From: Caballeronia sp. TF1N1
Lineage (GTDB): Bacteria; Pseudomonadota; Gammaproteobacteria; Burkholderiales; Burkholderiaceae
Reading direction: 5' to 3'
Length of the DNA stretch: 64,000 nt
Assembly: GCF_022878925.1 (NCBI RefSeq)
Contig: NZ_CP084630.1
Coordinates: 62,001-126,000, forward strand
The notes below the pieces were generated by a model, which was not told where the DNA came from, ran no database searches, and saw only the letters and a program-made list of their open reading frames with translations. The position numbers and the translations under genes are program-made. Numbering within the stretch: position 1 is the stretch's first letter; each line of letters opens with the position of its first letter. Below are positions 1-64,000 of this stretch, in pieces.

Positions 1-396
1 GCCGCCGCGCTCAAGCCGGTGTACACCGCACCCAGCGCCGAAGCCGCTGCTGCCGAACTCGATGCGTTCGACCAAGGCGAATGGGGTCGTCGCTATCCGA
101 CGGTGGCTTCGGCATGGCGACGGGTGTGGGAGCGTGTCATTCCCTTCTTTACGTTCCCGCCAGCAGTACGCAAGGTGATCTACACGACAAACGCACTTGA
201 AAGCGTGAATGCAGGTTTGCGCAAGATCATTCGCACGCGCGGCCACTTCCCGAGTGACGAAGCCGCGACCAAGCTGCTGTGGCTGGTATTACGCAACATC
301 ACGGCAGGCTGGACGCGTGCCGCACACGACTGGAAAGCCGCCATGAACCAATTCGCGATACTGTACGAGGCGCGCTTCACGCATCCCTACGACTGA
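1..396 (+). CDS. IS256 (Mutator-like) transposase, C-terminal part
   Basis: The frame is open from the first base, so the gene starts before the window. The visible 131 codons match the C-terminus of IS256 transposases: the run VIYTTNALESVNAGLRKIIR, followed by a conserved helical stretch (KLLWLVLRNI...W...W..A.NQF). The last catalytic Glu of the DDE triad is expected in the TTNALESVN motif, which is present. The gene ends in TGA 394-396. It cannot be told from this window whether the 5' part is intact. Confidence 0.9.
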   Translation, partial: AAALKPVYTAPSAEAAAAELDAFDQGEWGRRYPTVASAWRRVWERVIPFFTFPPAVRKVIYTTNALESVNAGLRKIIRTRGHFPSDEAATKLLWLVLRNITAGWTRAAHDWKAAMNQFAILYEARFTHPYD

Positions 397-470
397 AAGA
401 TCCTCAAACCGCTACCCGCTGAAAAGCGGGTTGCCTTAACTGCCTCAAACACAAAAAATCTGACAGTCCC
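1..470 (+). mobile_element. IS256-family element, right part only
   Basis: The window opens inside an IS256-family insertion sequence. The 3' part of its transposase gene runs to 396, followed by about 74 bp of non-coding end. The terminal repeat seems to finish at 469-470 with ...TCTGACAGTCCC, where sequence identical to the complete IS5 element at 49022-50355 begins. The element therefore inserted into, or replaced, the left tip of the IS5 copy next to it; the left half lies outside the window. Confidence 0.8.
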
Positions 471-1768
471 GATTATTCGGAAGAGCTAGCGCGTTGGAAT
501 GTTCCAAATAAATTGACGCCGATTCTCCTTGATTCAGATGCCGCCGATGCCGCGTTCCTTCTCGCTTACTCTTTCAAGCTGCCTTAGCAGCAAGCGTTCG
601 CATGCGAGTGAGGTTGTACGCCGCCTGAGTGAGCACGAAGAGCTGGTCGACTCGCTTCAGACCTCGATACATCGCCTGCCGAATTCTGCCAACGGTCTTT
701 GCCCATCCGAACACCTGCTCGATGCGTTTGCGTTTGCACTGACTGATTGCATAGCCTGGCCATCGTGTGGTTCGAGCGTCAATCGCGGAACCGCCCGCGC
801 GTGCATCGTTTTGCGCCACGTGCGGTGTCACGTTGTTCTCGCGACACGTCGCCACGAAGCCCGCCGTATCGTAGTTCTTGTCAGCACCGACCGTTATGGT
901 CGTACCGGCAAATTGCGCAGCATCCGCAAGCATCTGCGCGGCCGCATCCCGTTCGGCCGTGCCATTGGCCTGCGTGACCTGTGCGTTGACCACGAGACCA
1001 TGCCGATTATCGGTCAGCACGTGACCCATGTAACAAAGCACCGCGCCCGTGCCACGACTCTTGCGGAACAAGCGCGCCTGACTGTCCGTGCTGGATTCAT
1101 GGGTGTCGTTGCTGCGTTTCTCGCCGCGCCAGTTCTCCTGCGAGCCGTCTCCGCCCTCAGGCGGCGAATCGTCATCCGACTTTGTCTTGGGCACGAAACT
1201 CTTGTGTCCCGCCCACGCCTGAATGAGCGTGCCGTCGACGCTGAAGTGCTCGCCCGACAGGTGACCTTGCACGCGCGCCGTCTCGACAGTCTCGTTGAAC
1301 AAGCTGACCATGACATCGTGGACCATCAGCCGGTCGCGGTTCTTGCTGAAGGTAGAGTGGTCCCAGACCGCATCATCCATCGCCAGTCCGACGAACCATC
1401 GAAACAGCATGTTGTAGGAGATTTGCTCCATCAGCATGCGTTCGCTGCGAATCGAATACAACACCTGCAACAACAGCGCGCGTATCAGTTTCTCCGGCGC
1501 GATGCTCGGGCGACCGCCCTTGGCCTCGCTCTCGTACATGCGCGAAAACACCTCGTCCATGCGCCTGAGCGCCTCGTTCAGCCACAGGCGAATCGGTCGC
1601 AGCGGATGATTGGCCGGAACGAAATCGTCCAGTCTGGACATCGTGAACATCGATTCAGTGTAGCTGTCGGGGCCGCGCATCGCTTCTGTCTCTGTGTCGT
1701 CGAATTCTTTAAATCAACGTCTCTCCCTTACGCACGGATGACCGCGCAAAGGGTATTTCAACAGCCTG
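470..1768 (-). mobile_element. IS5-family element, copy 1 (left tip missing)
   Basis: By its translated genes and flanks this copy matches the element at 49022-50355, offset 48587. About 35 bp of the left end, including the left inverted repeat, are lost because the IS256 remnant abuts at 470. The right inverted repeat (TATTTCAACAGCCTG) is intact and ends at 1768, followed by CTAG, which fits the YTAR target of IS5-type elements. It has the same orientation as copy 2, so the two form direct repeats around about 47 kb. Confidence 0.9.
574..1680 (-). CDS. IS5-family transposase (copy 1)
   Basis: DDE transposase of 368 residues. Visible features are the N-terminal helical domain (FVPANHPLRPIR...), first Asp in SVDGTLIQAWAGHKSF, second Asp in VGADKNYDT, and the C-terminal R-x4-E signature in YAISQCKRKRIEQVFGW. 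Reading starts at ATG 1678-1680 and stops at 574. The translation is identical to the copy at 49161-50267. The left terminal repeat of its element is missing, so this copy may make active protein but probably cannot move its own element. Confidence 0.93.
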   Translation of the reverse strand: MRGPDSYTESMFTMSRLDDFVPANHPLRPIRLWLNEALRRMDEVFSRMYESEAKGGRPSIAPEKLIRALLLQVLYSIRSERMLMEQISYNMLFRWFVGLAMDDAVWDHSTFSKNRDRLMVHDVMVSLFNETVETARVQGHLSGEHFSVDGTLIQAWAGHKSFVPKTKSDDDSPPEGGDGSQENWRGEKRSNDTHESSTDSQARLFRKSRGTGAVLCYMGHVLTDNRHGLVVNAQVTQANGTAERDAAAQMLADAAQFAGTTITVGADKNYDTAGFVATCRENNVTPHVAQNDARAGGSAIDARTTRWPGYAISQCKRKRIEQVFGWAKTVGRIRQAMYRGLKRVDQLFVLTQAAYNLTRMRTLAAKAA

Positions 1769-2116
1769 CTAGATGTCGAGTGCTCGATTCGTGGTCAATA
1801 TCGCATTGTTCCAGGCGGTTCTTTCGCCGTGTTTAGGTCGGCAGAAATTGAGGGATCTCATCCTGACCTAACTACAGTGGAAGTCGCGTTCTAGCAAGCG
1901 ATTCGGGGTGACTTTGAAGGTTAGCTAAATTAGACAAAATGAGGAGAGCATTGGTCGAGGCGTTATCAACACCGACCGTCTTAGATGAGCGATGAAGTTC
2001 CGAAGAGATGGCTTTAACGATGAACGTTATCAGCACTCCAAGCGATGCTCTTTCGCAAATTATCTTGGGCTTCGTATAGCAAACGCTGATTGCGGACCGT
2101 AGGTTGATCACGCGCC
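1769..2116. other. Intergenic stretch, no gene seen
   Basis: About 350 bp between the IS5 right end and the stop of the pilus operon. No reading frame with family resemblance and no clear hairpin terminator was found. The sequence is AT-richer than the genes on its left. Confidence 0.5.
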
Positions 2117-3076
2117 TTAAAAGATCACCGTTGCGATTACCGTATCGCTATAACTGCCTGGCGGCGGTGTCGGTTGCGGCAGCACGCGCGAATACACCGG
2201 AATGGTTTGCGTCGCGCCGTTGCCAGTGCCGCTTACGGTCGTCGATCCCGACGTGCCATCGCCCCAAGGCACCGAATACGATGCGCTCGGATACAGCCCG
2301 TAGCCGATCTTGTCGCTGCCGCCGGCGAGCGTCATGTAGCGCGTCGCGGATGTCGCGTTGACGCCGTTTCCCGCCGAAAGCGAAATGGCATACGCACCCG
2401 CATTGGTGCAGGCCACGGATAAGCTGCCCGCCGCCGTCAACGTCGAGGAGAGCAGACCCTTCGAGCCGAAGTCGATATTCGACGCCGAGATCGTGCAGTC
2501 GTTGATGACGTTCGCCGTTACGGCAAACGAGAAAGACCCGGATAAAACCGGTAGCGCGAGGCAGTCGAGAAACGTGCCGGTGGTCGGCAGCGTCTGATAG
2601 CCGACAATCGCCGTGCTGCCGAACGTGGCGCCGAAGCTGCCCGCCTGCACGCTCGATTGTGACGGCAGTATCTTGCCGTACACAGTCACGGTCGTGTTCA
2701 CCGCGCCCGCGTTCACCGGTAAATCGTAAAACGCGGGAGCATAGGGACCAAAGATCGAGCCGACCACGCTTGTGCCCGCCGAATCGCTATAGAGGTTGTA
2801 TTGCAACGTGCTCACGCCGTTCGTCATGTACCGCGGCGCATAGCTCGTCTGCCCGACGCCCGGCCCGAGCGCGACACACACGCGCAACTTTGCGAGCAGC
2901 CCGGAGCATTTGATGGCGATGGTCGCGCTCGCGCTCGGCGTTCCCGTCACCGGACTGTACGAGCCGAAGCTCATGCCCGTCGATATAGCCGTGCAGACCT
3001 GCGCTTGCGCGTTGCCCGCGGCCAGTGCGCAAAGCACGAACACGATCAGCGCAATCACATGACGAAGCAGTTTCAT
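2117..3076 (-). CDS. Spore coat U domain pilus subunit, tandem domains (probable tip adhesin)
   Basis: Secreted protein of 319 residues. The start chosen is ATG 3074-3076, which overlaps the usher stop (ATGA) and is followed by a signal peptide (MKLLRHVIALIVFVLCALAAGNAQA). Two spore-coat-U (SCPU) domains follow: one begins CTAISTGMSFGSY (about residues 27-170), the second begins NDCTISASNIDFGSKG (about 190-319) and ends in the typical beta-strand SYSDTVIATVIF. In archaic (Csu-type) chaperone-usher pili the last gene is usually a two-domain tip subunit, and the size and position fit that role. It is the last gene of a four-gene minus-strand operon; adhesin function is inferred. Confidence 0.85.
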   Translation of the reverse strand: MKLLRHVIALIVFVLCALAAGNAQAQVCTAISTGMSFGSYSPVTGTPSASATIAIKCSGLLAKLRVCVALGPGVGQTSYAPRYMTNGVSTLQYNLYSDSAGTSVVGSIFGPYAPAFYDLPVNAGAVNTTVTVYGKILPSQSSVQAGSFGATFGSTAIVGYQTLPTTGTFLDCLALPVLSGSFSFAVTANVINDCTISASNIDFGSKGLLSSTLTAAGSLSVACTNAGAYAISLSAGNGVNATSATRYMTLAGGSDKIGYGLYPSASYSVPWGDGTSGSTTVSGTGNGATQTIPVYSRVLPQPTPPPGSYSDTVIATVIF

Positions 3077-5559
3077 CGCGTCACCGCATGGCAGACGAAC
3101 GGCCCGAGCGTTTCGAGCGACTGAGCGGTTTGCGGCGCGAACGCGATATCGGCTTCGCAGGAACCGGCATTCCATTGAGCGAACACATGATTTTGCGCCT
3201 TGAGATCGTCGATGAAGGTGAGGCCATCATAGCCCACGAGGTATTGTTTGCCGCTTGCGCTCACGATGGCGTGCGCGCCCGGCTGCAAGGGCTTGCCGTT
3301 GTCGTCGACGAGCTTGAGCTGCGCGCCGCTGAAGTGCTCGATGGAAAAGCGCGCCAGCACGCCCGCGCGCGCTTGCGGCGCGATGTTCAGGCTCGTCGCG
3401 CTGATCGACGTGGTCGCGGGCAGTCCGAGCGGGTCGATGGCGAGATGGTTCGAATCGTAGGCGAGCAGGTTCGGCACCAGCAGATGACCCGCGCCATTGG
3501 TCTTGCCGATCAGCCGGTTCTCGTGCAGCACGGGAACGTTTGCCACGCCGTTCGTATCGACCACGGCGAAGGCGTCGTCGATGCGGCGGCCCGCGAGCAC
3601 GTCGCCTGCCATCAGCACGATGGAGCCGGAGCCGTCGAGCTCGGTCGCCGTGCGTCCGCGGTTCTGATACACCGAGCCGATCACATCGCCATAACGATTG
3701 CGATACGTGCCCTGCGCGAGTCCCTGCACACTGCCGTTCTGCTGGCCGCCCTGCACTTGCCAGCCGAAGCCGCCGTCGTAATCCGGCGTGCGCGAGAGCG
3801 AGGCATTCATGAGCGGCGAATGCTGGTCGAAACCGCCGCTCACGCTCGCGTTCATGCTGCTGCCGATTGGCATGCTGAGCGCGATGAAGAGCCCCGCATT
3901 GCGCGTCGTGCCGAAGTCGCGATAGACGCTTGCCGAGAGCGCGACGCGCCCGCCTATCGACGACGAATACGCGAGCGAGCCGATGCGCGCGCGGCCCGAG
4001 TAACTATCGTTGACGCCGACGTATGTCATGCTCACTGCGCCCGGCTGGCCGACGATCTGCAAGGGCACGGCCACCGTTGCGCGGTCGGTCGATGCCGGCG
4101 CGGGCGCGCCTTCGCTCGAGGCCAGATCGCCGTAATGCGACGTTGCGCGCTGCACTTGCATGTCGACGGACAAAAGCGGCGCGCGGTACTGCCAGCCTGC
4201 GCTGAACTGCGCGCCCGCGCCGGTGGTGGTCGATCCCGCGACGGGAACGCCGCCCTCGTAGCCGATGGTCTGTACCGTGCTCTTGCCCGTGCTTGCCGCC
4301 ACGGAGACGTTGACCACGCCCGCTGCGCCCGCGCGGATCAGGCCGCCCACGCCCAGATTGACGATGTGACGCGTCGCTTCGGCATGTGCCTCGACCGTGA
4401 AACGTTCGGAAACACCATGGCGAAGCGACGCGGACAGCGACGGCTCGCCCGAATAGCCGAGCGATTCGAAACCATAGTTGCGGCGCAGAAAGCCGCCTTC
4501 CATCGAAAAATCGGTGAGACCGGTGGCGAGCAGACGCGCGTCGATATAGAGCGGCACCGTGGTCATCACGTTGCGGCCGAGTGCATCGCGCGTGACGATG
4601 GTTGCCTCGCCCGCGCCCGTCACCGCCGGCACCGCATTGATGACGAACGGGCCGGATGGCGCCTGACCGCTGTATTGACGCACGTTGTTCACGTAGAGAT
4701 CCACGGCGGTGGGCACGGCCGCCGAGCCGCCGAGCGTCGGCACCGGATAAGTCACGAGGTCGGGACGCAGCGAAAAGTCGCGCGATACCTGCACGCCGCC
4801 GAGACGCACCGCGCGCGTCCAGGAGAGCGACGAGCTGATCGTGTCGCCAATGCGGGTGGTGATCATCGTGTCGGGGTTCGAGCGCCGCCACGACGTATCG
4901 AGGCGCGTGTAGCCCGTGCGTTCGCCGTATCGGTAAGCGGTGCCGGTGTTGCTGAAGGTGCCGCCCGGATAAAACAAGCGCTCCTCGCTGAAGAGCGCGT
5001 AGCGCGACTCGTATTGGGGCTGCGCGGTGAATTCATAGTTGATAAGCGCGCCGGTGGCCGTGGAGGTCGTCGGGCGGCGCAACGAGCCGTCGTTAAGTGT
5101 GGACGGCACACGGCGCGCGTCGCTGACACGGATATCGATGCGCTGCAGTTCCGGCCGGTACGCATACGACAGCCCGGCGATGGTCGCAAGCGCCACGCGG
5201 CCTTGCGCATCCACGGGCGTCTCCCCCGCGAGGATGCCGATCTCCGCGAGCTCACGCGGCATGGCGTGGAGCGCACCGTCCACCATGAAAAACTGCGCGA
5301 CCTGATCCGTGGAGATGTCGTTGATGACCACTTCCAGATAGAGCACGCCATCGCGTTTGGGGTTCGCCGCGCTGGCCGCGCTGGCAGCACTGGCAGCACT
5401 GGCGCTGGCGGATGCCACGGGCGACGTCACCATCTGCGCGGCCCACGCGGCGCTCACCGCCATGCTGAGACTGGCGCTCGCCGCGAGCACGAACGGCAGA
5501 CGCGCACGCGCGCGCCTGCCGCCGCGCCTTTTGCGGCTCTCGACATGACCGGCCTTCAC
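3073..5559 (-). CDS. Fimbrial outer-membrane usher (FimD/PapC/CsuD type)
   Basis: Outer-membrane pore of 828 residues that would assemble and export the pilin subunits encoded beside it. After a signal-like N-terminus (about 1-41, ending SAAWA) comes a low-complexity Ala/Ser stretch (about 48-65), then the usher N-terminal domain (YLEVVINDISTDQVAQFF), the beta-barrel region with PSGPFVINAVPAVTGAGEA (plug region) and C-terminal domains ending GPFVCHAVTR. It starts 6 bp after the chaperone gene stops and its stop overlaps the next start, so expression is coupled. Length is typical of Csu-type ushers. A 9-bp repeat at about 5368-5405 encodes the Ala/Ser stretch. Confidence 0.92.
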   Translation of the reverse strand: MKAGHVESRKRRGGRRARARLPFVLAASASLSMAVSAAWAAQMVTSPVASASASAASAASAASAANPKRDGVLYLEVVINDISTDQVAQFFMVDGALHAMPRELAEIGILAGETPVDAQGRVALATIAGLSYAYRPELQRIDIRVSDARRVPSTLNDGSLRRPTTSTATGALINYEFTAQPQYESRYALFSEERLFYPGGTFSNTGTAYRYGERTGYTRLDTSWRRSNPDTMITTRIGDTISSSLSWTRAVRLGGVQVSRDFSLRPDLVTYPVPTLGGSAAVPTAVDLYVNNVRQYSGQAPSGPFVINAVPAVTGAGEATIVTRDALGRNVMTTVPLYIDARLLATGLTDFSMEGGFLRRNYGFESLGYSGEPSLSASLRHGVSERFTVEAHAEATRHIVNLGVGGLIRAGAAGVVNVSVAASTGKSTVQTIGYEGGVPVAGSTTTGAGAQFSAGWQYRAPLLSVDMQVQRATSHYGDLASSEGAPAPASTDRATVAVPLQIVGQPGAVSMTYVGVNDSYSGRARIGSLAYSSSIGGRVALSASVYRDFGTTRNAGLFIALSMPIGSSMNASVSGGFDQHSPLMNASLSRTPDYDGGFGWQVQGGQQNGSVQGLAQGTYRNRYGDVIGSVYQNRGRTATELDGSGSIVLMAGDVLAGRRIDDAFAVVDTNGVANVPVLHENRLIGKTNGAGHLLVPNLLAYDSNHLAIDPLGLPATTSISATSLNIAPQARAGVLARFSIEHFSGAQLKLVDDNGKPLQPGAHAIVSASGKQYLVGYDGLTFIDDLKAQNHVFAQWNAGSCEADIAFAPQTAQSLETLGPFVCHAVTR

Positions 5560-5565
5560 GTCACG

Positions 5566-6339
5566 TCACTTCGCCGACGAGACGACGAGCGGGCTAGCGA
5601 GCGAGATCTGCGTCGAGACGGGCGTGCCGTTGATGGTCGCGTGCACGGTGGCGGTGGTTGCGGTGCTGGCGGCATCCGCAACAGGCCATTGGCGTGTCGC
5701 GTGCGCCAGCGCGTAACCGAGGAGTCCCGGCGCCATTTCGGTGACGCGGCCGTCCGGCCATTCGATCCGCACCTGGCTCAGTTGCGCGTGCAGCGCATCG
5801 GCATTGGCGGCGCGCAACATCAGGCGCGCGGGCGCGGCTTTCGGATCGGCGCCGGCGCTTGCGCGCTCCAGCGTGAAATCGACCTTAGGCGTGGCGGGGC
5901 CGGACGTGGCGTTCGCGAAGACGGGCACCGAATAGCGCAACTGCATGCGCACGCCAGTCGTGCGGGCGGTTTCGGCTTGCGGAATCTCGTCCACCAGCAG
6001 GCGATACGTCTCCTCGCCGCGCGGCGCTTCGCGGCTCGTGCGCAAGATGCGTACGGTTTGCTCGCCACCGGCAGGAATGCTGATGATCGGCGGGCTTGCA
6101 ACGATGCCGCGCGCTTCGTCGAGACGGTCTTCGTCGAGCGTTTGCGACCAGCCGAACACGCGCACTTGCGCGGTGATGGTCTCGCTGCCGCGGTTCTGCA
6201 GCTTCATGACGGCGGCGGGTTGTTCGGGCGAAAGATCGACGCGGATGGGCGAAACCTGCAGCGCACCGGCATGCGCGGGCACGGCGAGCGCCACGGCAAG
6301 CGCCCCGGCCGCGAGCTTGAAAGAACGGAAAAAGGACAT
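5566..6339 (-). CDS. Periplasmic pilus chaperone (PapD/CsuC-like)
   Basis: Periplasmic immunoglobulin-fold chaperone of 257 residues. ATG 6337-6339 is chosen because it is followed directly by a signal peptide (MSFFRSFKLAAGALAVALAVPAHA); an upstream start would add an Arg-rich tail before it. The N-terminal chaperone domain shows LQVSPIRVDLSPEQ, the N-x-G strand LQNRGSETITAQVRVFGW, and IPAGGEQTVRILR, which holds the Arg expected to anchor the subunit C-terminus. The C-terminal domain runs from about residue 140. It lies 10 bp downstream of the pilin-like gene and 6 bp upstream of the usher gene. Confidence 0.9.
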   Translation of the reverse strand: MSFFRSFKLAAGALAVALAVPAHAGALQVSPIRVDLSPEQPAAVMKLQNRGSETITAQVRVFGWSQTLDEDRLDEARGIVASPPIISIPAGGEQTVRILRTSREAPRGEETYRLLVDEIPQAETARTTGVRMQLRYSVPVFANATSGPATPKVDFTLERASAGADPKAAPARLMLRAANADALHAQLSQVRIEWPDGRVTEMAPGLLGYALAHATRQWPVADAASTATTATVHATINGTPVSTQISLASPLVVSSAK

Positions 6340-6349
6340 CGCCGGGGCC

Positions 6350-6883
6350 TCAGAATGTAACCGTCGCCGTGATGGTCGACGTGTAGGCGCCCGCCGCCGG
6401 GGCGGTTTGCGTCGGCACTCGGCCATAGACGGTGAGGGCTTGCGAGGAGCCGGTGCCGGTGCCCGAGAGCGTATCGGTGCCGATCGTTTGGCCCCAGTTC
6501 TGAGTGCGCGCCGAGTCGCGATAGAGGCCGAAGTTGACTGTCGGATTGGGTGAACCCATGCCGCCCAGAAGACGCGTCGCCACGGCCGAGCCGCTTACCG
6601 AGCCCTGATCCAGCCCGATGTTGTAGGCCGTGCCCTTCGTGCAGGTCACGTTGACCGTGGTTGTTTGGTCGATGTTTGTCTGGATAATGCCCGTCGAGCC
6701 GAAATCGAGCGAATTGGCGGTGATGTCGCAATCGGCTTGAATGGTCAGCGACACGGTGAACGTCGCCGTCTTAGATGTCGCGCCCTCTGCTGCTAGGGGT
6801 AAACCGCTTGCCAGTGTGAGGACGAGCGCGATCTCACCTGCGCGACGGACCAATCGCGCGGTTCTCTCAATATTTTTCCGCAT
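6350..6883 (-). CDS. Spore coat U domain major pilin-like subunit
   Basis: Secreted protein of 177 residues and first gene of the pilus operon. A signal peptide (about 1-35, ending LPLAAEGA) precedes one SCPU domain with the two conserved Cys (ADCDITANSLDFGSTG and VTCTKGTAYNIGLDQG), the LYRDSARTQNWG segment and the closing strand YTSTITATVTF. In Csu-type systems this is the main shaft subunit (CsuA/B-like). The start ATG 6881-6883 has no obvious strong Shine-Dalgarno; a shorter start is possible. Confidence 0.88.
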   Translation of the reverse strand: MRKNIERTARLVRRAGEIALVLTLASGLPLAAEGATSKTATFTVSLTIQADCDITANSLDFGSTGIIQTNIDQTTTVNVTCTKGTAYNIGLDQGSVSGSAVATRLLGGMGSPNPTVNFGLYRDSARTQNWGQTIGTDTLSGTGTGSSQALTVYGRVPTQTAPAAGAYTSTITATVTF

Positions 6884-7484
6884 TATTTCTCCGAATATGC
6901 GTGTGTGTGCGGAGCCACCAGATTAACGGCCGCTCCCTGCTTCCTTAACGGCCAAGCAACAATCCTCTTAAGTCCGAAGCCATCGAAGTTTTCTATCGAA
7001 ACTTCGTTTGCGTTACCAAAACTTGACTGTCCTAGCACTGCCGAGAGCACGCTCGCCCCCGCGTTGACCAGATCGAAGACGCTCGAAGTCAAATACCCTA
7101 CGAAGCACTCATCTACTGAAGCCTCGTTGCATTAGCAACGCCGACGAGTGAGGTTTGGCAAACAACTTCGAAGCTAGCCATTACCCTAGAATGCGCCTCA
7201 GGGGCAGGAAATGAAATGGCCGTTCGGATTTTGGGAGCACGAGGCATGGCTGGGGCATTTTTCCTCCATCCACTAAGTCGCCGGTCCTGACCGTCTGATC
7301 ATTTTAAAGTTTGGAGCGTGGACACCCCAGCGCGCAAATAACGCTCGAACCAACCATTTTCGCGACCTTCAGTGAACGATTTATCAATTTGATGAGCAAA
7401 ACATTTTTATATCTGGCGATATAGGTTGTGCGCCAATTACAGGCTGGGTTATTGCTCTGGATAGAACAACAAAAGGAGAACCAA
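6884..7484. other. Intergenic region between divergent transcription units
   Basis: About 600 bp separating the minus-strand pilus operon from the plus-strand kinase pair; both promoters should lie here. A perfect short dyad TATATC-TGGC-GATATA sits at 7408-7423, about 60 bp before the 7485 start. Open frames here (for example minus 6883-7092) show no family resemblance. Confidence 0.5.
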
Positions 7485-7745
7485 ATGGTCTACTCTTTAA
7501 GGGTCCAAACACATCGAATTTCCGCGCGCGCAGCCGACGAGATTATTGAGCATATTTCGCTAATGATCATACAGATTGAACTGCTTTCTGCCACTACACA
7601 GATGCCCAGATTAGATGCAGCCTATTGGGCGGATCTTTTGCGTCGATTGATAGCAAGCGAACAGTGCAACCAAGACCAACGAGTACGGGCGAGAGGCCTC
7701 TTACATAAAATTCGCTCTTCGGCGATTAACAAAAAATGCGACTAA
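7485..7745 (+). CDS. Small hypothetical protein upstream of histidine kinase
   Basis: An 86-residue protein with no recognised domain, largely helical by eye (AADEIIEHISLMIIQIELL). ATG 7485 is preferred over the in-frame GTG 7428 because AAAAGGAGAA lies 7 bp upstream of it. Codon use is less GC-rich than in the pilus genes. The next gene starts about 50 bp downstream in the same direction, so the two probably form a unit. Function unknown; signalling is only suggested by context. Confidence 0.55.
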   Translation: MVYSLRVQTHRISARAADEIIEHISLMIIQIELLSATTQMPRLDAAYWADLLRRLIASEQCNQDQRVRARGLLHKIRSSAINKKCD

Positions 7746-7797
7746 AGGCTGCGCCATTAAGCTTTACGAAAATGTGAACCAACGTAGGGGAAATTCT

Positions 7798-8925
7798 ATG
7801 ATGCACAATTTCCTGTCGAACAATCGAAGTGAACTGATTGAACGATGCAGACTTCGCGTCGTCGCCCGGTCTTCTTTCACTCATGCTTCGGAACGGTTAG
7901 AAACCGGAATCGCGTTATTCTTAGACCAATTGATCGTAACCCTGCGCGTGGAACAGGGCAGCGACCCGCTAACAAGTCGTGCCATATCCGGCCCTAGTTT
8001 GGGATCGAACGACGCTTCGGAGATGGGCGCATCGGCAGGACAATACGCAAATAAGCTGCAGCTTTTAGATGTGTCCATAGAAGAGGTCGTTCATCATTAC
8101 GGCGATCTCTGCCAAGTTATCATGGCACTTGCTCGCGAACGCGATGTCCCGTTTCTGGTAGATGAATATCAAACGTTAAACCGTTGTCTTGACAACGCAA
8201 TCGCAAAGGCGGTTATGGAGTTCGCTTATCAGCGCGGTAACGCCGATCGTAGCGCTCAAGGAAAACAGGACCGAGAAGACACAGCGGCACTTGTTCACGA
8301 ACTACGCAACGCGTTGTCGAGTGCGACTTTAGCGTTCGAAGCGGCGAAGAAAGGTAACTTGAATCTTAACGGCGCAACAGGCACAGTCCTCCAGCGCGGA
8401 CTTGATAGTCTACGCAACCTGATCAATCGGTCACTTGACGAACTTAAAGGAGAGACGGACAAAGGGCTTTCGAGTGAGAAATTTCAGTTGGCGGGATTTA
8501 TTCAGGATGTGGCGCACGCCGCAACGTTGGCCGCGCACGTTCGTGATGTTGCTTTTACGGCTCTGCCAATCGAACAAGGTCTCGCCGTTTGGGCAGACCG
8601 CGACGAATTATATTCCGCAGTGACTAATCTAGTGCAAAACGGTTTTAAATTCACAAAACCGAATACCGAGGTGGAGCTCGTCGCCTACGCGGCAGGAGAC
8701 CGCATTTTAATCGAAGTACGTGACCACTGCGGCGGACTTCCTCCTGGCAGCGTCGCAACCATGTTTCAACCTTTCACGCAACAATCGAAAGACAAAAGTG
8801 GTTTAGGCATGGGCCTCTCAATCACTAAAGGGATCATTGAATCGTTTGATGGTAACTTGACGGTAACTAATCGGCCCGGTGTCGGATGCATATTCACGAT
8901 TAATTTGCCGCGCCATAGCATCTGA
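7798..8925 (+). CDS. Sensor histidine kinase (soluble, RsbRD-like N-terminus)
   Basis: A 375-residue histidine kinase without membrane segments. Residues 1-150 form a helical domain resembling RsbRD-type sensor N-termini (RSELIERCRLRVVARS... and VEEVVHHYGDLCQVI-like pattern). The H-box is ALVHELRNALSSA (His about 167), the N-box DELYSAVTNLVQNGFKF, the G1 box VRDHCGGLPPG and the G2 box KSGLGMGLSI, so all ATP-binding motifs are intact. ATG 7798 (or the adjacent ATG 7801) follows AGGGGAA. No response regulator gene is adjacent, so its partner is unknown. Confidence 0.85.
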   Translation: MMHNFLSNNRSELIERCRLRVVARSSFTHASERLETGIALFLDQLIVTLRVEQGSDPLTSRAISGPSLGSNDASEMGASAGQYANKLQLLDVSIEEVVHHYGDLCQVIMALARERDVPFLVDEYQTLNRCLDNAIAKAVMEFAYQRGNADRSAQGKQDREDTAALVHELRNALSSATLAFEAAKKGNLNLNGATGTVLQRGLDSLRNLINRSLDELKGETDKGLSSEKFQLAGFIQDVAHAATLAAHVRDVAFTALPIEQGLAVWADRDELYSAVTNLVQNGFKFTKPNTEVELVAYAAGDRILIEVRDHCGGLPPGSVATMFQPFTQQSKDKSGLGMGLSITKGIIESFDGNLTVTNRPGVGCIFTINLPRHSI

Positions 8926-9127
8926 ATCAAAAAACCTCATCTCTACTGCGAACAGCACGTTGCGCTTTTCCACGACGGCAGAGCGCAAAAATTTTTTGCA
9001 GATTGTCGGAACGCGCTCCAAAAATAAATCGAAACAAGTTTCGAGCGCGCAGGTTCGCCGTCCCCTTTGGCTGGCAGGCCATCAAATCAAATGCGGTGGG
9101 GGTACCCTTAAGTTCTCGCGTCCGATG

Positions 9128-9460
9128 TCAGGTAAGTGCTTTGGCCGGGACCTGCGCCGAAAGGCCGAGCGCGTTCGCTGCCCGTGCGCCGGCGATCTGC
9201 ACCTGGGAGCCGGTCTCCCGGGCAAGAGCGTGTGCGACATCGTCCGGCGCAGGGGACAGTGCCCCGAGCTTTGGGTGCAGCTTGGGGAAGTCGTAGAGCC
9301 CACGCGCAAGCCGGCGGAGCTGTCCGCCCTTTACTAGCCGGGAGAGGGCCCGATCGACAGACGGGCGAGCGGCAACCGTGAGGAAGTCGCTGGGCTTAAG
9401 GACGCTGGCGCGGACGCGCTTCATGACCCAGTCAGGAACAGAGGCGGCTATCGTCTTCAT
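9128..9460 (-). pseudogene. DUF6088/AbiEi-type antitoxin, C-terminally truncated
   Basis: The 110 residues match the N-terminal half of DUF6088 (AbiEi-like type IV antitoxin) proteins: a winged-helix region (VLKPSDFLTVAARPSVDRALSRLVKGGQLRRLARGLYDFP) followed by a segment ending GLSAQVPAKALT. Family members normally run to about 190-200 residues, continuing at this point with a VYLTDG-like strand. The homology stops abruptly at about 9135, and no AbiEii-like toxin gene follows. The start and its operator-like inverted repeat are intact, so a DNA-binding fragment could still be made. Confidence 0.7.
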
Positions 9461-9462
9461 GC

Positions 9463-9490
9463 GTCAGAAAATAATGTATCTTTTTCTGAC
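9463..9490 (-). promoter_or_regulatory. Inverted repeat at the DUF6088 start (probable operator)
   Basis: Perfect 9-bp arms, GTCAGAAAA at 9463-9471 and TTTTCTGAC at 9482-9490, separated by 10 bp, lie 2 bp upstream of the antitoxin ATG. AbiEi-type antitoxins bind inverted repeats in their own promoters, so this is the natural candidate operator. Confidence 0.6.
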
Positions 9491-10055
9491 ATGCAAGGGG
9501 TGCACGAGGAGCCTCTTGCAGTTTACTCGGAGGGTGGGCCGAGCTCACGACACGTTGTGGATCAAAGATCTAGGTGATTCCTGAAGAAACTCATGGACGC
9601 GACCGGCGATCCGGCTTCACGCCAATGCTGATGTCCTCGACCGGGATCCGTGCGCAGAATCTGACAATTCACTTGACTTTTGAACGTCGAGATAAAACCA
9701 ACGAAGCATAGTGCGCCGGGGCAATATCTCGGCTTTGCGCTTCAGCCCGTACGGGCGTCCTATCACCTGCTCACCGCGCCCAAAGGTGCCAAGGTTGCTC
9801 TTGGCTGTTGATGTTCATGCAGAACTGACCCATTAAGCGTTCATCAAGGCCGCTATACGTTGAGACCGGCCTTAACGAATGTACGCTCTTGAACGGCCGC
9901 TTGGGGTCGGTGACGGAAGTTCGACCGCCCGACCGCAGCGCTCGATCGGCGTTTGCCTTTGAATTTCGGCAACCGGCCCATCAAGAGACATCCAGCTACC
10001 GTCTTCGAGTGACCGAAGTTGAAGGGGATAGCCGACGTCAAATTTGAAAGTCGAT
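9491..10055. other. Intergenic mosaic, no gene seen
   Basis: About 565 bp without a convincing gene. Short open frames on the minus strand (9853-10138) overlap one another and show no family resemblance. The sequence may contain remnants of older insertions, but none could be assigned. Confidence 0.45.
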
Positions 10056-11006
10056 TTATATGAAAATCCGCTCGATTTCGTCGAGCTCGACTTCATAAGG
10101 TGAGTCGCTGTAGCGGATGGTGGAGCGCGGCGACACATGAGCCATCGTCGCCGCGTTCTCAGGCGTGCCGCCGTTTTTCAGATAGGCGGTGATGCCGGTC
10201 GCACGGAACGTGTGGTTGCCGATCGCTGTGCCGATGCCGGCTGCGAGCGCGCGGCGTCGCACCATCACATAAGCGTTTGCCTGCGGCAGGGGCCGCGGGC
10301 TCAGCTGCGCCGTGCCGCGAGCAATTGTACGGAATAGGGGACTCTTCGGTTCATTGCCCACGCTGGTCTGTTCCAGATACGCATGCAGGTACGCCTCGAG
10401 AGTGTGATGTCAGACCATCTCGTGCTGCTTTCCGTCGTTTTCAAGCAAGCGCACCCATAACCGTTTGTTCTGCGTGTACACGTCATCCACCCGCATTGCG
10501 AGTGCCGCGCCCACCCGCGCGAACGAAAACACCATCAGCGCGATCAGTGCCCGATCCCGCAACCCAATCGGCGTAGAGGCATCGATGCTGTCGAACAGCA
10601 GCCGCGCTTCACCCGCATCGAGCACCGGCGTTTTCCCCTTCTTGGCAGTGTGGCTCGGGCCGCGCACCGATGCGGCCGGGTTGTGCGGGACGATCTGGCC
10701 GGTGACGAGCCAGTCGAATAGGTGGCGGATCGCCGCCAGGCGCTGCTTGACCGTCGGCGCCGAGTGAGTTTGCGTCTGCAGCTCGATCCACGCGGCGACG
10801 TGCAGCGGCTGCACGGCGGTAATGGACGTGACGCCAGCGGCGGCGCACCAGCTCAAAAAATCCCCCGCTGCACGCGCATACGCGCGCCGTGTGTGCGGAT
10901 TGCGAATCGCCGAGGCAAAGAACTCCAAAAAGCGAATACTTGCTTGCTCGCCAGCGGAGACCACAAGCGCGGGAAGAGAGGTCGCCGGAACTAGGATTGA
11001 GCTCAT
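10056..11006 (-). pseudogene. Tyrosine recombinase (XerC/D-like) with in-frame TGA
   Basis: A tyrosine integrase read in one frame from ATG 11004-11006, or an upstream ATG at 11078, to 10056, broken only by TGA at 10412-10410. The stop sits between EMV and HHTLEAYLHAYLEQ, where related proteins usually carry Cys, so a TGC or TGT to TGA change explains it. All catalytic residues are present: Arg in FSFARVGAALAM before the stop, H-x-x-R in GNHTFRATGITAYL, His in MAHVSPRST and Tyr in IRYSD after it. The core-binding domain (RRAYARAAGDFLSWC...) is also complete. Two small genes precede it in the same direction. Confidence 0.85.
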
Positions 11007-11013
11007 CGGATCT

Positions 11014-11307
11014 TCAGTGAAGCGTCGGCTTGGTCGTGATGCCCGGTTTAATCGGCGCAGCACGCTCGGCGTGTTCATAGAGGCCTTCTCGACACTCGGC
11101 CTTCAGGTCAGCGACCGCCGATTCGATCAAAGGATGGCCGCGGTAAGGCTCCACGGTAGCGTCGATCGTCGCTTCGACCTTTTCAATGGCAGCCTCTACG
11201 CTATCCGGATCTTCACTATCGAAGTCAACCGTGATGACGAGACCTTCAAGGGCCTCGAGGACAGCAGCCACCTCCGTACGAAGGTCGAAAATAAGCTTAT
11301 CGGGCAT
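11014..11307 (-). CDS. Hypothetical protein in integrase operon
   Basis: A 97-residue acidic protein (VLEALEGLVITVDFDSEDPDSVEAAIEKVEA) with no recognised domain. GGAG lies 9 bp before ATG 11307. It ends 7 bp before the recombinase start and begins 18 bp after the gene at 11326-11727 ends, so three genes are probably co-transcribed. Function unknown. Confidence 0.6.
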   Translation of the reverse strand: MPDKLIFDLRTEVAAVLEALEGLVITVDFDSEDPDSVEAAIEKVEATIDATVEPYRGHPLIESAVADLKAECREGLYEHAERAAPIKPGITTKPTLH

Positions 11308-11325
11308 AGGGAGGTTCTCCAGAGA

Positions 11326-11727
11326 TCACTTCTTTGTCCTCTCAGGTTTGACGGTCGTTGCCTCTGCCACTAGCAGCGCCTGCGCCCGCGTCACCAGCGC
11401 TTCCAGTGCGCCTGCTGTTCCGACATCAAAATCCAGGGTACCAAGCGTCAATCGGACGATGCGGCCGGCCCGAGCATTGCGCCACGCCAGCGCCGCTTGC
11501 GCGAGCACCGACCCGATCTCCTGGCTGAGAGGCACAACGAATTCACCCGTAAAGCCGCTGTCGTCCGACACCCTTGGCATCGTGAACGCGATGGCGCTGA
11601 TGCGAGTGTGATTGGCGCGCACCAGGTGGTAAAACTGTTTGAGCTGACGCTGGTAGTTCGGGCTGAACGCGGCCTCGTCGTTGGCCGAACGCACCAGAGT
11701 CAGGCGCAGCGTCGCAGCGCGCTCCAT
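11326..11727 (-). CDS. Hypothetical protein, first gene of integrase operon
   Basis: A 133-residue protein with no recognised family; it contains YQRQLKQFYHLVRANHTRISAIAFTMPR and a basic C-terminus (VKPERTKK). A strong Shine-Dalgarno (AGGAGAAGAG) precedes ATG 11727. A TATC-rich repeat region lies just upstream at 11739-11764. It probably opens the operon containing the broken tyrosine recombinase. Confidence 0.6.
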   Translation of the reverse strand: MERAATLRLTLVRSANDEAAFSPNYQRQLKQFYHLVRANHTRISAIAFTMPRVSDDSGFTGEFVVPLSQEIGSVLAQAALAWRNARAGRIVRLTLGTLDFDVGTAGALEALVTRAQALLVAEATTVKPERTKK

Positions 11728-12106
11728 CTCTTCTCCTATATCTGATAAAGGACATTATCGTATATAGAAGCCCACCTCTCACCGACCTTGTTGTTCTGGT
11801 TGCCAACCGGTCTTTAACCCCAGATAGCGGTCCACCTGGACCGTATTACAGGCATCAGACGGGTCAAGCAGCTGCGCCAGAGGGCAGGGGTCAAATACAG
11901 GGCCGCCGAGCAGCTTGACGCCGTCCACATTCTTTTCTAGCCCCGGTTCACCTTGCTATCGTCCGGAGCAGGCGTTCACGAGTTTTCAAGCGGCGGAAAA
12001 TTGCAAGAGTTCGCCGCCATCGTGAAGGGCTCGGCCCAGACCAGCGCATAGACTGCCAGCGCGCAGAAAGACACCTTATGTCTCGCCCATGTTGCGCGCG
12101 TCGCAG
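11728..12106. other. Intergenic region with TATC/GATA repeats
   Basis: About 380 bp. TATCTGATA (11739-11747) and TATCGTATA (11756-11764) are spaced by 8 bp directly upstream of the gene at 11727 and resemble the TATCCTGATA/TATCGGGATA dyad upstream of the other recombinase module (52767-52795). The rest shows no gene or terminator. Confidence 0.4.
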
Positions 12107-12406
12107 TTATTCAGCCGCCTCCAGATTCCAATACGCACGCGGCTCCTCGGATCGGGTCACAAGGATGCGGTGTTTCTTGTCGCTCCCCATAACTGACGTT
12201 GCAGCGCTTTTTGCAGCGGCCAAGACTTCCGTCTTCTTATCATCGGTGACCTTGCTATATTCAGCCGGCGGCAGTTTGAAGCTGCCTGCGTCAAGGTTCA
12301 GTTTCCGCGAAAAGCTTTTCTTTTTTAGCGCATCGTGAAGCTCGTCGTATTTATGGGAGTCGTGGTCGACTCCGATTAACTCCACCCGTACCGTGTAATT
12401 TGCCAT
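12107..12406 (-). CDS. GhoS-like (DUF2622) small protein
   Basis: A 99-residue protein resembling the DUF2622/GhoS endoribonuclease-antitoxin family: MANYTVRVELIG, a DELHDALKKKSFSRKL helix, KLPPAEYSK, and the C-terminal strand RILVTRSEEPRAYWNLEA. ATG 12406 is chosen because the family normally starts MANYTVRVEL; an upstream in-frame start adds 14 unconserved residues. It follows the parA remnant by about 50 bp in the same direction, a common arrangement for plasmid maintenance genes. No GhoT-like membrane toxin gene is next to it. Family assignment was made by eye. Confidence 0.6.
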   Translation of the reverse strand: MANYTVRVELIGVDHDSHKYDELHDALKKKSFSRKLNLDAGSFKLPPAEYSKVTDDKKTEVLAAAKSAATSVMGSDKKHRILVTRSEEPRAYWNLEAAE

Positions 12407-12456
12407 AGCACCCTTATCACTCGTTTTTGGCGAGCAAGTTGCCCGCAATCAAGGTA

Positions 12457-13444
12457 TCAGACGCCAATTCGCCTAAGGATTTCCTGCGCCAATGTTGCGA
12501 ACTCATGCTTGGCTTCGTCCACGTGATCATTCTGGCCGGAATTGACTATCCCACGCAGTTTGCCGATCGCGACGCCGTGTCGCTGGGCCTCAGGTGCGAG
12601 GCTATGATAATGCCGGATGCCACCAAGTTTGCTTGCGCCAGGTGTGGCCAGCGCAGGATTCGTCTTGCGCAATGTATCAATGACGCGGTATCGAACGCGC
12701 GGGCCGATATCTTTCTCCCAACCGGTATGCCGCTTGTGCACCCCTACCCACTTTGTAAGCAGAAGTGATGTAACCCAAATAATGCGGCAGCCCCCGCGGC
12801 AACATCGCTTGATCGGCCTCAGATGCCATTCCGCGGATCGTGGCCCAATCGGAAACCCACTTGGAAACAGAGCGACCGACGGTAGTCAGCGCCCGAAGAG
12901 AAAAAAGATCTGCGGCAACAGGAGTGATGAAGTAGTCGCAATCGAGCAAGATCGCGCGGTTCAACGCACCGACGTTCGGCCCAACGTCATACATGACAAC
13001 GTCCGCCTCGACAGACTCGGCGACTTGGTTCACGACCTGCGACAAGGCAGTCGTCACGTCGTAACCTCTGGTCCGGCGCGCGAAACTGTCGGTCCATGCG
13101 GCCGGCAGCGCCTCTTCATAGTCGGACAAAAGCACGTCACCCGGCAGCAAATGAATGTTCTTCGAGGGGAGCGTCCAGTGTGGAATTTCCTTTATGCCAC
13201 CACGGCCGACCACGACGGGCCTGATGGCGGACCACAGCGTGTCTGCGGAATCTTCGTTGTCAGAATCACCGAGGAGCGTTTCCAGTTGATCTTCGTCGAT
13301 ATAAAAGGACGTAAGGTTGCACTGGGGATCGGCATCCACCAAAAGAACTGTTTTGCCTTTGTCGTTAAATGCATCGGCGAGATTGACAGTCAAGGTGGTC
13401 TTCCCCACGCCACCCTTATGGTTAAACAGCGCGATTTTTTTCAT
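12457..13444 (-). pseudogene. parA: ParA-family partition ATPase, frameshifted near the C-terminus
   Basis: The first frame (13444 to about 12745) encodes a ParA/MinD-type ATPase: deviant Walker A HKGGVGKTTLTVNLA, switch LLVDADPQCNLT, and VVMYDVGPNVGALNRAILLDCDYFITPV. It loses homology after ITSAYKVGRG. The expected C-terminus resumes in another frame from about 12740 to 12457 (KRHTGWEKDIGPRVRYRVID... SLAPEAQRHGVAIGKLRG... EILRRIG). Removing one C from the CCCC run at 12741-12744 joins the two frames as YKVGRVHKRHTGWEK. This is a one-base lesion or a sequencing error. No ParB gene is visible. Confidence 0.82.
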
Positions 13445-14464
13445 GATCAGTGTAGACAGCGCGAATTCTACGCAACGCGCGAAATAACAACATATCGAAA
13501 CCCCGCGAGATTATGGCTCACGCTGCCACCGTGAAATTGCTCACGGCAAGCCCGCATCCATTCAGCGTTTGCCACGGTGTCAAAAGCCGGTTAGCAGGCT
13601 CGCCTCACACGGGTTCGCGGGCGCGGGCTCCAACGGGAAGACGATCTACTGTGACGAGAGACCAGCGTGTCACCGGCCGCTTGTAGTAAATTTCGCTCTT
13701 ACGGCGCGCAAATGGCCGCACAGGCGCGTTGGACGCCGCTAAAAACGGTCTGCAGCAGAGTGCAATAAATCTTCGTTTTGCTGCTATTTGTGCACCGTTG
13801 TCGATCCACTCTCTAAAATCCGGTTCACAGCAATAAAGCGTAAAAACGCATCGCCGCGTGCACGCTATCTACCAACGATTGTAAAGAAGCTGCATTCGAA
13901 TGATGGGGCACCGTTTCGGCTCGACGGCCGATGTCTCCGCACGAGCCCCTTGTAAACCAGCGGCCGCTTTCGAGCGTGGTGAGGACGCTCGCGCTGAAAG
14001 AACAATTGACGGCTGTGGGTCGGTTTGACTCAATCGCCTTTCGGGGAAGCCGACGCACAATGCGCCGCATCGCGAACGAAGGCGAAGTGATGAGCTGCAG
14101 CCGCACAGTGGATGAGCGGCGAGCGTCAGCAGCAGTCGAAGGGCGGACGTTGGCCATCCGACAGGGCTAGGTTACAAGCGCCGTTCACATGCTTCGTCGG
14201 ACGGACTCACTCCTCCTGCCGCTTTCGGACGCATCCGCGATTACGCCAAGATAATAGTGTCTTGTCGATATGTTACCTACAGCTTGATAACGAACGTGGG
14301 CTGGCATGCCAGACGCGTCAGACTCTTAGCTGCTTCGGTCACGACGACGACTCGACTGTCTCGGATCGGCATCCGCTTCGAAGAATCTTTATTTTGGATA
14401 AAACTGACGAACTATATAAATTAGGAATGAAAAGTTAAAGAGCATTTCTGGTGGCAGGTGCACC
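13445..14464. other. Long non-coding stretch
   Basis: About 1 kb with no convincing gene on either strand; open frames here overlap and have atypical composition. A 6-bp dyad CCGTGA-N6-TCACGG (13529-13546) lies upstream of parA and could be a partition or repressor site. A possible weak promoter (TTGGAT, 17 bp, TAAATT; 14394-14422) points toward the pvf-like cluster. Confidence 0.45.
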
Positions 14465-14701
14465 GTGTGCCCCAGGTACTTGACCGCCATTTGGTACGGC
14501 GGCACGGAAAAGCCAGAGCGACAGGTGTTTAAAAAAATAAACAGATGGCTGTCACACATGTACAAACGTTTGCCTGGGAAGCGCGGCGTGCCCTTTGTTA
14601 TCAAGGAAGTCGGGCGATTGGCATCGGTCTTGCCTTATAAGCGTTGCGAAGGTGAGGTTCCTTTTGCCGTCGTATCTATCGATATCTTTGAGACTAATTG
14701 A
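14465..14701 (+). CDS. Possible small protein leading into pvf-like cluster
   Basis: A 78-residue basic open frame ([29 protein letters not shown]) ending 11 bp before the pvfA-like start. No family was recognised. Its position at the head of the cluster could make it a leader gene; equally it could be a chance frame. Confidence 0.25.
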
Positions 14702-14712
14702 GGGCCACAATT

Positions 14713-15495
14713 GTGAACAGCATTGATGCACTGGAAGCGCAACTTGAGAAGCAACACGCGGCGCTCGCTACGCACCCGATCTTCCATTCGATCGAGACTA
14801 TGCACGGGTTGCGCACGTTCATGGAATGGCATGTGTTTGCAGTGTGGGACTTCATGTCGCTCGTCAAACGTCTCCAAGCTGATCTTACGACGATCACGCT
14901 TCCGTGGTTGGCTCCGCGCAGCCCTAATGCAGCACGCCTGATCAACGAAATCGTTCTTGGTGAAGAGTGCGATGAAACCCCGAAGGGGCACATGAGCCAC
15001 TTCGACCTCTACTTACATGCGATGCGCGATGTTGGAGCCAGCACCGAACGCATCGAGCATTTGATTTCTTTGCTCCAAAAGGGCGCAAGCGTGCAAAGCG
15101 CGTTAAACGCGGTCGAAGCTCCGGCGCCCGTGGTCCGTTTCGTGAATTCGACATTCGTCACCTGCTTCGAGGGTGCGACTCATCAAGTGCTCGGCAACTT
15201 CTTCTACGGCCGCGAAAACGCGATCCCAGATATGTTTCGCACTTTGCTTGCCGGCTGGAAGATCGATCGTGCCAGCGTTCCTCTACTGAGCTTCTATCTC
15301 GACCGGCACATTGAGGTCGATTCAGGCGAACATGGGCCAGCAGCGCGGGCCATGATCGAAGAGTCCACCGGCGGCGACGAGCGCAAGATGCACGAAGCAC
15401 TCGAAGCGGGATTAAACGCAATCGACGAGCGCCTTCGTCTTTGGGACGGTTTGCAAGCACATCTTAGCAATCAGAAAGACGCCATCGCTGCGTGA
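14713..15495 (+). CDS. pvfA: DUF3050 (haem-oxygenase-like fold) protein, PvfA/MgoB/HamA-like
   Basis: A 260-residue DUF3050 protein, a family with a haem-oxygenase-like all-helical fold. Recognisable segments are [68 protein letters not shown] and [15 protein letters not shown]. The His and Glu residues in these helices are likely metal ligands, as in di-iron oxidases of this fold. GTG 14713 is preferred because GAGGG lies 8 bp upstream; a TTG at 14698 is less likely. It is the first of four genes whose order matches pvfABCD of Pseudomonas and mgoBCAD. The symbol rests on gene order and domain type. Confidence 0.82.
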
Positions 15496-15580
15496 GGCCG
15501 GGGACGGAGTCTCTTATGCAGCGATAAGACTGCCGACGTCCGCGCCCTCCGGTTTTATAACTTCCGAGGCAATGGTCACT

Positions 15581-16504
15581 ATGTCCACTCAAAATTACGT
15601 CAGTCATGCGGATCAGTGGGAGCAACGCGCCACGATCCGTTCGCGTCCTCGACGTGTGGTCGAAGACGATGCGCTCAGCTACTACCCGATCGAGCGTCAG
15701 CCGCTCTATGCACATCCGACGGTTATGGACGCAGGTCAGGAGGTGCAAGATTACATCCTTCTCCAAAGCTTCTACAAATACATCAACGACGTAATCATCT
15801 TCGAGACAGAGATCGTCAACCGCACCGCGCTTGCAATCGCCAAAAGTCGATTTCCGTTTGATTTTCCTTTCGCGTGCAAGAGCGATGCGATGTCGGTAGT
15901 GATCGACGAGCATTACCATGCGTACGTTGCAATGGATTATCTAGATCAGGTTGAACGAAGCACCGGAATCGCGCCTATTACACAGAATAACGAAATTGAG
16001 CTGTCGCGCGCGATTCCAAGAGCCATTGCGCATGTCCCGGCGCAATACGCGGCCGGCATGGAGTTGCTAGCGGTCGCAATATCGGAAAACACCGTGACTG
16101 CGGAAGTTGCAGCGTTCTCGCGCGATACGACGCTTAAGCGCTCGGTGAAGGGGGTGATGGCGGACCATCTGGCGGATGAAGGGCGGCATTCGATTTTTTG
16201 GATCAACCTCGTCAAGCTCTATTGGTCGGAAGTCGACGAAGCTGCTCGCGAAGCGTTGGGCTTGGGATTGCCTTACTTCCTCAAAGAGTACTTGACGAAC
16301 GAGCTTCAGCTCGAATTTGATCGCAGGCTTATTGAATCGCTCGATCTACCGCGGGATACACGCGAACAAATCGCTAACGATATGGTCGGGGCATATCCGA
16401 TCACGAGCAAACATCCAATGATCGCGAATATCCGCAAGTTCTTGAAGATGGCGGGTTTGCTGGAACATGAACCCACGCGCGCCGCAGTTGGCGCGTACCT
16501 CTGA
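15581..16504 (+). CDS. pvfB: AurF-like di-iron N-oxygenase, PvfB/MgoC/HamC-like
   Basis: A 307-residue member of the p-aminobenzoate N-oxygenase (AurF) family, di-iron enzymes that oxidise amino groups to hydroxylamine or nitroso. Likely iron ligands are visible in IIFETEIVNR, IDEHYHAYVAMD, AISENTVTAE and DHLADEGRHSIFW (E, E-x-x-H, E, H, E-x-x-H pattern). In the homologous signal pathways this enzyme N-oxygenates the amino acid-derived substrate. GAGG at 15566-15569 favours ATG 15581 over ATG 15572. Its stop lies 10 bp before the NRPS start. Confidence 0.88.
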   Translation: MSTQNYVSHADQWEQRATIRSRPRRVVEDDALSYYPIERQPLYAHPTVMDAGQEVQDYILLQSFYKYINDVIIFETEIVNRTALAIAKSRFPFDFPFACKSDAMSVVIDEHYHAYVAMDYLDQVERSTGIAPITQNNEIELSRAIPRAIAHVPAQYAAGMELLAVAISENTVTAEVAAFSRDTTLKRSVKGVMADHLADEGRHSIFWINLVKLYWSEVDEAAREALGLGLPYFLKEYLTNELQLEFDRRLIESLDLPRDTREQIANDMVGAYPITSKHPMIANIRKFLKMAGLLEHEPTRAAVGAYL

Positions 16505-16514
16505 GGGACAGCGC

Positions 16515-19500
16515 ATGAGAAACCTTACCTTCGCAGTGAGTGGCAACACCCGATTAGGCGCGAATGTGCTAGCAATGCTCCACGAAATGGGCCATTCCGT
16601 GGAGACGAACGAGACGCAGTCAGGACCATTGCGCGACATCACGGAAGCGCTTGGATTGGGAGAGAATCCATCGGTATTGGACGCCGATGGTCGATCGATC
16701 GACTGGTTGATAGGTTGCGACGCGTCGATCGATTTGCGCAAGCAACGCCTGTCAGGCGTCGACCAGCCAAAAATTCTTGCTTTCAGCGCGTCGTCGGCAA
16801 CGTTTCCGCCCAGTCTGATCCGTGTGGAATGGCAATCGATCGATCCCGATGGCACAGTGCGGCGGGCTTCTAGCCGCGACATTGAGCTCGCATCGAAGCT
16901 GTGTGGTGCTGACATGGTTGCCGAAGTAGAAACTGCGGCTGAGGAGCTTTTCATCGAGATTGTCAGTCTGCTCGGCAGGGATGCATTCAACGACGACGCC
17001 ATGACTGTCTTGAGTGGAAATATTCTCGATGACGGTACTTTCGCAGTCGACCTGGCGAAGCTTGCGGGGTGGCACGCGAGCAACCTGACAGACCGGCACT
17101 TTGACCTTGATGCCTCACTGCCGGAAATGGTGTTTAGCGCGGCGCAGGCGAATCCCCAAGCCGTTGCTTTGCATGACGAAGACGGCACGATTGACTACGC
17201 GACATTCGTAAGTGCTGCGAAGAAACTAGCGCAACAATTATCCGCCGGCTTCACAGCTTCGTCGACCGTAGCATACGACGACGCTGGCGCTCCTCGCGTA
17301 ATAGCAGTTCGATTGCGTAAGTCTTCCTTGTTGTACGTGGCGATACTTGGCGCTATCGGATCGGGAGCCGCTTACCTTCCACTTGATCCGTCGTTTCCAA
17401 TGGAGCGAGTTCGCGTGATCTTGGAGCAAGCGCACGCGGAGTGTCTCATCACTGATGAAGCGTTCGATAGCTCTGCATTAAGCGATCTGCCGATCCGGGT
17501 AGTGCCTCTGACGCGTAAAGTCTTCGAGAGCTCGATATTGGATGATTCGGCTTGGCCGCTCGAAGACGACCCAGAACGCGCCTCTCGGTGTGCGATCACG
17601 ATCTTTACGTCGGGCTCGACAGGCGTACCAAAGGGCGTGATGCTTACACACCGCAATATTGTGCACTTCTGCCATTGGTATCGCGAATACGCTGAACTAA
17701 CTGCGGCATCGCGTGTATTGCAGTTCTGCACGGTTGCATTCGATGTTTCGCTGCTCGACATCTTCCCAACCTTCCTCGCGGGTGCGACGCTCGTCGTCCC
17801 GACTGAGGAACAGCGCCATGCGCTAGATGACCTCAGTCAACTCATTGCGAGGCAGCGTCTGTCTCACGCATTCTTGCCGCCGGCACTGCTAGCGGTAATG
17901 CCACCCGCGGAGTGGCCGGAGCTCAAACATCTGCTGACCGGCGGCGACATCTGCTTTCCGGAAACGATCGCGCGTTTTGGCTCGGAACGTCAGTTTCACA
18001 ACATCTTCGGGCCAGCCGAATGCACGGTGCTGGTCACTATCGCCAGACTTCAGCCTACCGATAATAACCGCTTGATCGGCCACCCCATGGCCAACGTTCG
18101 CTGCTATGTACTCGACGAAACTGGATACCCGGTTCGGACAGGCGAAGCTGGAGAACTTTGCGTAGCGGGCGCGGGAGTCGCGAAGGGGTATTTGCGCCGC
18201 CCCGATTTGAGCGGTGAACGGTTCGTGTCGAATCGATATGCCACTGCAAATGGACTTTGGGACAATGAGATGCTGTACCGCACGGGCGATATTGTGCAAT
18301 GGGACAACAAAGGCTCGCTCCATTTTGTCGGCCGACGCGATGCACAGGTCAAAATTCGTGGCTTTCGCGTTGAACTCGGTGAGATCGAAAACGCCGCGCT
18401 CGCCACGGGAATGTTTGGCCAATGCGCGTGCGTGGTGGACGATCGGAAGCGAGTTCGAATTTTCCTTAGCAAGCCGCTGGATCAAGCAGTGACCGCAGAG
18501 ATGCTGCGAGCCGCATTGGCGGTCAAATTACCGGACTACATGTTGCCGTACGAAGCGCTAGTGATTGACGCGCTGCCTTCCACTCACAACGGCAAAATAG
18601 ATCGCGGCGCACTGGCGCGCATTCCGTCGCAGCGCGAGGCTGCTCCAGCAAACGATAGGGAACCGGCAAACGCGACGGAACGGCAGTTGCGCGGGCTATG
18701 GGCGACGCTACTCGATCTCGAAGAAGAAGAAATAGGACGGCACGATTCGTTCTTCGATTTGGGCGGACACTCTCTACTCGTGTCGCGTCTGATGCTCGCC
18801 GTCAAACGGCAGATGGCTGGCAACGCGCCTTTAGCACGTTTTATGGAAAAACCTACGATCGAAGCGCTTGCCTCATTGCTCACTGACCGCGAGCGTAAGA
18901 AGGGTGATCGTATCCCACCGCGCGTCTACGAAGATATGCGATTAGCAGACGATATTCGTCCGTTAGAAGGTCTACGGCCTGATCCGCGCAAGCTGAGCAA
19001 CGTGTTGCTTACTGGGGCAAACGGCTTCCTCGGTAGCTTCATAGCCGCAGAATTGCTGGCACAGTCAAAAGCAACCGTTTGGTGTCTGATTCGGGCCGAG
19101 AACGAAACGGATGGTCGCGCGCGACTAGACGCTGCGCTGCGCGCAAACGGAATGGGCGCGTTAGCTGGACATTCACGCCTGCAAGTGGTACTAGGCGACC
19201 TTGCGAAAGTTCGGCTTGGGCTGTCGAAAGAAACTTGGGCTCGCTTCGCCGATAAAATCGATGCGATTTACCATAACGGCGCCCACGTCAATCACGTGTA
19301 CGACTACCCGTTCCTGTATCGCGCTAACGTTGGCTCGACGCTAGAATTGCTGCGACTCGCATGCGAACGCCGTAATAAATCACTGCATTTCGTGTCAACT
19401 CTCTCGGCCGCGAGTGCGACCGACGAAGTGGGAAAGTTGGTGGAGGACGGTCCTTCGCTCAACGCCCCCGCATTCGTTAACAACGGTTACAACGTCACCA

Positions 19501-20162
19501 AGTGGGTATCGGAACATCTTGTATGGGAGGCGGCGCGGCGGGGTATAGACGCGACGATCCTCAGGCCTGGAAACATCACAGGCGTTGCTGGATCTGGCTT
19601 TTGCTTACCCGATCGCAATCGCGTACTTTTACTGGTCAAGGGTTCGCTGCAATTGGGCTTTGCCCCTGCCGGAGATACTGCGTTTGACTTCACGCCAGTT
19701 GATTTTCTCGCTCAAGCGATCGTCCGTTGTACGCTGGATCCACATCGAGAGCTGCAAGTGTTTCACTTCCAAAATCCGCAGCCGTTGACTTGGGCGTCTT
19801 ACCTTGGAGCACTATCTCGCCTTGGCTTTCAACTTACGCTCGAAGAACCTGAGCTGTGGCGTCAAAGATTGCCGGGAATCGACGAGAACAATGCTTTGTT
19901 CGACGTGATCGCGTTCTATTTGGACGACTCCCAAGAAGACATCGGCGACATGTCGAGGATCGCGCATGAATTGAGCGCGGCGACTTTGAAGCGGCTGGGT
20001 CTCTCGTACCCGGAGAAAGACGCCGCATTGCTCGATGCACATTTTCGCTTCTTAATTCGCAATGGTTTCTTGCCTGTCCCACCTTCTACCAAATCATTGA
20101 CGACGAATAAGCAGGCAGCCGAGCCGGACGTCATGCAGCCGGACGCCGCGCAGTCGGCTTGA
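16515..20162 (+). CDS. pvfC: Single-module NRPS (N-terminal extension, A, T, reductase), PvfC/MgoA/HamD-like
   Basis: A 1215-residue synthetase. Order: an N-terminal domain of about 190 residues (VSGNTRLGANVLAMLHEMGHSV, formyltransferase-like look but not assignable); adenylation domain about 200-690 with TIFTSGSTGVPKGVMLTH, GPAECT and YRTGDIVQW..GRRDAQVKIRGFRVELGEIE; carrier domain about 720-790 with DLGGHSL (phosphopantetheine Ser); and a terminal NAD(P)-type thioester reductase from about 828 with TGANGFLGS and Y-x-x-x-K in GYNVTKW. There is no condensation or thioesterase domain, so one amino acid would be loaded and released reductively, as in PvfC/HamD (Val or Leu). ATG 16515 has GAGGGA upstream. 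Confidence 0.9.
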   Translation: MRNLTFAVSGNTRLGANVLAMLHEMGHSVETNETQSGPLRDITEALGLGENPSVLDADGRSIDWLIGCDASIDLRKQRLSGVDQPKILAFSASSATFPPSLIRVEWQSIDPDGTVRRASSRDIELASKLCGADMVAEVETAAEELFIEIVSLLGRDAFNDDAMTVLSGNILDDGTFAVDLAKLAGWHASNLTDRHFDLDASLPEMVFSAAQANPQAVALHDEDGTIDYATFVSAAKKLAQQLSAGFTASSTVAYDDAGAPRVIAVRLRKSSLLYVAILGAIGSGAAYLPLDPSFPMERVRVILEQAHAECLITDEAFDSSALSDLPIRVVPLTRKVFESSILDDSAWPLEDDPERASRCAITIFTSGSTGVPKGVMLTHRNIVHFCHWYREYAELTAASRVLQFCTVAFDVSLLDIFPTFLAGATLVVPTEEQRHALDDLSQLIARQRLSHAFLPPALLAVMPPAEWPELKHLLTGGDICFPETIARFGSERQFHNIFGPAECTVLVTIARLQPTDNNRLIGHPMANVRCYVLDETGYPVRTGEAGELCVAGAGVAKGYLRRPDLSGERFVSNRYATANGLWDNEMLYRTGDIVQWDNKGSLHFVGRRDAQVKIRGFRVELGEIENAALATGMFGQCACVVDDRKRVRIFLSKPLDQAVTAEMLRAALAVKLPDYMLPYEALVIDALPSTHNGKIDRGALARIPSQREAAPANDREPANATERQLRGLWATLLDLEEEEIGRHDSFFDLGGHSLLVSRLMLAVKRQMAGNAPLARFMEKPTIEALASLLTDRERKKGDRIPPRVYEDMRLADDIRPLEGLRPDPRKLSNVLLTGANGFLGSFIAAELLAQSKATVWCLIRAENETDGRARLDAALRANGMGALAGHSRLQVVLGDLAKVRLGLSKETWARFADKIDAIYHNGAHVNHVYDYPFLYRANVGSTLELLRLACERRNKSLHFVSTLSAASATDEVGKLVEDGPSLNAPAFVNNGYNVTKWVSEHLVWEAARRGIDATILRPGNITGVAGSGFCLPDRNRVLLLVKGSLQLGFAPAGDTAFDFTPVDFLAQAIVRCTLDPHRELQVFHFQNPQPLTWASYLGALSRLGFQLTLEEPELWRQRLPGIDENNALFDVIAFYLDDSQEDIGDMSRIAHELSAATLKRLGLSYPEKDAALLDAHFRFLIRNGFLPVPPSTKSLTTNKQAAEPDVMQPDAAQSA

Positions 20163-20193
20163 AAAGCGTTGTTCCACTACAAAGGAGAGCATC

Positions 20194-20682
20194 ATGCAGC
20201 AAGAAGTACTGAACAAATTGCGTCCAGATACGTCGATTGCCAATTTGGACACGACGATCCACGAGGGCGTCGCTGAACTCAACGCACCCGCTCGCAAGGT
20301 GTGGGAAACCGTTGGCCGTTTTGATGGATACAACCGGTTCGTTACCGGCTTGGAGCGCATCGAGATGACGGGCACGGCCAACGGACTGCGTTCGCTGCGC
20401 AACAAATTTTTTACCGGTGGCGATCTAGTCGTGGAGCAGTTGAACTCTCGCGACGACGAAAATATGACCATGACGTGGACCCTCATCTATACCACGTTTG
20501 ACATCGGTAACATGTGGGCGTCCATGGAAGTCGTGCCTCGCGGCGACAACGCATGTACTGCCACCTACCGAATAGCTGGTGAGGCAAGATCGGGTGATTC
20601 TAAGGACCAGCCCGCATTCGACAAGTTTGCGGTTGACTTTCTCAAGATGGCGATGGACAACCTTCGCAAGATGTTCAACTGA
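20194..20682 (+). CDS. pvfD: SRPBCC/polyketide-cyclase-like protein, PvfD/MgoD/HamE-like
   Basis: A 162-residue START/SRPBCC-fold protein: VAELNAPARKVWETVGRFDGYNRFVTGLERIEM, central antiparallel strands and a C-terminal helix (FAVDFLKMAMDNLRKMF). A consensus AAAGGAGAG precedes ATG 20194. It is the fourth gene of the pvf/mgo/ham order, 31 bp after the NRPS. Its exact catalytic role in homologous clusters is not well defined; binding or processing of the reactive pathway intermediate is the usual assumption. Confidence 0.85.
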   Translation: MQQEVLNKLRPDTSIANLDTTIHEGVAELNAPARKVWETVGRFDGYNRFVTGLERIEMTGTANGLRSLRNKFFTGGDLVVEQLNSRDDENMTMTWTLIYTTFDIGNMWASMEVVPRGDNACTATYRIAGEARSGDSKDQPAFDKFAVDFLKMAMDNLRKMFN

Positions 20683-20824
20683 GGCAGGATCTAAGCGAGT
20701 CTGGGTCGCGGCCTTGCGGGGTCGCCGTGAAGCCGCGGCCGAGCGTCAATCAGATGGGATCTAAGGCGACTAAGTCGCAAATCGACTAGTTTCGCGCGGA
20801 TCGTGATCAACCAAAATTTAAGTC

Positions 20825-22027
20825 ATGGACCGATACAATCCGCCTGGAAGTCGCTGGAAACTGGCAAAACGCACAGGGCAAATGACTCATTCCGCTTTGC
20901 GGGAACTGCTAAAAGTGGCTGAGCGACCCGACGTTATCTCATTTGCGGGCGGGCTCCCATCGCCCGCTCTGCTGCCATCGGACCGCATCAAGGAGGTTCT
21001 GAAACGCATTTTAGAGACCGACGCGGTAGGGACGCTGCAGTATGGTCCATCGGAGGGTTATACGCCGTTACGTGAGGCGATTGCTGAGCAGCTCTCGAGC
21101 ACGGGTTCGACGGTCTATCCCTCGCAGGTGTTGGTGACGACTGGCTCGCAGCAGGCGCTTGACCTACTTGCGCGCGTGCTTATCGATGAAGGCAGCAAGG
21201 TATTAATTGAAGCGCCCACGTATCTTGGCGCCGTGCAGGCCTTCTCACAATATGAGCCACAATTCGAGCAGGTAAAGAGCGATGACGCGGGCTTGATACC
21301 CAGTCTGCTGTCCCAGAGCCAAGTGCAGGAGGCACGTCTCCTTTATACCCAACCGAACTTTCAGAATCCAACGGGACGGCGCCTGGCTCCTGAACGTCGC
21401 CGCCAACTTGCGGAGTTATCGCTTGCCAACAATCTCCTCGTAGTTGAGGACGATCCCTATGGTGACCTAGTCTATAAGGGTGGTGCGCTTCCCTCGATAC
21501 GGTCCCTGGCGTCCGACACGGTCGTTTATTTAGGTTCCTTTTCGAAAATCTTGGCCCCCGGCTTGCGTGTGGGCTATTTGGTCGCACCAGACGATTTGAT
21601 GGCGAAACTAGTACAAGCGAAGCAAGCTAGCGACTTGCACACAGCTGGCATTACGCAACGGGTAGCGTATCACGCCTTTAGAAACGGTTTCTTCGCATCG
21701 CACCTCGACGAATTGAAGGTCAGGTATTCCGAGCAATGCGAAATAATGTTGCAAAGCCTAGAACTTTTTATGTCGCCCGGCGTAACTTGGAGTCGTCCCG
21801 AAGGAGGGATGTTTCTGTGGATAACTTTACCAACCCAGCTTGACGCTTCTGATGTATTCGTCGCGGCAATGCAAGCCGGCGTAGCGGTTGTGCCAGGAGC
21901 CGCCTTTTATGCGACGGAGCCACAGCATAATACGCTGAGATTATCGTTCACGACCGCAACGTCCGCTCAAATTCGTAGCGGGATCGAGCTGCTGGGCCGA
22001 ATAATAGAAGCCAGTCTTCGTCAGTGA
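20825..22027 (+). CDS. PLP-dependent aminotransferase (class I/II, LysN/2-aminoadipate type)
   Basis: A 400-residue fold-type I aminotransferase: ISFAGGLPSPALLPSD, YGPSEGYTPLREAIA, TTGSQQALDLLARVLIDEG, YTQPNFQNPTG, VEDDPYGDLVY, and the Schiff-base Lys in YLGSFSKILAPGLRVGY. Relatives act on branched-chain, aromatic or 2-aminoadipate substrates; the substrate cannot be read from sequence. It lies 142 bp after the pvfD-like gene in the same direction and could supply or recycle the amino acid for the NRPS, or belong to the following catabolic region. A hairpin follows its stop. Confidence 0.88.
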   Translation: MDRYNPPGSRWKLAKRTGQMTHSALRELLKVAERPDVISFAGGLPSPALLPSDRIKEVLKRILETDAVGTLQYGPSEGYTPLREAIAEQLSSTGSTVYPSQVLVTTGSQQALDLLARVLIDEGSKVLIEAPTYLGAVQAFSQYEPQFEQVKSDDAGLIPSLLSQSQVQEARLLYTQPNFQNPTGRRLAPERRRQLAELSLANNLLVVEDDPYGDLVYKGGALPSIRSLASDTVVYLGSFSKILAPGLRVGYLVAPDDLMAKLVQAKQASDLHTAGITQRVAYHAFRNGFFASHLDELKVRYSEQCEIMLQSLELFMSPGVTWSRPEGGMFLWITLPTQLDASDVFVAAMQAGVAVVPGAAFYATEPQHNTLRLSFTTATSAQIRSGIELLGRIIEASLRQ

Positions 22028-22052
22028 TGCGGGCAATTGCACCGCCCGCATC
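22026..22052. terminator. Hairpin between convergent genes
   Basis: Perfect 9-bp stem GATGCGGGC (22026-22034) / GCCCGCATC (22044-22052) with a 9-nt loop, exactly between the convergent aminotransferase and DUF296 genes. No clear U-tract on either strand, so termination strength is uncertain. Confidence 0.5.
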
Positions 22053-22056
22053 GACC

Positions 22057-22500
22057 TTATTGCGAAGAGTCCGATAGCCACTCTTGTACAGTCACCTCAA
22101 CAGTGATGAAGGTGGGATTCATGCCACGTACTAAGCGCCCGGCGACTACCTGACTGTCCGTTCCAGACAGTATTGCGGTTAGCTCCGTTGAGTATTGATC
22201 ATCCAGTATTGACGCCGATGTCGATACAACCTCCCCAAACAGTCCGACGATCTCGACGCCCGGCCCTTTAACCAATTGCACGGGTAGTGTCGTGTTCCCA
22301 CCGACCGACAGATTTCCATCGATCAAGCTGCCGACCGCGCTGCGCACGATGGCTCGTCGGATTTCAAAGCTCTCGCACAGTTTCTCCAGCGATTCGACGA
22401 TGTCTTCGTTCGGTTTCAAGCGAGCGATTACAGTCCGTCCGTAGACACCACATTTCATTTCAACGTCACACGAATCAATAAGCGTCTTCACGGTGCTCAC
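22057..22500 (-). CDS. PPC/DUF296 domain protein A, module 1
   Basis: A 147-residue protein made almost entirely of one PPC (DUF296) domain: TVIARLKPNEDIVESLEKLCESFEIRRAIVRSAVGSLIDGNLSVGG, GPGVEIVGLFGEV, and TFITVEVTVQEWL. The paralogue at 36151-36615 aligns along its length (GRxxxARxKPNxDxxESLxxLC; VRxxVGSLIDGNL; GPGVEIxxxxGE; FITxEVxVQEW). Bacterial PPC proteins form trimers; function is unknown and DNA binding is not established. The start is GTG 22500, overlapping the stop of protein B by 4 bp (GTGA), so the two are translationally coupled. Confidence 0.82.
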   Translation of the reverse strand: MSTVKTLIDSCDVEMKCGVYGRTVIARLKPNEDIVESLEKLCESFEIRRAIVRSAVGSLIDGNLSVGGNTTLPVQLVKGPGVEIVGLFGEVVSTSASILDDQYSTELTAILSGTDSQVVAGRLVRGMNPTFITVEVTVQEWLSDSSQ

Positions 22501-23024
22501 CCTATCGTGGTTGGTCCAAATAGTGTGTATCGCGTTTCCGCGTCGTCATACTTAGCGAAGCCCACATCCTCGGAGGTACAAAGATGTAATATCAATGACT
22601 CTTGGCCCACTTCAAGCCGATCCAAATCGAAGTGACCGCCATGTAGGCGCCCATCCGTACTGACGAAAGCTCCGTGGCAGTGCAGTTCAACCCCTCCTGA
22701 ATGATTCCGGCCGATCGTAATGGAACCATGCAATAAGGCGACTTCGCCGGTTTCTAGCATTGGCGCGCCGTAGACGTAAGGACGTTCGCCTTGCATTGCC
22801 TGAGTGACTAGGTGGTATTGCAGAGCGCTAGCAGTCCCGCTAGAAATTCGGCCAGTTGCGCCGGCGAACGCGTAGCGTGTCGCCAGAGCCCGTAATTCAA
22901 CGCCAGCGCATCTTCCGCTAGGAATTTCCACACGTATTTCACTCGGCTGCCGCACAAGCGCAGCTAGCACCCGCGGATGCGCTGCTAATCCAGGGTGATG
23001 GAACACGTTAGTTGTTGGCATCAT
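22497..23024 (-). CDS. PPC/DUF296 domain protein B, module 1
   Basis: A 175-residue PPC/DUF296 protein, first gene of a two-gene operon. It contains the His-rich core VELHCHGAFVSTDGRLHGGHFDLD, which in PPC folds supplies metal-binding histidines; partner A lacks this. Paralogue: 36612-37202 (ILHCHGGFVDETGKAHGGHI). ATG 23024 is followed immediately by a second ATG. A sigma-54 promoter (23057-23073) and a 9-bp palindrome (23034-23055) lie just upstream. The pairing of a His-containing and a His-lacking PPC protein suggests a hetero-oligomer; this is inference. Confidence 0.82.
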   Translation of the reverse strand: MMPTTNVFHHPGLAAHPRVLAALVRQPSEIRVEIPSGRCAGVELRALATRYAFAGATGRISSGTASALQYHLVTQAMQGERPYVYGAPMLETGEVALLHGSITIGRNHSGGVELHCHGAFVSTDGRLHGGHFDLDRLEVGQESLILHLCTSEDVGFAKYDDAETRYTLFGPTTIG

Positions 23025-23033
23025 TCGGCGGCC

Positions 23034-23055
23034 CTTATGGTTAGGAAACCATAAG
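23034..23055 (-). promoter_or_regulatory. Palindrome over the DUF296 module 1 transcription start
   Basis: CTTATGGTT-AGGA-AACCATAAG, perfect 9-bp arms with a 4-bp centre, between the sigma-54 -12 element and the start codon. The predicted transcription start (about 23047) falls inside it, as expected for a repressor operator. LysR proteins also bind such dyads. Module 2 has no copy at this position. Confidence 0.6.
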
Positions 23056-23056
23056 A

Positions 23057-23073
23057 TAGCAAATTTGATGCCT
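23057..23073 (-). promoter_or_regulatory. Sigma-54 promoter of DUF296 pair, module 1
   Basis: On the minus strand AGGCAT-CAAAT-TTGCTA gives the GG-N10-GC spacing of sigma-54 promoters (consensus TGGCAC-N5-TTGCA). It lies about 35 bp before the ATG at 23024. An activator gene of the matching class is about 1.3 kb away. Confidence 0.7.
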
Positions 23074-23161
23074 TTTGACGTAGCGCTTGTAAATCTTGCT
23101 CAGCAACGGCTTCGCATTTGTTTTGTCCTGCATCAACGTCTACAGATGGTTCTGGGAAGCG

Positions 23162-23188
23162 ACAGGTGTAGCGATAGGCGGTCGCTCA
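23162..23188 (-). promoter_or_regulatory. Candidate upstream activator site, module 1
   Basis: ACAGGTGTAGCG (23162-23173), part of a dyad GTAGCGA-N7-TCGCTCA (23168-23188). The same ACAG(A/G)TGTAGCG occurs at 37353 in module 2 at practically the same distance, about 90 bp, from the sigma-54 promoter and in the same orientation. Binding by the adjacent activator is inferred. Confidence 0.55.
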
Positions 23189-23239
23189 GACGTTGTTGTT
23201 CGGAATCGTCAAACGGCCGAAGAGGTGCGACAAGACACG

Positions 23240-24145
23240 TTAAATCACTTCCCTCGCATTCCTGCCGGAGAGGCCCATTTGGGCGGCAATATCGACAAAG
23301 CGCTCTACACACGGATTAAGCGTGTGTGGATTCCAGACGAGTGCCACATCGACGAACGGAGCATGTAGCAGCGGCACGAAACGAACGTTCTCAGCACGAG
23401 TGCTGCGCATCGAACTGTGAACAAGCGCCACACCAAGGTCCTGTGCCACCAAGTTCACGATGGTTTGCTGGAATTTCGTCTCAATGCGCACGCGCGGTGT
23501 GAAATTTGACCGACGACAGTGCTCGACAATGGTGTTGTAGATGAATGGAGATGCAGAATGTGGAGAAATGATGAACCAGTCTTCGCGCAACTCGGCGATG
23601 GATATAGCGGCTCGCATACAGAGCCGATGCCTTTCCGGCAACACCGCGACCAATTGCTCCCTGAACACTGTGCGGGTCTCAAGCTCAATCGCCGAATCGG
23701 ATGGATACATGACGCCAATATCGGCTTTACCTGCGTGGATATCGGCGACTAACTGTGTAGGAATGCTCTCGCTGAGCTTCAATTCGACGCGTGGGAATGC
23801 CGACGAATAAGCGCGTGTCAAGATTGGAACGATACTGTAAGCCGCAGCGAACATAAACCCGGCTACCAGTGATCCCTCCTCACCTAAGTCGGCGGCGCGT
23901 GCGTGGCTGCGCGCTTTATCCACAGTGGCCAGGATCATCTTCGCGTCGCTATAAAAGCGATGCCCTGCTGGCGAGAGGCGAACAACGCGACTTGTACGAT
24001 CTAGTAAAAGTACGCCGAGTTCGGTTTCGAGCAACGCAATTTGGCGCGACAACGGCGGTTGGGATATATGGAGGAGTGAAGCCGCTCGTCCGAAATGGAG
24101 CGTCTCTGCTAGCACCACGAAATAGCGTATTTGCCTCAGTTCCAT
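23240..24145 (-). CDS. LysR-family regulator, module 1
   Basis: A 301-residue LysR protein. The N-terminal winged helix is MELRQIRYFVVLAETLHFGRAASLLHISQPPLSRQIALLE; the effector-binding domain starts near residue 90 (SLVAGFMFAAAYSIVPILTRAYSSAFPRVELKLSE). The paralogue at 37392-38291 shares FMFAAAYS(I/V)VP, ESIP, the VAxxLGVALVHxSM-like segment and the WDP/WNPHTLNPC end. It lies upstream of the DUF296 pair in the same direction and is divergent from the sigma-54 activator gene. The effector is unknown; the shared binding domain suggests related ligands for both modules. Confidence 0.9.
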   Translation of the reverse strand: MELRQIRYFVVLAETLHFGRAASLLHISQPPLSRQIALLETELGVLLLDRTSRVVRLSPAGHRFYSDAKMILATVDKARSHARAADLGEEGSLVAGFMFAAAYSIVPILTRAYSSAFPRVELKLSESIPTQLVADIHAGKADIGVMYPSDSAIELETRTVFREQLVAVLPERHRLCMRAAISIAELREDWFIISPHSASPFIYNTIVEHCRRSNFTPRVRIETKFQQTIVNLVAQDLGVALVHSSMRSTRAENVRFVPLLHAPFVDVALVWNPHTLNPCVERFVDIAAQMGLSGRNAREVI

Positions 24146-24215
24146 GCGTAGCGGCCCCAGATTCGCGCTTCAGGCGTTTATCGATACCTTTGCCGTATCG
24201 ACGCTCGCATAATAA

Positions 24216-24230
24216 TGTATTGGAGCATAT
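24216..24230. promoter_or_regulatory. Motif shared by both LysR/activator intergenic regions
   Basis: TGTATTGGAGCATAT, in the divergent region between the LysR and activator genes. The module 2 counterpart is TGTATTGGAAAATAT at 38327-38341. Conservation in an otherwise different intergenic sequence suggests a LysR binding site (T-N11-A type). Confidence 0.5.
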
Positions 24231-24343
24231 TAATAAAGCCTTCTATCCTTGGTCTCGGAGACAAGCCGTCGGCAGCTCCTCACGTGATTCGCGAGGCCAC
24301 AAGCCCCGCCGATTCTGCCGACTAAATAAATATGAGAGATGCC

Positions 24344-25480
24344 ATGACCGCCCACGAACCGTTGGATCGCGCTGGTGCAAGCTCGCCCCCATTATCTTCG
24401 CTTCCCTTGAGTAGACTTTGCGGTGATGACCCTGCGATGATAGCCACACTGTCGCGAGCTCGCCTATTGATCGACCGACAGCTTCCCATCCTTATCCTTG
24501 GCGAAACTGGCACGGGGAAGGAGTACCTTGCTCGTGCGTTACACGAGTACAGTAGCCGATGCCGTGCGGCAATGGTCCCAGTCAATTGCGGCTCAATTCC
24601 GGAAAATTTGATCGAGAGCGAGTTGTTCGGATATTCTCGCGGAGCCTTTTCCGGCGCGCTCTCGAGCGGCATGAAGGGAAAGGTGATGCTCGCGCATCGC
24701 GGTACTCTTTTCCTTGATGAGATCGGAGATATGCCGGCCGCCCAACAAACTCGTCTTTTGCGAGTGCTCTCTGAGCGCGAGGTAACTCCGATCGGGTCGA
24801 CGGAACCTCTTAAAGTGGATCTTCAGCTGATCTGCGCGACTCATCAGAATATTGAATCGCATGTTGAAGCTGGAACGTTCCGAGAAGATCTTTACTATCG
24901 AATAGCGGTCGGTATCATACAATTGCCACCTGTGCGGGAAAGGCTCGACCTTGCTTGGATATTGCAATCGATTCTTGAAAGCGAAGTCCCCGGCATGACC
25001 TTAGAACGCAATGTCGACCGGGAGGCACGCGACATTCTGATGCAAAACCAATGGCCTGGAAATCTGCGCCAAATGCGCGCGGCCATTCAGTATGCATGTG
25101 CAGTCAGAAGCGACGAAATGATCCGCGCAGCGGACCTGCCTAGTAATCTTATGCCTGGCAAGATCGTTAGCAAGAGGCACCGCCCAGGGGTAACGCAACA
25201 ACCCTCATTCGATATGTCGCCAGACGCCTCCGGCTCGCTAGTTGAGCGGTCCAGCGCGCGACCTCTCAAGTGGCATACAGATATGCGAGGCCCGTCCGCC
25301 TCTCTACCTAGCGAGCGTGACAATATCCTCCGTGCGCTCTCAGCGAGCCGATGGAATATTTCTGCCGCATCACGTGATCTTGGGATTTGTCGAGCATCGC
25401 TGTATCGGAAGTTGCGGGAGCTTCGCATACCACATGTGCGCGACATGGGAAGTGACATCCTTATGGCGGACGCCGGTTAA
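24344..25480 (+). CDS. Sigma-54-dependent activator without sensory domain, module 1
   Basis: A bacterial enhancer-binding protein of about 378 residues. The AAA+ core begins almost at once: Walker A GETGTGKE (about 53-60), L1 loop GAFSGA (about 100-105; the family consensus is GAFTGA), Walker B GTLFLDEIGD and an Arg-finger region FREDLYYRIAVGIIQLPPVRER. A Fis-type helix-turn-helix (RDNILRALSASRWNISAASRDLGICRASLYRKLREL) closes the protein. There is no receiver, GAF or PAS domain, so activity must be controlled through expression or a partner. ATG 24344 has GAGAG upstream; ATG 24332 is the alternative. Confidence 0.9.
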   Translation: MTAHEPLDRAGASSPPLSSLPLSRLCGDDPAMIATLSRARLLIDRQLPILILGETGTGKEYLARALHEYSSRCRAAMVPVNCGSIPENLIESELFGYSRGAFSGALSSGMKGKVMLAHRGTLFLDEIGDMPAAQQTRLLRVLSEREVTPIGSTEPLKVDLQLICATHQNIESHVEAGTFREDLYYRIAVGIIQLPPVRERLDLAWILQSILESEVPGMTLERNVDREARDILMQNQWPGNLRQMRAAIQYACAVRSDEMIRAADLPSNLMPGKIVSKRHRPGVTQQPSFDMSPDASGSLVERSSARPLKWHTDMRGPSASLPSERDNILRALSASRWNISAASRDLGICRASLYRKLRELRIPHVRDMGSDILMADAG

Positions 25481-25799
25481 ACGATAGTTGCACTTCGAGC
25501 GCCATACCGATACTACACGCGATAGCCTGCAAAGCGAGAGTAAGCATTCTGCGGCCCAAAGGGGCGCCGAGTTGATCTTCGCGAATACGCGCTTACAAAT
25601 GCTAGTGTCGTGGCAGGTGTATAGGCGGCGCGTCGGACAAGTCAATCTGCTGGCGATGCGTTGGCCTTTGAAAACAGTAGGGCGCGTGAAGGGCGGTTAA
25701 CGCTACACGAATCCTTCGGCCGCGACGTTCACCGACTCTGAAATCTGCGCAGGCTTTTTTGCGATCGAGATTTATAGTATATAAACGCGGGGAAATCGA
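25481..25799. other. Intergenic region before 2Fe-2S reductase
   Basis: About 320 bp without a gene. TGGCGA-TGCGT-TGGCCT at 25651-25667 has GG-N10-GC spacing but a poor -12 box, and CGCTACA at 25701-25707 (reverse of TGTAGCG) lies downstream of it, so a sigma-54 promoter here is only a weak possibility. An AT-rich segment (TTTATAGTATATAAA) lies close to the 25800 start. Confidence 0.4.
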
Positions 25800-26831
25800 A
25801 TGGCTTATCAGGTGACGATTCAGCAAAGCGGCCGACAGTTCGAAGTCGAGCTGGGCGAAACTGTTTTAAATGCTGCGCTGCGTAAGAGTGTGCCTTTGCC
25901 CCACGGATGCAAGAACGGCGCATGCGGTGCGTGCAGAGGCATGATCGTGAAGGGTAAAGTTGTGCAAGGAGCGCATTCTCCGTCTGCACTGTCCAACGAT
26001 CAGAGAAGCCAGGGAATGGCGCTGTTCTGCTGTTCGACAGCGCAGACCGACCTCATCATTGAAGTTGACGAAGTGATCGCTGTTACTGGCATCAAGCCGA
26101 AGAGAATGCCATGCAGGGTTGAGAAGCTGGACCGTAAGACCGATGATGTCATCGAATTGAAGCTCAAAACAGCGCACGATATGCGGCTTCAATATCTCGC
26201 TGGACAGTACATCGAGATTCTCCTAAAAGATGGCAATAGGCGAAGTTACTCGATGGCCAGTCCGCCTCATCTTAACGGACCCCTTGAACTACACATCCGC
26301 TGGATGCCTGGCGGCGTATTAACGGACCATGTCTTTGGTGCAATGAAGGAACGTGATCTTCTGCGCATTGAAGGTCCATTTGGCACTTTCTTTTTACGTG
26401 AAGATTCGGACAAACCAGTCATTTTTTTCGCGTCGGGGACGGGCTTTGCGCCGATCAAGGCCATGATCGAGCACGCATTGTTCAAGGAACTGAGTCGTCC
26501 GATTTCGTTGTATTGGGGAGGACGCCGAAAGGAAGACCTTTACATGATGGCTTTGGCAGAACGTTGGGCGAGAGAGGTGCCGGGTTTCACCTTCGTTCCG
26601 GTACTCTCCGAACCCGGCGTTAACGGGAGTTGGCTCGGCCGGACAGGTTTGGTACACCGCGCGGTTATCGAAGATTTGCCCGACTTGAGCGGTTATCAGG
26701 TATATGCTTGTGGCGCGCCAGTAATGGTGGAAGCGGCGCGGCGCGACTTCACACTTTGCCACCGGTTGCCAACTGACGAATTCTTTGCAGATTCGTTCAC
26801 AAGTTCAGCAGACGTCAAAAATGTGGTGTGA
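25800..26831 (+). CDS. 2Fe-2S ferredoxin/FNR-type reductase (AscD-like)
   Basis: A 343-residue soluble electron-transfer reductase. The N-terminal plant-type ferredoxin domain has C-x4-C-x2-C in HGCKNGACGACRG and a further Cys in ALFCCS. The FAD-binding barrel carries the RSYSMAS motif and the NAD(P) domain has FASGTGFAPIKAMIEH and YACGAPVMVEAA. Order and length match CDP-6-deoxy-glucoseen reductase-like (AscD/UbiB-type flavin) reductases, which deliver electrons from NAD(P)H to an oxygenase or dehydratase. No such partner is adjacent; the AurF-like oxygenase 9 kb upstream is a speculative one. The gene stands alone on the plus strand. Confidence 0.88.
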   Translation: MAYQVTIQQSGRQFEVELGETVLNAALRKSVPLPHGCKNGACGACRGMIVKGKVVQGAHSPSALSNDQRSQGMALFCCSTAQTDLIIEVDEVIAVTGIKPKRMPCRVEKLDRKTDDVIELKLKTAHDMRLQYLAGQYIEILLKDGNRRSYSMASPPHLNGPLELHIRWMPGGVLTDHVFGAMKERDLLRIEGPFGTFFLREDSDKPVIFFASGTGFAPIKAMIEHALFKELSRPISLYWGGRRKEDLYMMALAERWAREVPGFTFVPVLSEPGVNGSWLGRTGLVHRAVIEDLPDLSGYQVYACGAPVMVEAARRDFTLCHRLPTDEFFADSFTSSADVKNVV

Positions 26832-26973
26832 TTCGAAGAGACGTTTTTGATCCTATGTTGGCAGAGCGAATCCGCGCGATGCGCCACTCATCAAGTCGTC
26901 GGCTATCGAGTCTGATGCCCGTTGATTCCGACATTGCTGCGATGCATTGTTGGCAAGCAGCACTCCCAGCTTG

Positions 26974-27927
26974 CTAACGGCTCGAGTTGCCCTTGCGGTC
27001 AGAATATCCACCGTCATTGCCGACGCAAGCCAGACGGCCAGCGTAATCTTGAGCGAATTGTGTTGCAATTCGACCGGAGCGGCCACCTCGCCCGAGAGCC
27101 CATTGCAAAGCGCATTGCCGTGCTTCGTCAACCTGTGTCGGAGTCAGTCCAAGCATCCTAAGCCGCTGATCAACGACGCCTAGATAATGCTCCTGCGAAA
27201 ACGGATAGAAGGTTATCCAGATTCCGAAGCGTTCTGACAGCGAAATTTTCTCCTCGATCGCGTCGCCCGGATGTAGTTCGCCATTTTCCGCAACGGAATG
27301 GGCTTCGTTGTCTCTTGCGTCTTCTGCTAACAAATGGCGCCGGTTCGACGTTGCATAAATGAGCACATTGCTGGCGTGGCCAGTCACAGACCCATCAAGC
27401 ACCGTTTTAAGTCCCTTATAGCCCGTCTCGCCCGGTTCGAAGGACAAGTCGTCGCAAAAGATTAGGAAGCGCTCGGACCGGTGACGCACGCGATCGAAGA
27501 TATCCGGTAAGTCATTCAGGGAGTCCTTTCCGACTTCAATAAGCCGCAGACCCTCGGGCGCAAATGCATGCAAGCAAGCTCTGACAAGGGAAGACTTGCC
27601 TGTTCCGCGCGCCCCAGTGAGGAGAACGTTGTTCGCGGGATATCCCATCACAAACTGGCGCGTGTTTTGCCGAATGGTTTCTATCTGGCGATCAACGTTG
27701 CATAACTCGTCGAACGGAGTCAGCATCGGATTGCTCACGGCGGCCAAGCGAGGCTTTCCAAACGGCCCGGCGGCGCCGTGCCAGCGAAACGCAATAGCCC
27801 CACGCCAATCGTCATCATTCGTTTGAGAGCTTCCCAGAGCTATTTCTGCCCACATGGCTAGCCGATCGAGCCGTTTGAATAGCCCGACAGTATCAAGCTC
27901 GTCCTTGTTTGTAGTTTCAACGGCCAT
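26974..27927 (-). CDS. DUF815-family P-loop ATPase
   Basis: A 317-residue AAA-type ATPase of the DUF815 family: LTPFDELCNVDRQIETIRQNTRQF, Walker A LLTGARGTGKSSLVRA, Walker B FLIFCDDLSFE, a sensor region NVLIYATSNRRHLL, and RGGRSGRIATQFAQDYAGR near the end. Related proteins usually stop close to this last motif, so the final 20 residues may be an extension caused by loss of the original stop. AAGGAG lies upstream of ATG 27927. It follows the EamA gene by 9 bp and is probably co-transcribed with it. Cellular role is unknown. Confidence 0.85.
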   Translation of the reverse strand: MAVETTNKDELDTVGLFKRLDRLAMWAEIALGSSQTNDDDWRGAIAFRWHGAAGPFGKPRLAAVSNPMLTPFDELCNVDRQIETIRQNTRQFVMGYPANNVLLTGARGTGKSSLVRACLHAFAPEGLRLIEVGKDSLNDLPDIFDRVRHRSERFLIFCDDLSFEPGETGYKGLKTVLDGSVTGHASNVLIYATSNRRHLLAEDARDNEAHSVAENGELHPGDAIEEKISLSERFGIWITFYPFSQEHYLGVVDQRLRMLGLTPTQVDEARQCALQWALGRGGRSGRIATQFAQDYAGRLACVGNDGGYSDRKGNSSR

Positions 27928-27936
27928 CTTTTCTCC

Positions 27937-28842
27937 TTAATCCCGAGCCGGGACTGCCTCTGGAATTGTTGGTCTGAAAAGTTGCGCGACAATCACTCCG
28001 AGGAGTGCAGTACCACCGCCAAGAGCGTCATAGACATGTACTGCCTCTCCGAACATCGCGACGGCCATCAGAGCGGTTGCGATCGGCAATACATTCATGA
28101 AGAGAGCGCACTGGTTTGGGCCAATGAGTTTGACACCCTGCATCCAAAGAAATGGCAGGACCACAGATGCTAATACGCCAGCGTACAATATTAGCGGCGC
28201 GCTAGCCAAGGTGGGCACCGCTTCGGCTGCGGGAAGACGCAACAGCATAGGCACCATGAAAAGGAGCGCGAATATAGCTTGGAGGTAGATTGATTGCCAG
28301 GACGGGAGGTTCATGTGCCAGCGCTTAAGCAGTACTCCATAAAGGGCGTACGCAAGCGCGGCTAGGATCATAAGTAGATCACCGAGATGCGCTCCGCTGT
28401 GTAGCAGCTTGCCCGGTTCGCCCTGAGTTATCAAATACACCACTCCCGCCAGAGAGAGGATACCGCCTCCCACCATGCCGGTCGTGGGTGTGTCGCCAAG
28501 TAATAGAGTGCTAACCGCCATAGTCATCAGCGGTATCAACGCCGTTATGACCGCCATGTTCGTAGCAGTTGTGGTCTTCGCCGCTTCATAAGAGAGGCTC
28601 TGAAACAATGCCATCGCCAGGAAACCGAGAACAGCAAGTTTAGGCAACTGCTGCACGATAGTTTTGCGGTTCGCCCATGCAGGCTTCAGCGTGAACATAC
28701 TCATCAACGCCACAGCTAACAGCAGCCGGTAAAAGGTGATTGCCGACGGATGGATCGTATGAGCCGATAGCTTGGATACGATAACGTTGCCCGCCCAAAG
28801 AAAAATTGCAAACAACGGATACAGGAAATACGATCTCTTCAT
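27937..28842 (-). CDS. EamA/DMT-family exporter
   Basis: A 301-residue inner-membrane transporter with about ten hydrophobic segments in two EamA repeats (FLWAGNVIVSKLSAHTIHPSAITFYRLLLA; ALAYALYGVLLKRW). Members export metabolites such as amino acids or small drugs. ATG 28842 is chosen because MKRSYFLYPLFAIFLWAGN is the usual start of the first segment; an upstream start adds 16 hydrophilic residues. The divergent AraC-type gene at 28958 is the likely regulator, an arrangement like nimT/nimR. Confidence 0.87.
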   Translation of the reverse strand: MKRSYFLYPLFAIFLWAGNVIVSKLSAHTIHPSAITFYRLLLAVALMSMFTLKPAWANRKTIVQQLPKLAVLGFLAMALFQSLSYEAAKTTTATNMAVITALIPLMTMAVSTLLLGDTPTTGMVGGGILSLAGVVYLITQGEPGKLLHSGAHLGDLLMILAALAYALYGVLLKRWHMNLPSWQSIYLQAIFALLFMVPMLLRLPAAEAVPTLASAPLILYAGVLASVVLPFLWMQGVKLIGPNQCALFMNVLPIATALMAVAMFGEAVHVYDALGGGTALLGVIVAQLFRPTIPEAVPARD

Positions 28843-28957
28843 AACAAGCTCTGAACCGTTGAAATCTATCCAAGGGCACCAATGATGCACGCAGTCCTTG
28901 CGGTCCGTCTAACGTCAAAGAGCCTTCATTCATCGCAAAACAGTCACTCTCACCCTG

Positions 28958-29785
28958 ATGAAAAAAATGATAGGTAGAACTTTGGCGCCCCTGCCGTCTC
29001 CTAGCGATGCATTCGAGCCAACGGGGTTGGATGCACACTTACCATTCGAACATACGCCCATGCCGGTATCCGCGATGGCGGCTTGGTATCCGCACGGAAC
29101 GGTTATCGCCCCGCATAGGCATCGCCGGGCGCAATTGCTTTATGCAATTGAGGGCGTCATGACAATTGAGTCGGCAACGGGGTCATGGGTTGTGCCCCCA
29201 ACGCGTGGTGTTTGGCTCGAGCCTAGCGTCGAACATTCGGTCAAAATGAGCGGTGACGTGAAGATGCGGACGGTGTTTGTCGAACCGGGTGCGGCGGCGC
29301 ATCTACCAAGCAGAAGTTGTGTCGTCGAAGTCCATAGTTTGCTTCGCGAGCTCATTTTATCCGCTATTAATGTGCCGTTGGACTATGCAACCGGATCACG
29401 CGACGATCACCTGATGTGTTTACTTCTTGCGGAATTGAACGCCATGCCGTTGCTGCCGCTTTATTTGCCGTGGCCGAGCGATATACGCCTGCGCAGCGTC
29501 TGTCAAATGGTGATTGCCACTCCGGACGACAATCGAACAGTTGGCGCTTGGGCCAAAACACTAGAAGTCTCAGAGAAAACTTTTTATCGTTGGTTTCAGC
29601 GGGAAACAGGCGTTAACTTCGGTGCTTGGCGGCAGCAAGCAAGGTTGCTGCTAGCATTGCAACGCATTGCTCATGGCGAAAAGATCATTGCTGTCGCTAT
29701 GGACCACGGATATACCAGTCAAAGCGCATTCACCGCAATGTTCAAGCGTCATTTCGGCGTCGCACCCTCAGCTTTCTACTCTTGA
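28958..29785 (+). CDS. AraC-family regulator (cupin plus HTH)
   Basis: A 275-residue regulator. The N-terminal cupin domain has HRHRRAQLLYAIEGVMTIES and WVVPPTRGVWLEPSVEHSV; the C-terminal double helix-turn-helix includes VGAWAKTLEVSEKTFYRWFQRETGVNFGAWRQQARLLLALQRIA and VAMDHGYTSQSAFTAMFKRHFGVAPSAF. This layout is common for regulators transcribed divergently from EamA exporters, as here (115 bp gap). It probably controls the exporter in response to its substrate. Confidence 0.88.
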   Translation: MKKMIGRTLAPLPSPSDAFEPTGLDAHLPFEHTPMPVSAMAAWYPHGTVIAPHRHRRAQLLYAIEGVMTIESATGSWVVPPTRGVWLEPSVEHSVKMSGDVKMRTVFVEPGAAAHLPSRSCVVEVHSLLRELILSAINVPLDYATGSRDDHLMCLLLAELNAMPLLPLYLPWPSDIRLRSVCQMVIATPDDNRTVGAWAKTLEVSEKTFYRWFQRETGVNFGAWRQQARLLLALQRIAHGEKIIAVAMDHGYTSQSAFTAMFKRHFGVAPSAFYS

Positions 29786-29802
29786 CTTTCTGACTCGACG
29801 CT

Positions 29803-29838
29803 ACGCCCGTGATCCATAGTAAAAGGCTTAACGGGCGT
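29803..29838. terminator. Weak hairpin between convergent genes
   Basis: ACGCCCGT (29803-29810) pairs with ACGGGCGT (29831-29838) across a 20-nt loop, between the convergent AraC and aldo/keto reductase genes. The large loop and lack of a U-run make it a weak candidate. Confidence 0.3.
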
Positions 29839-29855
29839 TCGCGACTAATAGGAAG

Positions 29856-31203
<1,348 letters not shown>

Positions 31204-32575
31204 GGCTCTTTTGAAAACGGAGTGGGTAACGGGGCTCATCGGGCATGCTCATTAAAGCGCGAGAAGTCGAATTTTCCGGCGATGAGAAACAGGACAGTGC
31301 GCATGGTTTCGAAGCGAGCGTACCCGCGTGCTTTGCGTTTGGCGGCCTGAAACAGGCCGTTGATGGCTTCGATGAAGCCGTTGGTCTGGCGCGTCTGAGT
31401 CCAGGCGACAATGCCCTCGAAGTGTCGGCGAATCAGTCGGGCGACGTCCTTCATCGGTTCGACCTTCGAGCGCATGACGTTCGTACACCACTGGTGCAAC
31501 ATCGCCGACACGACATTGATTTGCTTGCGCTCAAGAATGTCGCGCAGTTGCTCGCGGTACAGCCACGCCCGGGCCGTGCGCTTGGTGGTGTACTGACTGA
31601 CGAGCGCCTCGAGGTCGGTCAGTTGGGCGAGATTCAGTTTGTTGGCATCTTTGAGCGGCGTCCAGCGCATGCCTTTGAGTTGCGGGTCGACCTTCTGTTG
31701 CTGCCTGCGCACCGTGTCGAGCGCCTTGGACGCGTGAGCAACGACGTGAAACTTGTCAAAGGTCAGTCGCGCGTCGGGCAGATGTTCATTGACGCCCTTG
31801 ATGAAAGCTGGCGACATGTCGATGCTGACCGAGCTGATTTGCTCGGACGTGCCACCGTGTTCGCCCAGGTAGGCCGCAAAGCGTTCAATCGTGCTGGCAT
31901 CCTTGCCGGTCGTGACGAACACGACCCGCCGCGCTCGCATATCGGCGACCAGCGTCAGATACTCATGACCGCGCCGATACGAGGTTTCGTCAATTGCCAC
32001 TGCCTTCACCTCAGACAGGTCAGCCCCCGCGAGTGCCAGCTCCACATACCGCGAACAGATGGCGTGTACTCGATGCCACGACAGGTTGACCGCACGCGCG
32101 ACAGCGGCAAACGGCATCTGCTGGGCGAGCATCAGTACGAGTGCCTCGAACAGCAGCGTAAAGCCGCTGAGTTGACCGACCCAATCAGGTTCGACCAACC
32201 GCACGGAGCCATCGGGCAAGCGCACACGCGGCACCCGCACTTCCAGAAAACATTCGTGTTGAAAGAAATTCAGGTGACGCAGACGCTTGATTTGCGTGTC
32301 GTGGACAGGATGCTCACCGGCAACTCCAGCATAGGAAAACCGGGTGCCCGCGACGAAGTCCACGGCAATGGTGAGTTGACGCTGAGCGGCATTGAAGTCA
32401 ACGCCTTGAACGTACCAGGGCGCGGTTATACCGAGAGCGGATTCGAACAGTTCATTCGTCATGGTTGCTTTGTCATGGCTCAGCTTATCAATTCTGGGCG
32501 CCTCAAGGATTCGCTTCGCCGGGCCTACTCCCGTCCTTGACCCGCCAACCCACCCACTCAAAACTCAAAAGAGGC
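31204..32575 (-). mobile_element. ISL3-family element, copy 1
   Basis: Complete 1372-bp element. Terminal inverted repeats are imperfect: GGCTCTTTTGAAAACGGAG on the left and, inverted, GCCTCTTTTGAGTTTTGAG on the right. It is flanked by the 8-bp direct repeat AACATTGA (31196-31203 and 32576-32583), the expected duplication size for ISL3. Compared with copy 2 (34571-35942, opposite orientation) I find two base differences, 31657/35489 and 32529/34617. Confidence 0.92.
31236..32462 (-). CDS. ISL3-family transposase (copy 1)
   Basis: A 408-residue DDE transposase from ATG 32462 (MTNELFESALGI). Catalytic region: first Asp in AVAIDETSYRRGHEYLTLVAD, second Asp in SIDMSPAFIKGV, and Glu in NGFIEAINGLFQAAKRKARGY. 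It differs from copy 2 by one residue in the segment GMRWTxLKDANK (Pro here, Leu in copy 2). An in-frame upstream extension exists but lies partly in the terminal repeat. Confidence 0.92.
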   Translation of the reverse strand: MTNELFESALGITAPWYVQGVDFNAAQRQLTIAVDFVAGTRFSYAGVAGEHPVHDTQIKRLRHLNFFQHECFLEVRVPRVRLPDGSVRLVEPDWVGQLSGFTLLFEALVLMLAQQMPFAAVARAVNLSWHRVHAICSRYVELALAGADLSEVKAVAIDETSYRRGHEYLTLVADMRARRVVFVTTGKDASTIERFAAYLGEHGGTSEQISSVSIDMSPAFIKGVNEHLPDARLTFDKFHVVAHASKALDTVRRQQQKVDPQLKGMRWTPLKDANKLNLAQLTDLEALVSQYTTKRTARAWLYREQLRDILERKQINVVSAMLHQWCTNVMRSKVEPMKDVARLIRRHFEGIVAWTQTRQTNGFIEAINGLFQAAKRKARGYARFETMRTVLFLIAGKFDFSRFNEHAR

Positions 32576-32607
32576 AACATTGATTAATCCCTGCAATTTG
32601 AAGTGAG

Positions 32608-33774
32608 TCAACGGCGTGCCTCAAGGATGCTTAAATAGTTCGTGACGGCTACGCCTCCCATATTGAACACGCCCGCCGTTCGCGCATTTCGAATTTGCAT
32701 CTTGCCCGCTTGACCGCTCACTTGCATCGCGGCCATTACATGCATCGAGACCCCAGTGGCGCCGATCGGGTGTCCTCTCGCCGCAAGGCCTCCAGATGGG
32801 TTGACAGGTAAAACTCCTTTCTTGCTCGTGACGCCGTCGAGGATGACGTTAGCTCCCTTTCCAGGCGCGGCTAGACCCATTGCTTCGTATTGGATCAGCT
32901 CAGCGATCGTAAAGCAGTCGTGCGTTTCTACGAGGGATAGATCGCCTAGCGTCATTTCGGCTTGCGCAAGGCCTTTCCGCCAAGCTATCTGCGCGCCCTC
33001 GAAGGCGATTGGATCATGTCGCGACAAGGTGTGAAGGTCGCTAATTTGAACCGCAGCCCTGAACTCAACGGCATTTTTCATGCGTCTTGCAACCCGTGGT
33101 GTCGCAATGATCAACGCTGATGCACCATCTGAAATCCTCGAACAGTCGGAGCGCTTTAGGGGACCGGCAACATAAGGGTTTTCATCGGAAGGCGTGCGAC
33201 AGAAGGCGAAATCAAAGGCTCTTTTTGTGGGGACGTAGTGGTTTGATATACCGTTGCAATAGTTCTTGGAGGCGATCGACGCGAGCGCGTCAGACTGATC
33301 ACCATAACGGTCAAAGTACGTCTGGGTGAGTTTGCCAAAGATCGTAGCTAGACGATCCGATGCCTGTACCAAGTCCCTCGTGTAGGAACGGTTTCGTGCA
33401 ACTTCTTCTATCTCGGCAGTTGGATGGCTAGACGTTTTTTCGTATCCTAAAACGAGGGTGCAGGTCGAACGTCCAGACCTTAATGCATCCAACGCCGAGT
33501 AGATTGCTGCCGAACCTGTCGAGCAAGCGTTTTCGCACCGGACAGTCGACGTGAAACGTAATTCGGGAACTGACTCAAATACAGATGCAGAGGAAATATT
33601 TTCGTAGGCAGAGGTGCCGTTGAACGTCCCAACGTGGATGGAATCGATTTGTCTCACATCGATTCCGGCATGGTCGAACGCTTCACGTGCAGTGTCGGCG
33701 ATCAATCGTTTAACATCCATATGATCGAGCGTATCGAACGAACTGTGACTCCATCCGATGATGGTCGGTTTCAT
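32608..33774 (-). CDS. SCP2-type thiolase 1
   Basis: A 388-residue thiolase of the SCP-x/SCP2 class, which cleave or form C-C bonds in acyl-CoA thioesters. Nucleophile Cys in VRCENACSTGSAAIYSALDA; HDCFTIAEL; catalytic His in NPSGGLAARGHPIGATG; GG loop in VFNMGGVAVTNY. It is closely similar to the thiolase at 43434-44606 over its whole length, both beginning with IIGWSH. ATG 33774 is preferred over the frame opening at 33804 because the sigma-54 promoter (33810-33826) leaves a 25-nt leader. It lies between two inverted ISL3 copies. Confidence 0.88.
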   Translation of the reverse strand: MKPTIIGWSHSSFDTLDHMDVKRLIADTAREAFDHAGIDVRQIDSIHVGTFNGTSAYENISSASVFESVPELRFTSTVRCENACSTGSAAIYSALDALRSGRSTCTLVLGYEKTSSHPTAEIEEVARNRSYTRDLVQASDRLATIFGKLTQTYFDRYGDQSDALASIASKNYCNGISNHYVPTKRAFDFAFCRTPSDENPYVAGPLKRSDCSRISDGASALIIATPRVARRMKNAVEFRAAVQISDLHTLSRHDPIAFEGAQIAWRKGLAQAEMTLGDLSLVETHDCFTIAELIQYEAMGLAAPGKGANVILDGVTSKKGVLPVNPSGGLAARGHPIGATGVSMHVMAAMQVSGQAGKMQIRNARTAGVFNMGGVAVTNYLSILEARR

Positions 33775-33809
33775 GCTAGATAACGTTAAATATCGATGGA
33801 CCATCCAAC

Positions 33810-33826
33810 ATGCAAGAGCTACGCCA
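33810..33826 (-). promoter_or_regulatory. Sigma-54 promoter of thiolase 1
   Basis: On the minus strand TGGCGT-AGCTC-TTGCAT, close to the consensus TGGCAC-N5-TTGCA, with the predicted start near 33799 and the thiolase ATG at 33774. The TGTAGCG copy at 34042-34048 lies about 215 bp upstream in the same orientation as in the DUF296 promoters. Confidence 0.65.
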
Positions 33827-34041
33827 TCAAGGAAGACGACGAAGATTTTTTCGCGGCGAACCTGATGGCTAACGTCAAGGTTGATCTAACTGAGCGGGCC
33901 ATTAGAGCCGCAAGTGATTTGGAAAGCTTTCGTGAAGTTGTACTTGCGACAGTTGTCGCATACGTTAGACACCTGTTCACTTTGTACGACAAGACAGTTC
34001 GACAACTACATCCTGTTCCGGGCGATTGCTGATATCGCCTC

Positions 34042-34050
34042 TGTAGCGCT
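34042..34050 (-). promoter_or_regulatory. TGTAGCG site upstream of thiolase 1
   Basis: TGTAGCGCT (34042-34050), containing part of the palindrome TAGCGCTA. The seven-base core matches the candidate activator sites of both DUF296 promoters. A seven-base match can occur by chance; the position upstream of a sigma-54 promoter supports it. Confidence 0.4.
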
Positions 34051-34272
34051 ATCTGCATCCTAGATGCATCATGTCTAGCCCTTGTTGATTTGACCCACTG
34101 GCAGCTGTCATCTACTCTCCGACAGAGACGACATATCCAAGAAGCAGCTGATCCACGTACATGTCTTTCCATCACGGCCGCGATCTCAGAGAAGAGAACC
34201 GTCTTTCACTCATGTGCAAGAATGCCGGCCGACAATATTACTTCATAGCATCGGATGCAGGAGGCTACGCCA

Positions 34273-34506
34273 ATGATCGATACCTCAATTGCCGTGTTCT
34301 GTCCGCACTGCCTACGAAGCGCGAACGTGCGGTGTCCAGTAGAAGCAGTCGAAAGTGAGCGGCTGAAGAACTTAGAAGCACCAGAGGGGTTTCGAAAGGT
34401 TCAAACAAGTGCGTTTAGCAATGCTATCTTTTTCTACTGCATGCAGTGTGCTGTCCCGGCAGAGATACATGATTTTGTCACTATCCGGTCCTGCTCAAAG
34501 CACTGA
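34273..34506 (+). CDS. Small zinc-ribbon-like protein
   Basis: A 77-residue protein with two Cys pairs, FCPHC near the start and YCMQC near residue 57, suggesting a zinc ribbon. ATG 34273 has CAGGAGG 8 bp upstream. No family recognised. It stands alone between the thiolase 1 promoter region and the second ISL3 copy. Confidence 0.5.
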   Translation: MIDTSIAVFCPHCLRSANVRCPVEAVESERLKNLEAPEGFRKVQTSAFSNAIFFYCMQCAVPAEIHDFVTIRSCSKH

Positions 34507-34570
34507 TTGCATCCGTTAATCCGATGCGAACATTGAACGTCGTAGACAGGAAGCAAAACCAATAGATAAA

Positions 34571-35942
34571 GCCTCTTTTGAGTTTTGAGTGGGTGGGTTG
34601 GCGGGTCAAGGACGGGCGTAGGCCCGGCGAAGCGAATCCTTGAGGCGCCCAGAATTGATAAGCTGAGCCATGACAAAGCAACCATGACGAATGAACTGTT
34701 CGAATCCGCTCTCGGTATAACCGCGCCCTGGTACGTTCAAGGCGTTGACTTCAATGCCGCTCAGCGTCAACTCACCATTGCCGTGGACTTCGTCGCGGGC
34801 ACCCGGTTTTCCTATGCTGGAGTTGCCGGTGAGCATCCTGTCCACGACACGCAAATCAAGCGTCTGCGTCACCTGAATTTCTTTCAACACGAATGTTTTC
34901 TGGAAGTGCGGGTGCCGCGTGTGCGCTTGCCCGATGGCTCCGTGCGGTTGGTCGAACCTGATTGGGTCGGTCAACTCAGCGGCTTTACGCTGCTGTTCGA
35001 GGCACTCGTACTGATGCTCGCCCAGCAGATGCCGTTTGCCGCTGTCGCGCGTGCGGTCAACCTGTCGTGGCATCGAGTACACGCCATCTGTTCGCGGTAT
35101 GTGGAGCTGGCACTCGCGGGGGCTGACCTGTCTGAGGTGAAGGCAGTGGCAATTGACGAAACCTCGTATCGGCGCGGTCATGAGTATCTGACGCTGGTCG
35201 CCGATATGCGAGCGCGGCGGGTCGTGTTCGTCACGACCGGCAAGGATGCCAGCACGATTGAACGCTTTGCGGCCTACCTGGGCGAACACGGTGGCACGTC
35301 CGAGCAAATCAGCTCGGTCAGCATCGACATGTCGCCAGCTTTCATCAAGGGCGTCAATGAACATCTGCCCGACGCGCGACTGACCTTTGACAAGTTTCAC
35401 GTCGTTGCTCACGCGTCCAAGGCGCTCGACACGGTGCGCAGGCAGCAACAGAAGGTCGACCCGCAACTCAAAGGCATGCGCTGGACGCTGCTCAAAGATG
35501 CCAACAAACTGAATCTCGCCCAACTGACCGACCTCGAGGCGCTCGTCAGTCAGTACACCACCAAGCGCACGGCCCGGGCGTGGCTGTACCGCGAGCAACT
35601 GCGCGACATTCTTGAGCGCAAGCAAATCAATGTCGTGTCGGCGATGTTGCACCAGTGGTGTACGAACGTCATGCGCTCGAAGGTCGAACCGATGAAGGAC
35701 GTCGCCCGACTGATTCGCCGACACTTCGAGGGCATTGTCGCCTGGACTCAGACGCGCCAGACCAACGGCTTCATCGAAGCCATCAACGGCCTGTTTCAGG
35801 CCGCCAAACGCAAAGCACGCGGGTACGCTCGCTTCGAAACCATGCGCACTGTCCTGTTTCTCATCGCCGGAAAATTCGACTTCTCGCGCTTTAATGAGCA
35901 TGCCCGATGAGCCCCGTTACCCACTCCGTTTTCAAAAGAGCC
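34571..35942 (+). mobile_element. ISL3-family element, copy 2
   Basis: Complete 1372-bp element in opposite orientation to copy 1, with the same terminal repeats, flanked by its own 8-bp duplication TAGATAAA (34563-34570 and 35943-35950). Because each copy keeps matching duplications, the two inserted separately and no inversion between them has been fixed. Confidence 0.92.
34684..35910 (+). CDS. ISL3-family transposase (copy 2)
   Basis: A 408-residue DDE transposase, same as copy 1 except Leu for Pro in the GMRWT-x-LKDANK segment (codon CTG versus CCG). All catalytic motifs (VAIDETSYRRGH, SIDMSPAF, FIEAINGLF) are intact, so both copies may be active. Confidence 0.92.
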   Translation: MTNELFESALGITAPWYVQGVDFNAAQRQLTIAVDFVAGTRFSYAGVAGEHPVHDTQIKRLRHLNFFQHECFLEVRVPRVRLPDGSVRLVEPDWVGQLSGFTLLFEALVLMLAQQMPFAAVARAVNLSWHRVHAICSRYVELALAGADLSEVKAVAIDETSYRRGHEYLTLVADMRARRVVFVTTGKDASTIERFAAYLGEHGGTSEQISSVSIDMSPAFIKGVNEHLPDARLTFDKFHVVAHASKALDTVRRQQQKVDPQLKGMRWTLLKDANKLNLAQLTDLEALVSQYTTKRTARAWLYREQLRDILERKQINVVSAMLHQWCTNVMRSKVEPMKDVARLIRRHFEGIVAWTQTRQTNGFIEAINGLFQAAKRKARGYARFETMRTVLFLIAGKFDFSRFNEHAR

Positions 35943-36026
35943 TAGATAAACATACGACTACAGCGGATGTCTGGAACCAGTATTTGGCAAGTATAAAAGA
36001 AGGAAAATTAGGCAAAACGTGGCATT

Positions 36027-36054
36027 AAAAAAAAGAGCCCGGCTTTCCCGGGCT
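36027..36054 (-). terminator. Rho-independent terminator of DUF296 operon, module 2
   Basis: Stem AGCCCGG/CCGGGCT (36036-36054) followed, on the minus strand, by an eight-base U-run (36027-36034). It lies about 100 bp after the stop of the DUF296 A gene at 36151. Confidence 0.85.
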
Positions 36055-36150
36055 AATAACTCGTGAGTCGCGAGCACGAGCTAACCTCTCGAGATTGCTA
36101 ACTTCTCGTGATCATACGAAGGGATGCTATCGCGAGCCCCTTAGGCCAAG

Positions 36151-36615
36151 TTATGCAATCTCGTTGTTTGAACCTATTTGACGTCGCGGCGCTATCATGA
36201 CTTCCGCATCCTCAATCCACTCCTGTACCGATACCTCAATAGTGATGAAAGATAGGTTCGATCCTGGCATGAATCGACCGGCGTAGATCTGCCCAGCCGT
36301 GTCGGCGACAACGCCGTGGAGCGATACCGCTGCAGCATCGCTCGTTGCATTCAATATCTCACCGTACACGCTTAATATTTCGACGCCGGGGCCCCGAATG
36401 TGGACAATTTGCTCGGAATCGTCTTGACCACGCGCGAGATTGCCGTCGATTAAGCTGCCGACCACTCCACGAACCACGGCATTATGAAAGCCATTTGCAC
36501 GACACAGCACGACCAGTGATTCAGCCAGGTCTTGGTTAGGTTTTATTCGAGCAACCAGTAGTCGGCCGTAGTGCCCACGTTTTACAACGACTGCATCGGC
36601 GATGTGTTCGCTCAT
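36151..36615 (-). CDS. PPC/DUF296 domain protein A, module 2
   Basis: A 154-residue PPC/DUF296 protein without the His-rich core: GRLLVARIKPNQDLAESLVVLCRANGFHNAVVRGVVGSLIDGNLARG, GPGVEILSVYGEI, and NLSFITIEVSVQEWIED. ATG 36615 overlaps the stop of protein B (ATGA). Same architecture and partner arrangement as 22057-22500. Confidence 0.82.
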   Translation of the reverse strand: MSEHIADAVVVKRGHYGRLLVARIKPNQDLAESLVVLCRANGFHNAVVRGVVGSLIDGNLARGQDDSEQIVHIRGPGVEILSVYGEILNATSDAAAVSLHGVVADTAGQIYAGRFMPGSNLSFITIEVSVQEWIEDAEVMIAPRRQIGSNNEIA

Positions 36616-37202
36616 GATTTGATGACCGGCTTCAGTAAGTCAAAAGTGGTTTCGATATCTGGTGTGACCAAGAGGTCGACACCGTCGAAAAGGCATAGCC
36701 TGACGGTCAATCCGTCGCAGCCTGCATAACTTTGGTCCAATATAATATGACCGCCGTGTGCTTTCCCGGTCTCATCAACAAAGCCGCCATGACAGTGAAG
36801 GATCCTGGTGCGATCATATTTGTGACCAACCGTGATCGCGGCACCGATCAGCATGCTTACCCCAGTGACAACGATAGGAGGGCCATATATATATGGCTTT
36901 ACTCCTTCAGACGCTCGTGTCATTACGTGATACTGGACTTTCTGGCAGAAGCCACCGACGATGCGGCCACAACCGGCTCGAAGACCATAATCGTCTATGA
37001 CCCCGTGGAGGACGCGTCCCACGTTACTGCCTCTGGGCACTGAAATCCGAAGTTCCTCGGTCACCTGACTGGTGGATACGTCTATCAAACGAGGGTGAGT
37101 CACCTGTCCCGGATGAATGAAGGGCTGAGAATGAAATTTTCGATCGTCGTCCCGCCGTGCCTCTGAGGCAAGGGTGCCGGGGGCTGACATTGAGTGATGC
37201 AT
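36612..37202 (-). CDS. PPC/DUF296 domain protein B, module 2
   Basis: A 196-residue PPC/DUF296 protein with the His-containing core RILHCHGGFVDETGKAHGGHIILD, preceded by a 20-residue extension relative to the module 1 paralogue. Shared features include HPGxxxHPR near the N-terminus, GRI(S/V)GG/SG, YH(L/V)(V/M)T(Q/R)A, PY(V/I)YG and ITVG/ITIG. ATG 37202 has AGAGGAG 8 bp upstream. The gene is first in an operon behind a strong sigma-54 promoter and ends at a terminator after partner A. Confidence 0.82.
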   Translation of the reverse strand: MHHSMSAPGTLASEARRDDDRKFHSQPFIHPGQVTHPRLIDVSTSQVTEELRISVPRGSNVGRVLHGVIDDYGLRAGCGRIVGGFCQKVQYHVMTRASEGVKPYIYGPPIVVTGVSMLIGAAITVGHKYDRTRILHCHGGFVDETGKAHGGHIILDQSYAGCDGLTVRLCLFDGVDLLVTPDIETTFDLLKPVIKS

Positions 37203-37245
37203 GAATGGTTCTCCTCTGAGCGCCTCGATAAAGGCCAGCCCATCC

Positions 37246-37262
37246 TTGCAAAAAGGGTGCCG
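37246..37262 (-). promoter_or_regulatory. Sigma-54 promoter of DUF296 pair, module 2
   Basis: On the minus strand CGGCAC-CCTTT-TTGCAA, one base from the consensus TGGCAC-N5-TTGCA with exact GG-N10-GC spacing. The predicted start is near 37235, giving a leader of about 33 nt. Confidence 0.82.
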
Positions 37263-37302
37263 GTGCTACAAGAATCTCCGAAAGGCGCGCAGGTTAGCGT
37301 TC

Positions 37303-37323
37303 TTGAGCGTCTGCGACGCTCAA
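37303..37323 (-). promoter_or_regulatory. Perfect palindrome upstream of sigma-54 promoter, module 2
   Basis: TTGAGCGTC-TGC-GACGCTCAA, 9-bp arms, about 40 bp upstream of the -24 element. Could be a binding site for the LysR protein or the activator; no equivalent was found in module 1. Confidence 0.5.
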
Positions 37324-37352
37324 AAACGAAATCCATATCGACTCAGCATGCA

Positions 37353-37383
37353 ACAGATGTAGCGCAGCGCACGCGACACCTGT
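37353..37383 (-). promoter_or_regulatory. Candidate upstream activator site, module 2
   Basis: ACAGATGTAGCG (37353-37364) within a dyad: ACAGATGT pairs with ACACCTGT (37376-37383, one mismatch), and TGTAGCG with CGCGACA across 7 bp. It is about 91 bp upstream of the -24 element, matching module 1 in sequence, spacing and orientation. Confidence 0.58.
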
Positions 37384-37391
37384 GTACTACA

Positions 37392-38291
37392 TCAGGCACT
37401 AGGATCTCCCAATGCACCGACCTCCTCAGCAACAGCTACGAATGTCTCGATGCATGGGTTCCTGTTTAGCGGATCCCAAGTGACATTTAATTCGATGTAT
37501 GGCGGATCTCGCAGCGGCCTGAACTTTACTTTCCTTGGCCGTGCGGTCTTCATTGACTTGTGTACTAATGCGACGCCAAGACCTTGCCCGACCAGTGTCA
37601 CGATTGTTTGCTGATAGTTTGTCTCGAGACGTATCTTTGGCTCGAAGCCGCGCTGCTTGCAGTGCCCGAGGATAATGTCGTAGATGTATGGAGCTGCTGT
37701 TCTCGGCGAGATTAGGAACGACTCGTCTCGTAGATCAACGACGTCGATGGGGCCACTCCCACGAGCCAGATGATGGCCCGCCGGAAGAGCAGCCAAGAGG
37801 GGTTCCCGAAAAACCGTCTTTGTTGCCAGTTCACGAAGGTCGACCGGCGGGTACATCAGAGCGACGTCGGTAGTGCTTTGTCGAATGTCTTGCATGAGAA
37901 GTCGAGGAATCGACTCAGTGAGGTGAAGATCCACTGCCGGATACCGAGAAGCGTAGGCCAGCGTTATCGGGGGCACGACGCTGTATGCCGCCGCGAACAT
38001 AAAACCTACCGAAAGAGAGCCACTGCCGCCTTGGCTCGCGGTCCTCGCATTCTGTTTTGCTCGCTCCACCGACCCAAGAATGTCTTTGGCATCGTGCTGA
38101 AACCTCTTGCCTGCGGCCGACAACTTTACGCTCCTCCGATTGCGCTCAAACAGCACAACGCCCACCTCCTCCTCAAGCAACGCGATTTGTCGCGACAACG
38201 GCGGTTGTGAAATGTTCAGACGTTCAGCAGCGCGCCCAAAGTGCAGGGTTTCCGCCAAGGTAACAAAGTAGTGGAGATGCCGTAACTCCAT
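37392..38291 (-). CDS. LysR-family regulator, module 2
   Basis: A 299-residue LysR protein from ATG 38291 (MELRHLHYFVTLAETLHFGRAAERLNISQPPLSRQ). The effector domain begins SLSVGFMFAAAYSVVPPITLAY. The frame is open further upstream, but every family member starts at MELR. Paralogous to 23240-24145. It precedes the DUF296 operon and is divergent from the activator gene, with the TGTATTGGA motif between them. Confidence 0.9.
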   Translation of the reverse strand: MELRHLHYFVTLAETLHFGRAAERLNISQPPLSRQIALLEEEVGVVLFERNRRSVKLSAAGKRFQHDAKDILGSVERAKQNARTASQGGSGSLSVGFMFAAAYSVVPPITLAYASRYPAVDLHLTESIPRLLMQDIRQSTTDVALMYPPVDLRELATKTVFREPLLAALPAGHHLARGSGPIDVVDLRDESFLISPRTAAPYIYDIILGHCKQRGFEPKIRLETNYQQTIVTLVGQGLGVALVHKSMKTARPRKVKFRPLRDPPYIELNVTWDPLNRNPCIETFVAVAEEVGALGDPSA

Positions 38292-38326
38292 GTTATTCCC
38301 TGTAGGTATCACAGCCTGCCTTTTAT

Positions 38327-38341
38327 TGTATTGGAAAATAT
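38327..38341. promoter_or_regulatory. Motif shared with module 1 LysR/activator intergenic region
   Basis: TGTATTGGAAAATAT, matching 24216-24230 at 13 of 15 positions. It lies 36 bp upstream of the LysR start codon and about 120 bp before the activator start chosen here. Confidence 0.5.
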
Positions 38342-38462
38342 GAGTGGCGAGCATTACTCTTGCATCACACAGTCGCATATGTATCGGCCAAAAGCCGTTA
38401 GCGCGCCGGTTAAGAGCTATGGCTTACCACCAAGTGAGCCGAATACAAGAACGGAGACAGTC

Positions 38463-39533
38463 GTGAGCCACCAAAAAGTAGCCCACAACGCCCCTTCACA
38501 GGGTTCAGTGGTTAAACGAAAGCCTGACGTACTCGACAGTGCAATGCTGGACGTTATGGACCGTGGCCGATGTTTCACCGATCGCGGTATTCCAGTTCTA
38601 CTGCTCGGTGAGACTGGGACCGGCAAAGAAGTGGTTGCTCGGAAGTTGCACGAGCAAAGCACGCGCGGGGCACAGCCTCTCATTACGCTCAACTGCGCAT
38701 CGATTCCTGAGTCATTGGTGGAAAGCGAGCTCTTCGGCTATGCTCGCGGTGCATTCTCCGGTGCATTGCCCGGCGGTATGAAAGGGAAGATTGAAGCGGC
38801 CGATGGCGGTACGCTCTTCCTTGACGAAATCGGCGACATGCCACTTAATCAACAGGCTCGACTACTGCGAGCACTTTCAGAGCGAGAAATCACGCCACTA
38901 GGTGCCACGAAACCCGTGCCCGTTGATTTCCAACTAATTTGCGCGACGCACCAAGACTTGCCGAAGCTTGTTCGCACAGGTGCTTTCCGCTCTGACCTTT
39001 TCTATCGGATTGCAGTTGGAATTCTTCGTCTGCCGACGCTACGGGAGCGCGCTGACTTCGAAATTCTCGTATCACAAATTGCAGAAGAAGAATTCGGTGG
39101 TTCGGTATCAATTGAAACAAGTACTTGGGAGCTGCTCCTTGAATGCGAATGGCCTGGAAACATTCGACAACTGCGGGCAGCGCTGCGGTGTGCATGTGCG
39201 TTGAGTAAAGACGGCACGCTTCGTCCTCACGACTTGCCCCTTGACCTTATTCTCCTCCCGCCGGCTGTCCCTTCGTTAGAAGCTGAGCGCTCGATCCACT
39301 CGAGCTTAGTGAACAAGGCGGACATCTTCGCAGATGCTAACCCCTCTCAAAAACGCGAACGCGTCATCCAAGTTCTAGCGGGCAGTCGATGGAACATGTC
39401 TGCCGCAGCGAAAAATCTTGGGATCTGCCGATCCACACTTTATCGGCAACTAAAGTCCCTCGGTATTACCCACATCAAGGACGCTGAGGTGGCGTTGAGT
39501 AGCGCCTCACCTGTCCTTGCCGCCAGACGATAA
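38463..39533 (+). CDS. Sigma-54-dependent activator without sensory domain, module 2
   Basis: A 356-residue enhancer-binding protein: GETGTGKE (about 49-56), GAFSGA (about 96-101) in place of GAFTGA, GTLFLDEIGD, SDLFYRIAVGILRLPTLRER, and a C-terminal Fis helix-turn-helix (IQVLAGSRWNMSAAAKNLGICRSTLYRQLKSL). GTG 38463 is chosen because GGAG lies 7 bp upstream and the N-terminus then matches its paralogue in length; an upstream ATG (38340) overlaps the shared regulatory motif. No sensory domain. It faces the TRAP operon. Confidence 0.88.
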   Translation: MSHQKVAHNAPSQGSVVKRKPDVLDSAMLDVMDRGRCFTDRGIPVLLLGETGTGKEVVARKLHEQSTRGAQPLITLNCASIPESLVESELFGYARGAFSGALPGGMKGKIEAADGGTLFLDEIGDMPLNQQARLLRALSEREITPLGATKPVPVDFQLICATHQDLPKLVRTGAFRSDLFYRIAVGILRLPTLRERADFEILVSQIAEEEFGGSVSIETSTWELLLECEWPGNIRQLRAALRCACALSKDGTLRPHDLPLDLILLPPAVPSLEAERSIHSSLVNKADIFADANPSQKRERVIQVLAGSRWNMSAAAKNLGICRSTLYRQLKSLGITHIKDAEVALSSASPVLAARR

Positions 39534-39662
39534 ATCTACAAAGCTATTTGTAAATGTCTTATTAGTGCGTCGCAACATGCTCATGGAACCGACGTTCTCA
39601 GTAAGTTGACCTAATCGTTTTCCCTTATAAAAGGCCGACAAACGGCTGTTCAGGAGACATTG

Positions 39663-40682
39663 ATGTACACAACCAACAGACGTTCCTTCCTTAAAGTCAT
39701 GGCGGTTGCAGCTTCCGCGCCATCTCTTGCTGTGACCTCGCATTCTGCCCGAGCGGCAGAGTTTACCCTCCGTTACGCTAACAATCTACCTTCCGCGCAC
39801 CCCATGAATGTTCGAGCCAAGGAGATGGCTGCGCGCGTGGCTTCAGAGTCCAAGGGACGGGTGGAAATTCAGATCTTCCCGAATAACCAGTTGGGAAGCG
39901 ACACAGACACTCTTTCGCAGCTCCGTTCGGGCGCGGTCGACTTTTTCACGCTATCGCCCTTGATTCTTGGAACGTTCATTCCCGCGGCCCAGATCAGCGG
40001 GATCGGCTTTGCGTTCAACGACTACAACAACGTTTGGGCCGCAATGGACGGGGAGTTAGGCGCTCACGTCCGCAAGCAGATTGGTGCAACGTCAATCTTC
40101 GCTTTCGAGAAGATCTGGAATGGCGGCTTCCGCCAAATCACAACTGGCGCCAAACCCATCGCGCAGGCCAGAGACCTCCAGGGCGTGAAGCTTCGCGTTC
40201 CCCCGAGCCCTCTGTGGACATCAATGTTCAAGGATTTTGGAGCTGCTCCAGCGAGCGTCAACTTTGCCGAAGTGTATTCGGCTCTTCAGACGCACGTCGT
40301 TGAAGGTCAAGAAAACCCTCTGTCCATCATCTATACGGCAAAACTCTACGAAGTTCAGAAGTTTTGCTCGCTGACGAACCACATGTGGGACGGGTTCTGG
40401 TTCCTTGGTAACAAGGAGTCATTTGGCCGCCTCTCTCCGGAACTTCAGACCATAGTACGAAACGCAATTAATGATGCTGGCACGAAACAGCGAGAGGACG
40501 TTGTTCAACTCGACCAAACGCTGCGCGCCAAGCTTGAAAGCACTGGCCTGACATTCAACGAAGTTGACAAGGCGTCTTTCCGCCAACAGCTCCAAGCGGC
40601 TGGCTTCTACGCTGAATGGCAAAAAAAGTTCGGGCCGCAGGCTTGGGCGCTTCTTGAGAAATACTCTGGAAAGTTGGGGTAA
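39663..40682 (+). CDS. TRAP transporter substrate-binding protein (DctP family), Tat-exported
   Basis: A 339-residue periplasmic solute receptor. The N-terminus has a twin-arginine signal (NRRSFLKVMAVAASAPSLAVTSHSARAA); the mature part has the DctP features FTLRYANNLPSAHPMN, RVEIQIFPNNQLGSDTDTLSQLRSGAVDFF, GVKLRVPPSPLWTSMFKDFGAAP and VEGQENPLSIIYTAKLYEVQKF. The Arg in KLRVP usually contacts a substrate carboxylate. GGAG precedes ATG 39663. First gene of a run of at least five closely spaced genes; the ligand is probably an organic acid. Confidence 0.92.
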   Translation: MYTTNRRSFLKVMAVAASAPSLAVTSHSARAAEFTLRYANNLPSAHPMNVRAKEMAARVASESKGRVEIQIFPNNQLGSDTDTLSQLRSGAVDFFTLSPLILGTFIPAAQISGIGFAFNDYNNVWAAMDGELGAHVRKQIGATSIFAFEKIWNGGFRQITTGAKPIAQARDLQGVKLRVPPSPLWTSMFKDFGAAPASVNFAEVYSALQTHVVEGQENPLSIIYTAKLYEVQKFCSLTNHMWDGFWFLGNKESFGRLSPELQTIVRNAINDAGTKQREDVVQLDQTLRAKLESTGLTFNEVDKASFRQQLQAAGFYAEWQKKFGPQAWALLEKYSGKLG

Positions 40683-40687
40683 TCGTC

Positions 40688-42583
40688 ATGCAAACCACGC
40701 ATTCCCTTACGCATGGTTCCGATGCCGCTCAGTCGATCCGCCTGTCTGCCGTATTGGCCAAGGCGCTTGTCCGCGTCGTGGAGCTTGCCGCTGCCGCGAT
40801 TCTTGCCATTGAAGTTGGCGTTCTTTTTTGTGGGGTGATTTGGCGGTATGCCTTGAACGATCCACTCGTTTGGTCCGACGAAGTGGCATCTGCACTGTTC
40901 AGTTGGCTAGCTATGCTTGGCGCGGTACTGGCTCTGAGCCGTGGCGAACACATGAAGATGACCGCCGTCGTCAAGAAGTGGTCGCCAGCCGCACAAGCGT
41001 GGGCGGAGAGTGTAGCGTCCCTGACTGTTTGCGTGTTCGTCGCGATGATTATGCTTCCTGCGACTCACCACGCTAGCGAGCAGATGGACATTACAACTCC
41101 AGCGCTTGGTATGCCTGACGGTTTTCGCGCTGCCGCACTTCCTGTGGGTGCTGCGCTGATGCTTATAGTCGCCATCACGAAATTGTTTATGTTGAACAGC
41201 TTGAAGTCGTGTGTTGCGGCATTTGCTACCGTCGGTGTTGTCGCGGCTGCTCTTTGGTTCAGCGCTCCCGCGCTTTTGTCTATGGGCAATTTGAACCTAC
41301 TCATTTTTTTCATTGCAATCGTCGGCGGAGCAATTATTCTCGGCACGCCTATCGCCTTTGCATTTGGAATCGCGACGGTGAGTTATTTGGTGCTTGTCAC
41401 ACATGCTCCGCTTGCTATCGTCGTTAGCCGCATGGACGAGGGCATGGCTAACTTGGTGCTGTTGGCGGTCCCAGTCTTCGTTCTGCTTGGTACGCTTCTT
41501 GAAATTAGCGGACTTGCGCGGTCGCTCGTCAACTTCATGTGTTCGCTGCTTGGACATGTTCGCGGCGGCTTGCAATACGTACTATTAGGGGCGATTTTTC
41601 TTGTTTCTGGCATTTCGGGGTCGAAAGCCGCCGACATGGCCGCTGTCGCACCCGCACTGTTCCCGGAGATGAAGAAGCACGGCTCTGATCCTGATGAGCT
41701 GGCCGCGCTCCTTAGTGCATCCGGGGCTATGACCGAAACCATCCCGCCGAGCCTAGTACTTATAACAATCGGAGCCGTGTGCGGTGTGTCGATCAGCGCC
41801 TTGTTCGTTGGCGGTCTGCTTCCGGCGGTCGTAGCAACGTTGGCAATTGCAGTGGTTTGCTGGCTACGCGCGCGGTCGGGTCCGGCACCGACACTGAAAC
41901 GCGCTTCGCTTAAGCAGATCGGCCTGACCTTCCTCGCGGCGTTCCCTGCGCTGTTGCTTCCCATCCTCATCCGGGTCGCCGTGGTTGAAGGCGTTGCGAC
42001 GGCGACGGAGGTATCGACTCTCGCTGTCGGTTACACGCTCGTATTCGCTTTGCTTGCACGAGCCGTCGGCCGCAACGTGCAGCTTAAACGGCTCTACACC
42101 ATGCTTGTAGACGCCGCTGCTCTCTCAGGCGCGATTCTCCTTATCATCGGTTTGGCAACATCGATGGCTTGGGCCCTTACGCGCTCTGGTTTCTCAAACC
42201 AACTTGTCGCGTTGATGCAGAGCGCGCCCGGCGGGTCGATTGGCTTCATGCTGGTGACGATCGTTAGTTTCGCAATCCTCGGCAGCGTGCTGGAAGGTAT
42301 CCCCGCTATCGTTCTGTTCGGGCCGTTGCTTTTCCCTGTCGCAAGAGCACTTCACGTCAACGACGTGCACTACGCGATGGTCGTCATCCTTGCGATGGGG
42401 CTCGGCCTATTTGCACCACCATTCGGGGTTGGCTTTTATGCAGCGTGTGCGATCGGAAAGGTTTCGCCGGACGGCGTTGGCCCGAAGGTGTGGCGTTACA
42501 TGTTCGCGTTACTGATTGCGCTCCTCGTTGTGACCTTCGTCCCTTGGTTATCCACGGGTTTCCTCTCTTCGGCCCATATCTGA
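40688..42583 (+). CDS. Fused TRAP transporter permease (DctQ-DctM)
   Basis: A 631-residue membrane protein joining both TRAP permease subunits. Residues about 25-170 are the small DctQ subunit (FCGVIWRYALNDPLVWSDEVASALFSWLAMLGAVLAL), and about 195-620 the large DctM subunit (GTPIAFAFGIATVSYLV; LLAVPVFVLLGTLLEISGLA; VSGISGSKAADMAAVAPAL; ALLSASGAMTETIPPS; FAPPFGVGFYAAC). It starts 5 bp after dctP and works with that receptor in sodium-driven uptake. Fused forms are a known variant. Confidence 0.92.
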   Translation: MQTTHSLTHGSDAAQSIRLSAVLAKALVRVVELAAAAILAIEVGVLFCGVIWRYALNDPLVWSDEVASALFSWLAMLGAVLALSRGEHMKMTAVVKKWSPAAQAWAESVASLTVCVFVAMIMLPATHHASEQMDITTPALGMPDGFRAAALPVGAALMLIVAITKLFMLNSLKSCVAAFATVGVVAAALWFSAPALLSMGNLNLLIFFIAIVGGAIILGTPIAFAFGIATVSYLVLVTHAPLAIVVSRMDEGMANLVLLAVPVFVLLGTLLEISGLARSLVNFMCSLLGHVRGGLQYVLLGAIFLVSGISGSKAADMAAVAPALFPEMKKHGSDPDELAALLSASGAMTETIPPSLVLITIGAVCGVSISALFVGGLLPAVVATLAIAVVCWLRARSGPAPTLKRASLKQIGLTFLAAFPALLLPILIRVAVVEGVATATEVSTLAVGYTLVFALLARAVGRNVQLKRLYTMLVDAAALSGAILLIIGLATSMAWALTRSGFSNQLVALMQSAPGGSIGFMLVTIVSFAILGSVLEGIPAIVLFGPLLFPVARALHVNDVHYAMVVILAMGLGLFAPPFGVGFYAACAIGKVSPDGVGPKVWRYMFALLIALLVVTFVPWLSTGFLSSAHI

Positions 42584-42604
42584 ACCGCTTGCGGAGTAAT
42601 TATC

Positions 42605-43411
42605 ATGCGGGATACCACTAACACAGAAGTATCAAAAGCACGTCGTGTGGCTAATTCGAATGGTCGCGTCGCGCTCGTCACTGGCGCCGCAATGGGCATT
42701 GGAGCTGCGATTGCAAAACGTCTAGCAGCCGACGGCTTTAGCGTTGTGTTGGGCGACCTAAATCTCGACGCAGCTGAGTCGCTTGCTCAAGAGCTCTGCG
42801 CCCAAGGACACACCGCGATCGCGGTCACGCTAGATGTCGGAAGTGATGCCTCGATTCATGCGGCGTTCGAACAGATTGTGGCGCACTTTGCACGCTGCGA
42901 TGTTCTGGTCAACAACGCAGGCATTGCTAAAACTTACCCCTTTGAGTCTTATCCGCTCGCGCATTGGCGTGCAGTGATGGATGTCAATGTGACGGGACCT
43001 ATGCTCCTCGCACAACAGGCCGTCCAGCACATGAAGAAGCAAAGCTGGGGTCGGGTCATCAACATCGCGTCTGTAGCTGGTATTCGAGCCAGCGCAGGTC
43101 GAACAGCGTACGGGACGTCTAAGTCTGCCGTCATTGGATTGACCCGACAGATGGCGATCGAACTGGCAGCTCAAGGCGTGACTGCAAACGCCATTGCTCC
43201 TGGTCCCATTGAAACTCCAATGGTGGCAACACTGCACTCCGACACCACCAGGGACAATTTTCTGAAGCAAGTGCCCATGAAGCGATACGGTGCCCCAGAA
43301 GAAATTGCCGGCGTCGTCTCCTTTCTCGCTTCAGATGACGCCTCTTACGTAACCGGACAAACGCTCGCCGTCGATGGCGGATTCATTGCCGCTGGTGTGC
43401 TTGAAATTTAG
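42605..43411 (+). CDS. Short-chain dehydrogenase/reductase
   Basis: A 268-residue classical SDR: cofactor motif TGAAMGIGAAIAK, NNAG at about 100, catalytic Ser in NIASVAG and Y-x-x-x-K in AYGTSKSA, with the C-terminal YVTGQTLAVDGGF. Typical of 3-ketoacyl-type or alcohol dehydrogenases. GGAG precedes ATG 42605. In this operon it probably oxidises a hydroxy intermediate to the ketone cleaved by the thiolase that follows. Confidence 0.92.
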   Translation: MRDTTNTEVSKARRVANSNGRVALVTGAAMGIGAAIAKRLAADGFSVVLGDLNLDAAESLAQELCAQGHTAIAVTLDVGSDASIHAAFEQIVAHFARCDVLVNNAGIAKTYPFESYPLAHWRAVMDVNVTGPMLLAQQAVQHMKKQSWGRVINIASVAGIRASAGRTAYGTSKSAVIGLTRQMAIELAAQGVTANAIAPGPIETPMVATLHSDTTRDNFLKQVPMKRYGAPEEIAGVVSFLASDDASYVTGQTLAVDGGFIAAGVLEI

Positions 43412-43433
43412 TACTAACTTGGAGGAATTTATC

Positions 43434-44606
43434 GTGACCGCTCAACCTCTCATCATCGGGTGGAGTCATCTTCCGTTTGGAAAGCTCGATGCGCTCGAAC
43501 CTGAAGAAATGATTTCTAAGTCCGCGTCAGGTGCCATCGAGCACGCAGGGATTGACGCCAGTGTTATCGATTCGGTTCACATAGGAACTTTTAATGCGGG
43601 ATTTGTGTATCAGGATTTCCCGTCGGCACTTATCTTCAATTCAATTCCCAGCCTTCGCTATGCTGCGACCGTGCGTTGCGAGAACGCATGCGCGACCGGC
43701 TCCGCAGCTCTGTACTCGGCACTCGACGCTGTGCGCTCGGGACGTTCGAAATACGCGCTCGTGATCGGCATGGAAAAGATGACTTCAATTCCCACGAAGG
43801 AAGTGGGGGACATCCTGCAAAAGTGCTCGTACGCAAAAGAGGAAGCCGGTGTGCCTGGTGGTTTTGCGGGCATCTTCGGGACAATCGCGCAAGCCTACTT
43901 TGACAAGTATGGCGATCAGTCCGACGCACTTGCCGCTATCGCAGCAAAGAATCATCGCAATGGCATGGCTAACCCGTATGCTCACATGCGTCGCGACTTC
44001 GGATTCGACTTCTGCCGCAATCCGTCTGAAAAAAATCCTTTCGTTGCGGGGCCGCTCAAGCGTACCGATTGCTCTCTGATTTCTGACGGGGCCGCCGCGA
44101 TGATCATTGCCGCCGATAACGTTGCTACAAGTCCTCGCCGCGCAATCGCGTTTCGTTCGAGCTTGCAGATCAGCGATTACCTCCCGCTCTCTAGGCGCGA
44201 CAAGACTCGGTTTGAAGGCGCGCAACGCGCTTGGCAGCATGGGCTCGAACAAGCTAAGTTGACGCTTGACGACCTCTCTTTCGTCGAGACCCACGACTGT
44301 TTCACGATTGCAGAACTGCTTGAATACGAAGCGATGGGCCTTGCAAAGTCTGGCGAAGGTGCCAGGGTCATCCTTGACGGCGTTACGGCCAAGGACGGGA
44401 AGTTGCCGGTTAATCCCTCGGGCGGTTTGAAAGCCAAGGGGCATCCGATAGGTGCCACAGGCGTCTCTATGCACGTTATGGCAGCCATGCAACTCGCCAA
44501 CGAAGCCGGCGACATGCAAATTCCGAACGCTACTTTCGCCGGCGTATTCAACATGGGCGGTGCTGCCGTCACTAACTACTTAAGCATCCTTGAGCGAACA
44601 GCTTAA
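43434..44606 (+). CDS. SCP2-type thiolase 2
   Basis: A 390-residue SCP-x/SCP2-class thiolase. Nucleophile Cys in VRCENACATGSAALYSALDA, HDCFTIAELLEYEAMG, His in NPSGGLKAKGHPIGATG and the VFNMGGAAVTNYLSILE end. A strong GGAGG before GTG 43434 sets the start. It follows the SDR by 22 bp. Full-length paralogue of thiolase 1 (32608-33774), which sits with module 1. Confidence 0.9.
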   Translation: MTAQPLIIGWSHLPFGKLDALEPEEMISKSASGAIEHAGIDASVIDSVHIGTFNAGFVYQDFPSALIFNSIPSLRYAATVRCENACATGSAALYSALDAVRSGRSKYALVIGMEKMTSIPTKEVGDILQKCSYAKEEAGVPGGFAGIFGTIAQAYFDKYGDQSDALAAIAAKNHRNGMANPYAHMRRDFGFDFCRNPSEKNPFVAGPLKRTDCSLISDGAAAMIIAADNVATSPRRAIAFRSSLQISDYLPLSRRDKTRFEGAQRAWQHGLEQAKLTLDDLSFVETHDCFTIAELLEYEAMGLAKSGEGARVILDGVTAKDGKLPVNPSGGLKAKGHPIGATGVSMHVMAAMQLANEAGDMQIPNATFAGVFNMGGAAVTNYLSILERTA

Positions 44607-44646
44607 CGCACATCTGGTCGAAAGACGCATTGTATTGAGGATTGAC

Positions 44647-46248
44647 ATGCTTACCACCGTTATGAATTTGGGTGACCTCCTGACTCAGGTTGCTCGACGC
44701 TTTCCCAAAGAACCTGGCTTTATCACGTCGGAAAGGACGTGGACGTGGGAAGAAATCAACGCGCGAGTGAACGCTGTTTGTGTTGCTTTACGTCAAGAGG
44801 GCGTTAAGCCGGGAGACCGAGTGCTGGTGCATTCCCGCAACAATATCGCGCTTTTTGAAAGCGCGTGGGCTGCGTTCAAACTCGGTGCCATTTGGGTTCC
44901 TACAAACTATAAAATTGCACCTCCGGAGGCCGCTTATCTAGGGCAATCTAGCCGCGCGAGCGTGATGATCTATGACAGTGGGTTCGAGAATTACGTTGAC
45001 GCTGTTCGCGAGGTGTCGCCGGTTCTAAAGACCGTCGTCGCGCTTGGTAAGCCACGCGACGGGGAGCTAAATTACGAGGAACTCGCTGGCGCGCCGAGCA
45101 CAGACTTCAACTCGGCGGAAGTAGATAGGGACGCCCCCCTTTGGTTTTTCTACACATCTGGCACTACCGGTCGTCCGAAGGCCGGAACCCTGACCCACGG
45201 ACAGATGGCGTTCGTCATCACAAATCACCTTGCAGACCTAATGCCCGGTATCGACCATCGATCTCGCTCGTTGGTTGTCGCGCCCCTATCCCATGGCGCA
45301 GGTATTCACGCCCTGGTCAACACAGCTCGCGGCGCCGCAAGCGTGATACCGAGCGGTGATCGCCTCGACGCTGAAGAGGTTTGGTGTTTGGTTGAAAAAC
45401 ACCGTGTGGATAATATGTTCACCGTGCCAACAATCGTCAAGGTCATCAGTGAGCACGAAAGCGTTGACCGCTACGATCACAGCTCTCTCAAGTTCTTGAT
45501 TTATGCTGGTGCTCCGATGTACCGCGCTGACCAAAAGCATGCGCTTAAGAAGTTGGGACCGGTCCTCGTCCAATACTATGGGCTAGGAGAAGTAACTGGC
45601 AATATCACCGTGCTCCCAACGTGGATGCACAGAGAAGATGACGATGCGGCGGACGCACGGGTCGGAACGTGTGGTTATCCAAGAACGGGAATTGACGTCG
45701 CCATTCTCGACGACGAAGGTAATCGACTAGCACCGTTTCAGACCGGCGAAATCTGCGTGCGCGGTCCCGCTGTCATGGTGGGATACGACGACAATCCGGA
45801 AGCTAACAGGAAAGCTTTTAAGCACAATTGGTTTCACACAGGCGACCTCGGTCACATCGACCGCGATGGCTTCCTGTATGTGACGGGACGTTCTTCCGAT
45901 ATGTATATCTCCGGTGGCTCCAACGTCTATCCACGAGAAGTCGAGGAAGTACTTTTGCAGCACCCAGGCGCGCAAGAGGTTGCTGTGCTCGGCATGCCAG
46001 ACGAAAAGTGGGGTGAAATCGGCGTTGCCGTCATCGTGCGTCGGGGCGGCCTCGCCGTCTCGGATGAGGAACTATTAGCGTATCTTGACGGTCGTCTGGC
46101 CAAATACAAATGGCCGCGACGCTTCGTCTACTGGGATGCACTTCCCAAATCAGCGTACGGGAAGATCACAAAGAAGGACGTTCGCGCTCGTTTGATTGCC
46201 GAAGCAGAAGGCGTCGCGGCCAACGTCGCGAGTGTGGTAAGTGCGTAG
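44647..46248 (+). CDS. Acyl-CoA synthetase (AMP-binding)
   Basis: A 533-residue ANL-superfamily ligase: phosphate loop FFYTSGTTGRPKAGTLTH, YYGLGEVTGN, hinge region FHTGDLGHIDRDGFLYVTGRSSDMYISGG and catalytic Lys in PKSAYGKITK. It would activate the imported acid as a CoA thioester for the SDR/thiolase steps. ATG 44647 has TGAGGA upstream; the longer frame from 44590 overlaps the thiolase stop and lacks a ribosome site. Confidence 0.92.
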   Translation: MLTTVMNLGDLLTQVARRFPKEPGFITSERTWTWEEINARVNAVCVALRQEGVKPGDRVLVHSRNNIALFESAWAAFKLGAIWVPTNYKIAPPEAAYLGQSSRASVMIYDSGFENYVDAVREVSPVLKTVVALGKPRDGELNYEELAGAPSTDFNSAEVDRDAPLWFFYTSGTTGRPKAGTLTHGQMAFVITNHLADLMPGIDHRSRSLVVAPLSHGAGIHALVNTARGAASVIPSGDRLDAEEVWCLVEKHRVDNMFTVPTIVKVISEHESVDRYDHSSLKFLIYAGAPMYRADQKHALKKLGPVLVQYYGLGEVTGNITVLPTWMHREDDDAADARVGTCGYPRTGIDVAILDDEGNRLAPFQTGEICVRGPAVMVGYDDNPEANRKAFKHNWFHTGDLGHIDRDGFLYVTGRSSDMYISGGSNVYPREVEEVLLQHPGAQEVAVLGMPDEKWGEIGVAVIVRRGGLAVSDEELLAYLDGRLAKYKWPRRFVYWDALPKSAYGKITKKDVRARLIAEAEGVAANVASVVSA

Positions 46249-46805
46249 TGGCCGAATATAGCATCGGCCAATTCAGCCCCAGGATTCATCCCGATGCCTA
46301 CATTTCCAGTCACGCTATCGTGATTGGAAACGTGGAAATTGCAGAGGGTGCATCCGTCTGGCCAGGGGTCATCATCCGCGGCGATAACGAGAAAATTGTA
46401 ATTGGGCCCGATTCGAATATCCAGGATGGTGCCGTAATCCACGCTGACCCCGGCTATCCTGTTGTTATAGGCGACTCCGTGTCGATTGGACATATGGCAG
46501 TGCTGCATGGCTGCCAAGTTGGTGCGGCAAGCCTCGTTGGCATACAGGCTGTAGTGCTGAATGGCGCAGTTATTGGGAATAGGTGTCTTGTCGGCGCATG
46601 CGCACTCGTGCCGCAAGGCAAGGTGGTTAAGGATTCCTCTCTGATTATCGGCAGCCCGGCGAAGGCGTTACGGACCCTGTCCGATGAAGAAGCAGCTTTT
46701 ATAGCTCGCAATGCGCGAGAGTATCGCGAGAGGGCGCAGCGTTACCGTCATGAGTTGCGGCGACTAGGCCAAAATGTTCGCGTTAATGCAAGTGCTTCGC
46801 TTTGA
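46248..46805 (+). CDS. Gamma-carbonic-anhydrase-like hexapeptide-repeat protein
   Basis: A 185-residue left-handed beta-helix protein of the gamma-CA/PaaY group. The three zinc-ligand histidines are in place (AVIHADPG, IGHMAVLHGC), followed by hexapeptide repeats and a C-terminal helix (EEAAFIARNAREYRERAQRYR). PaaY-like members are thioesterases that rescue CoA in phenylacetate catabolism, so a CoA-related role beside the ligase is plausible. GTG 46248 shares its G with the ligase stop (TAGTG), indicating translational coupling. Confidence 0.88.
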   Translation: MAEYSIGQFSPRIHPDAYISSHAIVIGNVEIAEGASVWPGVIIRGDNEKIVIGPDSNIQDGAVIHADPGYPVVIGDSVSIGHMAVLHGCQVGAASLVGIQAVVLNGAVIGNRCLVGACALVPQGKVVKDSSLIIGSPAKALRTLSDEEAAFIARNAREYRERAQRYRHELRRLGQNVRVNASASL

Positions 46806-46973
46806 AGGTCCATAAATTTTCTGAAACTAAACGCTGGCCCAATCACCCAAACATCAGGAACGAAGTTGCGCAGAGCGGTTCCTCTGCGCAGTTCCTCCGC
46901 ACGAGTCCAGAGCAAGTTTATGCGTCGGCTAAAGAAGAATTCCGCTCGTTGGTCACGTAATGCCAGAAATGAA

Positions 46974-48719
46974 ATGGCAGACGTATCATCGATTGATACA
47001 GGTCGAGCAGCTCGCGACCTCTTGCACTCGCTTCGCTCGATTGTCGGCGAGCGCTATGTTCTGACCGATAAGCCGGCTACCCGTCGTTTCACTAGCGGAT
47101 TTCGCTTTGGCGACGGCCCGGCGCTTGCCGTCGTGCGACCCGGATCCTTACGCGAGATGTGGCGTGCCTTTTCAGCATGCGTACAGCAGAACGCAGTTGT
47201 AATAACGCAGGCTTCGAATACAGGGCTCACTGGCGGGTCCACACCGAATGGCGACGACTACGGTCGCAAGGTTGTGGTTATCAACACTACTCGGATTCGG
47301 CAGTTGCATCTCGTCCTCGGAGGAGAGCAGGTCGTCTGCTTGGCTGGAACAACGCTGGATCAGCTTGAGCGAGTCCTCAGGCCATTGCAACGCGAGCCGC
47401 ACTCTGTTATCGGGTCATCATGTATTGGCGCCTCCGTCATCGGTGGGATTTGCAATAACTCGGGAGGCTCACTAGTTCGACGTGGTCCTGCGTACACAGA
47501 GCTCGCGCTGTACGCGCGGGTCGACTTGAATGGACATATTGAGCTCGTGAACCATCTCGGGATTGACCTTGGAACTGAACCTGAGGAAATCTTGTCTCGC
47601 TTAGAGGCGGGGCACTTCGGCGAAGAGGATGTGCATTACACGGATGCAGCTGCCTCAGATAACACATACTCGGAGCACGTGCGGGATGTGAACGCGCCGA
47701 CGCCAGCCCGATATAATGCGGACCCACTTCGCCTGCATGAAGCAGCGGGTTGCGCTGGAAAGGTAATGGTTTTCGCGGTTCGTCTGGATACGTTCCCTTC
47801 AGAAAACGCGACCACAACCTATTACATTGGAACAAATGAAAAATCATATCTGACCGATGTTCGTCGTTACCTCCTTACAGGTTGCTCCACGATACCGATT
47901 GCCGGCGAATACCTTCATCGCGATGCCTACGACACGGCGGCAATATACGGCAAAGACCTGTTTCTTGCCATTAAACTTCTAGGGACGCGCAGGCTCCCCG
48001 CTCTATTCTCAGCGAAAAGTCGGTTCGACTCAGCCTTGGCTCGACTGGGTTTTGCAGGCGAAGGAACTTCTGACCGGTTACTTCAGTGGATGAGCCGGCT
48101 GATGCCTAATCACCTACCCGAACGAATGCAGGACATGCGACGGCGTTTTGAACATCATTTGATAGTCAAAGTCTCGGCTTCCTCTGCAAACCAAGTGCGC
48201 AAATTCTTGACATCGTCGTTGGAGCCCGCTAACGCCGAATTTTTTGAATGTACGGATGCCGAGGCCGGAAAAGCGTTCTTGCACCGATTCGTTGCGGCGA
48301 GTGCTGCAGTCCGATATCGCGCCGTCCACCGACGGGAAGTCGAAGACATCGTAGCGCTCGACATAGCTCTAAGAAGGAATGATAGGGACTGGCTTGAAAA
48401 CTTGCCTGAGAACCTCGACCAAAAATTTGTCTTAAAGCTTTACTATGGGCATTTTCTATGTCACGTGTTTCATCAAGACTACATCGTACGTAGAGGCGTG
48501 GATTGTGTTGCGACCGAGCATGAACTTCTGAGAATCTGCGACGCGCGAGGTGCTAAGTACCCGGCAGAGCATAACGTCGGCCATCTCTATCAGGCGGAAG
48601 ACGGTCTCGCGCAGTTCTATCGGAACCTTGACCCCTGCAATTGCTTGAATCCAGGCATTGGACAAACCTCGAAGTTCGCTAATTACAGAGAGCCGAACGC
48701 AACCGCGGTCGCCGAGTGA
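46974..48719 (+). CDS. Dld-type FAD-dependent (D-lactate) dehydrogenase
   Basis: A 581-residue flavoprotein matching quinone-dependent D-lactate dehydrogenase (Dld): FAD-binding region ALAVVRPGSLREMWRAFSACVQQNAVVITQASNTGLTGGSTP, SVIGSSCIGASVIGGICNNSGGSLVRRGPAYTELALYA, and the C-terminal membrane-binding/cap part (KFVLKLYYGHFLCHVFHQDYI; PAEHNVGHLYQA; DPCNCLNPGIG). It would oxidise a D-2-hydroxy acid and pass electrons to quinone at the inner membrane. The start is uncertain: ATG 46974 is used, with weak ribosome-site support; ATG 46920 is the alternative. Confidence 0.88.
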   Translation: MADVSSIDTGRAARDLLHSLRSIVGERYVLTDKPATRRFTSGFRFGDGPALAVVRPGSLREMWRAFSACVQQNAVVITQASNTGLTGGSTPNGDDYGRKVVVINTTRIRQLHLVLGGEQVVCLAGTTLDQLERVLRPLQREPHSVIGSSCIGASVIGGICNNSGGSLVRRGPAYTELALYARVDLNGHIELVNHLGIDLGTEPEEILSRLEAGHFGEEDVHYTDAAASDNTYSEHVRDVNAPTPARYNADPLRLHEAAGCAGKVMVFAVRLDTFPSENATTTYYIGTNEKSYLTDVRRYLLTGCSTIPIAGEYLHRDAYDTAAIYGKDLFLAIKLLGTRRLPALFSAKSRFDSALARLGFAGEGTSDRLLQWMSRLMPNHLPERMQDMRRRFEHHLIVKVSASSANQVRKFLTSSLEPANAEFFECTDAEAGKAFLHRFVAASAAVRYRAVHRREVEDIVALDIALRRNDRDWLENLPENLDQKFVLKLYYGHFLCHVFHQDYIVRRGVDCVATEHELLRICDARGAKYPAEHNVGHLYQAEDGLAQFYRNLDPCNCLNPGIGQTSKFANYREPNATAVAE

Positions 48720-49021
48720 ATCCGAATCGTCAATTCTGTCCGTGACCAATCGTCACAACCAATCTACGCAGGCCGAAGATGATTTGATTCGCAAATGGAC
48801 GAAAGCAGCTGGCAAATGAATCATCGCCGTGGCGTTCGACGGGTCGACGGCGCGATACTGGAAAATGGGGTGCGGTTCATGTAGGTTGCGGACGCAATCG
48901 TCGCTCTTAACGCCCCTCGAAGAAAGGTGTGCTCGTTTTAGCGCTTACGATAGATAGGATGCGCTTGCCATAAGCGGTTTGGGGGCGAGGTGCCTGGCTC
49001 AAGAAGTCGGACGAGCTCTAA
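48720..49021. other. Short intergenic stretch before IS5 copy 2
   Basis: About 300 bp with no gene or clear terminator. The last four bases (CTAA, 49018-49021) are the IS5 target duplication. Confidence 0.5.
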
Positions 49022-50355
49022 CAGGCTGTTGAAATATGCCTCAATGAACGTGGGCTCGATTATTCGGAAGAGCTAGCGCGTTGGAATGTTCCAAATAAAT
49101 TGACGCCGATTCTCCTTGATTCAGATGCCGCCGATGCCGCGTTCCTTCTCGCTTACTCTTTCAAGCTGCCTTAGCAGCAAGCGTTCGCATGCGAGTGAGG
49201 TTGTACGCCGCCTGAGTGAGCACGAAGAGCTGGTCGACTCGCTTCAGACCTCGATACATCGCCTGCCGAATTCTGCCAACGGTCTTTGCCCATCCGAACA
49301 CCTGCTCGATGCGTTTGCGTTTGCACTGACTGATTGCATAGCCTGGCCATCGTGTGGTTCGAGCGTCAATCGCGGAACCGCCCGCGCGTGCATCGTTTTG
49401 CGCCACGTGCGGTGTCACGTTGTTCTCGCGACACGTCGCCACGAAGCCCGCCGTATCGTAGTTCTTGTCAGCACCGACCGTTATGGTCGTACCGGCAAAT
49501 TGCGCAGCATCCGCAAGCATCTGCGCGGCCGCATCCCGTTCGGCCGTGCCATTGGCCTGCGTGACCTGTGCGTTGACCACGAGACCATGCCGATTATCGG
49601 TCAGCACGTGACCCATGTAACAAAGCACCGCGCCCGTGCCACGACTCTTGCGGAACAAGCGCGCCTGACTGTCCGTGCTGGATTCATGGGTGTCGTTGCT
49701 GCGTTTCTCGCCGCGCCAGTTCTCCTGCGAGCCGTCTCCGCCCTCAGGCGGCGAATCGTCATCCGACTTTGTCTTGGGCACGAAACTCTTGTGTCCCGCC
49801 CACGCCTGAATGAGCGTGCCGTCGACGCTGAAGTGCTCGCCCGACAGGTGACCTTGCACGCGCGCCGTCTCGACAGTCTCGTTGAACAAGCTGACCATGA
49901 CATCGTGGACCATCAGCCGGTCGCGGTTCTTGCTGAAGGTAGAGTGGTCCCAGACCGCATCATCCATCGCCAGTCCGACGAACCATCGAAACAGCATGTT
50001 GTAGGAGATTTGCTCCATCAGCATGCGTTCGCTGCGAATCGAATACAACACCTGCAACAACAGCGCGCGTATCAGTTTCTCCGGCGCGATGCTCGGGCGA
50101 CCGCCCTTGGCCTCGCTCTCGTACATGCGCGAAAACACCTCGTCCATGCGCCTGAGCGCCTCGTTCAGCCACAGGCGAATCGGTCGCAGCGGATGATTGG
50201 CCGGAACGAAATCGTCCAGTCTGGACATCGTGAACATCGATTCAGTGTAGCTGTCGGGGCCGCGCATCGCTTCTGTCTCTGTGTCGTCGAATTCTTTAAA
50301 TCAACGTCTCTCCCTTACGCACGGATGACCGCGCAAAGGGTATTTCAACAGCCTG
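49022..50355 (-). mobile_element. IS5-family element, copy 2 (complete)
   Basis: Complete 1334-bp element. Left terminal repeat CAGGCTGTTGAAATA, right terminal repeat TATTTCAACAGCCTG, flanked by a 4-bp duplication CTAA (49018-49021, 50356-50359), matching the YTAR target of the IS5 group. Same orientation as copy 1. Confidence 0.95.
49161..50267 (-). CDS. IS5-family transposase (copy 2)
   Basis: A 368-residue DDE transposase with the same translation as 574-1680 (SVDGTLIQAW, GADKNYDT, KRKRIEQVFGW). Both ends of this element are intact, so it is the likely active copy. Confidence 0.95.
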   Translation of the reverse strand: MRGPDSYTESMFTMSRLDDFVPANHPLRPIRLWLNEALRRMDEVFSRMYESEAKGGRPSIAPEKLIRALLLQVLYSIRSERMLMEQISYNMLFRWFVGLAMDDAVWDHSTFSKNRDRLMVHDVMVSLFNETVETARVQGHLSGEHFSVDGTLIQAWAGHKSFVPKTKSDDDSPPEGGDGSQENWRGEKRSNDTHESSTDSQARLFRKSRGTGAVLCYMGHVLTDNRHGLVVNAQVTQANGTAERDAAAQMLADAAQFAGTTITVGADKNYDTAGFVATCRENNVTPHVAQNDARAGGSAIDARTTRWPGYAISQCKRKRIEQVFGWAKTVGRIRQAMYRGLKRVDQLFVLTQAAYNLTRMRTLAAKAA

Positions 50356-50508
50356 CTAAGGCTGATCTTAGGTCGTGGCGTTGAAACACGAAAAGCAGTG
50401 ACGCCTTACGACGGCGTCAATGGGCAGAAGCGGGACTCCTTTGAACATCTTTAAAGAGGCCTAAAATTGGGCTCCTTAAACCAAAAGTTGATTAAGAGAT
50501 TAAGATGG

Positions 50509-50778
50509 CTATAACCGCGGTTGATTTTCATCCCATGGGAAGGCGAGACGATCACTGCACGCTTCGTCGATCAGTTGCATGCCATGGTCGAGCGAAGCGC
50601 GATAAACCAAGTCACAGCTTTCCCCTACCTCGAAAGTCAGAAGAGGCCAACTGAACCCGTCTAAGCTAACGATCTTAAGCGTCAACGCGCGCTCGTCAAC
50701 GGGAAGCAGTTCGATGATCAATCGATGCCCTCGATACCTTGCTTCCATAGGGATCTCGCCACGCCGGAGAAGATTCAT
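50509..50778 (-). CDS. Small hypothetical protein
   Basis: An 89-residue protein without a recognised family: MEARYRGHRLIIELLPVDERALTLKIVSLDGFSWPLLTFEVGES. The frame may start at ATG 50778 or ATG 50748; neither has a strong ribosome site. It lies in a region of decayed two-component genes. Confidence 0.45.
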   Translation of the reverse strand: MNLLRRGEIPMEARYRGHRLIIELLPVDERALTLKIVSLDGFSWPLLTFEVGESCDLVYRASLDHGMQLIDEACSDRLAFPWDENQPRL

Positions 50779-50810
50779 GATTCATTATAGGACTGGCGCG
50801 CACAAGCCTC

Positions 50811-51560
50811 TTACTGGAGGCTCGTCATAGAAGCCTGCACCAGCTCGGATTTATTATGAGCATGATGGTAGGCGATCGGCAGCACGACCATAAATGTTGT
50901 GCCGGATTCATGGTTGGACACGACTGATACAGACCCGCCGTGCACTCGGCAACTCCCTTGATGATGAAAAGACCGCGTCCAATGCCGTGGCTTTCTTATG
51001 CCCCGCCTCCCCATTGTTTGGGATGCGCTTGAGTGGATCAAAATCTGCCTGCGCATCCTAAGGAATGGTTTCGCCGAGGTTATGAACATCAAGCCTCACG
51101 CACCCATCTGCTTTTGATGCGCTCACCGTGACCGGGGCATTATGGTCGTCATGGTTGAGAGTAGTACTTATGAGATTGGAGATCACTTACTTGACTCGAA
51201 TCCGATCCCAGTGACCGTCTAGTCGATCACGTACGTCGAGTTCGATGGAGCGATGGAGCGCTTCGGTGAAATACACGCAGTTCTCCAACTGCATCGTTGC
51301 AAACGTCGCGTAATGACATCTTTTGGCTTCGAATTGAAAATTGCCCGCCCATACGTACTTGAGCAAAATCGAGCAGATCCGCAACAATCTTTTCCATCGC
51401 CTCAGCGCTGCTCAATATGTGCCCCGCCCAGCGCTTCGTTACGAATCAGGTAATGGGCGGACATAACGATGCCGCCGAGCGGATTGCGCAGATCATGCGC
51501 AATCATGCCGATTAGAATTTCTTGCGCACGAGCGGTGCGCGACGTCTACCACGCAATCGA
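50811..51560 (-). pseudogene. Degraded sensor histidine kinase
   Basis: Kinase motifs remain in order on the minus strand but in different frames. The H-box ILIGMIAHDLRNPLGGIVMS lies at about 51450-51530, the dimerisation helix LSSAEAMEKIVADLLDFAQVRMGGQFSI at about 51330-51415, and the end of the ATP-binding domain (VHGGSVSVVSNHESGTTFMVV) at about 50870-50945. Stops and frameshifts separate them, so no full kinase can be made. Its family is different from that of the intact kinase at 7798-8925. Confidence 0.75.
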
Positions 51561-51712
51561 CTCCGTGAGCGCTTGATCGATGGCTAATAGCTATGCCGGT
51601 CATAACTTCTGAACACTCCTCAAACAAGGTTCTTGAACGTCTAGCTAGGCATCGGTTTACCGTCTTAACATGCAACGCCGTTGGATAATTGCATGATCTT
51701 TCTAATGCGAGG

Positions 51713-52201
51713 TTACCGAACATGAAGAACTAGCCGCCGAAGCGCGAACAGACCGGCGAGCGTCATCCCCGTTCCAAGCCCTCGCTCGATTTGTTCAAAG
51801 GCACGCACAACAACGTCAAGGCGCGTCTCTCTAAGCTGACGGTCATGCTCGTTGACCACCGCTGTCGCAATTGCCATCTCATCCGTGCTCAATCCCCAAC
51901 CGCTTAAATTTCCCGACGCGAGGACGCCAGTAAGCGCAGCCTCGGCGGAGGCAAGGCTTCGCTCGTCGATCTCGCCGTGCCCGACCGCTGCGATCAATCC
52001 TGTTAAGGCCACGGCTTGCGCTAGGCAACGCAAAGTCGCCGCGTCGCCTTGCCCGGCACGGGCGACTTCAAGTGCCATGCGGACCTGGATCGAAATTTGT
52101 GCGACCGAATCCGGATCGAGCGGGAGATAAAGGACCTTCTTATGCCTTGCCGCTTTTGCCACGCTACGGATCGGTTTTCGCGACTTTGGTTTAGGCACCA
52201 T
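51713..52201 (-). CDS. Hypothetical protein
   Basis: A 162-residue protein of unknown family with a basic N-terminus (MVPKPKSRKPIRSVAKAARHKK) followed by helical Ala/Leu-rich sequence (AATLRCLAQAVALTGLIAAVGHGEIDERSLASAEAAL). The last 30 residues resemble a hydrophobic tail. ATG 52201 gives the longest frame. No operon partner; neighbours on both sides are pseudogenes. Confidence 0.5.
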   Translation of the reverse strand: MVPKPKSRKPIRSVAKAARHKKVLYLPLDPDSVAQISIQVRMALEVARAGQGDAATLRCLAQAVALTGLIAAVGHGEIDERSLASAEAALTGVLASGNLSGWGLSTDEMAIATAVVNEHDRQLRETRLDVVVRAFEQIERGLGTGMTLAGLFALRRLVLHVR

Positions 52202-52316
52202 TGGGCATTCGAGACAGAAGAGGATCGGGTATCAATCGGAGACAGCAAATCCCGTTCTCGATTGGCTTGAAGAATGCATGAGGCCCAAGTCGGATGTGTC
52301 GTTCCAAACTACTACG

Positions 52317-52540
52317 ATCAGAGATCGCTCGCGCTCCCGTCGGCGCCGAAGCATTGGCGGCCATACTTACCGGCGAAGGATAAAGCTCGTTCTCACTAAG
52401 GGCAGCGCCGTGTTCAATGCGCCGTCGGCCTGGGCGCCGCATGTCGTCGTGCTCGATATAGAAATGCCGATCAGCGACGTCTTCTCGAAGCGAAGCTTGG
52501 CCGGTTCGCCAAGCTGTCTTTTGCCAGTGACCCGTGTCAT
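52317..52540 (+). pseudogene. Degraded response-regulator receiver domain
   Basis: Plus-strand fragments of a CheY-like receiver in two frames: AEALAAILTGEG followed by a stop, then WAPHVVVLDIEMPISDVF, which contains the phosphoacceptor Asp motif (LDIEMP). With the kinase remnant at 50811-51560 it marks a lost two-component system. Confidence 0.55.
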
Positions 52541-52766
52541 TTGCGTCAGCTTCGTTTTGAAATACTTCAAAAAAGTTCCGCCCCACCATTTTTTCGCGAA
52601 GCAAGGAGGAGACATGAAGGAAGGCGTCGTTGACCGTAAGGATGGTCGCGCCGGCTGTAGGGGAGAGTAAGTAGCTCCATGCCCCGGCGGCGAGGCCTTT
52701 ACAACGCCACGTCGCATCCGCAGCACATCGAGCGCACCGTCAATATTTTGAATCTATCAATAATCT

Positions 52767-52795
52767 TATCCTGATAATCGTATAATATCGGGATA
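52767..52795 (+). promoter_or_regulatory. TATC/GATA dyad upstream of recombinase module
   Basis: TATCCTGATA (52767-52776) and TATCGGGATA (52786-52795) are inverted repeats with one mismatch and a 9-bp spacer, about 55 bp before the gene at 52850. Similar TATC repeats precede the other recombinase operon (11739-11764), suggesting related control. Confidence 0.45.
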
Positions 52796-52849
52796 GCGTT
52801 TCAGGGGTAGAATCGGCCCATTTCAAAACGCGTGAGAGGGCAGGGCCCC

Positions 52850-53572
52850 GTGGCACAAGACTTTCCGAGCGATTCCGGTGATCCGGACGATGGTGGTGAC
52901 TTCGGCGGCGACGGCTGGCTACGACGGTCGGGCGATCCGCGCGATCAAAATGATCGTTGGCCCGATGAAGCCCCCACGCCCGACGTCGCGCGCGTGGTCT
53001 TGAAGGTCGATGAATCCATCACGTTGAAACGCACCGCGGCCGCGGCGTGGCTCACCGCGCATGGTGACACCGTGCCCTTACTTCCAGTGAAGCCCACGCG
53101 CATGGAACTGGCCGTGGTCATCGCGCTCGCCGAGACCTACGGCGCACCGCTATATAAAGAGTCACGCTTCGTACCGGTGATCGACTTCATCGCCGATTAC
53201 GGCGCGGTGGTGTTCATCCAGCGCGTGATGTATGGTGCGCGCCCGGTGACCGATTTCGACGTCACCGCCTACGCCGCAGAAAACGCGCGGCTCGCGGACG
53301 CGGTGCGCGACGCGCGCGTGGCATTCGAGTTTCTCTGTGCGACCTGGCCCGAGGTGTTTCTCGCGCAAACTCACGCGGTGCTGGCCGGACTCGGCATACG
53401 GGTGCGGCCGCCGGAGGCGGATCTTGTCCCGCCGTTGAGCGATATCGAGGCTCAGCGTCACGGCGTCGACGAGCACCACCGCAAGAAAGGTGGCCACAAC
53501 GAAGGTGACCACAAGGACGGTGACGACGACGAAGGTAACGACGCAGATAGCGAGGAGGGCGGTGATGCCTGA
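52850..53572 (+). CDS. Hypothetical partner of recombinase, acidic/His tail
   Basis: A 240-residue protein with no recognised family. A Gly/Asp-rich N-terminus (GDPDDGGDFGGDGWLRR) leads to a globular middle (MELAVVIALAETYGAPLYKESRFVPVIDFIADYGAVVFIQRVMYGARPVTDFDVTAYA) and a highly charged tail of His, Asp, Glu and Lys (DEHHRKKGGHNEGDHKDGDD). GTG 52850 follows GAGAGGGCAGGG; GTG 52832 is the alternative. Its end overlaps the recombinase start by 8 bp, so the two are translated together. Confidence 0.65.
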   Translation: MAQDFPSDSGDPDDGGDFGGDGWLRRSGDPRDQNDRWPDEAPTPDVARVVLKVDESITLKRTAAAAWLTAHGDTVPLLPVKPTRMELAVVIALAETYGAPLYKESRFVPVIDFIADYGAVVFIQRVMYGARPVTDFDVTAYAAENARLADAVRDARVAFEFLCATWPEVFLAQTHAVLAGLGIRVRPPEADLVPPLSDIEAQRHGVDEHHRKKGGHNEGDHKDGDDDEGNDADSEEGGDA

Positions 53573-55556
53573 GCGTAAGTCGATGTCGAAAACGAACGTC
53601 TCACCGGTCGCTACGGTTGCGATCGAACGAGGCTTCACGACCAAGGATTTCACGGCGCTGCGCGCCTTCGTGCAGCGCATCGCGCCAGCGATCATCGCGC
53701 GCACCTACTACGACCCGGATGAAGACGCGCATGCGGCCACACCGGCCGCGATGGAACGGCACCTGAACGGCATGCTCGATTCGCTGGTACAGCTCGCGAT
53801 GGCGCACGGCTCGTCGGCGCTCGCCACGCACCTGCGCGCGTCAATTAAACAGCACGGTCGCCCGTTGCTCACCGCCGTGACTTTCCGGATGGTGACCGAA
53901 GCGGCGCAACTCGTGGCGGCCACCCCGCACGCGGATCACCCGATCGGTGCGTGGCTGCGTCCGCGCATCGCGCGCCGGCTGAAAGGGGAGGGCATCGCCA
54001 CGCTCGGCGAACTGTTGGCTTTCTGCAACCGGCGCGGCGCCAGCTGGTGGCGTTCGATTCCGCGCATCGGGCGCGGTCGGGCGCGGGCCATCGTGAGCTG
54101 GTTGCGGAAACACCAGGCGAAGCTGCAGCTCACGGTCGAGATCGATGTCGATTCGGAAGAGCGCGACGGCGTGCCGCTGGTCGCGGATGAACTCGTCGAA
54201 GTAGTCCCCGAGTATTACGCGGACCGGGGACCGCTTGGAACGTTACCGCGTCTTCGGCTCGCGCCGCTCGAACGCCTGTCGGTGCCGCACGCGTTGTCCG
54301 GCGCCGATGGCGAGAACCGGTCAAGTGCGTTCTGCTACATCCAGGCCAATCACGATCTCGATGCGGTGCGCGCGTATCTGAACCGCTACCGCGATCAGCC
54401 GAAGACGCTGCGCGCGTACACCAAGGAACTCGAGCGATTTTTACTGTGGGCGGTGGTGTTGCGCGGCAAGGCGCTGAGCGACCTGAAAGTCGACGATTGC
54501 GAGGCCTACAAGGATTTCCTGAAAAAGCCCGATCCGCGTTTCGTGGGCGAGCGCTTCGCGCGCCATTCGCCGCGGTGGCGTCCTTTTGCTGCATCCAAAT
54601 CGACTGCAACGGCGGATGGCTCGGCGGTGCTGCTGCCGGAGTCGCAGCGCTACGCGGTGCGACTCCTGCGCAGCGCGTTCGCGTGGCTCGTCGACGTGCG
54701 CTATCTGGCCGGCAACCCGTGGGTGGCAGTCAATGATCCGCCGATTATTCGGCGCGCGAACTCGATGAAGATCGACCGAGCGTTGCCGGCCGAGTTATGG
54801 CGCAAGCTCCGCGATGAACTCGACGTGCGATGTGCGGATCCGCTCGCCTCGCAATGGCGGGCGTTACGCGCGACGGTGCTGTTGATGGGCGATTCGGGAC
54901 TGCGTCGCGAAGAGGCCGCGTCGGCGCGCCGCGAGGGTCTGAAGCCGTCTGTCTACGGCACGCTCGATCGTCCGGTGTGGGAACTGACCATCGTGGGCAA
55001 GGGGCGTCGCGAGCGCACGGTGCCGGTGAGCCTTGCGACGCTCAGCGCGTTGCGTGCGCACTGGCAGGATCGAGCGCGGACTTTCGATGGCCGCTTCGAC
55101 GAAGAGAGCGTAGGCGAAAGGGATAGTCCGGATCCAACTGGCCCCTTGCTGGCGCCAATCATCATCCCGTGGACCGACGCGTCGCGTCGCCGCCACCGGC
55201 AAGCGCGAGTCGTCAACGCAGATGAACATACTTCTGCGGCCCTGACTGAAACCGGCTACACCGCCGATGGGCTCAACCGGCTAATCGGCCGGATGACCCA
55301 GACGCTCGTCGAAACGATGGATTCGCTGGACCTGGAGGAGCGCATGCGGCTGGGGCAGGTGAATGCGCATGCGTTTCGGCACACCTTCGGGACGCAATCC
55401 GTAGCGGACGATGTCCCGGTCGACGTCGTCCAAAAAGTGCTCGGTCACGTGTCGCTGCAGACCACGACCATCTACGTGCAGGCCGAAAAGCAGCGCGTCC
55501 TCGAGGAGGTGGCGCGCTACTACGCGGGGGTCGCCGTACGTCGGACGGCAACTTAA
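53565..55556 (+). CDS. Large tyrosine recombinase with DUF3701 domain
   Basis: A 663-residue phage-integrase-family protein. An N-terminal DUF3701-like domain (about 20-190; GFTTKDFTALRAFVQRIAPAIIARTYYDPDEDAH) is followed by a core-binding domain (AVRAYLNRYRDQPKTLRAYTKELERFLLW) and a catalytic domain with Arg in GDSGLRREEAASAR, Lys in VGKGRRERTVPV, H-x-x-R in HAFRHTFGTQS, His in LGHVSLQ and Tyr in TTIYVQAE. All catalytic residues are present. ATG 53565 has GGAGG upstream. Such proteins recur on Burkholderia plasmids and islands. Confidence 0.88.
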   Translation: MPERKSMSKTNVSPVATVAIERGFTTKDFTALRAFVQRIAPAIIARTYYDPDEDAHAATPAAMERHLNGMLDSLVQLAMAHGSSALATHLRASIKQHGRPLLTAVTFRMVTEAAQLVAATPHADHPIGAWLRPRIARRLKGEGIATLGELLAFCNRRGASWWRSIPRIGRGRARAIVSWLRKHQAKLQLTVEIDVDSEERDGVPLVADELVEVVPEYYADRGPLGTLPRLRLAPLERLSVPHALSGADGENRSSAFCYIQANHDLDAVRAYLNRYRDQPKTLRAYTKELERFLLWAVVLRGKALSDLKVDDCEAYKDFLKKPDPRFVGERFARHSPRWRPFAASKSTATADGSAVLLPESQRYAVRLLRSAFAWLVDVRYLAGNPWVAVNDPPIIRRANSMKIDRALPAELWRKLRDELDVRCADPLASQWRALRATVLLMGDSGLRREEAASARREGLKPSVYGTLDRPVWELTIVGKGRRERTVPVSLATLSALRAHWQDRARTFDGRFDEESVGERDSPDPTGPLLAPIIIPWTDASRRRHRQARVVNADEHTSAALTETGYTADGLNRLIGRMTQTLVETMDSLDLEERMRLGQVNAHAFRHTFGTQSVADDVPVDVVQKVLGHVSLQTTTIYVQAEKQRVLEEVARYYAGVAVRRTAT

Positions 55557-55637
55557 GCGTATCCCATCGACTGCGGTGCTTTGATACAGTGCGCAGCACT
55601 GGCCGGCGCACAGGGCGCCGACATTGAGGATAGGACG

Positions 55638-55964
55638 ATGACTGATAAAGAATTAAACCTGCGCGCGGGGTTCGCCGCGTTTGCCGATTCGAATCGTGTG
55701 GTGGCTGTGAACTTGGATACGTTCGATCCGTTGAACTCGCCCGAGGACCTGATCAAGCTGCTGGTGCAAACGGGCATCTCTTTTACGCCGCCTCGTGATG
55801 GCGAACTCGCTGCAGAAAACGGGACTGGGAGCGTCGAAGTGACAATCCAAAATGGCGACATCAATGCTGCGGCTGCGCGCGCGGCGTGTGAGCTCGCAGC
55901 AAGCTGGGTTGAGGATGACGATATGAAGTCGTGGCAGATTGCAACGGGACGGTTTTCGCGCTGA
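55638..55964 (+). CDS. Hypothetical protein
   Basis: A 108-residue acidic protein without a recognised domain (ELNLRAGFAAFADSNRVVAVNLDTFDPLNSPEDLIKLLVQTG). AGGATAGGA lies before ATG 55638. It follows the recombinase by 81 bp in the same direction. Function unknown. Confidence 0.55.
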   Translation: MTDKELNLRAGFAAFADSNRVVAVNLDTFDPLNSPEDLIKLLVQTGISFTPPRDGELAAENGTGSVEVTIQNGDINAAAARAACELAASWVEDDDMKSWQIATGRFSR

Positions 55965-56114
55965 GCAAAGGAAAAGGATCTGCGCAGTCTGTTTTACTAA
56001 ATCAAGACGGCGGGCAAAGCATCAAAACTGAGAATCCGACCCTTTATCGTGTGTGATAACCTTTCGACCAGCGATCGAAGACTCACGCTCAGCATCCAAG
56101 TACCGATACGACAC

Positions 56115-57293
56115 ATGCCGCAGGTCAATCCCGAAATTCTCATATGGGCTAGAAGCACTGCTGGCCTCGGCATCGACGAGGCTGCCAAGGCGTTGCAGCT
56201 TGGTGGCGTTCGCCAAAGCGGTTCGGAAGCGTTGGAAGAGTACGAAGGAGGCGGCAAACCGCCGAGCCGTCCATTGCTTCTCAGAATGGCCAAGCTCTAT
56301 CGTCGTCCGCTCCTCACGTTTTATCTTCAGCAGCCGCCGGCGAAAAGCCAGCGCGGCGAAGACTTCCGTACCCTGCCAGGGGGGCAGGCGTTCGAGACTG
56401 CGCCTAAACTGGATGCACTCGTCCGCGATGTATTTGTCCGACAGCGTCTGGTACGGTCCATCCTTGAAGACGCCGACGAAGCACAGCCCTTGGATTTCGT
56501 TGGTAGCATCACGTTGGCACAGCCTGTAGCGGTAGCAGCAAAGGTTATTTGCGAGCGCCTCTCGTTTGATTTGACTGCATTCCGTGGCAAAAAGTCGATC
56601 GAAGACTCGTTCAATTACATTCGCGGACTGACCGAGAAGCTCGGTGTTTTTGTCCTGCTCATCGGAAACCTCGGAACGCATCACACAGCGCTGAGCACTG
56701 ACACCTTCCGAGGCTTTGCGCTCGCGGAAAAGGTTGCCCCGTTTATTGTGGTCAATGACCAAGACGCAAAAGTCGCGTGGTCCTTCACTTTGCTTCACGA
56801 GCTTGCCCATATTTGGCTCGGACGTACCGGATTGAGCGGCGCTGACATTGAGCAGAAGATCGAGCAGTTTTGCAATGACGTCGCAAGCGAAATTCTTCTA
56901 CCCGAGGCTGAAATGGAAGCGTTTCGGCCAATGGGCGACGACCGGCAAGGACTAATCGATGCGATTAGTGATTTTGCGAGCAGGCGTAAGGTGAGCCGCG
57001 CCCTTGTTGTTTATCGACTTCTCAAACGCCATCAGATCAGTCGCAAACAATGGTTGGATTTAGCGGAGGAGTTTCGACGCCAATGGGAAGTCGAGCGCGC
57101 AAGAAAGAAAGAACAAGCAGCCGAATCAACTAGTGGCCCAAGCTACTACGTTGTCAAACGCCATCGAGTTGGGAACGCCCTTGTCGAGGTTACGCGTCGA
57201 GCAATCGCAGAAGGCTTTGTCACGCCGACGAAGGCCGGTCGAATCCTGGGCGTTCGACCGACCAATGTTCAAGAGTTGGTAGGGGCAGCGTGA
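56115..57293 (+). CDS. HTH plus ImmA/IrrE metallopeptidase (antitoxin-type)
   Basis: A 392-residue protein. An N-terminal XRE-like region (ILIWARSTAGLGIDEAAKALQLGG) is followed by a COG2856/ImmA-IrrE zinc peptidase domain with H-E-x-x-H in FTLLHELAHIWLGRTGLSG and the downstream Glu in IEQFCNDVASEILLP. The C-terminus (FVTPTKAGRILGVRPTNVQELVGAA) again looks like DNA-binding. It ends 1 bp before the DUF4411 gene. In such pairs this protein is regarded as the antitoxin or regulator. Start ATG 56115 (MPQVNPEILIWAR) fits the family. Confidence 0.88.
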   Translation: MPQVNPEILIWARSTAGLGIDEAAKALQLGGVRQSGSEALEEYEGGGKPPSRPLLLRMAKLYRRPLLTFYLQQPPAKSQRGEDFRTLPGGQAFETAPKLDALVRDVFVRQRLVRSILEDADEAQPLDFVGSITLAQPVAVAAKVICERLSFDLTAFRGKKSIEDSFNYIRGLTEKLGVFVLLIGNLGTHHTALSTDTFRGFALAEKVAPFIVVNDQDAKVAWSFTLLHELAHIWLGRTGLSGADIEQKIEQFCNDVASEILLPEAEMEAFRPMGDDRQGLIDAISDFASRRKVSRALVVYRLLKRHQISRKQWLDLAEEFRRQWEVERARKKEQAAESTSGPSYYVVKRHRVGNALVEVTRRAIAEGFVTPTKAGRILGVRPTNVQELVGAA

Positions 57294-57294
57294 C

Positions 57295-57831
57295 ATGACG
57301 GGTGGTACAAAGCTTTACCTTCTTGACGCGAACGTCCTGATCACCGCCAACCGCGACTATTACTCGATGGAGATGGTGCCTGTCTTCTGGGATTGGCTGC
57401 TTCACATGGCGGAACTCGGCCATGTGAAGATGCCGCTCGAGACGTTGGAAGAAGTTCGAGATGGTGGTGGCAAGGCAAAAAAGGATGCACTCGTGACGTG
57501 GCTCAACCGCGCTGATGTGTATAAAAAGCTCGTCCTCGATGAGGATGCTGACCCAGGAATCGTGACAGAAGTCATCGCAAAAGGCTATGCGCCTGACCTT
57601 GACGACACTGAACTTGACGAGGTAGGCAGGGATCCATTTTTGATCGCTTATGCCGCGGCAGACCCTGACAATCGCGTCGTAGTCTCAATTGAAGTGTCTT
57701 CACCCGCGAAGAAGCGAGCAAATCGCCGCGTCCCGGACGTGTGCCGCGACAACAGTGTCACATGCTGCAATACGTTCGCGATGCTGCGGGACCTCGGTTT
57801 CACGACCACCTGGGTGAAGCCGGCTGACTAG
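57295..57831 (+). CDS. DUF4411 (PIN-domain-like) toxin
   Basis: A 178-residue protein of the DUF4411 family with PIN-type motifs: YLLDANVLITANRDYY (first acidic residue), ETLEEVRDGG, and GRDPFLIAYAAADPDNRVVVSIEV (later acidic cluster). PIN proteins are usually RNases acting as toxins. It is coupled to the ImmA/IrrE gene (1 bp gap), a known type II toxin-antitoxin-like arrangement. Confidence 0.82.
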   Translation: MTGGTKLYLLDANVLITANRDYYSMEMVPVFWDWLLHMAELGHVKMPLETLEEVRDGGGKAKKDALVTWLNRADVYKKLVLDEDADPGIVTEVIAKGYAPDLDDTELDEVGRDPFLIAYAAADPDNRVVVSIEVSSPAKKRANRRVPDVCRDNSVTCCNTFAMLRDLGFTTTWVKPAD

Positions 57832-58089
57832 CCTGACCAACCGATATCTGCGTTGGCATGCAACTTCCAATTAGACTAGCCGCCCTTTTTTCAGTTAGTT
57901 ATACGAAATTATAGTCATATACGCGTCGATAACCGAGACTTCGCTAGCAGATTTCAATCAATTAGTATAACCGGCGTTGTCGCAAAATATTGGCTTTAGT
58001 CTTAGTCGCCCCCCTGAGACTCCACAACGACATCCGTATGATCTAACATACGCGAAGCTAACGTTGAAAATTTTTATTTCGGGGGCTTA

Positions 58090-58557
58090 ATGAAGTTGCG
58101 TCACGCTCGGATAAAAAACTTCCGGCTTCTCTCAGATGTCGAGCTCGTCTTGGAGGATCTGACTACGGTCGTTGTTGGTCGCAACAACAGTGGCAAGACG
58201 TCGCTTTCTGAAGTCATTCGACGGCTTCTTACCGACGGGAGTGCGCAGTTTCAGCTGGAGGACTTTTCCAGTGCCTGCTATGACGGTTTTCGTCTGGCGT
58301 GGGAGGCCAGAAATAATGGCGAACCCGATGATGCAGTCCGTGTGCTCGTCCCCTACATCGAGCTGCGACTGACTTTTGAGTACGATCCAAACCAACCGCA
58401 ATTGGGACCGTTGAGCCCATTTGTCATCGACCTCGACCCAAATTGCTCCGAGGCTCTAGCCGTCGTTCGCTACGAATTGAAGGACGGTCAGCTTCCTCAA
58501 TTTTTTGAAGGTCTACCGCCGCTGCCGCTTGCTGCTGAAACCGAACTAAGTTTTTTC
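58090..58557 (+). pseudogene. AAA/OLD-family ATPase, N-terminal fragment
   Basis: The first about 155 codons of an OLD-like ABC ATPase (MKLRHARIKNFRLLSDVELVLEDLTTVVVGRNNSGKTSLSEVIRRLL with Walker A GRNNSGKTS). Homology ends near 58557, where an IS30 C-terminus continues in frame. The Q-loop, signature and Walker B parts are gone. OLD-like ATPases occur in defence systems such as Gabija or retron accessories; which one cannot be told. Confidence 0.75.
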
Positions 58558-58695
58558 CGGACTCGCGAAATCCAAGCTGTTGCTAATACGTTGAACTCAA
58601 GGCCGCGAAAAACTCTTGGATGGAAGACGCCTGCAGAAGCTCTGGACGAATACCTAAAATCTGTTCAACAATCCAGTGTTGCGACGACCGGTTGA
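58558..58695 (+). mobile_element. IS30-family transposase, C-terminal remnant
   Basis: Codes for IQAVANTLNSRPRKTLGWKT and PAEALDEYLK...SSVATTG, the classic C-terminus of IS30 transposases, ending in TGA 58693-58695. It is fused in frame to the ATPase fragment. The rest of IS30 is missing; its right end appears to abut the truncated IS3 element at about 58702. Confidence 0.78.
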
Positions 58696-58702
58696 ATCCG
58701 CC

Positions 58703-59269
58703 TTGCCAGCCTTGATCCGAGTGGAGCATGGGTCTGTCGTTCGGTCCGAGGCGCGCGAACGCTCTCTTGAGCATGGTCCCAACCATGTCGAACAGAGGTC
58801 GTCGGGCTATCTCGAAAGCGATAACCTCGGCGTTGTACAGGTCGAGAACGGGCGAGAGATACAGCTTCTCGCCACCGACATTGAACTCGGTGACGTCAGT
58901 TACCCATTTGTCGTTCGGACGCTTCGCATCGAATCGCCGTTCAAGAATGTTCGGTGCCGCAAGGCCCACCTCGCCTCTGAATGCACGGTACTTTTTCAAC
59001 CGGACGTACGACTTCAGCCGAAGTTCACCCATCAGGCGCTGAATTGTCTTGTGGTTGATCTTGGTGCCTTCTTGCCGTATCACGGCAGTGATGCGGCGAT
59101 AGCCATACCGCCCCTTATGCTCGTCAAAGATCGAGCGAATCCGGACCTTCAGGCTTGCATACTTGTCGGCAATCCCGAGCGCCTTCTTCTGATAGTAGAA
59201 GGTACTCCGTGCCAGGCCCGCCACCTTGAGCAAGCCAGCGAGTGGATATTGTTGCCTTAGTTCAAGCAC
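58703..59269 (-). pseudogene. IS3 transposase OrfB, C-terminally truncated
   Basis: About 189 codons with HTH_21 (YGYRRITAVIRQEGTKINHKTIQRLM) and the integrase core: first Asp in WVTDVTEFNVGGEKLYLSPVLDL and second Asp in MLHSDQGWQ. The third catalytic residue (Glu) is lost with the deleted end; the frame then reads through IS30 sequence to 58583. Not functional. Confidence 0.85.
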
Positions 59270-59280
59270 GATTCGCGCTT

Positions 59281-59804
59281 TTACTGCTGCGCTTCTTGCT
59301 TCTTCGCTTGAACTAAGGCGTCGAGTTTTTTTAGGTATGCGTTCTCCATTCGAAGATGATCCAGTTCTGCCAGCAACTCTTTGCGGCTAGGGGAGCTGCC
59401 ATCATATGACTTCGGCTGAGGCTTTTTAGTTGACGGCTTTTTCATTCTTGGGCGGCGCACGGAAGCGTACGGCGACAAGCCGGCCATGCCGCTTCGTCGT
59501 ATGCGTGTTCCCAGTTGCCAATGATGTTGAAATTTCGGTTATCAAAGAGGGCTGCAACTTGGCGGTAGGACAATTCGTCATTTCGCATACGTTGCAAAAC
59601 CGATAGCTTGAATTCTAAGCTATAGGTCGCTCTACGCTTCTCCTGCACACCTTCAGCGCCATGTACGCGGTAAAGCGCTGCCCATCTACGCAGCGATTCT
59701 ACGTTGATGCCATGACGTCGCGCGACGACCTTGCGCCCGTCATGGCCAGCGCAATAATCCTTAACGGCAGCGAGCTTCGCTTGTTCTGTATATTTTCCCA
59801 AGAC
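59281..59804 (-). pseudogene. IS3 OrfA, frameshifted
   Basis: Helix-turn-helix protein in two frames. The first (59804 to about 59495) has GKYTEQAKLAAVKDYCAGHD, RRHGINVESLRRWAALYRVHG and YSLEFKLSVLQRMRNDELSYRQVAALFD; the second (about 59487-59281) continues with MAGLSPYASVRRPRMKK, a basic linker and the coiled coil RKELLAELDHLRMENAYLKKLDAL. Adding one G near 59493 restores YDEGGMAGLS, so a one-base deletion broke the gene. Confidence 0.75.
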
Positions 59805-59942
59805 ATTCCCCAAAGATAGGTGCAACCTTCGGGGGTCAGTTCATCGAAAACAGTGGACATAGCCTGCACGCTCAGATCAAAGAGTTCCAGACGTCGATTT
59901 CTGCGCGCTTATTTGGAATCCAAGCATACCCTTACGCCCCCT

Positions 59943-60362
59943 ATGAACCAACCGCCAAAACAAACGACTCAACTTCGCGACTGGCAACTGGCCCTTGTTA
60001 AGAAATATCTCGCAGACGATGTGCGGCGAGCACGCTTTATTTCGAGCCTTGGAATGGGCAAGGGTGCAGTTGCGCAGCACACGAGAAATGAGCTGCTGAG
60101 ATCGAAGCGCAACAGCAACATGCTCGTCATTAGCCATCTCGAGCTCTCGTTCGCCAACGGCAGGAAGTCGGCGAGCAAAGGGGCATCGCGTTTTTTGATA
60201 GCGCAGAGCATCTTACGGATTCTACCCAGTGTGGAATCTCTGTATCCGCTCAGGAGGTGCTGAAGTCTGGGACGGATTCTCTCTAGTTGAGTTGGCCGGA
60301 AAGGCAAGCTTCTTCATCGTTCTCAACGACGCGAACGAGGCGGAACAAACGGGCGGTACATG
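59943..60362 (+). pseudogene. Degraded helicase-like fragment
   Basis: Starts like a superfamily 2 helicase N-terminus (QLRDWQLALVKKYLADDVRRARFISSLGMGKGAVA, with a Walker A-like SLGMGKGAVA that is imperfect). It loses the frame near 60250, and a second frame carries SLVELAGKASFFIVLNDANEAEQTGGT. With the ATPase fragment it may be the wreck of a two-gene defence system; identity uncertain. Confidence 0.4.
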
Positions 60363-60957
60363 AGATCGATGCCATAATCGGAGCATCCCGTCATCGATAA
60401 AAAACAAAAGGCTCGGAGCGCGGCAACGCATCGAGCCTTTCCGTCCAACACCGCAGGAGTAGAACGGGATCCAACTCGTCTCATTATATCGACGAGCTTG
60501 CGAAACACCAAGTGAAACACCGACTTTTGCGCCTGGCGGCGCTGCGCACGCTGTCGCTAGTTAATAGGTCTTGCTAGTTGTGTCGCACAGGTTGTCGGGC
60601 GTATCTGCTCGTCGGAGTCGGCCAGTCGCTCACGTCCTTGAATCTGCCACACGCTCCGGCTTTCCCGGTCAGGGACTTTCGCGGCATATCCTCGACCGCT
60701 GCGCGCTCTGCGGTATTCCACGTTCCCTTGACCGCGCCGGTGCGCGCAGCAGAACGGGCTTACCGCGACCGACCGACTCCGACGAGCAGAACCAACGAGC
60801 GTCCTCGCGTGCTTTACGCCGGAGGAAGTAAGACAGGCGCTTACGCGCCCGTCTGGAATGAACGATCCGCTCCCTCACTCGTCCTCGGGGCAGGACCTTG
60901 AACGCAAACTTCTTGACGCCAGACAGTAAACACAATAAATAGATATATTTACATGTA
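60363..60957. other. Non-coding stretch before plasmid backbone genes
   Basis: About 600 bp with overlapping open frames that resemble nothing and differ in composition from neighbouring genes. It contains the hairpin at 60407-60440 and ends at the promoter at 60958. Confidence 0.45.
60407..60440 (-). terminator. Hairpin with T-rich minus-strand tail
   Basis: AAAGGCTCG (60407-60415) and CGAGCCTTT (60432-60440) form a perfect 9-bp stem with a 16-nt loop. On the minus strand it is followed by TTGTTTTTTA, suggesting a terminator for transcripts coming from the right; no such gene is obvious. Confidence 0.4.
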
Positions 60958-60986
60958 TTGACTTTTTGTAGATTTCGTCCTATCAT
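60958..60986 (+). promoter_or_regulatory. Sigma-70 promoter
   Basis: TTGACT (60958-60963), 17-bp spacer, TATCAT (60981-60986), close to TTGACA-N17-TATAAT and preceded by AT-rich sequence. It drives the DUF932 gene at 61091. Confidence 0.78.
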
Positions 60987-61090
60987 ACATACATCGACAC
61001 GCTAAACAGCACGGCGTGTCGATACCGGGAATCAAGCGGCGGCAACCGCTCTCGGACATATCACAACACCGCAATTTAGGAGTACTGAAA

Positions 61091-61918
61091 ATGCAACTCG
61101 CATCCAAGTTAGGTTATAACGCGCCCGTTCTCCGTTCGGAACTCCCCCTGACGGATGACCAAATCCAAAGCATCGCGCCGTCGATATTCGCTGCTGAGAA
61201 GCACGAAAGCCGCTCGAAGCGTTACACCTATATTCCAACGATCGATGTACTCAACGGCCTGCGCCGCGAAGGGTTCCAGCCCTTCATGGTTGCGCAGACG
61301 CGCGTGCGCAACGACGACAAGCGCGATTTCACCAAGCACATGATTCGCCTTCGCCATGCCGACCAGATTAGTGGCAAAGAGGCGAACGAAATCATCCTGT
61401 TGAACAGCCACGATGGAACGAGCAGCTATCAGATGCTCGCCGGTATGTTCCGCTTCGTCTGCTGCAACGGCATGGTGTGCGGCACGAACGTCGGCGAGGT
61501 GCGCGTTCCGCATAAAGGCGACGTTGTTGGCGAAGTCATCGAAGGCGCATTTCGCGTGCTTGACAACTTCGAGGTGGTGGACGAGCAGCGCGAAGGCATG
61601 CAGGTCGTGACGCTCGACACCGGCGCACAAAACGCCTTTGCGCGCGCGGCCCTCGAATTGAAGTACGACACGGAAGACACCGCGGCGCCCGTAACGGAAA
61701 CGCAGATTCTCCGCCCCCGCCGCATGGAGGATGGTGGGTCGGACCTGTGGACGACCTTTAACCGTGTGCAAGAAAACATGGTGAAGGGCGGGCTGCGCGG
61801 ACGAAGTGCGACGGGCCGCACGACCACTACCCGAGCGGTCAGCGGCATCGACCAGAACGTTAAACTGAATCGGGCTTTGTGGGTTCTCGCCGATGAGATG
61901 CGCAAGATGATGGGCTAA
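61091..61918 (+). CDS. DUF932 (phage/plasmid-like) protein
   Basis: A 275-residue protein of the DUF932 (formerly DUF945) family found on conjugative plasmids and phages: YTYIPTIDVLNGLRREGFQPFMVAQTRVRNDDKRDFTKHMIRLRH, EIILLNSHDGTSSYQMLAGMFRFVCCNGMVCG, and NRALWVLADEMRKMMG at the end. TAGGAG precedes ATG 61091. It is typically expressed early after plasmid entry; biochemical role unknown. Confidence 0.85.
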   Translation: MQLASKLGYNAPVLRSELPLTDDQIQSIAPSIFAAEKHESRSKRYTYIPTIDVLNGLRREGFQPFMVAQTRVRNDDKRDFTKHMIRLRHADQISGKEANEIILLNSHDGTSSYQMLAGMFRFVCCNGMVCGTNVGEVRVPHKGDVVGEVIEGAFRVLDNFEVVDEQREGMQVVTLDTGAQNAFARAALELKYDTEDTAAPVTETQILRPRRMEDGGSDLWTTFNRVQENMVKGGLRGRSATGRTTTTRAVSGIDQNVKLNRALWVLADEMRKMMG

Positions 61919-61983
61919 CGCGGATAGGCTACCGGGCGAATGCAACCGCCCGGTAGCTCCCTTGGACACATGGAGAGAACACC

Positions 61984-62403
61984 ATGAGCAAGGTCTTTTA
62001 TATTCCGGGCGAGCCGACCGCGATCGATTACGCGTTGGAACTGACGGACGGCCCAACCACCATTTACGTCACAAACTGGACACGCGAAACGCTCGACCAG
62101 CTGGCGCAGCGCTATCCGGGCGTGGTGATCGGTGAGGAGGATTCTTTCATCGAGCAGCAGGAGCGCGCATTATCGACTCACCCGGAGGAAATCACCGAGG
62201 CCGAATATCACGCAGCCATGTCCGGCCCCTGGCCGCCGCTTGTCTGGCAACTTAGCGTTGGCGTCGAATCGTTCAAAGGTAGCGAACCCGTCGAGGGAAA
62301 CGTCACCTTCATCTATGCCCGAAAAGGGTCGCGCTACTGGCGATTCCAGGGTGTCGCCACGCTTCCTCGTCCACTGATCGCGCAGAAGATCCTGCACCAC
62401 TGA
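61984..62403 (+). CDS. Hypothetical plasmid protein
   Basis: A 139-residue protein with no recognised family (SKVFYIPGEPTAIDYALELTDGPTTIYVTNWTRETLDQLAQRYPG). GGAGAGAACACC lies before ATG 61984. It follows the DUF932 gene by 65 bp and ends at a strong terminator, so the two form one unit. Confidence 0.6.
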   Translation: MSKVFYIPGEPTAIDYALELTDGPTTIYVTNWTRETLDQLAQRYPGVVIGEEDSFIEQQERALSTHPEEITEAEYHAAMSGPWPPLVWQLSVGVESFKGSEPVEGNVTFIYARKGSRYWRFQGVATLPRPLIAQKILHH

Positions 62404-62428
62404 CGCGAGAGGACAGCACGCCGCACGC

Positions 62429-62452
62429 AGAACGCCGTGCGGCGTTCTTTTT
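62429..62452 (+). terminator. Rho-independent terminator
   Basis: AGAACGCC-GTGC-GGCGTTCT: 8-bp perfect stem with a tetraloop, then TTTT. It closes the DUF932 unit. Confidence 0.9.
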
Positions 62453-62542
62453 GGACTCTATTGACTGCTATTGACTCCAGGCAGATAATCTAGCCCCAAA
62501 TTCACGCATTCAGATAGGGGCACAAACATGGCAGGAGAGAGC

Positions 62543-62896
62543 ATGACAGCGAAGGATTTTAAGTCGCTCATGCCCCGTCTTAAACGCATGACGGTCGGCA
62601 ACGTTGAAGTTGCGCGTCGCGTATTGGTCGATGGCATCTCGCAGACTGACGCCGCGAATGAAAGCGGATTGACGAAACAGCGCGTTGGCGCAGTGATTAA
62701 ATCTGTGCTGGCTGTGTCGCAAGAGTACCCGGCAAACTGGGTGCAGGTGGAGGTGTGGCTGCCGCCTGAACTCGCGACGCAAGTGCGGCAGATGGCTGAT
62801 GAGGCGAAGGCGCGCATCAAGCAAACAGACCAACCGAGAAGTACCCAGCGCCGAGGCAATCCAAGGTCCGCGCTCCGGCGCAGACCAGCTTCCTAA
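62543..62896 (+). CDS. KorA/TrfB-like transcriptional repressor
   Basis: A 117-residue protein resembling IncP KorA (TrfB): MTAKDFKSLMPRLKRMTVGNVEVARRVLVDGISQTDAANESGLTKQRVGAVIKSVLA, a helix-turn-helix at about 33-58, followed by WVQVEVWLPPELATQVRQMADEAKAR, the dimerisation part. KorA proteins repress plasmid replication and maintenance promoters. ATG 62543 has AGGAGAG upstream; ATG 62528 would add five residues. It converges with the stability genes on the right. Confidence 0.75.
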   Translation: MTAKDFKSLMPRLKRMTVGNVEVARRVLVDGISQTDAANESGLTKQRVGAVIKSVLAVSQEYPANWVQVEVWLPPELATQVRQMADEAKARIKQTDQPRSTQRRGNPRSALRRRPAS

Positions 62897-62925
62897 CAGC
62901 GACGCCGCCAAATTTCCATACCGTC

Positions 62926-63315
62926 CTAGGCGAGATGGCGGACCATGAGGATAGCGATCGCTGCGCCAATGGTAGCGCCGATCGTCGCGGTCGTGCCGCA
63001 ACACACCACGAGCAGGGGAATTGACCGTCGCACGCCCGCTGAGACAGCACCTTGAGTCGTTGCGGAGACAGATCGCGTAGCGTCTGCGTGGCTGGCTTTT
63101 GCATCGCGGAGCGTCTGCGCCAGTTCGCGGTGTGCCGCCACCAATTCTCGTGTCGCTGCCTGGACCGTAGCATCCAGTTCGCCCTTCGCCGAGACGATCC
63201 GTTCCCGGACGCTTTCAGCGTCGGCCACCGCCACCTTTAGGTTGGCAGCGATCTCCTTCGAGTCGCCAAGGAACCACTCAAGCAGTACCTCCTCTTTGGA
63301 CGGCGGCCGATCCAT
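62926..63315 (-). CDS. StbC-like plasmid stability protein
   Basis: A 129-residue protein: MDRPPSKEEVLLEWFLGDSKEIAANLK, a long coiled-coil-like helix (VADAESVRERIVSAKGELDATVQAATRELVAAHRELAQTLRDAKASHADATR) and a C-terminal membrane segment (SIPLLVVCCGTTATIGATIGAAIAILMV). ATG 63315 overlaps the stop of the StbB-like gene (TGATG). Small coiled-coil/TM proteins occupy this place after stbB in stbABC-type operons. An upstream in-frame start would add 22 residues inside stbB. Confidence 0.68.
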   Translation of the reverse strand: MDRPPSKEEVLLEWFLGDSKEIAANLKVAVADAESVRERIVSAKGELDATVQAATRELVAAHRELAQTLRDAKASHADATRSVSATTQGAVSAGVRRSIPLLVVCCGTTATIGATIGAAIAILMVRHLA

Positions 63316-64000
63316 CACGACACCAGCGTCGAAAATGCGTCGTTGAGGTTGTTCCGCACCGGTATGGCCAGCTTCTTCCACCGATACATGCGAGCGAATT
63401 CCTTGGCCTTGTCCGGGTCGGACTCGGATTTGGCGAGCGTCCGGTAATCCACACCGTCATCGATCAACTGGTCAAAGCCGATTCGCTTGGCTGCCAGATA
63501 GCCGTAGATGTCGCTCTCGAACAGGTACGCATTCGGATCGATCCACGCCTTCTTGGTTTTCTTGACGTAATTGAACACGGCTGGAATTTCGCCGGTCGGC
63601 TCCGACGAAATTCTGTTCGGCAACAGGCGAATTTTTGCTGGCTGAACCCCGATATTCGAAAGCGCTTCGACGGTCTTCAAACTCTCCTGCCACGCCTTCT
63701 GATCGGGCGTCACCGGAATCACATACAGATCGAACTCCTGTTCGGCATCGGAAAACCGTGACATGGCCTCGAAGAACGGCTCGATGTTGGAGGCCCCGAT
63801 ATCGATGATGGCGTCGTCTTCTAAAACGAGTGCTTCAAGCAATTCGCCAAACTTCTTTCCCTGCAGTTGTAAGACTTGATCAGCGCCAAGATCGCTCGCG
63901 GATTGATTGATAGTCTCGACTGAAAAGAACGCTGCACTCGGCATCCGCGGCTTGAGAAGGTAATGCGCGGCGACTGTCTTGCCCACGCTCCCGCTGTAGT
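63315..64000 (-). CDS. StbB/ParA-like plasmid stability ATPase (5' end beyond window)
   Basis: The visible 228 codons begin within the P-loop (SGSVGKTVAAHYLLKPRM) and show DDAIIDIGASNIEPFFEAMSRF (switch II-like), DLYVIPVTPDQKAWQESLKTVEAL and PNRISSEPTGEIPAVFNYVKK. This matches StbB-type ParA-like ATPases of broad-host-range plasmids. The start lies to the right of the window. Confidence 0.78.
   Translation of the reverse strand, partial: YSGSVGKTVAAHYLLKPRMPSAAFFSVETINQSASDLGADQVLQLQGKKFGELLEALVLEDDAIIDIGASNIEPFFEAMSRFSDAEQEFDLYVIPVTPDQKAWQESLKTVEALSNIGVQPAKIRLLPNRISSEPTGEIPAVFNYVKKTKKAWIDPNAYLFESDIYGYLAAKRIGFDQLIDDGVDYRTLAKSESDPDKAKEFARMYRWKKLAIPVRNNLNDAFSTLVS

Follow-up and report, generated by a model that had tools for sequence, protein, structure and literature searches.

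Bacterial PCC proteins (also PPC or DUF296; PF03479) have solved structures and a metal site and are not known to have a settled function. In single-gene members such as AF0104 (2h6l), PH0802 (2dt4), 3hwu and 3htn, the whole set of conserved residues lies in one chain, and plant AHL-type proteins bear an AT-hook beside the PPC domain. The fold relatives of known chemistry, acetolactate decarboxylase (PF03306; 4bt2, 5yho, 5xne) and C11orf54/PTD012 (DUF1907; 1xcr), the latter being the 3-dehydro-L-gulonate decarboxylase of a sugar-acid pathway, are both beta-keto-acid decarboxylases. On the side of gene control, PspF and HrpS are sensor-less sigma-54 activators, and PspF is controlled by PspA. 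For PTD012, ester hydrolysis had been reported earlier (PMC12435205), and the Escherichia coli DUF296 protein LmiA, for which a three-His zinc site has been proposed, is reported to regulate virulence (PMC7667037). Searches of open-licence papers found none joining DUF296 with thiolase or with acetolactate decarboxylase, and none combining acetolactate, TRAP transporter, thiolase and acyl-CoA synthetase.

We analysed a 64,000-nucleotide stretch of Caballeronia sp. TF1N1 DNA (the window), in which two modules show the gene order A-B-LysR with a divergent sensor-less sigma-54 activator (Table 1). In our best explanation, which we hold to be probable though far from assured, A and B are two subunits of one metalloenzyme of the PCC/acetolactate-decarboxylase/C11orf54 fold group, with an acetolactate-type substrate and control from LysR through the activator to sigma-54. 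All eight genes were found at the places and in the directions given by the initial annotation, including the 4-bp overlap of A and B in each module (22497-22500 and 36612-36615). The paralogy that it had asserted was borne out for all four gene pairs, with similarity well above chance in BLASTP (A, 43% identity, E 4e-40; B, 36%, 6e-38; LysR, 53%, 1e-115; activator, 47%, 1e-108). By sequence, the modules are diverged copies, each with nearer relatives in other genomes; a recent duplication was rejected, as each module is less close to the other than to loci elsewhere (L047-L049 for module 1, L014/L017/L050 for module 2). Since LysR 2 very probably starts at its conserved MELRHL and activator 2 has an uncertain start, the 5' ends of these genes need not overlap.

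Table 1. Features of the window (strand "." for palindromic sites).
Feature	Position	Strand	Basis or remark
A1, PCC (PF03479) subunit without metal histidines	22057..22500	-	BLASTP, Pfam, residue comparison
B1, PCC-type subunit, HCH...GGH predicted metal site	22497..23024	-	BLASTP, Pfam, residue comparison
Sigma-54 -24/-12-like site AGGCATCAAATTTGCT upstream of B1	23058..23073	-	score 0.87, equalled or exceeded in 0.3% of 400 random 500-nt window stretches
Possible degenerate palindrome copy (11 of 14), module 1	23158..23173	.	weak; such matches arise by chance too
LysR-type regulator 1	23240..24145	-	PF00126 + PF03466
Activator 1, AAA+ sigma-54 activator (GAFSGA), Fis-type HTH, no sensor domain found	24332..25480	+	Pfam, loop motif
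SCP2-type thiolase 1 (NF005704), probably starting ~10 codons downstream of 33804	32608..33804	-	NF005704 matched from residue 11 on
Weaker sigma-54-like site TGGCGTAGCTCTTGCA ahead of thiolase 1	33811..33826	-	score 0.83
Perfect palindrome TGCGACAGTTGTCGCA, presumed activator binding site	33945..33960	.	only exact copy in 7.07 Mb genome
A2, PCC subunit without metal histidines	36151..36615	-	BLASTP, Pfam; AlphaFold model pLDDT 88.5
B2, PCC-type subunit, HCH...GGH predicted metal site	36612..37202	-	BLASTP, Pfam; model pLDDT 74.9
Sigma-54 -24/-12-like site CGGCACCCTTTTTGCA upstream of B2	37247..37262	-	score 0.93, equalled or exceeded in 0.5% of random stretches
Possible degenerate palindrome copy (11 of 14), module 2	37349..37364	.	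weak match
LysR-type regulator 2 (very probably starting at the conserved MELRHL near 38291)	37392..38378	-	Pfam, relatives
Activator 2, AAA+ sigma-54 activator (GAFSGA), no sensor domain found, 5' end uncertain	38331..39533	+	Pfam, loop motif
TRAP solute-binding protein	39660..40682	+	63.8% identical to PDB chain 4oan
TRAP DctQ-DctM membrane protein (fused)	40688..42583	+	family match
Short-chain dehydrogenase	42605..43411	+	family match
SCP2-type thiolase 2 (NF005704)	43374..44606	+	NCBIfam
Acyl-CoA ligase (NF005676), most constant B-A partner	44590..46248	+	NCBIfam, locus comparison
Hexapeptide protein, gamma carbonic anhydrase/PaaY-like, under their cut-offs	46110..46805	+	
D-lactate dehydrogenase (NF008387, above cut-off)	46866..48719	+	

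A1 and A2 matched PF03479 with 63.5 and 56.6 bits (cut-off 25), and B1 and B2 stayed under the cut-off with 21.5 and 18.5 bits; B relatives in L136 and L138 passed it (28.1 and 26.5 bits), and the predicted model of B2 adopts the PCC fold. PDB sequence searches gave no match for B2, a single chance-level row for A1 and four weak PCC rows for A2. As the initial annotation had noticed, the three histidines (HCH...GGH) are present in both B proteins and in neither A; the motif HxH...GGH occurred in 26 of 26 B sequences, with 13 residues between the second and third His (12 in L072), against 10 in acetolactate decarboxylase sequences. B keeps the metal-site histidines and has lost the greater part of the other residues that single-gene PCC proteins conserve, whereas A shows the opposite pattern, holding the conserved Arg, Asp, Ser and two Glu. 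Both sets stand in one chain in 13 single-gene relatives (L086, the fourteenth single-gene locus, gave no match and was left out), and are divided between B and A in the paired proteins; eight near-identical loci (L049, L059, L063-L066, L074, L075) were kept out of this comparison. A and B resemble two halves of a single protein, and since the histidines lie in B and the remaining residues in A, the working site is probably built where the two meet. Metal binding, A-B contact and the chemistry of B-A are what we infer.

This pairing was followed through 64 B-A loci from elsewhere, with 14 single-gene PCC loci as comparison; L060 and L077 were dropped, and several further matches lay outside the set. 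B never occurred without A among the 64 loci, and the two were encoded as one chain in 30 of them, a share that is not a frequency since a fused query had supplied part of the loci, notably of the phylum and plasmid sets. One such fused B-A belongs to the Sinorhizobium meliloti pSymB cluster. That A and B belong together, as first proposed, agrees with these fusions, and in one genome ligase, B and A form a single protein. An acyl-CoA ligase of the same kind was the most constant partner (54/64), and ligase, SCP2-type thiolase or TRAP binding protein accompanied B-A in 57 of 64 loci, in contrast to none of the 14 single-gene loci. In the window an SCP2-type thiolase does go with each module, as had been claimed, and a short-chain dehydrogenase and a TRAP importer are linked as well. 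Module 1 has no ligase; its relatives L048/L049 carry one between thiolase and aldo-keto reductase, and at this spot module 1 has an ISL3-type insertion sequence. A 118-aa frame at 33819-34175 was discarded as a gene, having no family match and containing the palindrome.

The transporter offers a guess at the substrate. The entry 4oan is reported as the TRAP solute-binding protein of Rhodopseudomonas palustris HaA2 with 2-acetolactate modelled. In the searched set, 44 DctP proteins including the window's were 55-81% identical to it and three others only 26-30%. For B-A, an acetolactate-type substrate seems to us evenly balanced against any other, and decarboxylase in the strict sense is a tentative assignment, short of even confidence. 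No profile link to acetolactate decarboxylase could be made (hhalign probability at most 1.8, with an imperfect profile from eight loci, of which L165 had no usable frame and L163 was kept with the motif picked at the wrong place). Pfam gave no PF03306 match at E 0.01 in the window proteins scanned, and no C11orf54/DUF1907 match for A or B.

B-A might instead belong to the same operon with other chemistry on the CoA ester that the ligase makes, for example that of a hydratase, isomerase/epimerase or thioesterase. We consider this unlikely, although some points speak for it: the ligase is the most constant neighbour and once fused to B-A, the ester hydrolysis reported for PTD012 would fit, and no enoyl-CoA hydratase family was matched among the window proteins scanned, so that a step between ligase and short-chain dehydrogenase could be missing. 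On the other hand, the characterised relatives of the fold are decarboxylases, and the transporter is akin to 4oan, which is reported with a keto acid.

The initial annotation had read the four genes as a conserved regulatory cassette. The arrangement does recur: beyond the window's own two copies, 9 of the 23 loci in its family show it (11 copies in all, the nine lying in L014-L057), but the activator was present in the stretch in 9 and missing in 55 of the 64 B-A loci, while enzymes or TRAP components were present in most. By the refuting condition that the initial annotation had set, the genes do come apart: the LysR-activator pair stood at the far end in 3 of 4 Pandoraea-like clusters examined and was absent from alphaproteobacterial plasmid stretches, where B-A remained with the enzymes, and in L068, L135 and L140 a LysR-type gene (35-38% identity) lay beside B with no activator. 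Because of the 55 loci, the cassette was dropped as the main reading; judged from these neighbourhoods, the four genes are not the conserved unit. That B-A is a transcription factor, or controls the sensor-less activator as PspA controls PspF, with LysR as sensor, is improbable in our judgement. The 11 copies, the frequent annotation of PCC proteins as DNA-binding and the report on LmiA speak for it, and against it stand, besides the missing activators, the fusion to the ligase, the lack of an AT-hook in 34 A and 34 B domain stretches (N-terminal extensions of relatives lying outside the scan) and the absence of any HTH family match (Pfam) for A and B of the window. B-A is very likely an enzyme rather than a regulator. 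A non-catalytic role beside the ligase, for instance in assembly or metal storage, would also explain linkage and fusion to the ligase, but is highly improbable, as A and B each conserve a residue set beyond the needs of an inert scaffold.

LysR and the sensor-less activator nevertheless remain plausible controllers, as first suggested. Both LysR proteins carry PF00126 (HTH_1) and the substrate domain PF03466, and both activators carry AAA+ PF00158 (209 and 204 bits) and HTH_8 (Fis-type), with no sensor domain found by Pfam. Their loop reads GAFSGA, as in 12 relatives, and GAFTGA in the distant L162. A sigma-54-like site (GG-N10-GC type) lies upstream of B in 11 of 11 copies, and only 7 sites score 0.86 or more in the whole window on both strands; the score is a hand-weighted consensus, which makes the Fisher value of 3e-8 too strong. 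A common palindrome, TGCGACA-NN-TGTCGCA, was matched at 11 of 14 or better 29 times in the activator-bearing set and 9 times after shuffling, and such matches are little above chance. For activator 2, TGCGACACCTGTCGCA is a predicted candidate binding sequence. A defence-system reading was discarded: PADLOC was empty for A1 and B1, and the activator 1 matches covered the AAA/HTH part of RtcR/PspF-type models without their first 160 or more positions.

Taking A and B as a split metalloenzyme, the TRAP importer would bring in an alpha-hydroxy-beta-keto acid of the 2-acetolactate type. B would supply the metal via its three histidines and A the Arg, Asp, Ser and two Glu, for an acetolactate-decarboxylase-like step, either decarboxylation or carboxylate rearrangement, beside CoA activation and thiolysis. 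Thiolysis of 2-acetolactyl-CoA could yield acetyl-CoA and lactoyl-CoA, which would account for the D-lactate dehydrogenase gene. LysR may sense a pathway compound and turn on the activator gene, and the activator, lacking a sensor of its own, may bind the palindrome and drive the sigma-54 promoters of B-A and the thiolase. In a wider and more speculative form, which we rate as doubtful, B-A would be the first PCC protein to be recognised as an enzyme, namely a heteromeric decarboxylase/rearrangase of 2-acetolactate (alpha-hydroxy-beta-keto acid) whose composite site lies at the A-B interface, and it would serve in the consumption of acetolactate-type acids by an unrecorded route; single-gene bacterial "DNA-binding" PCC proteins would likewise be metalloenzymes with sites between trimer subunits. 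A PCC branch tied to a definite gene set and a transporter of guessable ligand makes function testable with a handful of substrates, and residues split over two chains, together with natural fusions, make it possible to test directly where the working site is. If true, genes that now bear the label "DNA-binding protein" or "DUF296" in bacteria of soil and plants would have to be reinterpreted as coding for catabolic enzymes.

Compared with known systems, the activators resemble PspF and HrpS in consisting of an AAA+ core and HTH, and differ in the GAFSGA loop and the pairing with a divergent LysR. The TRAP protein is like 4oan, from which its ligand is predicted. Unlike plant AHL-type proteins, the A and B domains stand without an AT-hook, and unlike single-gene PCC proteins they sit among catabolic genes. 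B shares its three-His motif with acetolactate decarboxylase, whose solved entries show a single chain some 230 residues long; here, the residue set that single-gene PCC proteins hold in one chain is spread over two.

The coordinates that the initial annotation gave for the two modules were confirmed, and in both of them LysR, B and A lie on the minus strand with the sigma-54 activator diverging on the plus strand. The genes for B and A overlap by 4 bp in each module, and approximately 14 kb separates the two four-gene modules. Their paralogy also held, between-copy identities being 43% for A, 36% for B, 53% for LysR and 47% for the activator. Membership in PF03479 was clear for A; B scored under the Pfam cut-off, and despite this its model showed the PCC fold. 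Besides the A and B genes of the two modules, the 7.07 Mb genome, in which the window is contig C5:62001–126000, has one further PCC gene above the Pfam cut-off (single-domain, contig C2) and one sub-threshold match (contig C1). G+C content was 53–56% over most of one long region, compared to 61–68% in parts of the flanks, and this low G+C suggests that the region is acquired DNA. A biosynthetic-looking run stands apart; in the loci L048 and L049, an aminotransferase and a protein of about 1240 residues similar to the large one in this run adjoin the module-1-like locus.

Coordinates of features in the window
Feature	Position	Strand	Remark
Region of low G+C	6000-52000		
Biosynthetic-looking run	14698-22027		DUF3050, AurF-like oxygenase, 1231-aa adenylation-carrier-reductase protein, polyketide-cyclase-like protein, aminotransferase
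Module 1	22057-25480	LysR, B, A minus; activator plus	
ISL3-type IS, one copy	31203-32575		inverted relative to the other copy
-24/-12-like site, thiolase 1	33826		score 0.83
Palindrome, thiolase 1	33945		
ISL3-type IS, other copy	34571-35943		
Module 2	36151-39533	LysR, B, A minus; activator plus	

Within the window's family the B profile matched 44 of 398 genomes, which represent 8 of 25 genera, and within the order it matched 6 of 300; both counts include the window's genome. A profile of the fused B-A protein matched 25 of 398 genomes of the phylum. Four B-bearing contigs came from Paraburkholderia or Burkholderia. Plasmid records gave 19 matches to B2 and 65 to the fused protein, 20 of the latter being listed; among the matches listed, they added Sinorhizobium, Paracoccus, Phyllobacterium, Roseomonas, Variovorax and other genera. 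A subset of 64 B-A loci was examined (23 from the family, 5 from the order, 5 further family copies, 19 from the phylum and 12 from plasmids), and neighbours were counted in stretches of 11–20 kb around B-A with identity and length thresholds of our own setting. An acyl-CoA ligase was found at 54, an SCP2-type thiolase at 41 and the TRAP solute-binding protein DctP at 40 of the 64 loci; at least one of the three occurred at 57, and the ligase alone at 7. The activator was near B-A at 9 loci, every one in the family set. None of these four genes was near the single-gene PCC at any of 14 loci (18 kb for ten of them). In three of four Pandoraea-like genomes the LysR-activator pair lies at the far end of the cluster, outside the first stretch (L096–L098, not L099), and at L068, L135 and L140 a LysR-type gene (35–38% identity) adjoins B without an activator. 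Because the enzyme and DctP counts are far above those of the activator, and the activator pair is sometimes at the far end or absent, we regard B-A as a partner of the enzymes and the four-gene block as one arrangement of a larger locus. The regulatory cassette put forward earlier is partly supported: the arrangement of A, B, LysR and activator is real, but the four genes are not supported as the conserved unit. The locus in Paracoccus, for instance, is annotated in sequence as TRAP permease, TRAP binding protein, helix-turn-helix protein, acetyl-CoA acetyltransferase, acyl-CoA synthetase, fused DUF296 and short-chain dehydrogenase (SDR). Several loci differ in detail: the LysR gene of one Pandoraea-like cluster (L096:1241-2160) matched as two overlapping pieces, being either broken or a sequencing error; L053, L054 and L060 have B-A pairs without catabolic genes, adjoining a weak LysR match (23–24%) and a 759-aa protein that looked MetE-like by eye, and L054 additionally has a ligase-like match of 30 aa close by on the opposite strand; and at L145, L147 and L150 the ligase gene overlaps that of fused B-A, the two making a small pair with no thiolase or TRAP genes of the type nearby.

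Regarding control, all 11 copies that have an adjacent activator carried a -24/-12-like site (score of at least 0.87) upstream of B, compared to 1 of 24 copies that lack one. In eight Pandoraea-like loci (L056, L058, L059, L062–L066) such sites instead precede the thiolase-ligase-B-A set as well as the TRAP genes, and between them lie one to three copies (at least 12 of 14 positions) of TGCGACA-NN-TGTCGCA, the presumed activator site. The exact palindrome occurred 10 times in eight cluster-bearing genomes, 8 times at the cluster, one genome having none; the reversed palindrome had no match in those genomes. At thiolase 1 in the window lie the palindrome and a weaker -24/-12-like site, and ahead of module 2 DctP no good site was found (best score 0.65). 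By eye, TCCAATA was present in seven of eight LysR upstream stretches (not L057), and most of the eight also showed a box like ATACC-N5-GGTAT, imperfect in module 2. The activator loop reads GAFSGA in both window activators and 12 relatives. We propose that in the window's family the B-A locus may be under a LysR/sigma-54 relay.

At L048 and L049 the order is thiolase-ligase-aldo-keto reductase, and with these as relatives no ligase remnant was found at the matching place in module 1. Two inverted ISL3-type IS copies, 99.85% identical over 1373 bp, flank thiolase 1. The apparent loss of the ligase here is treated as decay of module 1.

B and A are in one open frame, B first, at 30 of the 64 loci and split at 34, and B never occurred without A. 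An Agrobacterium plasmid (L143, counted as fused) has both forms, a split pair next to a fused B-A that is oppositely oriented, and at L155 ligase, B and A make one 831-residue frame (ligase and A parts by Pfam, the middle by our B profile), a single-genome case for which an assembly error is possible. An alignment of 26 A and 26 B with 13 single-gene PCC sequences from the order showed the three histidines in all single-gene proteins and all B. As the initial annotation had it, A lacks the H-x-H...GGH core that B keeps: His occupied the three positions in 2, 4 and 0 of 26 A, never as HxH, and the third was Arg in 21. Arg37, Asp43, Ser73, Glu107 and Glu164 (alignment columns) were conserved in single-gene PCC (13, 12, 13, 13 and 13 of 13) and in A (25, 26, 26, 26 and 26 of 26), and were found in 0, 0, 6, 0 and 1 of 26 B. 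Judged from the alignment, this pattern is one of complementary loss. Prokaryotic PCC proteins are described as trimers in a passage of PMC4209074. Most simply, we infer that the site would be shared across a subunit interface.

The nearest match of the window's DctP was the PDB chain 4oan, which we take to be the RPB_2686 structure from Rhodopseudomonas palustris HaA2, where (S)-2-acetolactate was modelled as the ligand. Identity to it was 55–81% in 44 sequences of the searched set, window included, and 26–30% in three others. A passage in a review places 2-acetolactate among ligands found by survey (PMC5812351). A TPP enzyme with the annotation acetolactate synthase lies one gene from B-A in Roseomonas mucosa, and a D-lactate dehydrogenase is found in the window, L015 and L051 (the latter two among 23 family loci); thiolysis would give lactoyl-CoA, which such a dehydrogenase would fit. 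Transporter, TPP enzyme and dehydrogenase are hints, not proof, of an acetolactate-type substrate.

The model of A2 had a pLDDT of 88.5 and that of B2 74.9 (residues 1–42 below 50). Structural matches of both ranked solved PCC proteins first, acetolactate decarboxylases second and PTD012 third, with unrelated folds lower; sequence profiles detected no link to acetolactate decarboxylase. The substrates of acetolactate decarboxylase and 3-dehydro-L-gulonate decarboxylase are both alpha-hydroxy-beta-keto acids. The latter activity was identified in 2025 for C11orf54/PTD012, which is structurally related to acetolactate decarboxylase and has a Zn site of three His residues (commentary, PMC12435205). 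A three-His zinc site, with a regulatory role, is also proposed for an E. coli DUF296 protein in part of PMC7667037. B-A is probably a split, sometimes fused metalloenzyme of a TRAP-ligase-thiolase locus, a variant new to the PCC family.
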